From Isoperla grammatica (taxonomy: Eukaryota; Arthropoda; Insecta; Plecoptera; Perlodidae), in NCBI GenBank assembly GCA_945910005.1, contig OX246749.1, positions 27,518,843-27,582,842 of the forward strand: DNA of 64,000 nt, read 5' to 3'. The translations under genes were made by a program, and so were the position numbers. Positions 1-64,000 of this stretch are shown in pieces. The notes beneath the pieces are model-generated. The model worked only from the letters and a program-made list of their open reading frames with translations, was not told the DNA's origin and did no database searches. Every line of letters begins with the position of its first letter. The first letter of the stretch is position 1.

Positions 1-114
1 AGAGTGACCAGGTTCCCGAACCACTGGTGGGCGTACTCGTGGGTTATGACACACACTATTCCCTGCTTATCGCTCGTCGTTGTCTTTCCTTCCTCGAGCA
101 GAAGCACCACCTCC
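1..114 (-). CDS. Aminopeptidase N (M1 family), exon 4, 5' part; runs off the window
   Basis: M1 metallopeptidases remove N-terminal residues from peptides; the APN branch is usually a membrane-anchored ectoenzyme. Read on the minus strand, this exon gives REVVLLLEEG followed by VITHEYAHQWFGNLVT, which contains the HEXXH zinc site (HEYAH). The two histidines bind zinc and the glutamate is catalytic in this family; the third zinc ligand lies beyond the window. The acceptor is 'cgccag' at 115-120. The phase fits exon 3 exactly: exon 3 ends with AG and this exon supplies the G of an Arg codon, joining GLVIYR to EVVLLL as expected just after GAMEN. The first 49 or so bases of this exon plus its acceptor are the source of the 77-bp tandem array directly upstream (higher coordinates). 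Confidence 0.88.
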
Positions 115-693
115 CTGGCGACAAGCACGCAAGTGTGACCTTCACATCGCTCGTCGTTGTCTTTCCTTCCTCGAGCAGAAGCCTCCCCTCCCTGGCGACA
201 AACACGCAAGTGTGACCTTCACATCGCTCGTCGTTGTCTTTCCTTCCTCGAGCAGAAGCCTCCCCTCCCTGGCGACAAACACGCAAGTGTGACCTTCACA
301 TCGCTCGTCGTTGTCTTTCCTTCCTCGAGCAGAAGCCTCCTCTCCCTGGCGACAAACACGCAAGTGTGACCTTCACATCGCTCGTCGTTGTCTTTCCTTC
401 CTCGAGCAGAAGCCTCCCCTCCCTGGCGACAAACACGCAAGTGTGACCTTCACATCGCTCGTCGTTGTCTTTCCTTCCTCGAGCAGAAGCCTCCCCTCCC
501 TGGCGACAAACACGCAAGTGTGACCTTCACATCGCTCGTCGTTGTCTTTCCTTCCTCGAGCAGAAGCCTCCCCTCCCTGGCGACAAACACGCAAGTGTGA
601 CCTTCACATCGCTCGTCGTTGTCTTTCCTTCCTCGAGCAGAAGCCTCCCCTCCCTGGCGACAAACACGCAAGTGTGACCTTCACATTCCTCGT
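115..693 (-). repeat. 77-bp tandem array built from the exon 4 splice acceptor
   Basis: About 7.5 head-to-tail copies of a 77-bp unit, almost identical to each other. On the minus strand each unit contains the acceptor 'gtcgccag', about 49 bases matching the start of APN exon 4, and a short spacer ending 'cttgcgtgtttgtc'. The genuine exon at 1-114 is the last, divergent copy: it continues with AAGCAGGGA where array copies read GTGAAGGTC. The small reading frames on both strands are periodic shadows of the unit and not genes. Confidence 0.93.
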
Positions 694-1181
694 TAGTGGT
701 CACGGCTGGCACGAAGATATGGGTGGTCAATAATCGAGTTAATACTGATATATTATATTGCAGTTAACACCACGAGCTATACCGGCGGAAGCGTATGCTT
801 CTGTTAGGGCCACCCTAGCCGGACAGGTCCAGGGGGAGAATCAAGGCAATTATAATGATGATGATATTTGGGTTTTACGTCCCATATTTTTGCCACCTGG
901 CTAACCAAGATGATTAGTAGGTGACTTATGAGGATGAACACGCCACATGTCCTAAACAGATCCATTACATATAGCGAAGGTCATCATAAGGGGAGTCCAG
1001 TTAGGGTAAGCAGGGCCTGGTGGGAGGAGAAAACTGCAGTATGGCATGGCGGAAAGCCACAGGGTCTACTTTCGACTACTCTTACGACTAGCAGGGACAC
1101 TCTGGGCTTTAAGGGCAGTCCACGTCCTACCTTCTCCGTGTCCATCCCTTTTACATACCACCAGTGAAGGTGAAGTTATAC
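694..1181. other. APN intron 3 remainder
   Basis: Unique sequence between the 77-bp array and exon 3. I see no coding homology, RNA gene or repeat here. The exon 3 donor is 'gtataa' on the minus strand at 1,181-1,176. Confidence 0.6.
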
Positions 1182-1490
1182 CTGTAGATCACCAGGCCCC
1201 AGTTTTCCATCGCACCGGCCTCAAACTGCGTCATGGCCACTTCGTCCATCTTGGGAAGAGTGAACTTGATGGCCGTATAACCCTCGAGCCACGCCAGGAT
1301 TGGAGGGCTGACCTTCAGAGAGTAGTGAGCTAGTTTGATGAGCGGAGGTTGGGCAAAGATCCTAAGGTTGGCTCCCTCGTCGCTCAGGTTGGCGAAGTCG
1401 GACACTACGAAGGCCAGGTTGTACGTGGACATGGGCGGTGTCTCTTGGAATGTGTCCCAGTACCGTCCGACGCCGGCGGGGGTGGCCAAG
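1182..1490 (-). CDS. Aminopeptidase N (M1 family), exon 3 with GAMEN motif
   Basis: 309-bp exon: one base completing a codon, 102 codons, then two bases. The frame reads WDTFQETPPMSTYNLAFVVSDF near the start and ends with QFEAGAMENWGLVIYR. GAMEN is the exopeptidase substrate-binding signature of M1 enzymes, and the TPPMSTYNLAF block is typical of the APN branch. The acceptor is 'gttcccccacag' (minus strand, just above 1,490) and the donor is 'gtataa'. Phase matches exon 2 upstream (CA plus C) and exon 4 downstream (AG plus G). No stop or frameshift is present, so this part of the gene looks functional even though its acceptor has been duplicated many times. Confidence 0.92.
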
Positions 1491-2390
1491 CTGTGGGGGA
1501 ACATCAGCACACAGATGACATCTAGTGTGTAACACTATGAAGGCCAGGTTGTACGTGGACATGGGCGGTGTCTCTTGGAACGTGTCCCAGTACCGTCCGA
1601 CGCCGGCCAAGCTGTGGGGGAACATCAGCACACAGATGACATCCAGTGTGTAACACTATGAAGGCCAGGTTGTACGTGGACATGGGCGGTGTCTCTTGGA
1701 ACGTGTCCCAGTACTGTCCGACGCCGGCCAAGCTGTGGGGTAACATCAGCACACAGATGACATCCAGTGTGTAACACTATGAAGGCCAGGTTGTACGTAG
1801 ACATGGGCGGTGTCTCTTGGAACGTGTCCCAGTACCGTCCGACGCCGGCCAAGCTGTGGGGGAACATCAGCACACAGATGACATCCAGTGTGTAACACTA
1901 TGAAGGCCAGGTTGTACGTGGACATGGGCGGTGTCTCTTGGAACGTGTCCCAGTACTGTCCGACGCCGGCCAAGCTGTGGAAGAACATCAGCACACAGAT
2001 GACATCCAGTGTGTAACACTATGAAGGCCAGGTTGTACGTGGACATGGGCGGTGTCTCTTGGAACGTGTCCCAGTACCGTCCGACGCCGGCCAAGCTGTG
2101 GGGTAACATCAGCACACAGATGACATCCAGTTTGTAACTATGAAGGCCAGGTTGTACGTGGACATGGGCGGTGTCTCTTGGAACGTGTCCCAGTACCGTC
2201 CGACGCCGGCCAAGCTGTGGGGGAACATCAGCACACAGATGACATCCAGTGTGTAACACTATGAAGGCCAGGTTGTACGTGGACATGGGCGGTGTCTCTT
2301 GGAACGTGTCCCAGTACCGTCCGACGCCGGCCAAGCTGTGGGGGAACATCAGCACATAGATGACATCCAGTGTGTAACACTATGAATGAA
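1491..2390 (-). repeat. 121-bp tandem array built from the exon 3 splice acceptor
   Basis: About seven copies of a 121-bp unit (one copy about 117 bp). Each unit has, on the minus strand, an acceptor-like 'gttcccccacag', roughly 80 bases matching the 5' end of APN exon 3 (ACCTGGCCTTC region), and a spacer containing 'gttacacactggatgtcat'. The true exon is the outermost copy and alone continues into the rest of the coding sequence; it also has a 9-base difference (GGCGGGGGT) near the acceptor. Frames across the array are shadows. Confidence 0.93.
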
Positions 2391-2840
2391 GGTCAGGTTG
2401 TACGTGGAGAAAGGTATAATTGCGTACGCTATTTTGGGTGTATACTATGTGCATCTAACTGCAATAGTCCGTAAATGCGAATCATATCGGCGGAACACTG
2501 TAAAAATGAAGAAATTAGGTAGGTATTGCTGTAAATAAACAATATTTTTTCATAACATGGCGGATAAACGTACAATTTTGAAATTATTGTCAAGTGTTGT
2601 TGGTACTGTTGATATGAACCTTTATGTGAAACATTATCTAAATCCGTGTGTTAGTTTTAATTTAATTAAATAAATCAACAAATTTTATTTTTCGGTAATT
2701 AATTTTTTGTAGGTTGGCATCTTCACGAATTTTGAAGGTTATGTTAACAGCATCGAGTTTAGTGGTCACGGGTGTTTACCGAAAATTTCAGCCAAATCCG
2801 TCAAGCCGTTTGACCTGTGCGTGACGAACAAAATTTGGCG
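2391..2840. other. AT-rich intron 2 sequence ending in an RTE-like tail
   Basis: AT-rich, with no coding signal. The last part (about 2,775-2,840) reads 'aaaatttcagccaaatccgt' and leads into (CA)n. This layout resembles the 3' end of RTE-type retroposons, where a short 'tttcag.c' motif precedes a simple tail. The family assignment is inference. Confidence 0.35.
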
Positions 2841-3027
<187 letters not shown>

Positions 3028-3161
3028 GACACACACACAGACAAAGCGCCAATCGAGTTGTATGGAGAGATTCACTCCGCTTCGCTACGCTCATCTAACT
3101 ATGACGCGCAGTTCTTCGAGTATGTAAATTGAGCACGACAGTATCAAATGCCTAATGGAAT

Positions 3162-3857
3162 AATAGCGGCCTTTACACGTACACTCTTGATCGCACGCTT
3201 GCGTGTGGCGTTCTTGCGCGAAGGAAAGACCGCGCGTAAAGCCGTGGGTTGGAGCGCCACGCAAGAATGTGGTGTCTAAAACTGCATCACACTCTTGCGC
3301 GCACGCTCTGCAGGGAAACGAAAGCGTGCGTTCAAGACTGTGCGTGTAAAAGCCAATCCCTTCGTCTTTACCACACTTTTACGTCGCGCGTGAAGTGTTG
3401 AAATTTCCAAGAGTTTTTACCACGCGCCTGGGCTGTGGATGCTCAGTATATCCAGTACCATGATGTTGAACACACGCAATATAGGCAACGTTTAGGCCAC
3501 TTGCCGTTGATTCGTTAATTGCCGAATTACGTGAGAACCACCCGGATAATTTCAAAAATTACTTACGTATGGATGGGGAGTCCATACGACAATTTATTGA
3601 TCATGGTTCGAGAAAAAATCACAAAAAGAGACACTGTCATGAAAAAAAGTATAAATGCAGGATTCGCGCGGACTTGACCGCATTCCGCAACATCCTGTCG
3701 CTTTAACAACTGCACTCTTGCGCGCGCAACCCTAAGATGATTCGCGACGCTCTTTTCTTTGCAAGGCATTTGCTTTTACTCGGACAGTTTTACCTGCAGG
3801 AAAGAACGCGCGAAAAAGAATCCCGCGCGCAAGAGTGTTCGTGTAAAGGCCGCTATT
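3162..3857. mobile_element. MITE-like element, TIR AATAGCGGCCTTTACACG
   Basis: About 696 bp bounded by inverted repeats of roughly 28 bp: the left end reads AATAGCGGCCTTTACACG and the right end is its reverse complement with one mismatch further in. The interior has CpG-rich, further inverted segments (CTCTTGCGCGC blocks) and no transposase. A clear target duplication was not found, so the superfamily is undetermined. Confidence 0.75.
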
Positions 3858-4568
3858 GTTAATTACATCGGATTCTGTGCCTGTATCCATCTCTACACAC
3901 GCACCACATCTACACCACAACACATTTCCACTTCTAGCATGTAACACCTCTAATCTTTGATTTTCCGATGCACTTTGTTCTTTCCTCGCAGCGTACTCTT
4001 GTTCCGTGTAACGCGGCTCAAGACGATAAGGCTTTGCTCCTGCCATAGCTATATACACCGTCGAAGTGTGTGTGCACACTTGCACGTTTCCACGCACCGC
4101 GAGCCGCGCCGTGCAACATTTCGGCGATCCACCCGGATTCGGTATTTCGACTAACCGCGCGAGCACGTTGTAGCCAGTGTCGCGCACCGTGCGGGTTCCA
4201 CTATAGTCTCATCCACTATAGAATCCACTGTAGCATCTACTATAGTTTCCACTGTCACCTTCGAGTTGTCATACGTAGAACATGGAGTTGACTAACGACT
4301 TATACAGAAGTAAAGAAGTTCTGTAGAGATCGAAGCACAAGTGCCATTTTAATCGGTTGATAAATAATTATGTGTGGGAGGACATTAATGTTCAACTGGG
4401 ATTTTCTGTTGACGAGTGTCAAGGATGTGACGACCACTGGGTCATACGACGTAGACTTCTTTAACGTGAAGCAAACAAGTAATACACCCAGGGGTCATCA
4501 GATCCGTCTCAGCGTAGAGAGGTATTAACATTGTAAAGTCGCGGTACCCAAAGAAGTCAGATAGTTAC
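3858..4568. other. Intron 2 sequence without recognised genes
   Basis: No supported gene. The only local structure is a loose cluster of CACTATAG-like words at about 4,198-4,250. Confidence 0.5.
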
Positions 4569-4770
4569 TTTTTCGTTCTCAACTTAACAAGCACGAATCA
4601 CTAACGTTTTTCCCGATTATCTAGTACAATTTGGTTGCGGTAAGTTTTTTGACGGTAATGTACAAGAAAACGTGCAAGCAGGTTTCCGTCAAAAAACTTA
4701 ACGCAACCAAATTGTACTAGATAATTGGGAAAAACGTTGGTGATTCGCACTTGTTTAGTTGAAAACTAAT
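4569..4770. mobile_element. Hairpin (foldback) repeat, arms about 85 bp
   Basis: Two near-identical inverted arms (about 4,569-4,660 and 4,687-4,770) separated by roughly 25 bp. Shared blocks include AATTGTACTAGATAAT and GTCAAAAAACTTA with their complements. No coding capacity. Most simply a small hairpin MITE. Confidence 0.75.
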
Positions 4771-5056
4771 TGTGGGCGGTCCAGACTCCCTTGATACTAC
4801 AGTTCGTTTGTTTGGCTGTTGGACAGGCCCGAGGGCATGAGGATTGGGTGACGTTTGTACCAACCTCTGACCAAAGTACGGGTTTCCCTCCCTCTCGCCT
4901 CGACCGTACCTTCGACCGGCGAGCCTTGCATTATCTTGCCTATTAATCATGATGACCTCTGTCACAACAAAAGTCATCTTATGGGAAAAAACACTTTTTG
5001 AGGAACTATACGTATATTTCATGATCGCGTTAAACAACGTTACACAGCTTGAAATT

Positions 5057-5589
5057 AAGTTATCAGTTTTTTTTATTTGTCTTTCTATGACGAAAACAAC
5101 CGGACTTAAACCATTAATGTAGCAATATAAGCAAATAATATTATAATATTAAATTAATTAAATAATAATAATGTCTTACCAAAAAAATCAGAGTATGAAA
5201 GTTACAAAGTTACAAGGTCAAACAATACTCAAATTAATTATCAATTTTATTACACTGATTATTATTATACTGATCAGTTTTATTGTACTAGATTATTGCC
5301 TTACGTATAAAATATAACTGCAGTTTAAAAAATGTGGTAATGTAATTTGAAGCCGTTTTATGAAAGAAACACCACATTTTTCTTATACGTTGGCATTAAT
5401 TTTCGAAACTGATTGTAATTAAAATAATAGATACTTATTTTAGACTAGCGCGTCCTCTGATCGTCTTTGTAAGACTACTGTTTGCCCTAATACACGAACA
5501 AACATTATTTATCTACTAATATTAATTCATTTGTAAGTATGATTATATCCGCCATAGAAAGACAAATAAAAAACCACTGATCATATAAT
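5057..5589. mobile_element. AT-rich MITE-like element, about 530 bp
   Basis: Ends are inverted copies of about 33 bp: TTTATTTGTCTTTCTATG at the left and CATAGAAAGACAAATAAA at the right. The interior is AT-rich and non-coding. It lies in APN intron 2, next to the 82-bp array. Confidence 0.7.
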
Positions 5590-5857
5590 TTCCAGCTCTT
5601 TACAGCGCAATGTAGAAATATCCATATAATTCAGAAAATAGTGTTGTTCTGCATTCTATATGACATTTGTTGTGACAGGTCATCAGGATTAGTAGGTAAG
5701 ATTATACACAGCTCGCAGATCAAAGGTATTTGCGGTCGATGGGTCGAGGGAAGGAATGTCGGAGGGTTTGGCCAAACGATCCAACTTTCAGACCTCGAAA
5801 ATATATGTGTCCAACTGGGAGTTGTATCTACTATATCTTACTTGTTAGTGTGAGAGA

Positions 5858-8492
5858 CCTTTACTCACTGTTGGACCGGGTGGCCGTCCTGAGGCATGTT
5901 GGAGATAGACGTAATGTTGCCCGGCCTGGAGATTGTGACATTGTACTCGTTGTTGGACCGGGGGGCCATCCTGAGGCATGTTGGAGACAGACGTCATGTT
6001 GCCCAGCCTGGAGATTGTGACATTGTACTCACTGTTGGACCGGGGGGTCATCCTGAGGCATGTTGGAGATAGACGTCATGTTGCCCGGCCTGGAGATTGT
6101 AACAATGTACTCACTGTTGGACCGGGGGGCCATCCTGAGACATGTTGGAGACAGACGTCATGTTGCCCAGCCTGGAGATTGTGACATTGTACTCACTGTT
6201 GGACCGGAGGGCCATCCTGAGGCATGTTGGAGACGGACGTCATGTTGCCCAGACTGGAGATTGTGACATTGTACTCACTGTTGGACCGAGGGGCCATCCT
6301 GAGGCATGTTGGAGATAGACGTCATGTTGCCCGGCCTGGAGATTGTGACATTGTACTCACTGTTGGACCGGAGGGCCATCCTGAGGCATGTTGGAGACGG
6401 ACGTCATGTTGCCCAGACTGGAGATTGTGACATTGTACTCACTGTTGGACCGGGGGGCCATCCTGAGGCATGTTGGAGACAGACGTCATGTTGCCCAGCC
6501 TGGAGATTGTGACATTGTACTCACTGTTGGACCGGAGGGCCATCCTGAGACATGTTGGAGACGGACGTCATGTTGCCCAGACTGGAGATTGTGACAATGT
6601 ACTCACTGTTGGACCGGAGGGCCATCCTGAGGCATGTTGGAGACGGACGTCATGTTGCCCAGACTGGAGATTGTGACATTGTACTCACTGTTGGACCGGG
6701 GGGCCATCCTGAGGCATGTTGGAGACAGACGTCATGTTGCCCAGCCTGGAGATTGTGACAATGTACTCACTGTTGGACCGGGGGGCCATCCTGAGACATG
6801 TTGGAGACAGACGTCATGTTGCCCAGCCTGGAGATTGTGACATTGTACTCACTGTTGGACCGGAGGGCCATCCTGAGGCATGTTGGAGACGGACGTCATG
6901 TTGCCCAGACTGGAGATTGTGACATTGTACTCACTGTTGGACCGGGGGGCCATCCTGAGGCATGTTGGAGACAGACGTCATGTTGCCCAGCCTGGAGATT
7001 GTGACATTGTACTCACTGTTGGACCAGGGGGCCATCCTGAGACATGTTGGAGATAGACGTCATGTTGCCCGGCCTGGAGATTGTGACATTGTACTCACTG
7101 TTGGACCGAGGGGCCATCCTGAGGCATGTTGGAGATAGACGTCATGTTGCCCAGCCTGGAGATTGTGACATTGTACTCACTGTTAGACCGGGGGGCCATC
7201 CTGAGGCATGTTGGAGATGGACGTCATGTTGCCCAGCCTGGAGATTGTGACATTGTACTCACTGTTGGACCGGGGGGCCATCCTGGGGCATGTTGGAGAT
7301 AGACGTCATGTTGCCCAGCCTGGAGATTGTGACATTGTACTCACTGTTGGACCGGGGGGCCATCCTGAGGCATGTTGGAGACAGACGTCATGTTGCCCGG
7401 CCTGGAGATTGTGACATTGTACTCACTGTTAGACCGGGGGGCCATCCTGAGGCATGTTGGAGACAGACGTCATGTTGCCCAGCCTGGAGATTGTGACATT
7501 GTACTCACTGTTGGACCAGGGGGCCATCCTGAGACATGTTGGAGATAGACGTCATGTTGCCCGGCCTGGAGATTGTGACATTGTACTCACTGTTGGACCG
7601 AGGGGCCATCCTGAGGCATGTTGGAGATAGACGTCATGTTGCCCAGCCTGGAGATTGTGACATTGTACTCACTGTTGGACCGAGGGGCCATCCTGAGGCA
7701 TGTTTGAGACGGACGTCATGTTGCCCAGACTGGAGATTGTGACATTGTACTCACTGTTGGACCGGGGGGCCATCCTGAGGCATGTTGGAGATAGACGTCA
7801 TGTTGCCCGGCCTGGAGATTGTAACAATGTACTCACTGTTGGACCGGGGGGCCATCCTGAGGCATGTTGGAGACAGACGTCATGTTGCCCAGCCTGGAGA
7901 TTGTGACATTGTACTCACTTTTGGACCGGGGGGCCATCCTGAGGCATGTTGGAGATAGACGTCATGTTGCCCAGCCTGGAGATTGTGACATTGTACTCAC
8001 TGTTGGACCAGGGGGCCATCCTGAGGCATGTTGGAGATAGACGTCATGTTGCCCGGCCTGGAGATTGTAACAATGTACTCACTGTTGGACCGAGGGGCCA
8101 TCCTGAGGCATGTTGGAGACAGACGTCATGTTGCCCAGCCTGGAGATTGTGACATTGTACTCACTTTTGGACCGGGGGGCCATCCTGAGGCATGTTGGAG
8201 ATAGACGTCATGTTGCCCAGCCTGGAGATTGTGACATTGTACTCACTGTTGGACCGGGGGGCCATCCTGAGGCATGTTGGAGATAGACGTCATGTTGCCC
8301 GGCCTGGAGATTGTAACAATGTACTCACTGTTGGACCGGGGGGCCATCCTGAGGCATGTTGGAGACAGACGTCATGTTGCCCAGCCTGGAGATTGTGACA
8401 TTGTACTCACTGTTGGACCGGGGGGCCATCCTGAGGCATGTTGGAGATAGACGTCATGTTGCCCAGCCTGGAGATTGTGACATTGTACTCAC
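5858..8492 (-). repeat. 82-bp tandem array built from the APN exon 2 donor
   Basis: About 32-33 head-to-tail copies of an 82-bp unit. On the minus strand each unit contains roughly 60 bases of exon 2 coding sequence (the [14 protein letters not shown] stretch), the donor 'gtgagtac', and a few intronic bases that run straight back into the exon-like sequence. Copies differ by a handful of substitutions (for example CCGGCC or CCAGCC; GATAGAC, GACAGAC or GACGGAC), with visible higher-order alternation. The true exon 2 end at 8,493 is the first unit. All the 68-codon plus-strand frames are shadows. Confidence 0.95.
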
Positions 8493-8651
8493 TGTTGGAC
8501 CGGGGGGCCATCCTGAGGCATGTTGGAGATAGACGTCATGTTGCCCAGCCTGGAGATTCTGACAATGAACCTGGCTTTCAACTGCGGCTCGTCGAAGCAA
8601 GGGAAAGCTTTGCGAGCATTTGTAGGTTCAAACTGAGTTGTGGCGGCAAAC
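8493..8651 (-). CDS. Aminopeptidase N (M1 family), exon 2
   Basis: 159-bp exon encoding [27 protein letters not shown] and then [27 protein letters not shown] and FPCFDEP are among the most conserved blocks of M1 N-terminal domains, and SNMP follows at the usual distance. The acceptor is 'tttctcttcag' just above 8,651; the donor is 'gtgagt' at 8,492. Exon 1 leaves AG, and this exon's first base G completes Arg; it leaves CA for exon 3. There is no stop or indel. The 3' end of this exon seeds the 82-bp array, and a 401-bp hairpin element starts only about 30 bp upstream of its acceptor. Confidence 0.93.
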
Positions 8652-8682
8652 CTGAAGAGAAAGACGTGGGAGTTATCTTAAA

Positions 8683-9083
8683 AGCGTTCGGAAGAAGTCA
8701 TTTTACCGCTAAAACATGCGTCTAAACTTACACTCCTCACGCCTAAACCGATAACATGACTTTTCTCTAATTTTTTGTTTAAGTAAACACGTGTCAAATT
8801 GATGACTTTCATAACAAAAACACGAGATATTAATCTTGGAAGAGTATTTAAAAAATTATAAAGTAAATAATTTTGTACCCATTGAATCTACATTGTGTAC
8901 AAGTTTAATATTTTATCATTTTTTAAATACTCTTTCTATCTTGTGTTTTCATAATGCAAGTCATCAAGTTTTACACTTTTATACAAGAACGTGAAAATAG
9001 AGAAAAGTCATGTTATCAGTTTCTGCGTGAGGAGTGTAAGTTTAGACGCATGTAAAGCGGTAAAATGACTTCTTGTGAACGCT
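8683..9083. mobile_element. 401-bp palindromic MITE beside the exon 2 acceptor
   Basis: Nearly the whole segment is one inverted repeat centred near 8,880. The arms share AGAAGTCATTTTACCGCT, ATGCGTCTAAACTTACACTC and CATGACTTTTCTC with their complements. It is non-coding and would form a long hairpin in intron 1 RNA, about 30 nt from the exon 2 acceptor. Confidence 0.85.
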
Positions 9084-9132
9084 GTAAAGGCCAGGATCTC
9101 ATCTTGGGAATACCTTTGATATGTGACAGATA

Positions 9133-12100
9133 ATCAAGTTTTTGTACGGTGGGTAAGGGGGGGACATCCTGCAGCGCGAGGCAGCGATGTCAGTGGCTGA
9201 CGTCAATGTACGCCCCATAGAGGTAGCTGCAAGATGATCATGTTTTAGTACGGTGGGTAAGAGGGAGACATCAACAGCGCGAGGCAGCGATGTCAGTGGC
9301 TGACGTCAATGTACGCCCCATAGAGGCAGCTGCTAGATGATCATGTTATAGTACGGTGGGTAAGGGGGGGACATCCTGCAGCGCGAGGCAGCGATGTCAG
9401 TGGCTGACGTCAATGTACGCCCCATAGAGGCAGCTGCTAGATGATCATGTTTTAGTACGGTGGGTAAGAGGGGGACATCAACAGCGCGAGGCAGCGATGT
9501 CGGTGGCTGACGTCAATACACGCCCCATAGAGGCAGCTGCAAGATGATCATGTTTTAGTACGGTGGGTAAGAGGGGGACATCAACAGCGCGAGGCAGCGA
9601 TGTCAGTAACTGACGTCAATGTACGCCCCATAGAGGCAGCTGCAAGATGATCATGTTTTAGTACGGTGGGTAAGGGGGGGACATCAACAGCGCGAGGCAG
9701 CGATGTCAGTGGCTGACGTCAATGTACGCCCCATAGAGGCAGCTGCAAGATGATCATGTTTTAGTACGGTGGGTAAGAGGGGGTCATCAACAGCGCGAGG
9801 CAGCAATGTCAGTGGCTGACGTCAATGTACGCCCCATAGAGGCAGCTGCAAGATGATCATGTTTTAGTACGGTGGGTAAGGGGGGGACATCAACAGCGCG
9901 AGGCAGCGATGTCAGTGGCTGACGTCAATGTACGCCCCATAGAGGCAGCTGCAAGATGATCATGTTTTAGTACGGTGGGTAAGGGGGGGACATCAACAGC
10001 GCGAGGCAGCGATGTCAGTGGCTGACGTCAATGTACGCCCCATAGAGGCAGCTGCAAGATGATCATGTTTTAGTACGGTGGGTAAGAGGGGGACATCAAC
10101 AGCGCGAGGCAGCGATGTCAGTGGCTGACGTCAATGTACGCCCCATAGAGGCAGCTGCAAGATGATCATGTTTAAGTACGGTGGGTAAGGGGGGGACATC
10201 AACAGCGCGAGGCAGCGATGTCAGTGGCTGACGTCAATGTACGCCCCATAGAGGCAGCTGCAAGATGATCATGTTTAAGTACGGTGGGTAAGAGGGGGAC
10301 ATCAACAGCGCGAGGCAGCGATGTCAGTGGCTGACGTCAATGTACGCCCCATAGAGGCAGCTGCTAGATGATCATGTTTTAGTACGGTGGGTAAGGGGGG
10401 GACACTAACAGCGCGAGGCAGCGATGTCAGTGGCTGACGTCAATGTACGCCCCATAGAGGCAGCTGCTAGATGATTATGTTTTAGTACGGTGGGTAAGAG
10501 GGGGACATCAACAGCGCGAGGCAGCGATGTCAGTAACTGACGTCAATGTACGCCCCATAGAGGCAGCTGCAAGATGATCATGTTTTAGTACGATGGGTAA
10601 GGGGGGGACATCAACAGCGCGAGGCAGCGATGTCAGTAACTGACGTCAATGTACGCCCCATAGAGGCAGCTGCAAGATGATCATGTTTTAGTACGGTGGG
10701 TAAGAGGGAGACATCAACAGCGCGAGGCAGCGATGTCAGTAACTGACGTCAATGTACGCCCCATAGAGGCAGCTGCAAGATGATCATGTTTTAGTACGAT
10801 GGGTAAGGGGGGGACATCAACAGCGCGAGGCAGCGATGTCAGTGGCTGACGTCAATGTACGCCCCATAGAGGCAGCTGCAAGATGATCATGTTTTAGTAC
10901 GGTGGGTAAGAGGGAGACATCAACAGCGCGAGGCAGCGATGTCAGTAACTGACGTCAATGTACGCCCCATAGAGGCAGCTGCAAGATGATCATGTTTTAG
11001 TACGGTGGGTAAGAGGGAGACATCAACAGCGCGAGGCGGCGATGTCAGTGGCTGACGTCAATGTACGCCCCATAGAGGCAGCTGCAAGATGATCATGTTT
11101 TAGTACGATGGGTAAGGGGGGGACATCAACAGCGCGAGGCGGCGATGTCAGTGGCTGACGTCAATGTACGCCCCATAGAGGCAGCTGCAAGATGATCATG
11201 TTTTAGTACGATGGGTAAGAGGGGGACATCAACAGCGCGAGGCAGCGATGTCAGTGGCTGACGTCAATGTACGCCCCATAGAGGCAGCAGCAAGATGATC
11301 ATGTTTTAGTACGATGGGTAAGGGGGGGACATCCTGCAGCGCGAGGCAGCGATGTCAGTGGCTGACGTCAATGTACGCCCCATAGAGGCAGCTGCTAGAT
11401 GATCATGTTTTAGTACGATGGGTAAGGGGGGGACATCCTGCAGCGCGAGGCAGCGATGTCAGTGGCTGACGTCAATGTACGCCCCATAGAGGCAGCAGCA
11501 AGATGATCATGTTTTAGTACGATGGGTAAGGGGGGGACATCCTGCAGCGCGAGGCAGCGATGTCAGTGGCTGACGTCAATGTACGCCCCATAGTGGCAGC
11601 TGCAAGATGATCATGTTTTAGTACGATGGGTAAGGGGGGGACATCCTGCAGCGCGAGGCAGCGATGTCAGTGGCTGACGTCAATGTACGCCCCATAGAGG
11701 CAGCTGCTAGATGATCATGCTTTAGTACGGTGGGTAAGAGGGGGACATCAACAGCGCGAGGCAGCGATGTCAGTGGCTGACGTCAATGTACGCCCCATAG
11801 AGGCAGCTGCAAGATGATCATGTTTTAGTACGGTGGGTAAGAGGGAGACATCAACAGCGCGAGGCAGCGATGTCAGTGGCTGACGTCAATGTACGCCCCA
11901 TAGAGGCAGCTGCTAGATGATCATGTTTTAGTACGGTGGGTAAGAGGGGGACATCAACAGCGCGAGGCAGCGATGTCAGTGGCTGACGTCAATGTACGCC
12001 CCATAGAGGCAGCTGCAAGATGATCATGTTTTAGTACGATGGGTAAGGGGGGGACATCAACAGCGCGAGGCAGCGATGTCAGTGGCTGACGTCAATGTAC

Positions 12101-15100
12101 GCCCCATAGAGGCAGCTGCAAGATGATCATGTTTTAGTACGATGGGTAAGGGGGGGACATCAACAGCGCGAGGCGGCGATGTCAGTGGCTGACGTCAATG
12201 TACGCCCCATAGAGGCAGCTGCAAGATGATCATGTTTTAGTACGGTGGGTAAGGGGGGGACATCAACAGCGCGAGGCAGCGATGTCAGTGGCTGACGTCA
12301 ATGTACGCCCCATAGAGGCAGCTGCTAGATGATCATGTTTTAGTACGGTGGGTAAGAGGGAGACATCAACAGCGCGAGGCGGCGATGTCAGTGGCTGACG
12401 TCAATGTACGCCCCATAGAGGCAGCTGCTAGATGATCATGTTTTAGTACGGTGGGTAAGGGGGGGACATCAACAGCGCGAGGCAGCGATGTCAGTGGCTG
12501 ACGTCAATGTACGCCCCATAGAGGCAGCTGCAAGATGATCATGTTTTAGTACGGTGGGTAAGGGGGGGACATCAACAGCGCGAGGCAGCGATGTCAGTGG
12601 CTGACGTCAATGTACGCCCCATAGAGGCAGCTGCAAGATGATCATGTTTTAGTACGGTGGGTAAGGGGGGGACATCAACAGCGCGAGGCAGCGATGTCAG
12701 TGGCTGACGTCAATGTACGCCCCATAGAGGCAGCTGCTAGATGATCATGTTTTAGTACGGTGGGTAAGAGGGGGACATCAACAGCGCGAGGTGCGATGTC
12801 AGTGGCTGACGTCAATGTACGCCCCATAGAGGCAGCTGCTAGATGATCATGTTTTAGTACGGTGGGTAAGAGGGAGACATCAACAGCGCGAGGCAGCGAT
12901 GTCAGTGGCTGACGTCAATGTACGCCCCATAGAGGCAGCTGCTAGATGATCATGTTTTAGTACGGTGGGTAAGGGGGGGGACATCCTGCAGCGCGAGGCA
13001 GCGATGTCAGTGGCTGACGTCAATGTACGCCCCATAGAGGCAGCTGCAAGATGATCATGTTTTAGTACGGTGGGTAAGAGGGGGTCATCAACAGCGCGAG
13101 GCAGCGATGTCAGTGGCTGACGTCAATGTACGCCCCATAGAGGTAGCTGCAAGATGATCATGTTTTAGTACGGTGGGTAAGGGGGGGACATCCTGCAGCG
13201 CGAGGCAGCGATGTCAGTGGCTGACGTCAATGTACGCCCCATAGAGGCAGCTGCAAGATGATCATGTTTTAGTACGGTGGGTAAGAGGGGGACATCAACA
13301 GCGCGAGGCAGCGATGTCAGTGGCTGACGTCAATGTACGCCCCATAGAGGCAGCTGCAAGATGATCATGTTTTAGTACGGTGGGTAAGAGGGAGACATCA
13401 ACAGCGCGAGGCAGCGATGTCAGTGGCTGACGTCAATGTACGCCCCATAGAGGCAGCTGCAAGATGATCATGTTTTAGTACGGTGGGTAAGAGGGGGTCA
13501 TCAACAGCGCGAGGCAGCGATGTCAGTGGCTGACGTCAATGTTCGCGTCATAGAGGCAGCTGCAAGATGATCATGTTTTAGTACGGTGGGTAAGAGGGGG
13601 TCATCAACAGCGCGAGGCAGCGATGTCAGTGGCTGACGTCAATGTACGCCCCATAGAGGTAGCTGCAAGATGATCATGTTTTAGTACGGTGGGTAAGAGG
13701 GAGACATCAACAGCGCGAGGCAGCGATGTCAGTGGCTGACGTCAATGTACGCCCCATAGAGGCAGCTGCAAGATGATCATGTTTTAGTACGGTGGGTAAG
13801 AGGGAGACATCAACAGCGCGAGGCAGCGATGTCAGTGGCTGACGTCAATGTACGCCCCATAGAGGTAGCTGCAAGATGATCATGTTTTAGTACGGTGGGT
13901 AAGAGGGGGACATCAACAGCGCGAGGCAGCGATGTCAGTGGCTGACGTCAATGTACGCCCCATAGAGGTAGCTGCAAGATGATCATGTTATAGTACGGTG
14001 GGTAAGAGGGGGACATCCTGCAGCGCGAGGCAGCGATGTCAGTGGCTGACGTCAATGTACGCCCCATAGAGGCAGCTGCAAGATGATCATGTTTTAGTAC
14101 GGTGGGTAAGAGGGGGACATCAACAGCGCGAGGCAGCGATGTCAGTGGCTGACGTCAATGTACGCCCCATAGAGGCAGCTGCTAGATGATCATGTTATAG
14201 TACGGTGGGTAAGAGGGGGACATCCTGCAGCGCGAGGCAGCGATGTCAGTGGCTGACGTCAATGTACGCCCCATAGAGGTAGCTGCAAGATGATCATGTT
14301 TTAGTACGGTGGGTAAGAGGGGGTCATCAACAGCGCGAGGCAGCGATGTCAGTGGCTGACGTCAATGTACGCCCCATAGAGGTAGCTGCAAGATGATCAT
14401 GTTTTAGTACGGTGGGTAAGGGGGGGACATCCTGCAGCGCGAGGCAGCGATGTCAGTGGCTGACGTCAATGTACGCCCCATAGAGGTAGCTGCAAGATGA
14501 TCATGTTTTAGTACGGTGGGTAAGGGGGGGTCATCAACAGCGCGAGGCAGCGATGTCAGTGGCTGACGTCAATGTTCGCGTCATAGAGGCAGCTGCAAGA
14601 TGATCATGTTTTAGTACGGTGGGTAAGGGGGGGACATCCTGCAGCGCGAGGCAGCGATGTCAGTGGCTGACGTCAATGTACGCCCCATAGAGGCAGCAGC
14701 AAGATGATCATGTTTTAGTACGGTGGGTAAGAGGGGGTCATCAACAGCGCGAGGCAGCGATGTCAGTGGCTGACGTCAATGTTCGCGTCATAGAGGCAGC
14801 TGCAAGATGATCATGTTTTAGTACGGTGGGTAAGGGGGGGACATCAACAGCGCGAGGCAGCGATGTCAGTGGCTGACGTCAATGTACGCCCCATAGAGGC
14901 AGCTGCAAGATGATCATGTTTTAGTACGGTGGGTAAGGGGGGGACATCAACAGCGCGAGGCAGCGATGTCAGTGGCTGACGTCAATGTACGCCCCATAGA
15001 GGCAGCTGCAAAATGATCATGTTTTAGTACGGTGGGTAAGAGGGGGACACCAACAGCGCGAGGCAGCGATGTCAGTGGCTGACGTCAATGTACGCCCCAT

Positions 15101-16762
15101 AGAGGCAGCTGCAAGATGATCATGTTTAAGTACGGTGGGTAAGAGGGAGACATCAACAGCGCGAGGCAGCGATGTCAGTGGCTGACGTCAATGTACGCCC
15201 CATAGAGGCAGCTGCTAGATGATCATGTTTTAGTACGGTGGGTAAGGGGGGGACATCAACAGCGCGAGGCAGCGATGTCAGTGGCTGACGTCAATGTACG
15301 CCCCATAGAGGCAGCTGCTAGATGATCATGTTTTAGTACGGTGGGTAAGAGGGGGTCATCAACACCGCGAGGCAGCGATGTCAGTGGCTGACGTCAATGT
15401 ACGCCCCATAGAGGCAGCTGCTAGATGATCATGTTTTAGTACGGTGGGTAAGGGGGGGACATCAACAGCGCGAGGCAGCGATGTCAGTGGCTGACGTCAA
15501 TGTACGCCCCATAGAGGCAGCTGCAAGATGATCATGTTTTAGTACGGTGGGTAAGGGGGGGACACTAACAGCGCGAGGCAGCGATGTCAGTGGCTGACGT
15601 CAATGTACGCCCCATAGAGGCAGCTGCAAGATGATCATGTTTTAGTACGGTGGGTAAGGGGGGGACACTAACAGCGCGAGGCAGCGATGTCAGTGGCTGA
15701 CGTCAATGTACGCCCCATAGAGGCAGCTGCTAGATGATCATGTTTTAGTACGGTGGGTAAGGGGGGGACACTAACAGCGCGAGGCAGCGATGTCAGTGGC
15801 TGACGTCAATGTACGCCCCATAGAGGCAGCTGCAAGATGATCATGTTTTAGTACGGTGGGTAAGGGGGGGACATCCTGCAGCGCGAGGCAGCGATGTCAG
15901 TGGCTTACGTCAATGTACGCCCCATAGAGGCAGCTGCAAGATGATCATGTTTTAGTACGGTGGGTAAGGGGGGGACATCAACAGCGCGAGGCAGCGATGT
16001 CAGTGGCTGACGTCAATGTACGCCCCATAGAGGCAGCTGCAAGATGATCATGTTTTAGTACGGTGGGTAAGGGGGGGACATCAACAGCGCGAGGCAGCGA
16101 TGTCAGTGGCTGACGTCAATGTACGCCCCATAGAGGCAGCTGCTAGATGATCATGTTTTAGTACGGTGGGTAAGAGGGAGACATCAACAGCGCGAGGCAG
16201 CGATGTCAGTGGCTGACGTCAATGTACGCCCCATAGAGGCAGCTGCAAGATGATCATGTTTTAGTACGGTGGGTAAGAGGGGGTCATCAACAGCGCGAGG
16301 CAGCGATGTCAGTGGCTGACGTCAATGTACGCCCCATAGAGGCAGCTGCTAGATGATCATGTTTTAGTACGGTGGGTAAGAGGGAGACATCAACAGCGCG
16401 AGGCAGCGATGTCAGTGGCTGACGTCAATGTACGCCCCATAGAGGCAGCTGCAAGATGATCATGTTTTAGTACGGTGGGTAAGGGGGGGACATCAACAGC
16501 GCGAGGCAGCGATGTCAGTGGCTGACGTCAATGTACGCCCCATAGAGGCAGCTGCAAGATGATCATGTTTTAGTACGGTGGGTAAGAGGGGGTCATCAAC
16601 AGCGCGAGGCAGCGATGTCAGTGGCTGACGTCAATGTACGCCCCATAGAGGCAGCTGCAAAATGATCATGTTTTAGTACGGTGGGTAAGAGGGGGACATC
16701 AACAGCGCGAGGCAGCGATGTCAGTGGCTGACGTCAATGTACGCCCCATAGAGGCAGCTGCT
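9133..16762. repeat. 103-bp satellite array, about 74 copies, each with a TGACGTCA octamer
   Basis: Head-to-tail array in APN intron 1. The unit is 103 bp, or 104 bp in the variant with 'catcctgcagcg' in place of 'catcaacagcg'. The constant core includes GCGAGGCAGCGATGTCAGT, GGCTGACGTCAATGTACG and CCCCATAGAGGCAGCTGC. Nearly every copy holds TGACGTCA, the consensus cAMP-response (CRE/ATF) octamer; one copy at about 15,905 has TTACGTCA. Variant classes (gagggggaca, gagggagaca, ggggggaca, gggtca; GTTCGCGTCAT) recur in blocks, which suggests segmental expansion. No long open frame and no similarity to an APN exon were recognised. Confidence 0.97.
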
Positions 16763-16781
16763 TATCTTGATACAGTCGTCG

Positions 16782-16937
16782 TACATCTTCGGTAATGCTT
16801 CCGTCACGGCTTGGTGAGCGGCAGCCAACCAGCGGCCGTGGCTAATTCAAATACCTGCTCGGGTTGGCCGAGACCGTGAACACAATTTGTTATCTGTGAC
16901 GAAAGCATTACCGAAGTTGTTGTACGACGACCTTAAG
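16782..16937. repeat. Dispersed hairpin repeat, copy 1
   Basis: About 155 bp with inverted ends (TCTTCGGTAATGCTT at the left, AAGCATTACCGAAG at the right) and an internal GAGCGGCAGCCAACCAGCG plus GCTCGGGTTGGCCGAGACC. A second copy, over 85 percent similar by eye, lies at 49,207-49,350. It could be a tiny MITE or a structured SINE; no transposase and no convincing pol III boxes are visible. Confidence 0.7.
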
Positions 16938-17264
16938 AAGGTGCCGCTTTGCACAGTTATTCATTATAACTTGAAGATTGATTCAAGGTGACGAGACACG
17001 CTAGCATTCCATGCAGGACGCCATTTGCCAAGATGGCGTCCACAATCATGCACTGCTTATACCTCTGTTCCCTTTTGTCCGATATTCATTTATGTTTTTT
17101 TTAATGACACGTCTTAAATATTGTTATTTATTATCATTATTATTTTTTCACTCGTACCTCTCAGTTTGGCCACAAATAATTAATCAATCCAATCCCAATC
17201 TTTTCGTAAATGTGCGAGTAAATGGCCATGCGCAATCATCTAATTCATCAGAACAAGAACGAAC
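16938..17264. other. Spacer before the 47-bp satellite
   Basis: Non-coding. It contains a short perfect 9-bp hairpin (GGACGCCAT ... ATGGCGTCC, about 17,017-17,042), then AT-rich sequence running into the satellite. The reading frame across it has no recognisable domain. Confidence 0.5.
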
Positions 17265-18857
17265 GATTGCGCGCGCGTTTACCCTGAGGGACGTAGTTCT
17301 ACGGTCGGCCGCTCGGTGCGCGCGTTTACCCTGAGGGACGTAGTTCTACGGTCGGCCGCTCTGTGCGCGCGTTAACCCCGAGGGACGTAGTTCTACGGTC
17401 GGCCGGTCGGTAAGCGCGTTAACCCCGAGGGACGTAGTTCTACGGTCGGCCGCTCGGTGCGCGCGTTTACCCTTAGGGACGTAGTTCTACGGTCGGCCGC
17501 TCGGTGAGCGCGTTAACCCCGAGGGACGTAGTTCTACGGTCGGCCGCTCAGTGCGCGCGTTAACCCTGAGGGACGTAGTTCTACGGTCGGCCGTTCGGTG
17601 CGCGCGTTAACCCTGAGGGACGTAGTTCTACGGTCGGCCGCTCGGTGCGCGCGTTAACCCTGAGGGACGTAGTTCTACGGTCGGCCGCTCGGTGCGCGCG
17701 TTTACCCTGAGGGACGTAGTTCTACGGTCGGCCGCTTGGTGCGCGCGTTTACCCTGAGGGACGTAGTTCTACGGTCGGCCGCTCGGTGCGCGCGTTTACC
17801 CTGAGGGACGTAGTTCTACGGTCGGCCGCTTGGTGCGCGCGTCTACCCTGAGGGACGTAGTTCTACGGTCGGCCGCTCGGTGCGCGCGTTTACCCTGAGG
17901 GACGTAGTTCTACGGTCGGCCGCTCGGTGCGCGCGTTTACCCTGAGGGACGTAGTTCTACGGTCGGCCGCTCGGTGCGCGCGTCTACCCTGAGGGACGTA
18001 GTTCTACGGTCGGCCGCTTGGTGCGCGCGTTTACCCTGAGGGACGTAGTTCTACGGTCGGCCGCTCGGTGCGCGCGTTTACCCTGAGGGACGTAGTTCTA
18101 CGGTCGGCCGCTTGGTGCGCGCGTCTACCCTGAGGGACGTAGTTCTACGGTCGGCCGCTCGGTGCGCGTGTTTACCCCGAGGGACGTAGTTCTACGGTCG
18201 GCCACTCGGCGCGCGCGTTTACCCTTAGGGACGTTGTTCTACGGTCGGCCGCTCGGTGAGCGCGTTAACCCTGAGGGACGTAGTTCTACGGTCGGCCGCT
18301 CGGTGCGCGCGTTTACCCTTAGGGACGTAGTTCTACGGTCGGCCGCTCGGTGAGCGCGTTAACCCTGAGGGACGTAGTTCTACGGTCGGCCGCTCGGTGC
18401 GCGCGTTTACCCTGAGGGAGGTAGTTCTACGGTCGGCCGCTCGGTGCGCGCGTTTACCCTGAGGGACGTAGTTCTACGGTCGGCCGCTCGGCGCGCGCGT
18501 TTACCCCGAGGGACGTAGTTCTACGGTCGGCCGCTCGGTGCGCGCGTAAACCCTGAGGGACGTAGTTCTACGGTCGGCCGCTCGGTGCGCGCGTTTACCC
18601 TGAGGTACGTAGTTCTACGGTCGGCCGCTCTGTGCGCGCGTTAACCCTGAGGGACGTAGTTCTACGGTCTGCCGCTTGGTGCGCGAGTTAACCCTGAGGG
18701 ACGTAGTTCTACGGTCTGCCGCTCGGTACGCGAGTTAACCCTGAGGGACGTAGTTCTACGGTCGGCCGCTCGGTGCGCGCGTTTACCCTGAGGGACGTAG
18801 TTCTACGGTCGGCCGCTCGGTGCGCGCGTTTACCCTGAGGGACGTAGTTCTACGGTC
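17265..18857. repeat. 47-bp satellite, left block (about 34 copies)
   Basis: Unit core GACGTAGTTCTACGGTC, then GGCCGCTCGGTGCGCGCG, then TTTACCCTGAG, 47 bp in total and CpG-rich. Substitution variants (GTTAACC, GTCTACC, GAGCGCG) recur. The block ends abruptly at 18,857, where a LINE is inserted, and resumes at 24,271. Confidence 0.96.
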
Positions 18858-19056
18858 CGTCGTTGTCTGGTTATGTCTGCTGCATGAGTACAGACATGTG
18901 GTAGTTAAGTGCCGACTCCTACGGGGGGTCATAACTTAAGAATGAATTAAGGTATGGTCGATTTATTGTTTAGAGTAAGGAGGCCACTAGGTGGCTGGAT
19001 GTACTATTTGGTTAAGGATAATTTGTTGGTTTTCAGGGCCACGGGGGGGGGGGGGA

Positions 19057-21870
19057 TTAGCTGCGCCTCGGTCTTTTAGCCGGGCTACAGCAGTATGCTA
19101 TGCCAATTGAGGCTATTGGTCTGTTGTAACGGTCTCCTGGGAGAGCCGTTATTTCAGAGAGTTTCTTTATGTAGGGTAGTTTTGATTGTTGGGCTTTAGT
19201 GAAGAACGATGAGGCAAGTTTCTGGAGGTACGGGGTAACCTTCAGTATGCCCAGGGCCTCATGAAGTTCTATGGTGGGCGTGTACCGGTGTGCGCCAGTT
19301 ATTAGCTTTAGCGCCCGGTTCTGGACCGTTTGGAGACTGAGTAATGGAGTTTTGAAAGCGCTGGCCCACACCGGGGCTGCGTATGTAAATGTCGATCTAA
19401 GCAGGGATTTGTAGAGGACCATTTTCGTGCGTTGTGCCATGCCGCTTGCACGGAGTAGCGGCGACAGGCTTGCCAACTTGGCTTTAGTCTTCATTGTTAC
19501 TGACTTGACGTGTTGGCTCCAAGTAAGGCGACGATCCAGTACGACTCCCAGGCAGGTGCTAGTTTTATTCCAGGTGACCGGCTTGCCATCGATGGTGAGT
19601 GGCGGTTCCTGCTTATTCTTAAGGATGAAGGGGTTGGCGTGTCTGGGCCTGGGGTGACGCGTGAAGATGGTTGCCGTGGTTTTGTCGGCATTAAGGGTGA
19701 TTCTCCACTGGTGGTACCATGGTACGACTCTGTTTATGTATTTGGTGAGGCTTCGTAGCGCAAGAGCAGGGTGGCTACCTTGCGCCATTGCTGTGAAGTC
19801 ATCCGCGAAGATGCTGGTCATGACTTGTTCTGTTGGAGTCGGTAGCGGTATGTCATGGGTGTATATGCCATATAGTGAGGGCCCAAGGACGGAGCCTTGT
19901 GGCACTCCTGCCTGTATGGGGCGGGTGGTTGAAGTGGCTCCCGTGACATGGACGCTGAATGAGCGTTCAGTAAGGTAGGATTGTATAGTGCCGATAAGGT
20001 ACGGCGGCATACCTAGCCTGTACATCTTGATTAAGAGACCCTCGTGCCAGACACGGTCAAAGGCTTTCGCCACGTCCAGGAAAACTGCTGTTGTGACCTT
20101 GCTAGTGTTGAAGCCGTCGGTGATGTAGTCTGTTACGCGTGTGAGCGCATGGACGGTGGAGTGATGTGCTCTGAAGCCAAACTGGCAGTCTGGATGCACT
20201 TTGGTTGCCTCCATGACTTTGTGGAGTCTAGCTATGAGCACTCGCTCATACAGCTTAGCTAGCGTGCTTAATAGGCTGATCGGCCGGTAGCTTGTTGGGT
20301 CAGTTGGTGGCTTGTCTGGTTTCCTGAACGTGACAACCTTTGCGTGCTTCCATGGTGTGGGAAAGTGCTGGAGCTTGAGGGCTGCATTGAAGATGGAAAC
20401 GAGGAGTTCAACGGCCTGTACTGGAAGTTCTCTAACAGCGATCATGGTAATGCTATCGTGCCCAGGAGCTTTATTCCGCGGCAGTTTGGAAACTATGAGC
20501 GCTAGTTCTCGGATGGTGCATTCATCCTCGGCATCAAGGGTACCAGCTGGAGGGTGGTTGGTCTGGCATGTAGCAAGTTCCCGCAGTAGTCTGGTGGTGT
20601 CGGCTGTAGGTGGGTTCGGAACAAACTGATCTTGGAGTGCATCTGCCAGTGCTTCTGCTCTGCCATGCGGAGTGTGTACACGCCCGTTCGGGGTGGTGAG
20701 GGGGTGATCGAATGTCGGTTTCCGTTGCAGAGCTTTGGCTAACCTCCATAGCTTGGGTGTTGTTTGCGTGAGAGGGGCTGTGGTAGCTTCCCATAGTGCA
20801 GCTCGATGTTCGTTTAATTCGCGTCTGAGTGTTGCGCTCATTTTGTTGTATATAATATGTAGATCTGGGGTTCTGTGCCGCTGCCAGAGTCTGCGGGCTG
20901 CATTTTTAAGTTGCACTGATCTGGCAAGTCCTGGTGGTAGGTCGTACAGCGTGGTCTTGTTTCTGGTTGATGTTGGCACCGCTTGTTGCAGCCCGGTCTG
21001 GATTGATGTGGTGAGATTAGTGGTGAGTAGGTCTAATTCCTCGACTGCATTCATTTGTACCGGTGGTTCTGGAAGATGGTTGACTACTGTGGTTCGGAAC
21101 TTGACCCAGTCTGCCTTATGGAAGTTGTAGCGGGGCTGTTGCGCAGCGTGCACCGCATCCATATCGAGTTTAATGATGATAGGGTTGTGGTCTGATGTTA
21201 ATGCAGCATCCGTTTTAATCGTGTAATTTGTTGGTATATTGATAAGAAGAGCTATGTCTAGTACGTCCGCCCTCAGTCTGGCCAGGTGCGGGTAGTGAGT
21301 TGGGTGCGTTGGTCCAGCAACCTCGTAGTTGTGTGTTCTCGAATGTCTTCGCATGGCGTTCCCGGCAGCATTGCTTGTGCGCGAGTTCCAGTCTGGATGT
21401 TTCGCATTGAGGTCTCCTGCTATTACTCGCATGTGCTGTGTGTCTGCGAGGGCCGTTAGGTCGCTTTCGAGGAGGATGGTCGTGGTCTTCGGCGGTCGAT
21501 ATGCTGACACCAGTTGTATTGTTCCTAATGCTGTATGAACTCCGACTCCGATAGCCTCGATCGATGTAACAGTCGGGAGGGCTATGGGCTCGTGTTTTAT
21601 ATGGGACGCCACTAGGATGGCAACCCCTCCTCCTCTCGGTGGCTGCGTCCGGTTGGCCTGGGCCGGTGTCAGTGGGCGGTCTAGTCGATACACTATGTGG
21701 TTGGCTATGGTGAATCTGTCTGAGGGCAGCAGGTGCGTTTCGCTGAGCAACATCACATCTATGTGATTTTGTTGAATGTAGTGGAGGATTTCTTCACGTT
21801 TAGCTCTGAGGCCGCCGTTCGCATTCCAGGCGACAGTTTTTAGCGGGTGCGGCCTAAGGTTGTGCGCCAT
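19057..21870 (-). CDS. LINE ORF2: apurinic-like endonuclease plus reverse transcriptase, 937 aa
   Basis: Uninterrupted frame. The N-terminal endonuclease/exonuclease/phosphatase domain (residues about 10-240) shows WNANGG, LLSETHL, SAYRPP, AGDLNAKHPDWNS and SDHNPI. The reverse transcriptase (about 450-730) shows PGHDSI, SYRPISLLSTLAK, FGFR, FLDVAKAFDRVWH, QAGVPQGSVLGP, FADDFTAMA (FADD in place of the commoner YADD) and LNADKT. No C-terminal RNase H was recognised. In such elements this protein nicks the target and primes reverse transcription there. All catalytic blocks look intact, so the copy may be young or may supply activity to relatives. Its start codon overlaps the end of ORF1. Overlapping plus-strand frames here are shadows. 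Confidence 0.93.
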   Translation of the reverse strand: MAHNLRPHPLKTVAWNANGGLRAKREEILHYIQQNHIDVMLLSETHLLPSDRFTIANHIVYRLDRPLTPAQANRTQPPRGGGVAILVASHIKHEPIALPTVTSIEAIGVGVHTALGTIQLVSAYRPPKTTTILLESDLTALADTQHMRVIAGDLNAKHPDWNSRTSNAAGNAMRRHSRTHNYEVAGPTHPTHYPHLARLRADVLDIALLINIPTNYTIKTDAALTSDHNPIIIKLDMDAVHAAQQPRYNFHKADWVKFRTTVVNHLPEPPVQMNAVEELDLLTTNLTTSIQTGLQQAVPTSTRNKTTLYDLPPGLARSVQLKNAARRLWQRHRTPDLHIIYNKMSATLRRELNEHRAALWEATTAPLTQTTPKLWRLAKALQRKPTFDHPLTTPNGRVHTPHGRAEALADALQDQFVPNPPTADTTRLLRELATCQTNHPPAGTLDAEDECTIRELALIVSKLPRNKAPGHDSITMIAVRELPVQAVELLVSIFNAALKLQHFPTPWKHAKVVTFRKPDKPPTDPTSYRPISLLSTLAKLYERVLIARLHKVMEATKVHPDCQFGFRAHHSTVHALTRVTDYITDGFNTSKVTTAVFLDVAKAFDRVWHEGLLIKMYRLGMPPYLIGTIQSYLTERSFSVHVTGATSTTRPIQAGVPQGSVLGPSLYGIYTHDIPLPTPTEQVMTSIFADDFTAMAQGSHPALALRSLTKYINRVVPWYHQWRITLNADKTTATIFTRHPRPRHANPFILKNKQEPPLTIDGKPVTWNKTSTCLGVVLDRRLTWSQHVKSVTMKTKAKLASLSPLLRASGMAQRTKMVLYKSLLRSTFTYAAPVWASAFKTPLLSLQTVQNRALKLITGAHRYTPTIELHEALGILKVTPYLQKLASSFFTKAQQSKLPYIKKLSEITALPGDRYNRPIASIGIAYCCSPAKRPRRS

Positions 21871-23829
21871 TTTGAGTTGTTGCTGTTAAGGAAATACGTG
21901 CTACGCTGAGCAGGGTTTGGATTAATTGTATAATGATTGGGGATGAGTTCAGTGCTATGATGGTGTTTGCTAACTGTTCAATTATTTCCCATTGCTGGGC
22001 TGCGGCTTGGGTAGGAAATTGGGTGTGTTGCATCGGCGGGGGTTTGTGCGGATGAGGGTGCCGCTGGGGGCGTGAGTGTTGGCCCATCAGCGGGGGAAAT
22101 TCAGATTGTTGTAATAGGTAGGCTGATTGGCTGTCAGGATGGTTGCTGGTAGTGGCAGCTAGGTTACTGTTGGGGGGGGAGGGGTGGGAGATTTTCTCCT
22201 GTAGGAGGGAAGGGGGGTATGGCCTGTTATGTTGGCGGACGGATGGGACCGGTCGTTGCTGGTTTGGTTGGTACTGTAGCTGGTTTGGGAGGTTGGATGA
22301 GTTGCGCAAGGATGGCTGCTGGCGCGTAAGCACTCGCTGGCTCTGTTGTGGCTGTTCGGGATAGGCGGTTTCATTTGCAAATTGATTTTCCGGCGTCTGG
22401 TAGTGGTCCAGTCCTTGATTTTCACTGTATTGTTGGATGGTTGGGGCTTGGTCCTCGTAAATTTGGCTGTTTTGGTCAGTCTGCGTGTTGTTTTGGCGTC
22501 CGCCGGCTAATTGTCCGCTGGGGATGTGTCCACCGACTTCGCGTCCGCTGGCTTCATGTCTGCCGGATACATGTCCGCCGGTTAAACGTCCGCCCGCTTC
22601 ATGTCCGCGGTCGACGCGGAGGGGTTGCGCAGAGCCCTCCTCGCATCTCCTGCTCGCCTGATACCTGGATAAATCTTCGCCTGCCGTTGCCGTCGCGTAA
22701 TCAACGCCCTGACGTCGCGGCGCCGGGGGATATGTTCTCAGGGGGGGTCTATTTATTTCCCAATTATTTCCTCGTTCTGACTGATGGGCGGGGGTGGGAG
22801 GGGGTCTCCCCCTCCGACTTTGGTTTATTTGCGCGCGCTCATAGCGGGGGCATTTTGAGTAGTTGGCCGGGTGGGGGCCGCCGCAGTGGCAGCACTTGGC
22901 CGGTACTTCCTTGTTCTTGGGGCATGTAGTACTGAGGTGGGGCTCCGCGCATTTAAAGCAGCGGGGGGGGGGCAGTGCAAAACAGGCTGGAGTGGCCAAA
23001 GCCTTGGCAGCGGTAACACATGCGTACCTGCGTACCCTGGCGGTAGTGTTCAATGCTTACCCGTGTGTAACACACGTACTGGATGTCCCCGGGGGGTTTT
23101 TGGCTTGCCCCCAACTTGGATGTGACAACAAATAGTGGCAGTTTTCGTTTGGTGCCGTCCCTGCTGAGCATCTGTCTGACGTCATGGGGGGCATATCCCT
23201 GTGCCCCCAGGTCCTGCATGATGTCATCTTCGGCTGTAGAGATGTGTAGTCCCCTGATGACAAAGCGGGTCTGCCGGTCCCCGGCCCCCGCATAGGTGTG
23301 AAATGGATGATTTGCTGCCTGAAGTGTCTCAAGACAGGCGGCGCGGTCTTCTATAGTGGTTGTTTTAATAGCCACCGACCCTTCGGCCCTGACTATGAAT
23401 TCGAACTTGTTGTTACACGTCCTTGTGATGACGTCACGGAGTGCACGAAAGTCTGTTACGTTATGCACGACGACTGGTGGTAAGCTTGGCTTGGACTGCG
23501 GTGGTGGGGGGGGCTCTTGCTCCATGGAGTGGTTGGATTTAGCTTCGTAGTCATCAATAGATTGGGCTTCATCGTCTTCGCTGTTCTGTTCGAGGTCTGA
23601 TAGTACGTCAAACAGGTTACGCGTGGTGACTGACTGTTGGGCGGGGGAGACGTGGATGCTTCCTAGTGTTGCATTTTCTAGGTTTCTGCGCTTGCGCCTC
23701 TTTGGTGTTAAGAAGCTATGCGAAGGCGGGTCGTCGGTTCGAGTTGGTTTCGTTTTGAGTGGCGGTGGGGGGGGGGGGTGGGGGAGGGGGTTCTGTTAGT
23801 TGCTCTCGGGGGGGCTCTGGGGTGGCCAT
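21854..23829 (-). pseudogene. LINE ORF1 (gag-like), frame broken at two homopolymers
   Basis: The protein packages the element's RNA. The best start is the ATG at 23,829 (MATPEPPRE). The frame breaks in a 12-base C run (about 23,767-23,778 on the plus strand), resumes as KTKPTRTDDPPSHS and continues through SMEQEPPPPP to a first zinc knuckle (CYRCQGFGHSSLFC). It breaks again at a G run near 22,964-22,972. A second frame then carries two more knuckles (CFKCAEPHLSTTC and CCHCGGPHPANYSKC) and a Gln/Pro/Asn-rich tail ending at 21,854. Three CCHC knuckles in a row are typical of Jockey-type gag. Both breaks sit in homopolymers, so sequencing error is at least as likely as real decay. Confidence 0.8.
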
Positions 23830-24270
23830 AGTGGCAGATGAGTCTATTTGATTGGGGGGGGGGGGGGGGGAGATGAATGGTTGTTGTAGGTAGACAATAG
23901 GGGTAGTAGGTTCCCTAGGGAATTGAACTAGGCCTACTAATAACTATTGTGATACAATGGATGAGTCGGCACTTTTAGTAACTACCATGTGGGCTAGCCC
24001 AGGGGGTATTTCCCCTTAGACCAACCCTGTCTGTACTCACTGTGTGACCTCCTCGTCTGGGAATGATTGTTCCTTCCTTCCCGGGGGATGATGGTCCCCT
24101 ATGGTATGCTGGATGTGTCTCCTGGTCTGTGGGTGTCCCCTGCTAGTGGGGGGCGGTTCCCGCCGCGGACTGGAAATTTCCACTGTTGTTGTTATTCACT
24201 GAATGCACTTTGATAGTCGCTTGGGATCGTCGGAACAGGTCCGGCACCTTCAAGCTACAGCGTGGTGCTC

Positions 24271-24535
24271 GTAGTTCTACGGTCGGCCGCTCTGTGCGCG
24301 CGTTTACCCTTAGGGACGTAGTTCTACGGTCGGCCGCTCTGTGCGCGCGTTTACCCTTAGGGACGTAGTTCTACGGTCGGCCGCTCGGTGAGCGCGTTAA
24401 CCCTGAGGGACGTAGTTCTACGGTCGGCCGCTCGGTGCGCGTGTTTTCCCTGAGGGACGTAGTTCTACGGTCGGCCGCTCGGCGCGCGCGATTACCCTGA
24501 GGGACGTTGTTCTACGGTCGGCCGCTCGGTGCGCC
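24271..24535. repeat. 47-bp satellite, right block (about 5.6 copies)
   Basis: Same unit as 17,265-18,857, resuming exactly at the LINE target duplication. It ends near 24,535 with GGTGCGCCACCG. Confidence 0.95.
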
Positions 24536-24839
24536 ACCGTTGGGTTGAGACAAATACCGGTAAGGTATTTGGTTGAGAGTCAGTCGAGCAGGTCGAGGCT
24601 TGCAAACACACCGCGGCCGGTAACGGACGTTGGGGATAAGACCAACTCAGACTGGGCATTTATTTAGGTCTTAAGTGTTTGTTATTTACTAGGGTTTGTT
24701 AGTAGCGTCGAGTCGAGGGTATGTGCAGGTCCGTTTCAGCCAATAGTGCCATAATCTAGTGTCCTAAAGTTAGGCCAGGCCTAAGTTCCGGGCCCTGGAG
24801 CTTTTCTTCCAGGAAGAACGTGGCGCCCAACTTGTCTAC
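24536..24839 (+). mobile_element. Probable LTR-retroelement remnant with primer-binding-like site
   Basis: About 300 bp of unique sequence ending in TGGCGCCCAACTTG at about 24,811. TGG.GCCCAAC is the usual look of a tRNA primer-binding site just after a 5' LTR in gypsy-like elements. No second LTR and no coding region follow; the 66-bp array begins about 50 bp later. The LTR borders cannot be fixed from one copy. Confidence 0.4.
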
Positions 24840-27800
24840 ACCTCAATGAAACCAAGGAGCGTAGACGACTCACGCCCCATCCCCACTTGAGCGACACTGA
24901 GGCGCCGGTTATTGTGAGCTTACTCAGCTGACGGCTTACGCCCCATCCCCACTTGACCGACACCGAGGCGCCCGTTATTGTGTGCCTGCTCAGCTGACGG
25001 CTCACGCCCCATCCCCACTTGAGCGACACCGAGGCGCCGGTTATTGTGAGCTTACTCAGCTGACGGCTTACGCCCCATCCCCACTTGAGCGACACCGAGG
25101 CGCCCGTTATTGTGTGCCTGCTCAGCTGACGGCTCACGCCCCATCCCCACTTGAGCAACACCGAGGCGCCCGTTATTGTGAGCTTGCTCAGCTGACGGCT
25201 CACGCCCCATCCCCACTTGAGCGACACCGAGGCGCCGGTTATTGTGAGCCTGCTCAGTTGACGGCTCACGCCCCATCCCCACTTGAGCGACACCGAGGCG
25301 CCGGTTATTGTGAGCTTGCTCAGCTGACGGCTCACGCCTCATCCCCACTTGAGCGACACCGAGGCGCCGGTTATTGTGAGCCTGCTCAGTTGACGGCTCA
25401 CGCCCCATCCCCACTTGAGCAACACCGAGGCGCCCGTTATTGTGAGCTTGCTCAGCTGCCGGCTCACACCCCATCCCCACTTGAGCGACACCGAGGCGCC
25501 GGTTATTGTGAGCCTTCTCAGCTGACGGCTCACGCCCCATCCCCACTTGAGCAACACCGAGGCGCCCGTTATTGTGAGCTTGCTCAGCTGACGGCTCACG
25601 CCTCATCCCCACTTGAGCGACACCGAGGCGCCGGTTATTGTGAGCCTGCTCAGTTGACGGCTCACGCCCCATCCCCACTTGAGCGACACCGAGGCGCCCG
25701 TTATTGCGAGCTTGCTCAGCTGACGGCTCACGCCCCATCCCCACTTGAGCGACACCGAGGCGCCGGTTATTGTGAGCCTTCTCAGCTGACGGCTCACGCC
25801 CCATCCCCACTTGAGCGACACCGAGGCGCCGGTTATTGTGAGCTTACTCAGCTGACGGCTTACGCCCCATCCCCACTTGAGCGACACCGAGGCGCCCGTT
25901 ATTGTGTGCCTGCTCAGCTGACGGCTCACGCCCCATCCCCACTTGAGCGACACCGAGGCGCCGGTTATTGTGAGCTTACTCAGCTGACGGCTTACGCCCC
26001 ATCCCCACTTGAGCGACACCGAGGCGCCCGTTATTGTGTGCCTGCTCAGCTGACGGCTCACGCCCCATCCCCACTTGAGCAACACCGAGGCGCCCGTTAT
26101 TGTGATCTTGCTCAGCTGACGGCTCACGCCCCATCCCCACTTGAGCGACACCGAGGCGCCGGTTATTGTGAGCCTGCTCAGTTGACGGCTCACGCCCCAT
26201 CCCCACTTGAGCGACACCGAGGCGCCCGTTATTGCGAGCTTGCTCAGCTTACGGCTCACGCCCCATCCCCACTTGAGCGACACCGAGGCGCCGGTTATTG
26301 TGAGCCTTCTCAGCTGACGGCTCACGCCCCATCCCCACTTGAGCGACACCGAGGCGCCCGTTATTGCGAGCTTGCTCAGCTGACGGCTCACGCCCCATCC
26401 CCACTTGAGCGACACCGAGGCGCCGGTTATTGTGTGCCTGCTCAGCTGACGGCTTACGCCCCATCCCCACTTGAGCGACACTGAGGCGCCGGTTATTGTG
26501 AGCTTGCTCAGCTGACGGCTCACGCCCCATCCCCACTTGAGCGACACTGAGGCGCCGGTTAATGTGAGCCTGCTCAGCTGACGGCTCACGCCCCATCCCC
26601 ACTTGAGCGACACCGAGGCGCCGGTTATTGTGAGCTTGCTCAGCTGACGGCTCACGCCCCATCCCCACTTGAGCGACACCGAGGCGCCGGTTATTGTGAC
26701 CCTGCTCAGCTGACGGCTCACGCCCCATCCCCACTTGAGCGACACTGAGGCGCCGGTTATTGTGAGCCTGCTCAGCTGACGGCTCACGCCCCATCCCCAC
26801 TTGAGCGACACCGAGGCGCCGGTTATTGTGAGCCTGCTCAGCTGACGGCTCACGCCCCATCCCCACTTGAGCGACACTGAGGCGCCGGTTATTGTGAGCT
26901 TGCTCAGCTGACGGCTCACACCCCATCCCCACTTGAGCGACACCGAGGCGCCGGTTATTGTGAGCCTGCTCAGCTGACAGCTCACGCCCCATCCCCACTT
27001 GAGCGACACCGAGGCACCGGTTATTGTGAGCCTGCTCAGCTGACGGCTCACGCCCCATCCCCACTTGAGCGACACCGAGGCGCAGGTTATTGTGAGCCTG
27101 CTCAGCTGACGGCTCACGCCCCATCCCCACTTGAGCGACACCGAGGCGCCGGTTATTGTGAGCCTGCTCAGCTGACGGCTCACGCCCCATCCCCACTTGA
27201 GCGACACCGAGGCGCAGGTTATTGTGAGCCTGCTCAGCTGACGGCTCACGCCCCATCCCCACTTGAGCGACACCGAGGCGCAGGTTATTGCGAGCTTGCT
27301 CAGCTGACGGCTCACGCCTCATCCTCACTTGAGCGACACCGAGGCGCAGGTTATTGTGAGCCTGCTCAGCTGACGGCTCACGCCCCATCCCCACTTGAGC
27401 GACACCGAGGCGCCGGTTATTGTGAGCCTGCTCAGCTGACGGCTCACGCCCCATCCCCACTTGAGCGACACTGAGGCGCCGGTTATTGTGAGCCTGCTCA
27501 GCTGACGGCTCACGCCTCATCCCCACTTGAGTGACACCGAGGCGCCCGTTATTGTGAGCCTGCTCAGTTGACGGCTCACGCCCCATCCCCACTTGAGCGA
27601 CACTGAGGCGCCCGTTATTGCGAGCTTGCTCAGCTGACGGCTCACGCCCCCTCCCCACTTGAGCGACACCGAGACGGCGGTTATTGTGAGCCTGCTCAGC
27701 TGACTGCTCACGCCTCATCCCCACTTCAGCGACACCGAGGCGCAAGTTATTGTGAGCCTGCTCAGCTGACGGCTCACGCCCCATCCCCACTTGAGCGACA

Positions 27801-30245
27801 CCGAGGCGCCGGTTATTGTGAGCTTGCTCAGCTGACGGCTCACGCCTCATCCCCACTTGAGCGATACCGAGGCGCAAGTTATTGTGAGCCTGCTCAGCTG
27901 ACGGCTCACGCCCCATCCCCACTTGAGCGACACCGAGGCGCCGGTTATTGTGAGCTTGCTCAGCTGACGGCTCACGCCCCATCCCCACTTGAGCGACACC
28001 GAGGCGCCGGTTATTGTGAGCCTGCTCAGCTGACGGCTCACGCCCCATCCCCACTTGAGCGACACCGAGGCGCCGGTTATTGTGAGCCTGCTCAGCTGAC
28101 TGCTCACGCCTCATCCCCACTTCAGCGACACCGAGGCGCCGGTTATTGTGAGCCTGCTCAGCTGACGGCTCACGCCCCATCCCCACTTGAGCGACACCGA
28201 GGCGCCGGTTATTGTGAGCCTGCTCAGCTGACGGCTCACGCCCCATCCCCACTTGAGCGACACCGAGGCGCCGGTTATTGTGAGCCTGCTCAGCTGACGG
28301 CTCACGCCTCATCCCCACTTGAGCGACACCGAGGCGCCGGTTATTGTGAGCCTGCTCAGCTGACGGCTCACGCCTCATCCCCACTTGAGCGACACCGAGG
28401 CGCCGGTTATTGTGAGCTTGCTCAGCTGACGGCTCACGCCCCATCCCCACTTGAGCGACACCGAGGCGCCCGTTATTGTGAGCTTGCTCAGCTAACGGCT
28501 CACGCCCCATCCCCACTTGAGCGACACTGAGGCGCCGGTTATTGTGAGCTTGCTCAGCTGACGGCTCACGCCCCATCCCCACTTGAGCGACACTGAGGCG
28601 CCGGTTATTGTGAGCTTGCTCAGCTGACGGCTCACGCCCCATCCCCACTTAAGCGACACCGAGGCGCCGGTTATTGTGAGCCTGCTCAGCTGACGGCTCA
28701 CGCCCCATCCCCACTTGAGCGACACTGAGGCGCCGGTTATTGTGAGCTTGCTCAGCTGACGGCTCACACCCCATCCCCACTTGAGCGACACCGAGGCGCC
28801 GGTTATTGTGAGCTTGCTTAGCTGACGGCTCACACCCCATCCCCACTTGAGCGACACTGAGGCGCCGGTTATAGAGGACTCAAAACTAACATAGATAGCG
28901 CTGCTAAGCAACCTCCTTTCAGCGCCATTAATGAATAATAACAATACAACAACAATGAAAATTGACAGCTAGACCACTCCTAATAGAAGTTTATTTTCTT
29001 GCCACCAGAATGCGTCTAATGTATTTTGAGTGCTCTATTGTGAGCCTTCTCAGCTGACGGCTCACGCCCCATCCCCACTTGAGCGACACCGAGGCGCCGG
29101 TTATTGTGAGCCTTCTCAGCTGACGGCTCACGCCCCATCCCCACTTGAGCGACACCGAGGCGCCCGTTATTGCGAGCTTGCTCAGCTGACGGCTCACGCC
29201 CCATCCCCACTTGAGCGACACCGAGGCGCCGGTTATTGTGAGGTTGCTCAGCTGACGGCTCACGCCCCATCCCCACTTGAGCGACACCGAGGCGCCCGTT
29301 ATTGTGAGCCTTCTCAGCTGACGGCTCACGCCCCATCCCCACTTGAGCGACACCGAGGCGCCCGTTATTGTGAGCCTGCTCAGCTGACGGCTCACGCCCC
29401 ATCCCCACTTGAGCGACACCGAGGCGCCGGTTATTGTGAGCTTGCTCAGCTGACGGCTCACGCCCCATCCCCACTTGAGCAACACTGAGGCGCCGGTTAT
29501 TGTGAGCCTGCTCATCTGACGGCTCACGCCCCATCCCCACTTGAGCGACACTTAGGCGCCCGTTATTGCGAGCTTGCTCAGCTGACGGCTCACGCCCCAT
29601 CCCTACTTAAGCGACACCGAGGCGCCGGTTATTGTGAGCCTTCTCAGCTGACGGCTCACGCCCCATCCCCACTTAAGCGACACCGAGGCGCCCGTTATTG
29701 TGAGCCTGCTCAGCTGACGGCTCACGCCCCATCCCCACTTGAGCGACACCGAGGCGCCGGTTATTGTGAGCCTTCTCAGCTGACGGCTCACGCCCCATCC
29801 CCACTTGAGCGACACCGAGGCGCCCGTTATTGCGAGCTTGCTCAGCTGACGGCTCACGCCCCATCCCCACTTGAGCGACACCGAGGCGCCGGTTATTGTG
29901 TGCCTGCTCAGCTGACGGCTTACGCCCCATCCCCACTTGAGCGACACCTAGGCGCCCGTTATTGTGAGCTTGCTCAGCTGACGGCTCACGCCCCATCCCC
30001 ACTTGAGCGACACCGAGGCGCAGGTTATTGTGAGCCTGCTCAGCTGACGGCTCACGCCCCATCCCCACTTGAGCGACACCGAGGCGCCGGTTATTGTGAG
30101 CCTGCTCAGCTGACGGCTCACACCCCATCCCCACTTGAGCGACACCGAGGCGCCGGTTATTGTGAGCTTGCTCAGCTGACGGCTCACGCCCCATCCCCAC
30201 TTGAGCGACACCGAGGCGCCGGTTATTGTGAGCTTGCTCAGCTAC
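24840..30245. repeat. 66-bp satellite array, about 80 copies, open in several frames
   Basis: Unit core CAGCTGACGGCTCACGCC, CCATCCCCACTTGAGCGACA, CCGAGGCGCCGGTTATTG, then TGAGC(C/T)TGCT; 66 bp in total. Because 66 is divisible by three and the unit lacks stops in several frames, very long open frames run through it on both strands (for example 500 codons on plus, 799 and 570 on minus), made of 22-residue repeats such as SRQLSRLTITGASVSLKWGW. Substitutions are scattered over all codon positions and several frames are open at once, so protein coding is unlikely. The array lies in APN intron 1 and is interrupted by a MITE at 28,873-29,035. Confidence 0.95.
28873..29035. mobile_element. 163-bp MITE inside the 66-bp satellite
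   Basis: The only non-satellite segment in the array. Ends are inverted: AGAGGACTCAAAA at the left, TTTTGAGTGCTC at the right. The satellite is restored by removing the segment with one copy of TAT (28,870-28,872 and 29,036-29,038), which suggests a 2-3 bp target duplication. Non-coding and AT-rich inside. Confidence 0.75.
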
Positions 30246-33194
30246 TTTTTGGATTGTCACATCGTTCAAGTTGCTCCAAATTTCCATCTCGCCGCCGCCA
30301 TTAAAGTCACTCCTCTGAGTGTACTCTCTAGTCAGAGTCAACTATAACTAATGATCAAAGTCAGCTGAACAATGCAATTAAAACAAAATGTTTTTAATTT
30401 TTAAATAGAAGTGTGTATTTTAAATATTGTTTGTAAATCTTTCCCTACATAAATATGTTATTTTAACTAAACTGTTAATTTATTTGCATTGTCGGAAGTG
30501 CTAGTCCGTCAACTGACTAAAACATGGCGCAGTAGTTGCCGCTCAAAATCAGTGCAGCCATATAGTGGAAACAAAATAATAGCAAGAATAACACTAATTT
30601 GATATCTGTTTGATTGAAATAATGTCCCGTATATTAGATTGATATTAACATATTATAAACACTTGTGTATGGTTGCTTTGATTTAGAAGTGATATATGAA
30701 GTGGAACACGTAATATTTGGTCATGTAGTCTATTGCCAACCTTAAAATACGCTTGGCAACATCGCAACGTGATCGCAACTTTCCCAACAATCAACCATAT
30801 GCCATGTGAAGATGTCAGCTTCTTTCGCGCGCAGTAAAAAGGGACGTTTTCATGCTGCGTTTACTAAAACGCGCTTGATGCGACGCAACTGAAACGCTAA
30901 AATCAGATGATCAGTTTGGAGCGACGCGATCTGTTGTGATTAGCTGTGCCAGATTTAACTTTATCGCGCGTTGCGTGTGCAAAAAGTGCATATCAAAATT
31001 CAAAACAAAAACAATTGACAACACATTGTTTGTGTTGTTTGTGACGGCTGTTGAAAACGAAAGTCTTGTGGGACAGCACTCTATGACAACTAAAATGCGA
31101 TGGCATAGGTAGCTAGCAGATAAGGTGGTGTGTGCACATAATAATGTAATTAATTTAACATTTGAGCCGTAAAGCCAATGTCTGGAGTGAGGCGTAGGCC
31201 TAGCTAGCCTAGGACTCAATTTCATACGGAAGAGAATGCTGACATTTAGGCCTACCTTATCTAGGCTCTCTCTAGCCTAGCCTAGACCAGGCCTTCACAA
31301 AAATGAATCGATACAGGCCTAGGGGTAGGCCCCACTGCAGTTTGCTTCTAGGACTCTATACTGTTAAATTTAGTACATTCTTGGCCCACGCCAATCTCCA
31401 TCCATACCCCCTGGCTACCGATTGCGAAATGCGAACAATGACTTTATTCGGGATAAACATTTTTCTGCTACTAAGGGTAGACCAAGGCTGTTGTCCTAGG
31501 CTGGCCCTTGGATTCTATACAAAGTAGGCCTAATATTAGATGATAATCACGACATTGTTGACGACGAAAGAACGAAATCTTTCAATGTAAACAAAGCGCA
31601 GCGCGAGTGCCTAGGCGCTGGCCCGGGGCACGTCAATGTCCGCTATCAACATCATAAATAGAACGTAGACAAAATATTACAATGCACAGTTAACTTCAAG
31701 GATCAAATACAGATATTGTGTATTATGTTCCAACAAAATAAATAACTGAATCAATCAAAAGCTTAGAATTCTAGATTACAAAAATTGAGTACTGGCCTAC
31801 AAAAGGCTCATGTTGCAGAATACAAGTATTCAAATAACAATCTTGACATAAGAATTCATACAAATCATAAAGGAAAATGTTATTCGGTTAATATGAACGT
31901 TGGTCTGCGTCAGGCAAGTGTGGACAGCCGGGTCTAGCAATCGCGGGCGGCGGGGGAGTGACCTGTTGGAGCAGTCGACTCTGCATTGTTGCCAAGTTTC
32001 TGAGCGTACATGCAACTTTAGGCTCAAATAACGCAAAAAGTAGTACGGATATACTCATTTTTTCTGCTTTATGTGTATTTCTTGAGAACTTAGCTTCATT
32101 TTGATACTAAATTTGTTCACGTTACAACGTTTTTTGGCTCCTTTATATCTATGTGAAGGTGATAAAATGTGTAATTTCTCTCTCTCCAATGTTAAAGGAT
32201 AGGGATTTTTAAAATGTTCACTTCATTATTTTGGAAAAAGTAGATCGGAAAAGTACTTACATTTTTTTGTATTGTGAAAGAGCGCTGTCTCATTGTAAAG
32301 TAAGCCAAATATGAAGAACGTGACAACGATGTCGAGTTATAGAGGAGTGACTTTAAACACATGTTAAATGAACTGGGATTCTTTGCAAACTACAAAATAA
32401 TGGATTTAATTCTTAGTATTGATATAACTTGAAGAAGGTGTCATTCATTTTTAGTTTTATAATATGTAATCATACAACACAAACAAACGAATGACACCTT
32501 CTTCAAAATGTAAAGTTTAAACTTTAGAGTGTAACAACACACTCCATGAATACCACAAATTAATAAATAGGCTGAATAAATAAAAAGACTAAATAAATAA
32601 ATAAAATTTTGTTATGGTCTACCCACTCCGTTACAAGAATACTGATTTTGGTACAACTGGGATATAACGAAGTCTTATTTCTACTTCCTTCCTCATGTGA
32701 GAAACATATGGTATAGATTCCTACCTAAATATTGTGATGCACTATTAATATGCTGTAATATCGTGCAATATTATACCTGCTTAATGCTATATGCTATGCT
32801 ATGCTATGCCATGCTATGCTATAAAACACATGCTATGTAACAGAGCGGAGAGCTCAAATCATGGTCATGTCTACAAACAAACAAAATATACATTTATCAA
32901 TGTTTTGATTTTAAGTTTTCATTTCTAACCTTTTTTTATAATGACTGTTTCAATGTTGTGATTTATTGAAATGAAAGTAGAAAGTAGGTAGGTTGTTAAA
33001 ATCGATCATGAAGAAGGAAGCAAAACAAGAATTTGTTTAAAGAATTCGTTATATCTCCGTTTTACCCTGATTTTCAGTGGAGGACATTTATACCACTAAT
33101 TATGCGCTTCGTTGCTATGAGCGCACTAGGTCTTAAGCCACCGTTTAAACACACAAGTATCATATTGATAGACTTCCAAAGTTTAAAAATCCAT
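30246..33194. other. AT-rich remainder of APN intron 1
   Basis: No gene could be supported. Small structures only: TAGGCC/CCTAGG-rich sequence at 31,200-31,330; a hairpin at 32,432-32,507 (TTGAAGAAGGTGTCATTC and complement); and an ATGCT pentamer microsatellite at about 32,785-32,825. Confidence 0.55.
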
Positions 33195-33265
33195 CCCCGA
33201 AACAGAATTCGAACCCTGGGCCATCTGCATTGGAAGCAGGACTAAACCCTCTAGCCTAACGAGCC
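33195..33265 (-). repeat. tRNA-like segment (tRNA pseudogene or SINE head)
   Basis: On the minus strand: an A-box-like TAGGCTAGAGG, an anticodon-arm-like CTGCTTCCAATGCAG, and a perfect B-box GGTTCGAATTC at normal spacing. The T and acceptor stems do not pair well, so a functional tRNA is unlikely. A tRNA-derived SINE head or tRNA pseudogene fits better. It lies about 360 bp downstream of APN exon 1, in intron 1. Confidence 0.45.
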
Positions 33266-33627
33266 ACACACTTGAGAGACCAACGAGCCAAGGCATTAGC
33301 AAGTGAACACTAATCCAGGAGATTTAGACAAGTTGGGGGACACAATCAAGTTGCCTCTTTTGACTTGCAGAGTCATGTTGGGCATGTTCTACTGCGACAT
33401 CAGGCAAAAGGAGGCCTTAGGGGTAAGATTTAAATAAAATGAAATTGACTAAGAGTATAACTGCAAGAAGGAAAGACATATCTTTGTCGCCTATTACTCT
33501 TACGTCTGGCAGAGTCAACCTGAATTTACTCACCCCGGACAAGGTATTAAACTAAAACATTGGTGACGTAGGTTCACACGATGCAGTGCGCGGTAAACAA
33601 GATAAGCGTTCTGAGAAGTAGGCCTAC

Positions 33628-34127
33628 CTCTTTTCGCCGGATGCGGTCTTATAGGCGCTCAAGTAGAAGCCCGACATGTTTGTATGCAGCGAGCCCGTGT
33701 AGTTCATGCTCACTTCGTAGTCCTCGTCGGCCTGCAACCTGGCCTCCAACTCGATCACGTAGAAGTGTCTCAGCGTGTCCTCCGACGTCCTCACCACCGC
33801 CACCTCGCTATTGTCCGCCACCCTCCTCACCGCCAGGCTGTCGTTGTGCACCTCCAGCCCGTCCTCGTGCAGACAGATGGAGCTCACGTCAGCCAAGGCG
33901 GTGAACCTGATCTCGACGCGGCCGTCGAAGGTCAAGTTCTCGGGTATGAACGGAACGAGCCACAACTTGTAGTGTGTCGGCCTCCAGTGCGGTGCCAGTC
34001 TGTAGTCGATGTCGTCTGGAGGCAGCTCTGAGACCCTCATTAAGGACATGGGGTCTGGCTCGCTGCTGGCTGACCCGCACGCGGCCAGCACCACCATCAA
34101 CGCTACCACTCGGTACATCTGGCTCAC
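33628..34127 (-). CDS. Aminopeptidase N (M1 family), exon 1 with signal peptide
   Basis: 500-bp coding exon (166 codons plus two bases). The start at 34,127 gives MSQMYRVVALMVVLAACGSA, a hydrophobic leader consistent with secretion; an alternative Met lies three codons in. It then reads YRLAPHWRPTHYKLWLVPFI, the usual start of the M1 N-terminal beta domain, with several Asn-X-Ser/Thr sites, and ends in SGFYLSAYKTASGEKR. A short cytoplasmic tail plus signal anchor is usual for APN; here the leader looks cleavable, which would suit a secreted or GPI-anchored form as in some arthropods (inference). The donor is 'gtaggc' at 33,627. It joins exon 2 in frame to give GEKRFAATQFEP. Confidence 0.92.
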
Positions 34128-34234
34128 GGCTGTGACAGACTCAACGTAGCTCCTACGAGTACCGCCTAGTTCATAGAGAAATAAAACGTCCAGTTACCAT
34201 GGTTTCAGCTCTACCAAATAAAACAGGAAGAGGA

Positions 34235-34265
34235 GAATGACAGTGCTGTACTTCGGGTCTATATA
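34235..34265 (-). promoter_or_regulatory. Candidate APN core promoter: TATA box and initiator
   Basis: On the minus strand TATATAG begins at 34,265, and TCATTC (arthropod-style initiator TCAKTY) has its A at 34,238, 27 bp downstream. This would give a 5' UTR of about 111 nt before the ATG at 34,127. There is no experimental support. Confidence 0.5.
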
Positions 34266-34346
34266 CATAAAGAGTGGCGCTATCTAGCGGTGAGGTTACA
34301 CAACAGTAACTTCTACCACGGTGTACTTAATCGCCGCTCGCCGCGC

Positions 34347-34413
34347 CAAGGTCTACTTGATCTCCACCAAGCGTAGGCTCGTACTCCGCTAGGCGGCGAT
34401 CAAGTAGACCTTG
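34347..34413. mobile_element. 67-bp hairpin repeat upstream of APN
   Basis: Inverted ends CAAGGTCTACTTGATC and GATCAAGTAGACCTTG around a 35-bp loop. The same termini occur in the 47-bp hairpin at 61,950-61,996, so this is a dispersed family. It lies about 110 bp upstream of the predicted APN start site. Confidence 0.65.
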
Positions 34414-34691
34414 ACTTCTGCATGCCTACGCTACCTATCGGCAAATCATTCAACTAATTTTGAACTCCTCCCATTTCGGCGGCTCTTTTGGTAGGAGATT
34501 TTTCAAGTTAAATTCCACTCCGTTATTTATTCATCTCGAACAGATAATATTTAACATAATATGATTGGGTGTTATAACATTTGTGTTCGCGAATGAATAC
34601 AGAACCCCAATGGAACTTCTTTGACATAATTAGTATGTTTTAACGACGCGCTAAACAACTAAAGTGGCCGCCGAATAAAGCGTTCACCCGA

Positions 34692-35808
34692 GTTATGCGG
34701 ACTGTCTTCCCCTCTTACCCCCACCAGTGTCCGCGCACGGGCGAAGACCGTCAGCTGTCAACTAAAGAGTTCACTCGAGTTTTGGGAACTGTCTTCCCCT
34801 CTTACCCCCACCAGTGTCCGCACACGGGCGAAGACCGTCAGCTGTCAACTAAAGAGTTCACTCGAGCTATGGGGACTGTCTTCCCCTCTTACCCCCACCA
34901 GTGTCCGCACACGGGCGAAGACCGTCAGCTGTCAACTAAAGAGTTCACTCGAGTTATGGGGACTGTCTTCCCCTCTTACCCCCACCAGTGTCCGCACACG
35001 GGCAAAGACCGTCCAGCTGTCAACTAAAGAGTTCACTCGAGTTTTGGGAACTGTCTTCCCCTCTTACCCCCACCAGTGTCCGCACACGGGCGAAGACCGT
35101 CAGCTGTCAACTAAAGAGTTCACTCGAGTTTTGGGAACTGTCTTCCCCTCTTACCCCCACCAGTGTCCGCACACGGGCGAAGACCGTCAGCTGTCAACTA
35201 AAGAGTTCACTCGAGTTATGGGGAATGTTTCCCCTCTTACCCCCACCAGTGTCCGCACACGGGCGAAGACCGTCAGCTGTCAACTAAAGAGTTCACTCGA
35301 GTTATGGGGACTGTCTTCCCCTTTTACCCCCACCAGTGTCCGCACACGGGCGAAGACCGTCAGCTGTCAACTAAAGAGTTCACCCGAGTTATGCGGACTG
35401 TCTTCCCCTCCTACCCCCACCAGTGTCCGCACACGGGCGAAGACCGTCAGCTGTCAACTAAAGAGTTCACTCGAGTTATGGGGACTGTCTTCCCCTTTTA
35501 CCCCCACCAGTGTCCGCACACGGGCGAAGACCGTCAACTGTCAACTAAAGAGTTCACTCGAGTTATGCGGACTGTCTTCCCCTCCTACCCCCACCAGTGT
35601 CCGCACACGGGCGAAGACCGTCAGCTGTCAACTAAAGAGTTCACCCGAGTTATGCGGACTGTCTTCCCCTCCTACCCCCACCAGTGTCCGCGCACGGGCG
35701 AAGACCGTCAGCTGTCAACTAAAGAGTTCACTCGAGTTATGGGGACTGTCTTCCCCTTTTACCCCCACCAGTGTCCGCGCACGGGCGAAGACCGTCGAGC
35801 TGCCAACG
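34692..35808. repeat. 87-bp tandem array, about 13 copies
   Basis: Unit with GTCTTCCCCTCTTACCCCCA, CCAGTGTCCGCACACGGGCG and CAACTAAAGAGTTCACTCGA. 87 is divisible by three, so stop-free frames of 29-residue repeats run through it (for example VFPSYPHQCPHTGEDR). No domain is recognisable and I regard the frames as artefacts. The array sits between the 5' end of APN and the 3' end of the ABCA gene. Confidence 0.95.
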
Positions 35809-36230
35809 GTCATCCAATTAAATAAACCATCTTTTAATACAAACAAATTTCTTTATTTGTATAACATTATATCATTTTATGTAATTCTATCATTAATTAT
35901 TTGACATGAGTTGATATTTTCATGGGAAAACGATATATATGCGAATTTGTTTTTTCCTATAAATAAATAAATGAATGAATGACAGAATAACTTATAAATA
36001 ATGGTCACATGAATAACATACGAGGCAAAGTTAAGCTTGATTTTTTTATAATTTATAAATTAACCAAAATCACTTCAAAATATATTAATACACAATGTAA
36101 ATAAAAAGGTATTAAACGCAAAGAAAATATTTATATTAAAACAATCAGGTCAAAAAGTGCGTAACAACGCATGAAACAAAACAAAAACAATAGGCGGTAT
36201 TAAAAATGTACAATACACAATTGTTTTTAG
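35809..36230. other. AT-rich 3' flank of the ABCA gene
   Basis: Contains the expected 3' UTR of the minus-strand ABCA gene. AT-rich; no firm polyadenylation signal was chosen. Confidence 0.5.
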
Positions 36231-36401
36231 TTATTTTTTAGATTTAGAAGCTTTTGCAAATGATATGAATATTTCTTCAAGCGACGTTTCGGATATAGAA
36301 TAGTCTTCGATAATGCGTGAGTTGTCCTTCAGACTCTCCATATTATCGAACAAGAACTTCCACGTGAACTTCGGGTTGTACACGTGGTATTGAAGCATCA
36401 C
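36231..36401 (-). CDS. ABCA-type ABC transporter, last coding exon
   Basis: ABCA proteins are full-size ATP-driven lipid exporters. This exon encodes VMLQYHVYNPKFTWKFLFDN, then EDYSISETSLEEIFISFAK and a lysine-rich end with stop at 36,231-36,233. The EDYS.S..SLE..F..FA block is the hallmark of the ABCA C-terminus just after the second nucleotide-binding domain. The acceptor is 'gtgttccag' (minus) above 36,401; phase 0 joins it to the previous exon (ELKDEHS plus VMLQYH). The acceptor region is duplicated once in tandem upstream. The rest of the protein lies outside the window or has been lost. Confidence 0.8.
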   Translation of the reverse strand: MMLQYHVYNPKFTWKFLFDNMESLKDNSRIIEDYSISETSLEEIFISFAKASKSKK

Positions 36402-36545
36402 CTGGAACACACGCAGCACAGTTTTATTAACACACATTATCTCAACTCACTCACACGTGTTGGACACGTGGTATTGTAGCATCACCTGGAACACACGCAG
36501 CACAGTTTCATTAGCACTTATGGTCTCAACTCACTCACATATCTA
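36380..36545. repeat. 84-bp tandem duplication of the ABCA last-exon acceptor
   Basis: Two copies offset by 84 bp, each with CACGTGGTATTG(A/T)AGCATC, ACCTGGAACACACGCAGCAC and CTCAACTCACTCACA. The duplicated part includes the acceptor and the first bases of the last exon, giving a second potential acceptor upstream. Confidence 0.85.
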
Positions 36546-36839
36546 ATATACTAGGCCCAACGAAAGTATTCGCATACCGATATCAGGTCATTGTCTACTG
36601 CCTCTTTAAACCGCGCCAATTGACAGAAAATCAACAGATGCATGGCGTTCTTTTACACATTCGTAAATGCACGGTTCGGAACCAATGAAGGGTCTTCAAT
36701 TATCCCAAACGGACCTGTTCAAATTAAATGGTAGGAATTGGCGAGGCAGGAAGCTGTCACCTTGGACTCGTCTGTGTCGTAACCATCAGAATACTTTCGT
36801 TGGGGCAACTATACAACAGAGGTAATCTAGCAAACTTAC

Positions 36840-36945
36840 CGAATGTTCGTCCTTGAGTTCGCACTGAGCGAAATATCCCTCGAATGCTCGTTTCAGTCTG
36901 TCGACGTCGGCGTCACTGGATTCGAACAGTTTTGTCACGGAGAAT
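36840..36945 (-). pseudogene. ABCA penultimate exon, 3' part, interrupted by a gypsy element
   Basis: Encodes SVTKLFESSDADVDRLKRAF and then AQCELKDEHS, the regulatory-domain segment that precedes the last exon in ABCA proteins. The donor is 'gtaagt' at 36,839. The open frame stops being contiguous at 36,945, where the LTR element begins; the sequence continues at 41,526 with LKQKFGLGF in the same frame once one AGAAT copy is removed. In this haplotype the exon cannot be spliced normally unless the element is removed, so the allele is probably disrupted. Whether the gene was functional before is unknown. Confidence 0.78.
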
Positions 36946-37139
36946 TGTAATGTTATGTCTGTCACGTTGGCTACACCACCAACAGTATCGAGAGAGCCCG
37001 CTAGAGGCCGACACGGTGAGCGGCAGTCGCTGTCTGTAACGAGTTGTAACCAGACGTGTATCACAGCACATCATAATAAACCTCTTTACTTTAATCAGTG
37101 TATCTTATATTATTTATATTATACCCACATAATATCACA
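36946..37139 (+). repeat. 5' LTR of the gypsy element (194 bp)
   Basis: Begins TGTAATG and ends ATATCACA; contains an AATAAA polyadenylation word. By eye it is identical over all 194 bp to the 3' LTR at 41,327-41,520. Confidence 0.95.
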
Positions 37140-37157
37140 TGGTGTCGGAAGTGAGGG
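37140..37157 (+). other. tRNA primer-binding site of the gypsy element
   Basis: TGGTGTCGGAAGTG starts immediately after the 5' LTR. TGG complements the CCA end of a tRNA; which tRNA cannot be told here. Confidence 0.7.
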
Positions 37158-37254
37158 ATGTGCTGATGGATGACGGCTCGCCTACAAGATTAAGAAGAAT
37201 CTACAAGTAAGAAGATTCGCGTAGGTAGGCCTAGGCACGCAAGCTACAACAAGC

Positions 37255-40200
37255 ATGGCTGACGCAATGTTTCATCCACCGCCAATGCTAGACTTGGCGT
37301 CCGGCAATGTCGCCGAGAATTTTAGAAAATTCAAACAGAGGTATGAGATATTTATGCAAGCGTCAGGCAAAGACAAACAATCAGAGCAAGTGAAAACAGC
37401 CATACTATTAAATCTAATAGGAGAAGAGGCTTTAGAAGTGTTCAACACGTTCACGTTCGAGGGTGATGAGAACAAAGCCAAAGTGGATGACGTCATAGCA
37501 AAGTTTGAGGCGTACTGCAATCCACGCAAGAATCTAATCTTCGAACAAAGTAAGTTTTTCACACACTGTCAAGCGGAAGGGGAACCTTATGATCACTTCG
37601 TAACTACCTTAAAGAAGATGGCAGCATCATGCGAGTTCAGAGATCAAACCGAACAAATGCTAACTTTACGAGTAGTGTTGGGGATAAACGATAAGTCCTT
37701 GAGAGAGCGTCTACTACGTCTTCCAGCTTTGACCTTGAAACAGGCGTCGGAACACTGTCGTGCTGCCGAGGCTAGCAAGAGTCAGCTAGAACAACTTGAA
37801 AACTTAAGGATTGTGGATGCTTCTGGTATACATAATAAGAAGTACACCAGTAAGGCAAATCAAGAAGAGAAGTTACCCTCAAGCAACTGCAAGTTCTGTG
37901 GATACAAGCATGTGCCGCGAAAATGTCCAGCTTACGGGCAAGTCTGTTCCGGCTGCAAGAAGAAGGGACATTTCTACAAGGTGTGCCGAATGAAGAAGAA
38001 AGCTGTTCAAGAGGTCGAGAAGCAATACGATCCGCACAATGAGCCAACCAGTGACCAATCGGAGAGTGATGAGGACTACCAGATGGTCAAAATGGATTCT
38101 GTCGGTAGAGTCGACGCCGTCTCGTCAACCACAGGACCGACGTGGACTACAGACCTCATCATAGCCAAGACGAAGATGGTGTTCAAATTGGACACTGGGG
38201 CGGAAATAAGCATTTTGCCATACAGGTATTTTAAAAGATTGCATAATGTAGGGCAATTAAAAAGTACCAAGGTCAAGTTAGTGTCATTTGGTGATAAAAT
38301 AATTATACCCAAAGGAACCGTAACATTAGATTGTGAAAAGGGAGACAGAAAAGTCACTGTGCCATTTATGGTCACGGACACAAAGAGTGTACCCCTGTTG
38401 GGACTAGAGGCATGTATACAGTTGGGACTGATACAGAAAGTAGACAAGGTAACGATGAGTAAGAGTAGATTATTAGTATCTAAAGAGGATTGGTTGAAAG
38501 ATTATCAGGATGTATTTGAAGGTTTAGGGTGTTTACCAGGAGTGTATAAAATGCAAATGCAGCCAGATGCTAAACCCAAGGTAGAACCAGCTCGAAGAAT
38601 TCCCTTAGCGGTTAAGGATAGATTAAAAGCGAAACTTGACAGTTTGGAAAAGCAAGAGATTATAGAAAAAGTGACTAACCCTACAGACTGGGTCCATAAT
38701 TTAGTCATTGTAGAGAAACCTAACGGGGATCTCAGGCTGTGCTTAGACCCTACTGTCTTGAATCGCAGTTTAAAGCGGGAACACTATCCCATCCCAGTAG
38801 CTGACGACGTAATTGCAGGCTTGTCAGGAATGAAATTTTTTACCATTCTAGATATGAAGGATGGGTTCCATCAAGTGAGGTTGGATGAGTCTTCCACTGA
38901 TCTTTGCACGTTTAATACACCGTTTGGTAGATACAAGTACTTGCGGCTTCCATTTGGATTATCGTCGAGTCCCGAAGTATTTCAGCGTATGAACAATGAG
39001 ATTTTCGGAGATATCGAGGGTATCCAGGTGATTTTTGACGACATTATAGTTGCCGGGGCTACTCAAGAGTCGCACGATCACGTCTTGAAACTAGTGTTAG
39101 AGAGAGCCAGGCAAGCGAAGGTGAAATTTAATCCTATCAAGTTTCAGCATGGAGTCAAGGAGGTGAAATTCATGGGTCAACTGATTTCAGACAAGGGTGT
39201 ACGAGCTGATCCAGAGAGAGTAAGGGCTATCGTCGATATGCCAACTCCGACTTGTGTCGCAGATGTTCGTCGTTTCTTGGGAATGTTGAACTTTGTTCAT
39301 CAATATATGCCAAACTTGTCGTCAGTTTCTAGTCCACTTCGCCAGCTTCTTAGGATAGATGTTGATTGGGCGTGGGAACACGAACAGGTCAAGGCGTTTG
39401 AACAGTTGAAAACTCTGTTAGTGCAAGCACCGGTACTGTCGTATTTTGATGCTAGTAAACAGTTAGTTTTGCAAGTTGACTCGTCAAAGGATGGAATGGG
39501 CGCTTGTTTAGTTCAAGAAGGGCATCCTATAGCATTCGCTTCTAGGAGTCTCACAGATACCGAACAGGCGTACGCACAGATTGAAAAGGAATTAAATGCT
39601 ATCGTGTACGGATTGACAAAGTTTCATTTCTATGTTTATGGCCGGAAAGTAATAATACAGACTGACCATAAGCCGTTGGTGTCAATAGCATCGAAAAACG
39701 TTAACAAAGTTTCTCCAAGACTGCAGAGGATGCAGTTGAAAATAATCAAATATGACGTTGATATCACTTACTTGCCAGGAACAAAAATGGTTTTGGCAGA
39801 CACATTGTCCAGGGCGTTTTTGAAGGAACCACTAGTAGATTCTGATCCAGAGATGGATGTGTTGGTGCACAGTGTTTCAAAACACATGCCCTTCTCATCA
39901 GAGCGAAGGTTAGAGTTTCAACAAGAGACGAAGAAATGGGAGGTTGCTCAACAGTTGTTGGAATTAGTCCAGAAGGGGTGGCCAGATCATCTGAACAAAG
40001 TTCCAAGTGCATGCAAATACTTTTACAGTCTTCAGGAAGATATCTCCGTGGATGACGGGTTGATCTTTATTGGGTCTAGAGTATTGGTTCCTCCATCTCT
40101 ACGTCCCTACATGTTGGGTGTTTTGCATGAGGGTCATTTTGGAATTGCCAAAACTAGGGAGAGAGGTAGAAGTGTGGTTTTTTGGCCTGGAATGAGTCAG

Positions 40201-41169
40201 GACATCTATGATTTCGTACAAAAATGTGTAACCTGTGAACGATTTGGTAAATGTAACAGTAAGGAACCTTTAATATCTCATCCTATACCTGACCGAGCAT
40301 GGCAAACATTAGCGGCGGACATTTGTGATTGTAATGGGAAATGTTATCTTGTGTTGAAGGATTATTACTCCAAGTGGATAGAGATTGTCGAACTCCAATA
40401 TAAGACAGCAGCGGAGGTAATTCTTAAACTACAATCTGTCTTTTCGCGATTTGGCATTCCCGACATACTGATGTCTGATAACATGCCATTCAATAGTTTT
40501 AAGTTCAAACAGTTTGCTAAAGGTTGGAACTTCGAGTTGAAGACATCTAGTCCTAGATACCCCAAGTCAAATGGCATGGCAGAAAATGCTGTAAAACTAG
40601 TAAAGAGCATGCTAAAAAAAGCTAACTTTGATCATCAGAATGTGTATCGTTCTTTGTTAGAATACAGAAACACACCTGTAACTGGTTTAGGTTTATCGCC
40701 AGCTCAACTGCTATTGTGTCGCAACCTTAAGTCGCGATTGCCCATGATTGAGAGTAAACTTCAACCCGAGGTTCAAACTAATGTTCGAGAAAAGCTGTAT
40801 CAAGCACAATTAAAACAGCAGTATTTCCATGATAAGGGGGCCCAGAGCCTGCCAGCATTGAGAACTGGAGACAATGTTGTGCTCAGGCGAGAAGGTGTGT
40901 GGGAGCCTGCAGTTGTAAGTGCTATGCATGACGCACCTAGATCGTATATAGTTAAAACTGAGCAAAATTCAGAGCTTCGCAGAAACAGGGTGTTCCTACG
41001 AAAGTCTGCAACAGACTTTCATCCTATTGTACAGGATGGTGATATGGAAGAGGTAAAGGAAGAGGGCAGGAAAGAAGCTCCTCAGGAAAATATTGTCGAG
41101 TCTCCTCGAAGACAAACAAGGAGTGGTAGGGTGGTTCAAAGACCAAAGAAGTATGATGAATACGTTTAA
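37255..41169 (+). CDS. Gypsy gag-pol polyprotein, 1,304 aa
   Basis: Single frame, start MADAMFHPPP. Residues 1 to about 200 are gag-like. Two zinc knuckles follow at about 213-246 (CKFCGYKHVPRKC and CSGCKKKGHFYKVC). The aspartic protease is near 308 (FKLDTGAEISILP). The reverse transcriptase (about 450-650) has LDMKDGFHQVRL, LPFGLSSSPEVFQ and the catalytic IFDDIIVAG. RNase H (about 735-860) has LQVDSSKDGMGA, EKELNAIVYG and TDHKPL. The integrase has an HHCC zinc domain at about 955-1000 (HEGHFG to CVTCERFG) and a DDE core at about 1020-1130 (ADICD, SDNMPFNS, SNGMAENAV), then a basic tail. All catalytic residues appear present and there is no stop or frameshift, so the element may be active. 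The fused gag-pol frame needs no frameshift for pol expression. Confidence 0.96.
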   Translation: MADAMFHPPPMLDLASGNVAENFRKFKQRYEIFMQASGKDKQSEQVKTAILLNLIGEEALEVFNTFTFEGDENKAKVDDVIAKFEAYCNPRKNLIFEQSKFFTHCQAEGEPYDHFVTTLKKMAASCEFRDQTEQMLTLRVVLGINDKSLRERLLRLPALTLKQASEHCRAAEASKSQLEQLENLRIVDASGIHNKKYTSKANQEEKLPSSNCKFCGYKHVPRKCPAYGQVCSGCKKKGHFYKVCRMKKKAVQEVEKQYDPHNEPTSDQSESDEDYQMVKMDSVGRVDAVSSTTGPTWTTDLIIAKTKMVFKLDTGAEISILPYRYFKRLHNVGQLKSTKVKLVSFGDKIIIPKGTVTLDCEKGDRKVTVPFMVTDTKSVPLLGLEACIQLGLIQKVDKVTMSKSRLLVSKEDWLKDYQDVFEGLGCLPGVYKMQMQPDAKPKVEPARRIPLAVKDRLKAKLDSLEKQEIIEKVTNPTDWVHNLVIVEKPNGDLRLCLDPTVLNRSLKREHYPIPVADDVIAGLSGMKFFTILDMKDGFHQVRLDESSTDLCTFNTPFGRYKYLRLPFGLSSSPEVFQRMNNEIFGDIEGIQVIFDDIIVAGATQESHDHVLKLVLERARQAKVKFNPIKFQHGVKEVKFMGQLISDKGVRADPERVRAIVDMPTPTCVADVRRFLGMLNFVHQYMPNLSSVSSPLRQLLRIDVDWAWEHEQVKAFEQLKTLLVQAPVLSYFDASKQLVLQVDSSKDGMGACLVQEGHPIAFASRSLTDTEQAYAQIEKELNAIVYGLTKFHFYVYGRKVIIQTDHKPLVSIASKNVNKVSPRLQRMQLKIIKYDVDITYLPGTKMVLADTLSRAFLKEPLVDSDPEMDVLVHSVSKHMPFSSERRLEFQQETKKWEVAQQLLELVQKGWPDHLNKVPSACKYFYSLQEDISVDDGLIFIGSRVLVPPSLRPYMLGVLHEGHFGIAKTRERGRSVVFWPGMSQDIYDFVQKCVTCERFGKCNSKEPLISHPIPDRAWQTLAADICDCNGKCYLVLKDYYSKWIEIVELQYKTAAEVILKLQSVFSRFGIPDILMSDNMPFNSFKFKQFAKGWNFELKTSSPRYPKSNGMAENAVKLVKSMLKKANFDHQNVYRSLLEYRNTPVTGLGLSPAQLLLCRNLKSRLPMIESKLQPEVQTNVREKLYQAQLKQQYFHDKGAQSLPALRTGDNVVLRREGVWEPAVVSAMHDAPRSYIVKTEQNSELRRNRVFLRKSATDFHPIVQDGDMEEVKEEGRKEAPQENIVESPRRQTRSGRVVQRPKKYDEYV

Positions 41170-41326
41170 GTAGTTTTAAGACCTTTATTGTATTGTATTG
41201 AATTGTACTTTTCTGTGTTTTTTCTGTTTGGGTATTGTCATCCTACTGGTTTAGTTATTAGTATAAATTGTAATAGCATTGCATTGTTCTTATCTTAAGC
41301 ATTATAACTCATACTTGATGGAAAGG

Positions 41327-41520
41327 TGTAATGTTATGTCTGTCACGTTGGCTACACCACCAACAGTATCGAGAGAGCCCGCTAGAGGCCGACACGGTGA
41401 GCGGCAGTCGCTGTCTGTAACGAGTTGTAACCAGACGTGTATCACAGCACATCATAATAAACCTCTTTACTTTAATCAGTGTATCTTATATTATTTATAT
41501 TATACCCACATAATATCACA
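41327..41520 (+). repeat. 3' LTR of the gypsy element (194 bp)
   Basis: Identical by eye to the 5' LTR at 36,946-37,139. Followed directly by the AGAAT target duplication. Confidence 0.95.
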
Positions 41521-41570
41521 AGAATCCCAGTCCGAACTTCTGCTTCAGGGGGGTGAGTCTCGACGCTTTT
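41521..41570 (-). pseudogene. ABCA penultimate exon, 5' part, beyond the gypsy insertion
   Basis: On the minus strand this reads LTPLKQKFGLGF and joins, after removal of the element and one AGAAT, to SVTKLFESSD. K.KFG.G is the expected ABCA sequence before the regulatory segment (HLKNRFG-like). The exon's own acceptor was not resolved; the frame stays open further upstream but no longer looks like ABCA. Confidence 0.6.
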
Positions 41571-41857
41571 TCCACGTGGAATGACTGCTTTCCACGCTTA
41601 ATTTCGACAATCGGTATAGTCTCGACGTACTTTTGATTCCTATTCCGCGTTGAAGAAAATGATTTCGATTCCTTCTACTATTTTGCTGTCGGAAGTACTT
41701 TCGACAGACGAAAGTGACGTCAGAGTGTCACATGGCCGGTGTGTACCGACAGCAGAGCAGCTGTTTAGCCGACCCAGCTGACTTGTGCTCAACGTTTCTA
41801 GATTGTTTTTAGCTTTTCATAGGCGTACGTGTTCTTCACGGCCGAAGATAAGTAAAA

Positions 41858-42068
41858 ATGGATGCATTTGGTATCTATTTGGTGTTAGAGGAAATAGCGG
41901 GGGAAGAGAGGCGCGTTGTACGACGTGAACGTGTTTATCGGCAGCGTCTTGCTGCGATGGAGCTAGCCGAAAACACGTTCACTTCGTATGGTCCGCGGAC
42001 TAATAAACGATTTGAGACCCGGCATGCCTCCACAACGCAGGAGGTCAGATCTGTCTGTTGAAGTTCGG
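41858..42068 (+). pseudogene. Harbinger transposase (HARBI1-like), exon 1, frame-damaged
   Basis: The ATG at 41,858 opens MDAFGIYLVLEEIAGEERRV, then RRERVYRQRLAAMELAE, similar to HARBI1 N-termini. The following HARBI1-like stretch (VRGLINDLRPGMPPQRRRSD, then LSVEVR) is in a different frame (+1), with a residue stretch missing between them. The donor 'gtaagt' at 42,069 follows LSVEVR and joins exon 2 in phase 0. I read this as an out-of-frame internal deletion. A short alternative product could start at the ATG at 41,988. Confidence 0.68.
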
Positions 42069-43106
42069 GTAAGTTTACTATAAGTTTACTATGTCATAGG
42101 CTAGGCCTAGGCCTAGGCCTACGATCTAGACACATGCATGCTAGGGCCTAGACTAGGGTAGGCCTAGGCCTAGGCTAGCTCGTAGGCCTAGGCAAGGCTA
42201 TCTCATAGACAAAGGGACTACCTATCGTAGGCCTAGGCCTAGGGCCTTGGCCTTGCAATAACTTGAATAGGCCCTATGTCTAGGGTTAGGCCAGCGTGGG
42301 CCGTGCAACTTCAAACCCTTACCTAGCCTAGGCCTAGGCCTACGCCTTTGCCTCTGCCCAAGACTTGGCCTTTGGGTTATGCCCGATCTATAGGTAGGCC
42401 CTAGGGCTAGGCCTAGGCCTAGGCTTATCTAAGATTTAACCAAAGAGTGGATCACATGACTTATCTGAGTTGGCCAACTCGATTAGCCCAACTTCGTCCA
42501 AAACATAACCTCACCTTCAAAGTAGGGCCTAGGGCCTCTTTGGAGTTTTATAAATTTTAATATTTTATCTTTCCTAAATAATTAGTAATTACATATATCA
42601 TATTACGTAGGCCTAATTAAGATCTTATGATCTGAGGTGTAGGTTGACCGTTAGGCTAACATAACAAAACAAATCAAGTTCACAAAGTTGGTGTGTTTTA
42701 GAAGGAGTTTCGAAGCATAAAAGTTGGCCAACCAACCCTATTGTGCAATACTATTTGGAAATGAGTTTGTCAACTTAGATCAGTCATGTGCACCCAAATG
42801 ATATGATTATCTTTCCAAGCACCTAGGCCTAGCGCATGCAAAGTGGATGATATAGTTGCCTGGGCTCACCCATGGAGGTTAGATCTTAGGTAGATCTTAG
42901 GTTACTATCTATAGGCCCTACCTATTACCTTTACATGTAGGCCTAAACCACCAAATTAGGGCCTACCTAGGCCTACCCAATTTGTGAAGGGTATGTCTTA
43001 TTAGATATTGAAATTAAAATCAATAACTGCTTTTAGATAGTAGGCCTACTAGTAGGCCCACTAGAAGGCCCACAGACCATGACACTAATGGTGTCTCTCA
43101 TTATAG
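42069..43106. other. Harbinger intron 1, dense in AGGCCT/CCTAGG words
   Basis: No coding sequence. Remarkably rich in overlapping AGGCCT and CCTAGG hexamers, especially 42,095-42,440, in runs such as TAGGCCTAGGCCTAGGCC. The same words are scattered through the rest of the window at lower density. Confidence 0.6.
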
Positions 43107-43300
43107 GTTTTGGCGGCTTTGTCATTCTTTGCTACGGGCAGCTACCAGAAGGCAATTTATCAAGCCGATACAATTGTCATATCACAGAAGTCGGTGAGCA
43201 GGGCAATACAACAGGTCACAACAGCCATCTGTGATTTGTTGTTGCAAACGTCCATTACATTTCCAACGACACAAATTGAACAAGCTGCAGTAAAAGCAAG
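43107..43300 (+). CDS. Harbinger transposase, exon 2
   Basis: Encodes VLAALSFFATGSYQKAIYQA, SQKSVSRAIQQVTTAI and TFPTTQIEQAAVKA. FFATGSYQ and S..SVSR are strongly characteristic of the helix-turn-helix region of HARBI1-type transposases. The acceptor is 'ctcattatag' and the donor 'gtatgt'. The exon ends with AG, which joins A of exon 3 to give KARFRDKYGFPG. No damage was seen in this exon. Confidence 0.8.
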
Positions 43301-43702
43301 GTATGTTTTTGTATGCATATAGACCTAGAGGTAAATAGTAAACAATATCTCTAATGACATAATTTACAAACAAGGATTTATTTTGACTTTTTAACTGGTA
43401 TCCTCAATTACTACATTTGCACTATAACTCAATATAGATACCCATCCCTCCATTAGATGACAACAGTGGGTGCTATGGGCTGGGATGAAGGAAATTCAAT
43501 GAAAACTTAAAATTAAGAAAATAGTATCTTTAAATGTGTGTAGGCGGAGGCCTCCGGTACCTCTTTTTCTATGCACAAGTGCATCCTTACCAGTAGGCCT
43601 ACTTTCATTTGTGTTGTGTTTCTCAGCTCTTTTCTATACATTAGGCCCAAGGTATTAAACACATCAGTTTTGGTCTTCCAGGGAAATGGACAATTAGTTT
43701 AG

Positions 43703-44355
43703 TTAAGCCGCATTCACATAAATGACTATTGATTACTGACTATTGACTATTGACAAGTGATTATTGACTACCCAAAGAAAGATATGAACACTACACAACT
43801 AAGTTCTTTGACACGTATGATCTGCCACTGCCACCTAGAACAAATGAATCAAACTGATTGACAAACAACGAGCTGTCAAAATAATAAAATTGCAACATAA
43901 TGAAGAAAACGAGGTATGGCGATAGTAACTGTTCACCAGTTAAAACGTTTAATGATGGGCTTAACCAAGTTGTGAAGGTTTTGTATGTTTCTTGTTTGTT
44001 TTGAAGATTTGTTTTCAAAATAAGAATATGTTATTGTATGACAGCTTCATAAAAATAATAAATAAATAATATTCGCCGGAAATAGTCAAAAACAAATATA
44101 CACTTGACAGTAATTGAAAAGTGGTATTGACTTCCGTTGCTCCACATTCATTGGCTGAACGCGAACGTTGTGATTGGTTGTAACTATGACTTCCAGATAT
44201 CTTCAATTCGTTAGTCAATAGTCAATAGTCATAAGTCAAAAGTAAAGTTGTGTGAACGTCAGCACGTATCGCCTATGGTTCAATTCGCTTAGTCACTAAT
44301 CAATAGTCAATAGTCAATAGTCAATAGTCACTAGTCATTTATGTGAACGCGGCTT
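43703..44355. mobile_element. 653-bp MITE with TIR TTAAGCCGC(A/G)TTCACATAAA
   Basis: Ends are inverted (AAGCCGCATTCACATAAATG at the left; the right end is the complement, with AAGCCGCGTTCACATAAATG). Both ends also carry repeated TGACTATTGA subterminal words. An 8-bp direct repeat TAGTTTAG flanks it (43,695-43,702 and 44,356-44,363), which would suit a hAT-like element. It sits in Harbinger intron 2. Confidence 0.75.
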
Positions 44356-44650
44356 TAGTTTAGACCACAAATAAAACATGGTTTTATTTAATTATTTAAT
44401 TTAAATCAAACCCATTGTTTACAAAAATCCAAGCACACAATCATTTTTACTGAGCTACATTTAATTAACTAATAACTCAGTTACATTTTACTAGCAGTAG
44501 GCCTACATTGACGCACAATTTTAAGTGGTCTAAGGCTGTATCTGTGTTACACATAAATAAATAGTTCAATGCTATATTTGTGTTGTGGGGCTATGTTGGC
44601 ATAGGTATTTGTTATTCTATTGCTAATGCTATTTTTATTTTATGTTACAG

Positions 44651-44798
44651 ATTCAGAGATAAGTATGGTTTCCCAGGGGTCCCCGGCTGCATCGATGGCA
44701 CCCACGTCCACATCGTTCCTCCTACCAGTGATCATCCTATTTATCCTGAACACAATTACGTGAATAGGCATGGGGTCCATTCACTGAATGTCCAATTG
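44651..44798 (+). CDS. Harbinger transposase, exon 3 (first catalytic Asp)
   Basis: Reads FRDKYGFPGVPGCIDGTHVH, HPIYPEHNYVNRHGVHSLNV and QL. GCIDGTH holds the first Asp of the DDE triad and NRHG..S.N.Q is diagnostic of DDE_Tnp_4 (HARBI1) proteins. The acceptor is 'tatgttacag' and the donor 'gtacta' (weak), phase 0. The next exon (VCDADM) is 8.3 kb away, so the intron is far longer than usual and is full of other repeats. Confidence 0.82.
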
Positions 44799-45393
44799 GT
44801 ACTACATCCACATCTTGGCCTACCTATTCCATTTTCATATTCAATGTTCTTGGTCATTCCTTACTACCAACTAGGCTTACCTGCTCAAATGCTGTGATTT
44901 ACCTGCCATAGTTAGCTGATATGCTCCACTACAGCTACACCACAAGCACTGTATGATTATGTTAAGTGGCCTACACACACTTGGTGAATACTGAATAGTA
45001 ATACAGCTCAGCTCGCTTGTAATGAACTTGTTTTTAACAGCATTCTGTATATTTAACGGAATAATTCTTATTCTCCATGGCTAAAAATCCATGTTCTTAC
45101 ATATAACTACTCTGTTAAAAGAAAGTAAAAATCAGATTCCTTGAAGAAAGTGGGCTGGATTGTAGAATACAGTTTACTTCACCATTTATTGTGTGTAATA
45201 GATAAGAGGTGACTGCTTCATAATCATTAAGATAATCAATCAATCATGCAATGAAGGTAGGCCTAGTCAAGTAATCACTTGGACAATCATAATAGGCCTT
45301 ACTGTAGCAATATATTTTCAAATTTACATTTTGAGATAGTATAGCCAGTAGGCCTAGTTCTACCTATTTGACTGAACTTGCAAGTTGTAACAA
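44799..45393. other. Harbinger intron 3, first part
   Basis: AT-rich and non-coding; no structure recognised. Confidence 0.5.
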
Positions 45394-45690
45394 TAACTTA
45401 AATATTACATGAAAAAAATATATTTTTTTAAAAACAACGCTTATATTTAAATGCACTTAAAAGTAAAAAATAAATTTTCGGCCAACAAATTTTTGCATCA
45501 CTTGGAAAATAAAAGCGTTGGGCGCTTTCGGTATTGACATACAGTATTCTGCTGTTTATGCAGGGAAAGCGCCCAACGCTTTTATTTTCCAAGTGATGCA
45601 AAAATTTGTTGGCCGAAAATTTATTTTTTACTTTTTAGTGCATTAAAATATAAGCGTTGTTTTTAAAAAAATATTTTTTTTCATGTAATA
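45394..45690. mobile_element. Hairpin MITE, arms about 130 bp
   Basis: Almost perfect inverted repeat: arms about 45,398-45,533 and 45,573-45,690, sharing GAAAGCGCCCAACGCTTTTA, TTTTCCAAGTGATGCAAAAA and TTGTTGGCCGAAAAT with their complements, around a loop of about 35 bp. Confidence 0.85.
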
Positions 45691-45734
45691 TTATTTTATA
45701 TTTTTTAGCCTTAAAGAATCTTGCAATCGAATAT

Positions 45735-46825
45735 ATATCGAATATCGATTAATTTATTATGATTGTTTAGTTGATTATTTAGTAAATATGACAATTGATT
45801 CATGTATTGTCATTAAGAATACGTCTGTGCGCAAACTTTCAGCTCAATTCGACGTTCGTAAGTGAGTGTTTTATCGATCCCCATATAAAACATCAATTAA
45901 TTAATTATGATGGCTTAATTGATTATTTAGTAAATATGACAATTGATTCATGTATTGTCATTAAGAATACGTCTGTGTGAAAACTTTCAACTCGATTCGA
46001 CGTTGGGAAGTGGGAGAAACATCGATTCCCATATAAAACATTAATTAATTATGATGAATTAATTGACTTTTTTTTAGTAAATATGACAATTGATACGTGT
46101 ATTGTCATTAAGAATACGTATGTGTGAAAACTTTCAGCTCAATTCGACGTTCGGAAGTGGGTTAAACATCGATTCCCATATAAAACATTAATTAATTATG
46201 ATGAATTAATTGAATATTTAGTAAATATGGCAATTGATTCGTGTATTGTCATTAAAAATACGTCTGTGTGAAAACGTTCAACTCGATTTGACGTTAGGAA
46301 GTGGGTTAAACATCGATTCCCATATAAAACATCAATTCATTAATTATGATGAATTAATTGATTATTTAGTTAATATGATAATTGATTCGTGTATTGTCAT
46401 TAAGAATACGTCTGTGTGAAAACTTTCAACTCGATTTGACGTTGAAAAGTGGGTTGAACATCGATTTCCATATAAAACATTAATTAATTAATTATGATAA
46501 ATTAATTGACAATTTAGTAAATATGACGGTTGATTCATGTATTGTCATTAAACATACGTCTGTGTACAAAATTTTAGCTTGATCGGACATTAAAAAGTAG
46601 GTGGAATATCGATTCAAAGATTCATCGATTTCCATGTAAAACATTAATTAATTAATTATGATGAATTAATTGACAATTAAGTAAATATGACAGTTGGTTC
46701 ATGTATTGTCATCAGGAATACGTCCGTGTAAAAAATTTCAGCTTGATCGGACATCTAAAAGTAGGTGGAATATCGATTCAAGGATTCCGTCCAGACAAAC
46801 AAGGCAAGTTAATATAAGCGTTTGT
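45735..46825 (+). repeat. 147-bp AT-rich tandem array with an RTE-like tail
   Basis: About seven diverged copies of a roughly 147-bp unit with CATGTATTGTCATTAAGAAT, ACGTCTGTGTGAAAACTTTC, AGCTCGATTCGACG and CATCGATTCCCATATAAAAC. The final part reads GATTCCGTCCAGACAAACAA, then GTTAATATAAGCG, which resembles the 3' end of RTE-type retroposons. This suggests a tandemly multiplied retroposon 3' UTR. Confidence 0.75.
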
Positions 46826-47696
46826 GACGGCTGGGAATCCACTGGGCTGGCCCCTAGTGATATTCCGGTCGTCTCACATGTTCTGAAGGCTGGCCAGAGC
46901 CAACGGGACCCCTCTCCATAGCGTCGGATGATCGAGTGTTTTGAACGTCCCGCACGGCGTTTGAAATCCCGCACATTCCACCGCCGGTGAGAGCCTAACG
47001 CAGCCGAGCAAGTTCCAAGTGTCGCCGCGCAGCACTAGTTTCGTTCGACTCTATCGCACGACGATAGCTGGGAAGCCGGACAGCAGGAAGGTTATAGTTG
47101 GTCTGTTTCGTTAGGGAAGTCCTGAGAGAACTTTGTGTTTCGGAGCTACATTTTGCTCGAGCATGTAAGCTACCAGAGGCGTTCTACGTGCAGCATGGTT
47201 TAATAACCTGTATTTCGTAAATCCATTCAGTGGTAAGTCCTTGTTCATCCATCTAATCTGGCGTTGAAGCTGAGAATGTGTCTCTAGGCTTAACGTATCG
47301 TTTGTTGAAAATAGTTTTATTACATTGGCCATTTTCTCTTTGAAAATAGGATTTTTCCGGAGGGTCTAGCCTACATTTTCCGGCAGAGCGAAGTTTTCCC
47401 GATGGGCGAGCGTGCGACGCAGCGAACCTCTAGGCTAGCAGCATCCGATCCGAGGCGACTGTCAGTCTAGCCTAGGCCTAATCTAGGAAGCTCCTCGGCG
47501 AGGTGGATTTTCACGGACAACCACGTGGGAATTTCCGTCGTAGACTTCCCCAGCCAGGTTCGGTCCACGAGAACCCCGATATGTCGGTACTGTAATTGAG
47601 CCACTAGAGGCAGGGCCTCGCTGACCATTTAGATACCCGAATTCGAAATCACTAATTACCCATGTGCATAAAGCCTGGTCAACTTTTATCCAGCAT

Positions 47697-47911
47697 GTGG
47701 AGGAACTTTAACTTAACTATTCAGTCATACCATATGTAGACTTACGTGTCTGGCGTGAAGCCTACATGCTTACATTTCAGTTAGGCCATATGCTAACTTA
47801 GTGAATGGAGGAACATTAACTTTACTATTCAGTCATACCATATGTAGACTTACGTGTCTGGCGTGAAGCCTACATGCTTACATTTCAGTTAGGCCATATG
47901 CTAACTTAGTG
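47697..47911. repeat. 107-bp tandem duplication
   Basis: Two almost identical copies in tandem, each with TATTCAGTCATACCATATGT, CTTACGTGTCTGGCGTGAAG and ATATGCTAACTTAGTGAA. Confidence 0.95.
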
Positions 47912-48819
47912 AACCAGTGTACAAGCCTACCAAGGTAGAGCGTTATTCATTATCCTGTAACTAGAAGCCGGTGCAGGGGGAAAATCCCCTAGGCTAAGTG
48001 TATAGTAACCTTGTATAACCCTGTTAATGTAATTATAATTTAAGCCGTTAAGGTCTGTACGATCAAAGCATCCGGGTCTGATACCCACACACTTGTAGCG
48101 GATTTAAGCCTGACGTACAGACTAGCATTCAGCGTTTAACTAGTAATAATTCTCATGCATCTTAACAACCAGTGTAAGGTGATCACCATTTTGTGTTTAA
48201 ATTTAAGTCTGTATCATAACCCATGTTTAGTTGTAGCGTAACCTTAGTAACTTGTTAGTCTTAAGATAGCAATAGTCACGGCCGGTAGAGCCGATGGATT
48301 TGCTGGCAACTTGTCTTGCTAGGTAGGCACGTAGCCTCTTCTGTATGTACTAACTAACGTACCGTAGTAGCTTTGAACCTCAACCTATTCCGTGGCGAAT
48401 GTGAGGGCGAGAAGTTACTGACGGGTACTTAGAATCTCAAAGTGTCCGTGGCCGACCGAGATAGGGAATTACATGACGTAGGGTTAGTCGCTTTGAGTCT
48501 CCCAGTGCCCATGAAGGCCCGAGCTTAAAAGCTTTAACCTACAGTTACATTGTAAGGCCTACCGATTATTCCATATTTTTCTACCTTACTATTATTAAGT
48601 ATTTGTGTATTGTCACAATAGGCTCAAGAAGAGCGAACGTGTAAACTAAATGTACCGTACGCCCATCTAGGGTAGCGTATTTAACTAAACAAGTATTTTC
48701 TATTTTTCTTATATGGTATTTTTGTCAATGAACCATTTGTGTTGTTTTCTCATGTTTATCGACTGAAGTCTCTCAAGCTGTGTCTTGTCCACCATTGTCC
48801 ATTTGTCGGCAGACGTTCT

Positions 48820-48990
48820 CTCTCATAATAAATTTCTATCTTTGCTCTCTCATGAACTGGGGTTATAATTCAACGTAGAATTTCTTCGTTCCTTCTACAA
48901 TATCCCCTACAGGTCATCTACTCGAAACGAAGTGGCGCCCACCATCTGAAGACGAGCCGCAACTTAGCCCACCCCCCATCTCCACTGAGT
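48820..48990 (+). mobile_element. LTR end with primer-binding-like site
   Basis: AATAAATTTCTATC near 48,826 followed about 105 bp later by GTGGCGCCCACCATCTG (from about 48,932). After it comes ACCCCCCATCTCCACTGAG, similar to the satellite core ACGCCCCATCCCCACTTGAG at 24.8-30.2 kb, which also follows a TGGCGCCCA site. No gag-pol follows. Confidence 0.4.
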
Positions 48991-49206
48991 CGGTCCGGCC
49001 CGGTAAGTGCGTCAGGCCTGCCGAGTGGGGCACCTGCTTATTTTGGCACGTCACACGTTGTAATAAAACAAGAGACCTACACATACTAAATAACTGAAGG
49101 TAGCTAGATATGTAGCCTAGATAAAAGTTACCATGGCATACATTTAAATAAATATGGTGAAGCATATTGGCTGTAATCTAGACATTATATAGCCATATAA
49201 CTCGCC

Positions 49207-49350
49207 GTACAAGATCTTCGGTAATGCTTCCGTCACGGGTGGGTGAGCGGCAGCCAACCAGCGACCGTGGCTAATTCAGATACCTGCTCGGGTTGGCCGA
49301 GACCGTAAACACGTCATTGATTGATGACGAAAGCATTACCAAGGTTGTTT
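49207..49350. repeat. Dispersed hairpin repeat, copy 2
   Basis: Second copy of the 16,782-16,937 element: TCTTCGGTAATGCTTCCGTC, GAGCGGCAGCCAACCAGCG and GCTCGGGTTGGCCGAGACCG are shared, with AAGCATTACC at the right end. Confidence 0.7.
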
Positions 49351-49620
49351 TGCGAGACCTATAGTAATAATCACCAGGGGCAGGGGTGACGTGACACCCC
49401 GTTGTTAATACTAGCTTTGAATGCTCAGAGTTGTAACGCTAGGGTTGCGTTCCGTTACATGCTGGATGTACTGATCCAGTGCGCCAGCTTACTGGATGCA
49501 TTCCGAAACATGCTGCCAGCGACTACTGAGCGTTCCCTTACTTGCTATCCCAGTATCTCCAGTGCACTGGAAGTACTGGCTCTTTTTCACGCAGTAGCCC
49601 CAGTAAAACTTGGAACTGTC

Positions 49621-49739
49621 ATGGCGTCGCACCAAACTATAACATACCAGTGGCACGAAATATCGCTGGTTTGTCCAGAAACAAACGAAGTAGTGAAGTT
49701 AGTAGTGAACGACAGTGAAAAGGAGCGTCTGGAGAAAGG
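49621..49739 (+). CDS. Hypothetical exon, unrecognised
   Basis: Reads MASHQTITYQWHEISLVCPE and continues open, charged and with no domain I recognise, to LEKG with a good donor (AAAG|GTAAGA). No matching next exon was found. It may be the first exon of an unrelated gene, part of the Harbinger unit, or chance. Confidence 0.3.
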
Positions 49740-49849
49740 TAAGAATGTTTTGTATATGCTATTGAACGTATATTTCTCTTGGCAGGGTGCAATTAGTGTA
49801 GGCCTAGGCTGACAGTTATAGCTTACGACTATTTTCGCGCCGTCCTCCA

Positions 49850-51650
49850 TACTGTGCTCAGTGCTCTGCAGGTGGATGCTCGTTCCGTTTCTTAAAGGTA
49901 GGCTCCGGGGAATATGGGTGTTTTTCGGATTATTTTATCTTTCGATGTAATGTAGTCGTATGAATGAAAAGTCGAAAACTAGGCGCTTCTAGCACGCGTC
50001 TGGCCGGAGCTGCTTCGCTTGCAAGTGAGCGGTGGTGGGGGTAAACACGTCATCGGTACCCAACCGCTCCGCGCTCCCTATGCCCGTATGTCGGACGGCT
50101 TAATTCGTCTACAACTCGCTACTCGCTACAGTTTGTGTTTGTACATCGACAGTTTTGAATGTGTCGAAAGCTTTTTTCCGTATCAAGAGGACCCTCGCAA
50201 TTCTGAAAGGAAGGAAAAGTCCAAAAAAGAAAAGATGATAATCAGTGATATTGTAGGTAGAGTGGGAGTTATTTGTGCGAGTGCGGCGAATGTAAAGGCA
50301 TAGGCAAAGCTTACTGATCACGAAAAAGTTGATGCTACCAAAGTGAGACAATTTAAAAAATACGCCCTTTTGAGCTATACCGTGTTGCAACCCGTCAAGC
50401 GATGCTTGTTTACGTGAAGATGGGAACGGGACATTTGAACCAAGACACTAATCGCATCGCGCGTACAAACAATGTATAGGCCTACACTGGATGAATTCCT
50501 GCACGAGTTTCGGGGAAAACTGTTATTCCTTCTTGCGTGGTCCACGCCATCCGACAAGATGATGACAAGATGATACGTTGGGTTTCGCTGCCGCCGCGGA
50601 TCATGACCTGCGTATTTTGGCTATATCAAATAATGTAGCACTATTTGTCATTTAAAACTTTTAGTATTTTAGCAGAGTAAAATGATCCCAATCAGAGCTG
50701 TAATGGGACAAGGATTTTCCACAATACTATTTAAAAAATGAGATTCAAAGGTGTGTAGGCCTAATCAACGTCGGTAGGCCTAGTGGTCTATCTGGTAGTC
50801 ACCGCGGTTCCTTTCCAGCTACCGCTTATTGAAATAACTATTATTTAGTATAAGTAAAAATAATAATAATAATTAATAACTAATTAACAGTATATAACTC
50901 CCGCTAGCTAGGCCACTAGGCTTACCGACACTTAGTAGGCCTGCAATCATATTATATTCGTATTTGTTATACTCTCTCTGATATCGAGTCATTGTTTTCA
51001 AGTTATTTCAATTATTTTATTTACATTATTTATTAATATTATTTCTGGAAACTAATTTAGATTTAGGCTATCTGGCTAACTTCTAAGGCCATATTATCAT
51101 GTAAATATAATTGTATAACCATAGATTACAATTAGTGTGTTATATAAACAAACGAAGCTCGTACAACTTACTGAATTAAGCCCAAAGATAATTTTAAATA
51201 TTTTACCCAAAACATTTAAAATTACATAGTACATTGAACTTTCGTATCAGAGAAATTAATGGCTAATTAACCAAATAATAAATAAGTGGTAATATCACAT
51301 TGATGTGTGAAGATGGGTGATACCTTATATCAACCTATTGAAGTTTCAATTCAATATTGCTGGAATCGAGTGAATCTCTTCTTTCAATATGGAAGCTTCG
51401 GTCGATTGTTGTGTTCGTATAACAGTATCCACATTTTGTGCAGTTTTAAAACAACCCTTTTAAACATTCCCAATATACCAAAAATACGTCGTATAATTGG
51501 CAGGTGTGTTTCCCATTATTGGCAGTGGCGTAAACTCATATTCGGGCCCCTCGCAGGAGTTTGTTAAGTCCCCCCCCCCCCCCCCCCTCCACGATACCAA
51601 TCAAATATAAAAATAAGTTAGCATATAGCGTTCGACTGAAACTATCTCAA
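49850..51650. other. Harbinger intron 3, middle part
   Basis: AT-rich, with no gene I can support. An 18-base poly-C run lies at about 51,571-51,588; a near-copy of the poly-C context occurs at 52,258-52,275. Confidence 0.45.
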
Positions 51651-51654
51651 GATT

Positions 51655-51940
51655 TTTTTTGGTTATATTTTGAGAACGCTACAGCATATGGCAAAAGTGA
51701 GGCAAGTGAGGGAATTGTGGTTTCGTAAGAACTAAAATCTGGATTTAGCAAAATTTCAAATATTGCGCTCATTACGGTTGACATTAGGGAAGCCAATTAA
51801 ATGTGCAGTTAATAATTAATTGGTTTAGTTTGAAATTTGAATTTGCAATCTTGCTAATCTAGAGTTTAGTTCTTACGAAACCACAATCCCTAAATTTTCA
51901 CGTTTTCAATGTTGTGTAGCGTCTTCAAAATATAACTAAA
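51655..51940. mobile_element. Hairpin MITE, arms about 105 bp
   Basis: Inverted arms share GGTTATATTTTG, ACGCTACA, GGGAATTGTGGTTTCGTAAG and AACTAAA with their complements (right arm 51,845-51,940). Non-coding. Confidence 0.75.
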
Positions 51941-52419
51941 ACACGTTTATTTGGCGCGGTTTTGTACAGTGAAACTACCCATAACTGGCAGAGGTTCTTA
52001 TAAGCGTTACTGATTGACAGCCAACCTTCTGACACCTGACCTAGACACTGTTGACATGTCAATTGTTTCAAGCCCACGCATAACTAAAAGCATTGTTGAT
52101 GGCTTTTGTAGGCCTATATACGCTCAGCCAGACATGATTTTCATTCACCGCTTGCCGGCGCGGATTAGTTAGTCGTAATATATAGTTTTTCTACGTTTGA
52201 CTATGATTTGCAAACAATATGGGCCCCCGACCCCCACACACGTCACTTTTGACCTGCACCCCCCCCCCCCCCCCCTCCGACTGCGGACCTTTAGTTATAT
52301 GCTTACCATTCAAATTGGTGAAAGGTACAGCTGATTTCTACAAACTTATGTTGGACGTTTTGGTTAACACACCATTCTGTTTTTCAGCCTGGATAGTAAT
52401 TCAAAAGCGTTCTGATCAA

Positions 52420-52599
52420 TTAAATGGAGCACACAATAACAAAAGAGGACATGATAAAGTTCCCTCTGTGTATTTTTACCAACCACACTTCTTGACGAGT
52501 TGGCGATCGCCCGTGATCCAGGAGTTTATGGAACCTGAATGTCTCATCACTAACAAGTTTTCCGGGTTTATTAGAAGTGCAGCCAAACACGCAGCAAGT
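52420..52599 (-). pseudogene. THAP-type zinc-finger remnant
   Basis: On the minus strand: TCCVFGCTSNKPGKLVSDET, then FRFHKLLDHGRSPTRQEVWL, then HRGNFIMSSFVIVCSI and a stop. The order C-x-x-x-C, F.FH, W....R.NF, SS...VCS is the THAP DNA-binding plan, but the final Cys-x-x-His ligand is destroyed by the stop. THAP domains occur in P-element-like and other DNA transposases and in host regulators. It lies antisense in the giant Harbinger intron. Confidence 0.5.
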
Positions 52600-53092
52600 C
52601 GTTATTTTAATTATGTGAAGGAGTAAATACACACTAGATATAAACAAGAAAGCACAGTCGAAATTCAAAATCCACTAACTTGTGTATCTTTGAAAATACA
52701 GCGAGTAACGTACCAGATGTATCGCGCGGCACACTACAGCTAGCCAGCCGGCCGGTGGGTAGCGGTGCGGTGGGAACCGATGACGTCACAGCTCTCTGCC
52801 GCTCAACAGTCAAATGCCTATTCACAGTGCTACAAACGGCGTACAAGCATCGCGTTTTTTGCATTCAACTTTTGATGCTTTCCTCCATCAAAATAAATAA
52901 AAAACCATCACTGGAGCCTACCTTTAAGCCTACTGGCTCGCGCTGGCTCACGCCGGCGCTCACTGGGTCCCAGCAGTCCCAGCATGTAACGGAACGCATT
53001 ATAGATCGAATTGCAACCCGGCTCCAGAAGTCCGACATTTTGTAGGCTATTAAGTACACTCTAGGACTCATGCATGGGCATTTCTTACCTAG

Positions 53093-53241
53093 GTTTGCGA
53101 CGCTGACATGATACTTCTTAATGCTATTACAAATTTCGCTGGCCGGAATCACGATGCATTTATTTGGAGGCAATCACATTTACAGGCAGGACTGATACGT
53201 CAGTATGAAGCAGGCAATTCGCAATATTCATGGTTAATTGG
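53093..53241 (+). CDS. Harbinger transposase, exon 4
   Basis: No ATG, so easily missed. After the acceptor 'ttcttacctag' it reads VCDADMILLNAITNFAGRNH, DAFIWRQSHLQAGLIRQYEA and GNSQYSWLIG. VCD..M.....I....G..HD..IW is the HARBI1 block that follows exon 3 (INVQ/VCD). The donor is GTAAGT at 53,242. The split Gly codon (G plus GT) is completed by exon 5 GDSGY. Confidence 0.85.
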
Positions 53242-53855
53242 TAAGTAACATTCTGGAACACTTCTAAAAAAGGTAGACTGTCAAGTTTTCCTACGGGTCT
53301 TTATAAAACATAATTTATGTAGATTGTGTCTGTGTAAATATAGTGTAGGCCTACTTAATAATTGCTTTTAATGCAACATGTTTTATGAGACACTGTAGAC
53401 AGTAACTGTCATTACATTACATTCCACTCAATTCAATTTGATATTGAATTTCTGAATTGATATTACCAATATTGAAAAACCCCTTGGGATTTCACTTGGT
53501 CTATCGTCCCGGATAACAGATAAGAAATGTCATTACATTATTAACATTATTGTGTATGAACAAAATACCATTTCTATGTTCCATCTTCTGTGGCTTGTAC
53601 CTACTATTGAACAACTGATGCACACAAAGTCAAGTATATAAACTTAATTTGTGGTTTATTTTCTGCATTCTTTTTGCGTTTTTTTTTTTTTTTACATTCA
53701 TTTGTTACCCTGTAGCTTCAAAATCAATGCGACTCATTTTTACGTACCATACATCCATTCCCACAAACTGGTGGGGCTTCTCTATTGCATACCAGTACCT
53801 ATACATTGTTGTGTTAATAATTACTTCATAATGTTTTGTTTTTTTCTATCCTAGG

Positions 53856-54249
53856 TGATAGTGGCTACCTATTAGAACCATGGATGATGATACCAGTAAT
53901 GAACCCACCTCCTGAATCTGCAGCAGAGAGGTGTAACGAAGCTCACATTCGGACACGGAACGTTATTGAACGGGTTAATGGTGCCATCAAGTTTAGGTGG
54001 CGGTGCCTCCGGAAGGACCGGGTGCTTTATTATTCTCCACCAGTGGCATCAAAGATCATTTCCGCAATTCTAGTCCTACACAATATGGCCACCCGACAAC
54101 GACTACCTATTCCTGAACCGGTGGATGATGATATTTGCGCTCCAATGCCCTTTGTACCAGAATTGCCACCAGCTGGAAGAGCACAAAATGGATACCTACA
54201 GGCAGGCCAACGAGGTAGAGACCAGCTGTTACGTAGGCATTTCAACTAA
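53856..54249 (+). CDS. Harbinger transposase, last exon (second Asp and Glu)
   Basis: After the acceptor 'ttctatcctag' the frame is GDSGYLLEPWMMIPV, then EAHIRTRNVIERVNGAIKFR, HNMATRQRLPIPEP and a tail ending at 54,249. GDSGY gives the second Asp and NVIERVNG the Glu of the DDE triad; HN.A is the usual end of the HARBI1 domain. With exons 2-4 the catalytic core is complete and undamaged; only exon 1 is broken. The element's transposase cuts at TIRs and inserts at TWA targets; HARBI1 itself is a domesticated host gene in vertebrates, so domestication cannot be excluded. Confidence 0.85.
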
Positions 54250-54318
54250 CACTAGGTGGTTGGTTGTAGGAGGGTACCAAAAGACTGAGGCAATTACATA
54301 ACACTATGGGTCAAATGT

Positions 54319-54472
54319 ATAGTCGTTCCTCACGTGCTCCTAAATTTAGCCTTTCCTCAGACTCGCCCAACCACTAATCACAGAGCAGTATTGCCATGTG
54401 CACTGCTCTGTTATTGGTGGATGGGCGACTCTGAGGAAAGGCCGAGTTGCTGAGCACGTGAGGAAAGACTAT
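54319..54472. mobile_element. Hairpin MITE between the convergent Harbinger genes
   Basis: Arms of about 70 bp share TTCCTCACGTGCTC, GCCTTTCCTCAGA and ACAGAGCAGT with their complements. It lies 70 bp after the transposase stop codon, so within its probable 3' UTR. Confidence 0.75.
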
Positions 54473-54644
54473 GCTTATTTTATTTGTATTGCATTCTTCC
54501 TCTTTATCTCTTTACAATTAGTCAATTACTATTAATTAATTAGGATATATTATAAAGCAGGGCAACACCAACAATGCAGCTCACTGTAACTATCATCAAA
54601 TATGTAGGCCTATCATTATTATGAAATGTATTTATATGTTGTCC

Positions 54645-54650
54645 AATAAA
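54645..54650 (+). terminator. Polyadenylation signal AATAAA for the transposase gene
   Basis: AATAAA about 400 bp after the transposase stop. The only consensus signal I saw between the stop and the convergent gene. Confidence 0.45.
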
Positions 54651-54787
54651 CTAAACTAAACCAAAGTAAACCATACATTTGACCCTCAGTCTTCTTATTC
54701 TTATTAAATGCCTGCATTTAGCTATTATGCTAAGTATATTTAAAGATTTAAAATAAAATATATTCCGGGTAGGATTGATTGTTATTT

Positions 54788-54976
54788 TTATTCTATATGG
54801 TTCTTCTTCATGTATGCTTGTAAAAGCCCCTCAAGGGCAGCCGCCACCTTTTCTTGGGCCTTAACGCTTCTTTCTTGTAGACCTAGTTCCCCGTTCCGCT
54901 ATCTTGATCTGCCTTTCTTGGTTAGCGGCTAATGTCTCGGCGGCCGTTTTTGTGGCATCTAGATAGGTTTTATTTT
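54788..54976 (-). pseudogene. Myb/SANT-like Harbinger partner, last exon, one frameshift
   Basis: Minus strand, acceptor 'gttaatatag'. Reads KNKTYLDATKTAAETLAANQ and ERQIKIAERG, then a one-base slip in a GGGG run (plus strand 54,889-54,892). After it the other frame continues LGLQERSVKAQEKVAAALEG, LLQAYMKKNHIE and a stop at 54,788-54,790. The Glu/Gln/Lys-rich amphipathic C-terminus is usual for the Myb/SANT proteins encoded next to Harbinger transposases, which escort the transposase to the nucleus and TIRs. The slip is in a homopolymer and may be a sequencing error. The gene converges on the transposase gene. Confidence 0.6.
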
Positions 54977-55291
54977 CTATATTAACAAAGAAAATTGGTT
55001 ATTTACTTTCATAGTGTACTGTACATGGCCGGGCAATATGTAGACCTATCAAATACTGGGTTTGTTAACTTGGATTAAGTACAAATTATATCCTTTTTAG
55101 TCGGTTTTGCAAACAACTGTAGAGTCACGGTCGCTTAGCCAGTTCACATACGAACACTTACTGAAGTTTACGTTATTTATATTATTATTATTATTAAGCT
55201 GTGTCATACAACGAGTACAAAAAAAATGCAAATCATGGGCAAAGCATTACTCACAAAGGGTTTTTAAAAATATAGTGTATTTTACACTCAC

Positions 55292-55445
55292 TCTTATGTG
55301 GTTGTTCTTCTGAACTAGGCCTAGTGGTTTCGGGAGACTTCCTCTTGGGGCCTTCTTGCTCTCTGATGATTGTTATTTCTGCTTCCACTAGCTCAATCGG
55401 TTCCGCATCATCCGGCAGGATGAAAACTTCTTCCACAGGTATGAT
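55292..55445 (-). CDS. Myb/SANT-like Harbinger partner, middle exon
   Basis: Minus strand, between the acceptor 'ttattgttatag' and the donor 'gtgagt'. Reads IIPVEEVFILPDDAEPIELV, then EAEITIIREQEGPKRKSPET and SSEEQPHK. It is an acidic then basic linker with no domain, consistent with the middle of a Myb/SANT-like protein. The last base A joins AA of the next exon to give Lys. The exact splice with the upstream exon at 62,166-62,346 is unresolved (phase 0 would need a donor at 62,169). Confidence 0.55.
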
Positions 55446-56088
55446 CTATAACAATAACGCCATACCGTATCAGTATCACAAATGCAACTACCTAACTACC
55501 GGTACCGTACTGTACATAATTATTAAATAATTCCTAATACATAATGTAATCGTGTAGGCTTTCTCAGCTGACTGATTTATGAACATATATTTTTGCCTTT
55601 TGGGTTTGCAGACTGTAGGGGAAGAATAAGAGTTCGAAGGACCAGCACTGAAGCAATAAATAGGTGGACTGTAAACACTAGGTCGAGTTCAGAAATAATC
55701 CACACATACACAAAATACACTTGAAAGCAAAAGGAATATATTAGCACCAATAACACATTACACTTATATTCTTGAGTAACAACGATACAATACATGAATT
55801 ATGTGTGTTGTACACATGTGAAAATGAGAATAAAAGCGACAATATTTCTACACGACGCGAGCATGTAAAAATGGACGACAAAAATACAACAATGAAAAAA
55901 TGCAAAGATATTAGGAAAGATAAAATAGCTCAACAGTCGCTTTCCTCACGCATGGGTGCAAAGACATTGGAAGACTAAAGTGACAGCTGATGCGATCTGT
56001 CGGGCATAACAAAAATTACAACACATTTGCATGAACACAGACTGTGCAGGAAAAATTAATGGCAGTTATTAAAGTAGATACTATCTAT
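55446..56088. other. Intron of the Myb-like gene
   Basis: AT-rich; no supported gene. Confidence 0.5.
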
Positions 56089-56091
56089 TTA

Positions 56092-56816
56092 GGGCCGGTT
56101 TCACCAAGATCAACTTTGGCCAAGTTCAGTTGAACGACACTAACACCAACTTTTAACTGCAAAATCCACTACATGAAGAGTGAAATGTTTTATTGATAAT
56201 GCGTTGCTTTATACGTCGATTTACAGATAGTTTCATTAATGATGTGAAACAAGATACACATTTAAATCCCATTTGCATGCAATTGTATCCTGTTAATGTC
56301 AAATATGAAGGATATTGAAGGAAGATTTTCTCAGATTGGTAATAAATGTCAAAGATATTTACAGTCAATTGTTTAGCCATTGCCTACTGGATAACTTGTA
56401 CTCTGCTTGTGCATAGTACGTACAGAAGGCAGTGACAGAACTGCTTTGGAGATTATCATCACAAATCTGAACGGTGGGCATCGAGGGTTCTATCCAACAA
56501 TGCATTTGCAGTTTTTGTTTAATCATTTTTACATCAAAATACATCTGTACCATGAGTAAACAAACATGTATACCAATCTTTACATGGATTATTTTAAACT
56601 TCATGGTATTACAAAAGGCGATAAGTGGCATTGTGAGAAATTGTTTCCATCTCTCTGTAAACAATAAACATGCAGAGACAATACTTAAGTATCCAATACA
56701 ACAAAAATGCGAGATATGTGAGAAATTAAATAGGTAAAAGTTATTATTTTTGTCAAATTGGTAACATTCAGGTTCAAGCTGAACTCGACGAAAGTCAATG
56801 CTGGTGAAACCGGCCC
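56092..56816. mobile_element. Harbinger-type MITE, TIR GGGCCGGTTTCACCA
   Basis: 725 bp with inverted ends GGGCCGGTTTCACCA and TGGTGAAACCGGCCC, and TTA on both sides (56,089-56,091 and 56,817-56,819). A 3-bp TWA duplication and GG-starting TIRs are the PIF/Harbinger signature. The interior is AT-rich, with only meaningless short frames. Confidence 0.82.
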
Positions 56817-59031
56817 TTAATGTGACGATAAATATGAAATAATTTAACCATTATTATTTATTTTTTCCTACATGGTATGAACCCAAACCAAAACAGATGT
56901 TTCTCAATACATAATCTGTTTCTGTTTCATCTGTTTAATTCTTCAAAATCTGTGGGCATGGTTGTTAACATTATTTTTAAAATGATGATGTTTTGTTCCA
57001 ATTAAATATTACAAATATACATAAACCTATACAGTCTAGTGTACGATTGGCGTCAACGCTTACTTCAACTTCAACACCTTGATAAACCTGTATATTCATA
57101 TGGAAGCATTCACGATTGCAAAGATGCGTCAACCGTCAACTTGAACCGTCAACGTCAAAGTTCAACTGATTCCAACTTTGACGATTGGCGTTAACGTTTG
57201 ACGCTCGCGCAGGCGCATTCACATGTCACCAAAGAGTTTCCAAAGAAATATCTGTTCGATTTCCAAAGAAAACATTTTGTTCTTTTGATTTTGTTGGTGT
57301 TCACTGGCACACAAATAATAACCTCTAAATGACAACTACAAACCAGCTGTTTTTTTTTTTTTTACATAAAACCACAGAATGCTCTACATCACAACCACGG
57401 GAACAACGTGTAGAGATGGCCGTGCAATAAAGAAGATCAACGAAGTTCACCGATGAGTACCGACGCAACTTCAGTTGCCGTCGAATCGTGAATCAAAAAC
57501 GTTAACGTGAATCTATTACCGGTTGACGATTCAAATTGCCAATCGTAAACAAGGCTTACGGCTATCAAGCTTACAACAGCTATTTCGCGGGACAAATTTT
57601 AAAACAACAACCATAATCAACTAAGATTATAACTAAATGGTGCAAATGGTGTAAAATTTAAATATCTTTATCTTTGTTTTTTATCTTTGTTGTTTTTTTG
57701 CTTTGTGTTTTGTTTTTTTATATTTTTATCTTTGTTTAAATATCTGTTCGTTTTCCAAAGAAAGCATTTTCTTCTTTTGATTCTGTTGATGTTCACTGGC
57801 TTCTACGTCTTCTCAAGCTTTTTTGGAGAAGAGTGCGAAATAATCACGACATTCATTAAAGTGTAACACTCCTCCTCTGTCATGATGTTGATTTAAAGAC
57901 CAAACGCCCATAAATAATAACCTCTAAATTACAACCACAAACCAGCTGTTGTTTACATAAAACCACAGAATGCTCTACATCACTTCACAACCACTAGTAG
58001 AGGAGCAAAAGGTAACATTTAAGTTCTCGTGCGCCTTTCGTGAAAGAGTATTGCGGTAAACGGTATTCTGTTACGGCATACCACACGAGTATTTTGCACC
58101 TACCTGGCAGATCCTGGCACGCTGCAGAGGGCGCCAGGAGCGTCGTGACGTCATAGACACGTTTTAATTAATAACTTTTGAACGGTTTATGTCACAGAAA
58201 ATATCAAAAAGACAATTTTATGATGTCATAATAGACGAGCATTTATAACCTATCTGCCACATTCTGGCGGGCTGCAGAGGGCGCCAGGAGCGTCGTGACG
58301 TCATATACACGTTTGAACTAATAACGTTTGAACAGTTCATGTCACAGAAAATATGTAGGCGACAATTCTACTATAAAATACTATACGAGTATTTTGCACC
58401 TACCTGGCAAATCCTGGCACGCTGCAGAGGGCGCCAGGAGCGTTATGACGTCATAGACACGTTTTAATTAATAACGTTTGAACGGTTCATGTCACAGAAA
58501 ATGTCAAGGGAACAATTCTATTACGAAATACTATTTGAGTATTTTGCACCTACTTGGCACATCGTGGCACGCTGCAGAGGGCGCCAGGAGCGTCGTGACG
58601 TCATACACTTTTTCATCAATAACTTTTGAACGGTTCATATCACAGAAAATATCAAGATAAAAATATTATAGACAATTTAAATACAAATCGATTGATATGT
58701 ACCAATAGGGTAATCATGCAATATTTAAGAGAGATATTGCTAACAAATAATAATAATTAGATGTGTATATGAAATGCAGGGCATCCCTCATCGTAATATC
58801 TATGTATAACTATTTCGAAGTTATAATTGTATCGCTGTGAAGGACTAAATAATCGTAGTCATCCCAACATACCCATGGATATCTATTGTTTAACAATAAT
58901 AATAATTATTGTTATTGTATACTAGTTACTATTCATAGACTGATTAGTAAAACTCACGTTTGTTAGAAGTTCTCTTCATCTTCATCATCATTGTCTTCAT
59001 CCTCATCTCCCGTGTTGTCGGTATTCAAGCA

Positions 59032-59337
59032 CTATTGTTCCTCGTCTTCAGTTGAGCAGCCACAAAGTTCGGTGCACCTCATGTTATTTGCTTTGCAGCT
59101 GCATCTTGACGCACACCTTGATTTTAAGCAGTTGACGGCAGCCGGTGCAGGTTCGAGGGTTGTCATGACTGCCACATACTCGTTGCTCTCAAGTAGCCAT
59201 CCGTAGTCTTCGGGTAATAAGTTGATAGGGTTGGCAACCTGGTCATTATGCCACACCCAGCATTGATGGTGAGCACGTAGTATGGCTTGGAGATATGCGG
59301 CTTTGCTGGGTGGAAGCTTTTGGTGGGTGCTTGGCAA
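59032..59337 (-). CDS. CXC (tesmin/TSO1-like) domain frame, left-arm copy, 101 aa
   Basis: Identical in sequence to the right-arm copy at 60,608-60,913 but on the opposite strand, so both point outward. It contains AHHQCWVWHNDQ, LPEDYGWLL and the Cys-rich CLKSRCASRCSCKANNMRC, ending TELCGCSTEDEEQ. See the right-arm copy for interpretation. This left copy has no upstream domain on its own strand and may be untranscribed. Confidence 0.6.
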   Translation of the reverse strand: MPSTHQKLPPSKAAYLQAILRAHHQCWVWHNDQVANPINLLPEDYGWLLESNEYVAVMTTLEPAPAAVNCLKSRCASRCSCKANNMRCTELCGCSTEDEEQ

Positions 59338-59595
59338 GACTTTTTGTGAAACATGCGCTATCGAAGGTCAGACACTGAGCTCAGTTTAGTGAATGGACAG
59401 TACAGTTTGCAAACAAACTTCTCTAGACCACTTATCACGGAGTCTTTTAGAGCAATAGTTTAACCTAGTTATTTAAATGCTGAAAATATTTCATAGTCGG
59501 ATTCTTCCACACAGCAGCACTTGTGAGGATCTAGTCAAACTTCTTATCATGCGCACTGACAACAGTTATAGTGAGTTTTCAGAGGTCCACGTGGT

Positions 59596-60221
59596 ATGGT
59601 ATTTGATAGATATGACATTCCTGTTTCATTAAAATCGGCTACTCGAAAGACTCGGCAAGGAGGAAAAGCTGCTGTAGCTTATCGCATTACAGACAACACG
59701 CTCATTGGGCACTTGAGCATGTCACAACTACTTGGTCACACCAAAACCAAGTATGAGCTAACAGAATATTTTTCACAGAAGATAATTCGAGCCTCACAGG
59801 CCATGGAGCGACAAACAGTTGTCGCATGGAGTAACAAGACTATTAGTATAAAAACACTTCTACCACACTTAAATAGTGAACAAGAAGAAATCGATACAAA
59901 GATGTTGCTTCATGCAGTAGATGCGACAAAACGAGGAGCTACTCAAACATCTATTTTTTCCCCAGATACAGATGTCCTTATCCTGGCACTGCGACGTTAT
60001 AAAATACTGTGTTCATTACAGGTGAAGGGGGAAATAATAGAATAGCACTTGGGTCACTATACAACACATTTGGGCACAATCAAGTTTCAGGACTAACTGG
60101 ATTTCACGCTTTCAGTGGTTCCGACAACACTGGGGGATTTTCAGTATTGGGGAAGCTTTCGTGCTGGAAAGCTTTCAGAGAATCCGACGATGTGCCAAGT
60201 AGGTGCAAAATACTCAAATAG
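59596..60221 (+). pseudogene. PIN-like domain protein of the foldback element, frameshifted
   Basis: The first frame (59,596-60,045) reads MVFDRYDIPVSLKSATRK, GGKAAVAYRITDNTLIGH, EEIDTKMLLHAVDATKRG and SPDTDVLILALRRYKIL. The second frame (60,009-60,221) carries on as VFITGEGGNNRIALGSL, LTGFHAFSGSDNTGGF and LGKLSCWKAF. Together these follow the order of a large invertebrate protein family (DTDV.ILA, then FHA.SG.D.TG.F.GK..CWK) that usually ends in a CXC domain; a PIN-like nuclease fold is my inference from the spaced acidic residues. The frames are offset by about two bases near 60,002. An exon-like acceptor (GTTTTCAG) lies at about 59,580. The 3' end runs into arm-type subrepeat sequence at 60,188-60,258, so the natural C-terminus is lost or spliced to the CXC frame in the right arm. 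Confidence 0.55.
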
Positions 60222-60607
60222 TATTTCGTAATAGAATTGTTCCCTTGAAATTTTCTGTTGATTCTGGCATCTGTCTGCAGGTGTTCGCACTGTCCAATCA
60301 CTGATTCATATGATTGTATTTGAAATATCGATCTTTGATTGGTTACAGCTCACTCGTCGATGGTGTTCGAGGCCTACAGGGTTGGTTTAGTCACTTTAAG
60401 TCTCCCACTGCAAATTAGTTTAGTTACTGAGTGGGTAGACTCTATATGTGAATTTATTTATTTTATTCATGAAAAACTAGGTTAAACTGTTGCTCTAAAA
60501 GACTCCGTGATAAAGTGGTCTAGGAAGTTTGTTTGCAAACTGTACTGTACATTCACTAAACTGAGCTCAATGTATGACCTTCGATAGCGCATGTTTCACA
60601 AAAAGTC

Positions 60608-60913
60608 TTGCCAAGCACCCACCAAAAGCTTCCACCCAGCAAAGCCGCATATCTCCAAGCCATACTACGTGCTCACCATCAATGCTGGGTGTGGCATAAT
60701 GACCAGGTTGCCAACCCTATCAACTTATTACCCGAAGACTACGGATGGCTACTTGAGAGCAACGAGTATGTGGCAGTCATGACAACCCTCGAACCTGCAC
60801 CGGCTGCCGTCAACTGCTTAAAATCAAGGTGTGCGTCAAGATGCAGCTGCAAAGCAAATAACATGAGGTGCACCGAACTTTGTGGCTGCTCAACTGAAGA
60901 CGAGGAACAATAG
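60608..60913 (+). CDS. CXC (tesmin/TSO1-like) domain frame, right-arm copy, 101 aa
   Basis: Open frame with KLPPSKAAYLQAILRAHHQC, LPEDYGWLLESNEYVAV, then CLKSRCASRCSCKANNMRCT and ELCGC. The C.K..C...C.C......C...CGC pattern is the CXC domain, a zinc-binding DNA-contacting motif in tesmin/TSO1 proteins. In this protein family it sits at the C-terminus after the PIN-like part, so this exon probably belongs with 59,596-60,221 on the same strand. No intact join could be shown. Being inside the inverted arm, it exists in two copies. Confidence 0.65.
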   Translation: MPSTHQKLPPSKAAYLQAILRAHHQCWVWHNDQVANPINLLPEDYGWLLESNEYVAVMTTLEPAPAAVNCLKSRCASRCSCKANNMRCTELCGCSTEDEEQ

Positions 60914-61949
60914 TGCTTGAATACCGACAACACGGGAGATGAGGATGAAGACAATGATGATGAAGATGAAGAGAACTTCTAACAAACGTGAGTTTTACTA
61001 ATCAGTCTATGAATAGTAACTAGTATACAATAACAATAATTATTATTATTGTTAAACAATAGATATCCATGGGTATGTTGGGATGACTACGATTATTTAG
61101 TCCTTCACAGCGATACAATTATAACTTCGAAATAGTTATACATAGATATTACGATGAGGGATGCCCTGCATTTCATATACAAATCTAATTATTATTATTT
61201 GTTAGCAATATCTCTCTTAAATATTGCATGATTACCCTATTGGTACATATCAATCGATTTGTATTTAAATTGTCTATAATATTTTCATCTTGATATTTTC
61301 TGTGATATGAACCGTTCAAAAGTTATTGATGAAAAAGTGTATGACGTCACGACGCTCCTGGCGCCCTCTGCAGCGTGCCACGATGTGCCAAGTAGGTGCA
61401 AAATACTCAAATAGTATTTCGTAATAGAATTGTTCCCTTGACATTTTCTGTGACATGAACCGTTCAAACGTTATTAATTAAAACGTGTCTATGACGTCAT
61501 AACGCTCCTGGCGCCCTCTGCAGCGTGCCAGGATTTGCCAGGTAGGTGCAAAATACTCGTATAGTATTTTATAGTAGAATTGTCGCCTACATATTTTCTG
61601 TGACATGAACTGTTCAAACGTTATTAGTTCAAACGTGTATATGACGTCACGACGCTCCTGGCGCCCTCTGCAGCCCGCCAGAATGTGGCAGATAGGTTAT
61701 AAATGCTCGTCTATTATGACATCATAAAATTGTCTTTTTGATATTTTCTGTGACATAAACCGTTCAAAAGTTATTAATTAAAACGTGTCTATGACGTCAC
61801 GACGCTCCTGGCGCCCTCTGCAGCGTGCCAGGATCTGCCAGGTAGGTGCAAAATACTCGTGTGGTATGCCGTAACAGAATACCGTTTACCGCAATACTCT
61901 TTCACGAAAGGCGCACGAGATACCTTTTGCTCCTCTACTACACGGGAAC

Positions 61950-61996
61950 CAATTGGTCTACTTGATCTCCGCCAGGCGGAGATCAAGTAGACCTTG
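61950..61996. mobile_element. 47-bp hairpin with an 8-bp target duplication
   Basis: CAATTGGTCTACTTGATC to GATCAAGTAGACCTTG, with 19-bp perfect arms and a one-base loop. Flanked by ACGGGAAC on both sides (61,942-61,949 and 61,997-62,004). The same termini occur at 34,347-34,413. An 8-bp duplication suits a hAT-mobilised sequence; 47 bp would be exceptionally small. Confidence 0.7.
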
Positions 61997-62165
61997 ACGG
62001 GAACAACGTGTGGAGATGGCCGTGCAATAACGAAGATCAATGAAGTTCATCGATGAGTAACGCGACACAGCTTCAGTTGCCGTCGAATCGTGAATCAAAA
62101 ACGTTAACGTGAATCTATTACCGGTTGACGATTCAAGTTGACGCCAATCGTAAACTAGGCTTAAC

Positions 62166-62346
62166 CAACTTCTACAATTCCGTGTGGATCGCCACACACG
62201 AAAACTTCTCCAAGTATCTCCAGTACCCTCTTATGGATTGGCAAAACCTCTTCTTCAGGACCTGGCCCACCATTACCAGTTTGAGATTTGAATCGGTTAA
62301 TTTCTGCGCCTTTTTTTTTGGCAGCGCTTTTTAGATCCCTCCACGA
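62166..62346 (-). CDS. Myb/SANT-like Harbinger partner, DNA-binding exon (partial domain)
   Basis: Minus strand, acceptor 'cttattttcag'. Reads SWRDLKSAAKKKGAEINRFK, SQTGNGGPGPEEEVLPIHKR and VLEILGEVFVCGDPHGIVEV. W..LK..AKKK.AE....K.TG.GP....L......VL.ILG..FV.GD..GI is the second half of the Myb/SANT-like domain found in Harbinger partner proteins. The donor is either 'gttaag' (exon end 62,166) or 'gttggt' (62,170); the latter keeps phase with 55,292-55,445. The first half of the domain should lie upstream on this strand but was not found with confidence. The nested repeats at 57,033-62,162 begin right at the donor. Confidence 0.62.
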
Positions 62347-62854
62347 CTGAAAATAAGAAATGTTGACATTAGTTGTACGATTCAACCTTAAGTGCCTAAC
62401 TAGTCAAGAGGAGTGGTTAGTAGTAGTTAGTAGTAGTTAGTAGTAGTACAAGTTAGTAAAGTAAAACTAAGATCGAGTTGTCAAGCAGCTGACTTTCGAT
62501 CACTAAGATCATTGGCCAGCTAAACCGTTTGTGTTAAACAAGTGACCAGCTTTTTCGTAATATGTACATACAATTATGAATGCAGTACAGTAGTTTTCAA
62601 AGATGATACTGAAAAACCAATGTATGCACATATTATTCTATAAACAAAACTTACACCCAGGAGGAACTGGATATTATTCAAGGTGAGTAACTTATTTGTG
62701 GGGGGAAAAAATATGCTGTAACACCTACTAAACTCACTAGGCCGTACAATCCATTTATATTTTATGTTAATGTTTTATGTTTCATTACATCCCTACATGG
62801 TACTTAAGTCAGTTGAGCTTGATGCTTACGTAAGCGCCATGACTATCAGTTGTC

Positions 62855-63185
62855 AAGGCCCATCCACAATGAAAATTAACAATAACAGTACTTAAGGTTT
62901 CAGCCAATCCCATTAGCTGATGACCCACTGTCACTGCTCACTGCGACAGAATGAATAGCACAGAAGTTTGGGAACGCCATACTTAAAAGTAACTCCATAA
63001 AGATGTGACCTATCAAATCACTTTAAATACAATACACACATTTATATAACTTCCTGTCATTCTATTTGAATATTTGTATTTGGCTTATTTATTTGGCTTA
63101 ATTATTACGCTTATTTGGTAAAGGGAACATTTTATTGCTTGTTACTGCTTACTGTCACTACTAATTTTCATTGTGGATGGGCCTT
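62855..63185. mobile_element. 331-bp MITE, TIR AAGGCCCATCCACAATGAAA
   Basis: Perfect inverted ends of about 24 bp (left 62,855, right ending 63,185). The interior has CACTGTCACTGCTCACTG and its partial inverse. No clear target duplication; non-coding. Confidence 0.8.
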
Positions 63186-64000
63186 AACGTTTAAGAAGAC
63201 GTAACGCGTATTGTCTAATATTGTAATGTGTATGTTTCAATGCAACTGGGCACAACCTGTAAGAAGTTCAATTCTTTGACATATCTCACACCTTGCTCTC
63301 TAAACTGTGAATAGCGCTTTAGGTATATTCCATATTTTTCACAAATTATTTCTGCCCATGCTTCTTTAACATAGGAATGCATGTACACCTATCCAGTAGT
63401 GTCTTATCTTACATTCCCACACAGAGCCATGCCTCTCTCGCTTTTCATTACTTGTAGTATTTGTATTGTAACCTTAATGTGTACAAACTCCATGTAATTC
63501 AATGTTCACTATCATAAACTGTATTATGTGTTAAACTTATAAGAAGGAAAATAAAGAAATATCTCATCTTAAATTCTTGCTGTTTTTGTTTCAGTTTCCA
63601 AATAGGCCCTTCCCTCTCTCACTCTATCTCTCTCTCTCACACACACACACACACAGCTCCCCAATTCTGAATTTCACTTTTAATACCAACTTTACTGCAG
63701 CAGAAGAAGGTACTGATCATTACATTAGTATATGATTTTCAAAGTAAACTAACATACTAATAACTAATTTCTAAGTAGGGGTAATTGTATTTATTTTATA
63801 TAGATTTTATTTAAGACTGTTAGTGTTAGTTTGTAGATACTGGTACTTGTGTCCTTTTGTGGTATTATTGCATATTATTCTTTAATGTACTTTTGATATG
63901 TACCATTGAGAACGCCATCCTTGACAGTCTGGCATCAACTTATGTACTAACAATGTTTCTCTACCACGAGGCTACTCACTGGGAACACCATCTGCACTTC
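63186..64000. other. Non-coding right edge
   Basis: AT-rich. Contains an AATAAA word at about 63,550 and a short (TC)n(AC)n microsatellite at about 63,620-63,654. No gene supported. Confidence 0.5.

Follow-up and report, generated by a model that had tools for sequence, protein, structure and literature searches.

Minisatellites at the splice junctions of an aminopeptidase N gene

How could exon-intron junctions of a single gene become minisatellites one after another, and which of the many resulting splice sites would be used? These questions were raised by a locus of Isoperla grammatica. The window, namely the whole stretch of 64,000 nucleotides that was analysed, lay on contig C17 (40.6 Mb) in a genome of 874 Mb and contained a minus-strand aminopeptidase N (APN) gene with its start at 34118. 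When exons 1-4 were joined by GT/AG splicing at the outermost copies of the repeated junctions on the minus strand, they produced an open frame of 357 residues. From residue 38 onward, this translation matched solved aminopeptidase N structures with a best E-value of 2.9e-61. The matches to PF01433 lay inside the window and identified the M1 catalytic domain of the APN. Moreover, the translation contained GAMEN and HEYAH, which we take to be the motifs of peptidase family M1 (GAMEN and HExxH). In the search with the 357 residues, arthropod proteins were at the top, and vertebrates, one echinoderm and cnidarians appeared further down. In the search with the 845-residue APN, the named proteins among the 120 matches listed were all from arthropods, with 31-40% identity. 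Additionally, the named matches of a HARBI-like transposase were all arthropod except for one fish species. By these matches, a lancelet was rejected as the host.

The exons inside the window were read from their splice signals as follows:

33628..34118, minus strand: APN exon 1, from the start codon to the donor GTAGGC
8493..8651, minus strand: APN exon 2, ending at the outermost donor CAACA/GTGAGT
1182..1490, minus strand: APN exon 3, beginning at the outermost acceptor CCACAG/CTTGG
1..114, minus strand: the part of APN exon 4 within the window, beginning at the outermost acceptor CGCCAG/GGAGG

Following the gene beyond the window to exon 12 gave 12 predicted exons, and all of their internal ends were followed by GT and preceded by AG. 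The arrays that spanned junctions of this gene were:

5862..8564, minus strand: 82-bp unit x 33.0 across the exon 2 donor, with 33 donor-like sites (at most 2 mismatches), 30 of them exact (Tandem Repeats Finder) CAGTGAGT
1484..2408, minus strand: 121-bp unit x 7.6 across the exon 3 acceptor, with 8 acceptor motifs including the outermost one (Tandem Repeats Finder)
69..693, minus strand: 77-bp unit x 8.1 across the exon 4 acceptor, with 8 acceptor motifs including the outermost one (Tandem Repeats Finder)
outside the window: 79-bp unit x 9.0 across the exon 5 donor
outside the window: 101-bp unit x 19.9 across the exon 7 acceptor
outside the window: 72-bp unit x 12.7 across the exon 8 donor
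outside the window: 59-bp unit x 9.0 across the exon 11 acceptor
outside the window: 115-bp unit x 8.0 across the exon 12 acceptor (a site picked by reading phase), taking in 8 nt of the exon

The first three had been reported in a preliminary description of this DNA and were confirmed at the same junctions, with the outermost copy being the intact exon in each case. Together with the five arrays beyond the window, 8 of the 22 junctions of the 12 predicted exons were affected, namely three donors (d2, d5, d8) and five acceptors (a3, a4, a7, a11, a12), with about 8-33 copies each. Another 101-bp array stopped 13 nt short of the exon 10 acceptor and included a decayed copy of a piece from an upstream exon. 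The 82-, 121- and 77-bp units had no blastn match among themselves. The earlier idea of independent events agreed with the different exons involved, the dissimilar units and the presence or absence of arrays that varied among paralogs. The preservation of the reading frame, which had also been claimed, was borne out only inside the window. Just outside it, exon 4 had a run of seven T, against six at this place in 8 other records (7 loci), and the extra T was due either to a +1 frameshift or to an error of the assembly.

Junction-spanning arrays in comparison with chance

Eight of the 13 arrays counted in the gene spanned a junction. Left out of this count were two blocks taken to belong to split arrays (the upstream one of 59 bp and the second one of 47 bp), a pair of 150-bp arrays formed by a dispersed repeat that also occurs in the right part of the window, an 87-bp array that lies upstream of exon 1 and hence outside the gene, microsatellites, and any repeat with only about two copies. 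In our chance model, the same unit lengths were placed randomly on the collapsed gene, 20,000 times under every one of eight settings. Placement was either uniform or restricted to windows with a GC of 0.50, 0.53 or 0.55 and above, with or without exon-only seeds. The expected mean was only 0.31-0.54 spanning arrays, and no draw gave more than 5. The probability of at least 8 out of 13 depended on the non-array length of the gene: it was 5e-10 for 63 kb, 5e-6 for 20 kb, 0.0016 for 10 kb and 0.09 for 6 kb. The junction bias was therefore greater than both the uniform and the GC-matched expectation, conditional on the gene length at the time when the arrays were born.

The same gene also had arrays that were confined to intron 1 and were not assigned to a strand:

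9128..16761: 103-bp unit x 74, with about 0.6 copy in the 16.7 Mb paralog (L025)
17271..18857: 47-bp unit x 34, present in L025 too, with a second block at 24270-24534
24864..30243: 66-bp unit, about 79 copies, with about 0.5 copy in L025

These intronic arrays, whose units were comparable in length (103, 66 and 47 bp), were in line with the view that we are dealing with ordinary minisatellites of a minisatellite-rich genome. According to it, seeds would land anywhere, exon-internal arrays would be purged, and the junction-spanning ones would be the survivors. The base composition pointed in the same direction since both the APN arrays in the window (GC of 0.54-0.65) and the APN exons (0.53-0.60) were GC-rich relative to the window without arrays (0.42). 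On the other hand, the 148-, 108-, 150- and 84-bp arrays of the window had a GC of just 0.29-0.45. Moreover, GC matching with exon-only seeds excluded still predicted 0.35-0.54 spanning arrays out of 13, unless the ancestral gene was short. We give this explanation nearly even odds. GC-rich seeding as the sole cause was rejected because GC-rich windows spanned junctions about as seldom as all windows did.

Junction-spanning repeats in unrelated genes

The kinase sample consisted of 26 short internal exon matches out of 139 protein-kinase matches. They were picked by coordinates with the sequence unseen, in one round of 20 (two of them on C17 deliberately) and another of 6 after the first result, and each match was fetched with 350 or 300 bp on either side. 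In 4 of the 26 exons, a repeat spanned the donor and its first copy was intact, and the exon pieces of all four matched the kinase domain:

L036, contig C17: 81-84 bp unit, at least about 13 copies including the continuation L056, donor-spanning
L052, contig C14: at least 3 copies, donor-spanning
L057, contig C1: 2 copies, donor-spanning
L062, contig C13: 2 copies, donor-spanning

The remaining 22 exons were without such a repeat, their ends being taken from the family match rather than from base-by-base mapping. Outside the matched kinase exon, there was a 61-bp x 4.9 array in L052 and a 38-bp x 2.1 repeat in L038. The sample contained four spanning repeats versus one or two intron-only ones (P 0.014-0.035). 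A preference for donors over acceptors was not supported in these 26 exons (4/26 versus 0/26, P 0.11).

A further case, which the preliminary description had not mentioned, was located in the window next to the APN gene:

36231..36401, minus strand: last exon of the neighbouring ABCA gene, from the acceptor TTCCAG/GTGATG to the stop codon
36375..36539, minus strand: 84-bp unit x 2, a duplication across the acceptor of this exon

The neighbour at 36 kb was also considered as a second APN gene and this was rejected, its sequence being the end of an ABCA transporter. Since both kinase and ABCA genes carried junction-spanning repeats, we rejected the idea that the arrays were a peculiarity of APN. 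Among the control records, L001-L006 had no array with a unit above 30 bp, and L007 had only a dispersed 148-bp repeat.

The kinase counts and the 8 of 13 arrays in the APN gene, an excess that persisted with GC matching and with exon-only seeds excluded, would both be expected under active targeting of junctions. Namely, a transcription- or splicing-linked process, such as breaks at R-loops near exon ends, would make junctions hot spots of duplication beyond what tolerance alone allows. However, the excess was not significant for a gene with 6 kb of non-array sequence, and no long match was found when the flanks of the array edges were compared for microhomology. Additionally, none of the 16 matched exon pieces in the stretches fetched from two further APN genes (L032 and L033) had a junction array, and the repeats there were limited to 15-18 bp units in two to three copies. 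These two genes were compact (about 6 kb contained 7 matched exon pieces in one and 9 in the other), and we therefore do not put active targeting forward as established. We regard it as possible, with the odds leaning against it.

Single-copy and expanded junctions among paralogs

Related APN genes were spread along C17. Among them, the copy number of the 121-bp unit varied from about 8 in the window up to 46, and that of the 82-bp unit reached 43, with some arrays running off the ends of the fetched stretches. At the same junctions, other paralogs had a single copy: the 82-bp unit in L014, L018 and L020, the 77-bp unit in L013, L017 and L019 (with a single, diverged acceptor in L026), and the 79-bp unit in L026. 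The single-copy paralogs beside the arrayed ones meant that the arrays arose, or vanished, at different times, and the single-copy states might be contracted arrays instead of pre-array states. The most diverged paralog on C17, at 18.5 Mb, was without the 77- and 79-bp arrays and had the 82- and 121-bp arrays.

The exact copy numbers of long arrays are hard to assemble, and in the L024 paralog region the 77-bp array was next to a run of N. It might accordingly be asked if the repeats were artefacts, collapsed or falsely expanded in the assembly. We consider this extremely improbable given that arrays were found at the same junctions of several loci, that their copy numbers, far-end flanks and unit variants differed, and that other paralogs had clean single copies.

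The single-copy paralogs also allowed the joins to be inspected by eye. ACGAG was found near the 77-bp join, with about one strictly shared base at the breakpoint, and AGT near the 82-bp join. The preliminary description had proposed slippage seeded by microhomology; the short matches at the joins weakly favoured it, whereas the single strictly shared base and the array edges did not. The positions of the exon 2 donor and the exon 4 acceptor were unchanged between paralogs with and without arrays, and at these two sites no new intron position was found inside a former exon.

Signs of exchange between distant loci

The 121-bp unit had 213 matches at eight scored candidate places in a search that skips very common words. 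All matches listed lay on C17 and belonged to seven APN loci, each of which contained exact copies. For 182 full-length units from 8 records (7 loci), the divergence was 0.6-1.9% within records versus 0.7-2.0% between them. In the window, the outer copy of exon 3 had a 9-nt stretch that was absent from the inner copies, and short-form outer copies were present at 4 of the 7 loci.

The 18.5 Mb paralog was the most informative in this respect. Its 121-bp units differed by 0.7-1.3% from those elsewhere, while exon 3 past the unit differed by 15-17%. Within the unit, the coding end of its exon 3 had 0/73 differences from the array consensus. In comparison to the window, this exon differed at 1 of 73 sites within the unit, versus 37 of 227 sites in the part past it (Fisher P 3.7e-4). 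The coding end of its exon 2 was not overwritten, with 6/67 differences from the window in the unit and 6/91 before it. At the 13.2-Mb gene (L008), the coding start of exon 4 had the array variant. Near-identical units up to 22 Mb apart, next to coding sequence up to 17% different, point to exchange between loci.

Predicted splice-site use and a proposed mechanism

One extra unit was read through in seven of the eight junction arrays, the 115-bp array (a12) being left out. A stop resulted in five of them (d2, a4, d5, a7, a11), and the extra 121-bp unit (a3) shifted the frame with no stop within the stretch read. Only the 72-bp array (d8) was in frame over eight copies, and it could add eight 24-residue repeats. 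The preliminary description had suggested that the arrays were a way of multiplying splice-site choices, and as a means of protein diversification this was not borne out. In a regulated form of this idea, the copies would offer a choice of donors and acceptors by which the enzyme is tuned or diversified. The in-frame 72-bp array would suit it, and so would the inner splice sites, which were largely intact (the 30 exact donor motifs of the 82-bp array and the eight acceptors each of the 121- and 77-bp arrays). However, an extra unit stopped or shifted the frame in 6 of the 7 arrays, the donor GT of the 82-bp unit varied as much as the exon part (0.031 per base versus a mean of 0.030), and the paralogs differed widely in copy number. 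Regulated choice is quite improbable in our estimate.

Since most inner sites led to a frameshift or a stop, we favoured the reading of the arrays as silent passengers. Some observations ran against it as well. The 72-bp array was in frame, the junction excess shrank for compact ancestral genes, the single-copy states may have been contracted, the exon 2 end of the 18.5 Mb paralog was not overwritten, and 22 of the 26 kinase exons had no repeat.

The arrays, their location at predicted junctions, the open frame in the window, the single-copy paralogs and the occurrence in unrelated genes were observed directly. Judging from the sequences, we estimate a probability of about three in four that the arrays are minisatellites of the type called 'mirages', which originated by tandem duplication and were kept since the exon-proximal site is predicted to be used and the spare copies stay intronic. 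As the single-copy paralogs suggest, the putative first step was the duplication of a 59-121 bp segment made up of an exon end, its splice site and part of the intron, any microhomology being short. At the second step, the outermost donor or acceptor would be used, so that the mRNA would be unchanged and the remainder intronic. At the third step, unequal exchange or slippage would make the arrays grow and shrink, in line with the copy-number spread among the paralogs. At the fourth step, paralogs of one chromosome would exchange sequence by non-allelic conversion or transfer, which would homogenise the units and sometimes overwrite the coding end of an exon, as the near-identity of distant loci implies. 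Active targeting and ordinary minisatellites are two versions of the first step, and both are compatible with the mirage-type explanation.

The arrays were probably a widespread and mostly silent means of gene reshaping, with the cell likely splicing past the spare copies. A broader proposal, which we make tentatively and at somewhat less than even odds, is that a genome-wide process in this arthropod converts the junctions of exons and introns into minisatellites, with about one in six or seven of the sampled kinase exons affected. The arrays would then spread among paralogs that lie megabases from each other, overwriting exons at their coding ends and making junctions hot spots of duplication and concerted evolution.

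Comparison with known systems

Intron gain by tandem genomic duplication reportedly creates a new intron out of duplicated exon sequence. Our case shared with this model the duplicated splice signal within a gene; here, however, existing introns only grew. Our literature search on 'mirages' and minisatellites returned lancelets only, and an insect-directed search returned none. A search directed at arthropods included a prawn lectin family with coding repeats.

The preliminary description knew of no named process for such arrays. In fact, they had already been called 'mirages' in lancelets, where the exon-intron boundaries of Adh3, TnC, the globins BflGb6 and BflGb9, and PGBD5 are described as being spanned by tandem repeats (PMC3087553, PMC3902484). 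The globin RT-PCR and Adh3 data given there suggest that regular splicing was undisturbed (PMC3087553), and an intron-gain model was put forward (PMC3087553, PMC3902484). In human segmental-duplication genes, internal tandem repeats at exon-intron boundaries are described with units averaging 30 bp, altered splicing and putative new introns (PMC2812944). Our arrays resembled these human repeats, as they are described there, in being of minisatellite size and located at the junctions of recently duplicated paralogs. In contrast to them, the outer site here kept the in-window frame and no new intron was seen at the junctions compared.

As far as these accounts go, junction-spanning arrays were hitherto reported from lancelets and some human duplicates, and here they were frequent in an arthropod. 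Moreover, single-copy, expanded and exchanged states were found together in one gene family, so that a single genome may serve to test three questions: do junctions attract tandem duplication, by what means does the spliceosome choose among dozens of nearly identical sites, and do such arrays contribute to the growth or gain of introns or to concerted evolution at exon ends?

The closest likeness was to the lancelet mirages, in which either the donor or the acceptor side was hit, the outer copy was authentic and many copies had splice signals. Compared with them, the present case differed in its arthropod host, in the eight arrays of one gene, in the number of copies (up to about 46 in a paralog versus 2-6 units in two lancelet globins), in the existence of single-copy paralogs, in the signs of exchange across megabases, and in the occurrence in unrelated genes from a sample chosen without prior sight of the sequence. 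The arrays described here have the anatomy of mirages but differ from them in how densely they occupy a gene, in the traces of exchange among loci and in their host.

Arrays along the aminopeptidase N gene

Two features of the aminopeptidase N (APN) gene on contig OX246749.1 (C17) extended past the window or lay outside it:

C17:27477852-27478761 (L029/L030), beyond the window: exon 8 donor array with a 72-bp unit
C17:27518772-27518956, partly outside the window: exon 4

The reading frame was kept across eight copies of the 72-bp array and, if retained, these copies would give the enzyme extra 24-residue repeats. The T run of exon 4 was one base longer than in the eight other records compared, and the extra T represented either a frameshift or an assembly error.

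In the paralog records from 18.5 Mb of the same contig (L026 and L027), the 82-bp array known from the exon 2 donor directly abutted the 121-bp array known from the exon 3 acceptor. Therefore, intron 2 of this paralog consisted almost wholly of both arrays plus about 0.5 kb.

Two further features were found in intron 1 and 5' of the gene:

~18860-24260, minus strand: LINE-like retroelement (judged by eye)
34676-35807: 87-bp array upstream of exon 1

Two blocks of the intron 1 47-bp array flanked the retroelement, as if it had been inserted into the array. In the paralogs L014 and L020, the 87-bp unit likewise preceded exon 1, and about one copy was present in a third paralog record, L018.

Neighboring genes and dispersed repeats

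The remainder of the window contained the following features:

36231-36950 and ~36955-41524: terminal part of an ABCA transporter gene (minus strand) with an LTR retroelement
43106-54250: HARBI-like transposase exons
45744-46787: AT-rich 148-bp array
58078-58656 and 61289-61867: two 150-bp arrays in mutually opposite orientation

One ABCA exon was interrupted by an LTR retroelement that looked Gypsy-like by eye. The 150-bp unit was also present in the genome records L010 and L011 and was therefore part of a dispersed repeat, and the 148-bp unit was found on another chromosome as well (L007, contig C6). The HARBI-like transposase was 41-47% identical to the first ten among the matches listed, the named members of which were arthropod.
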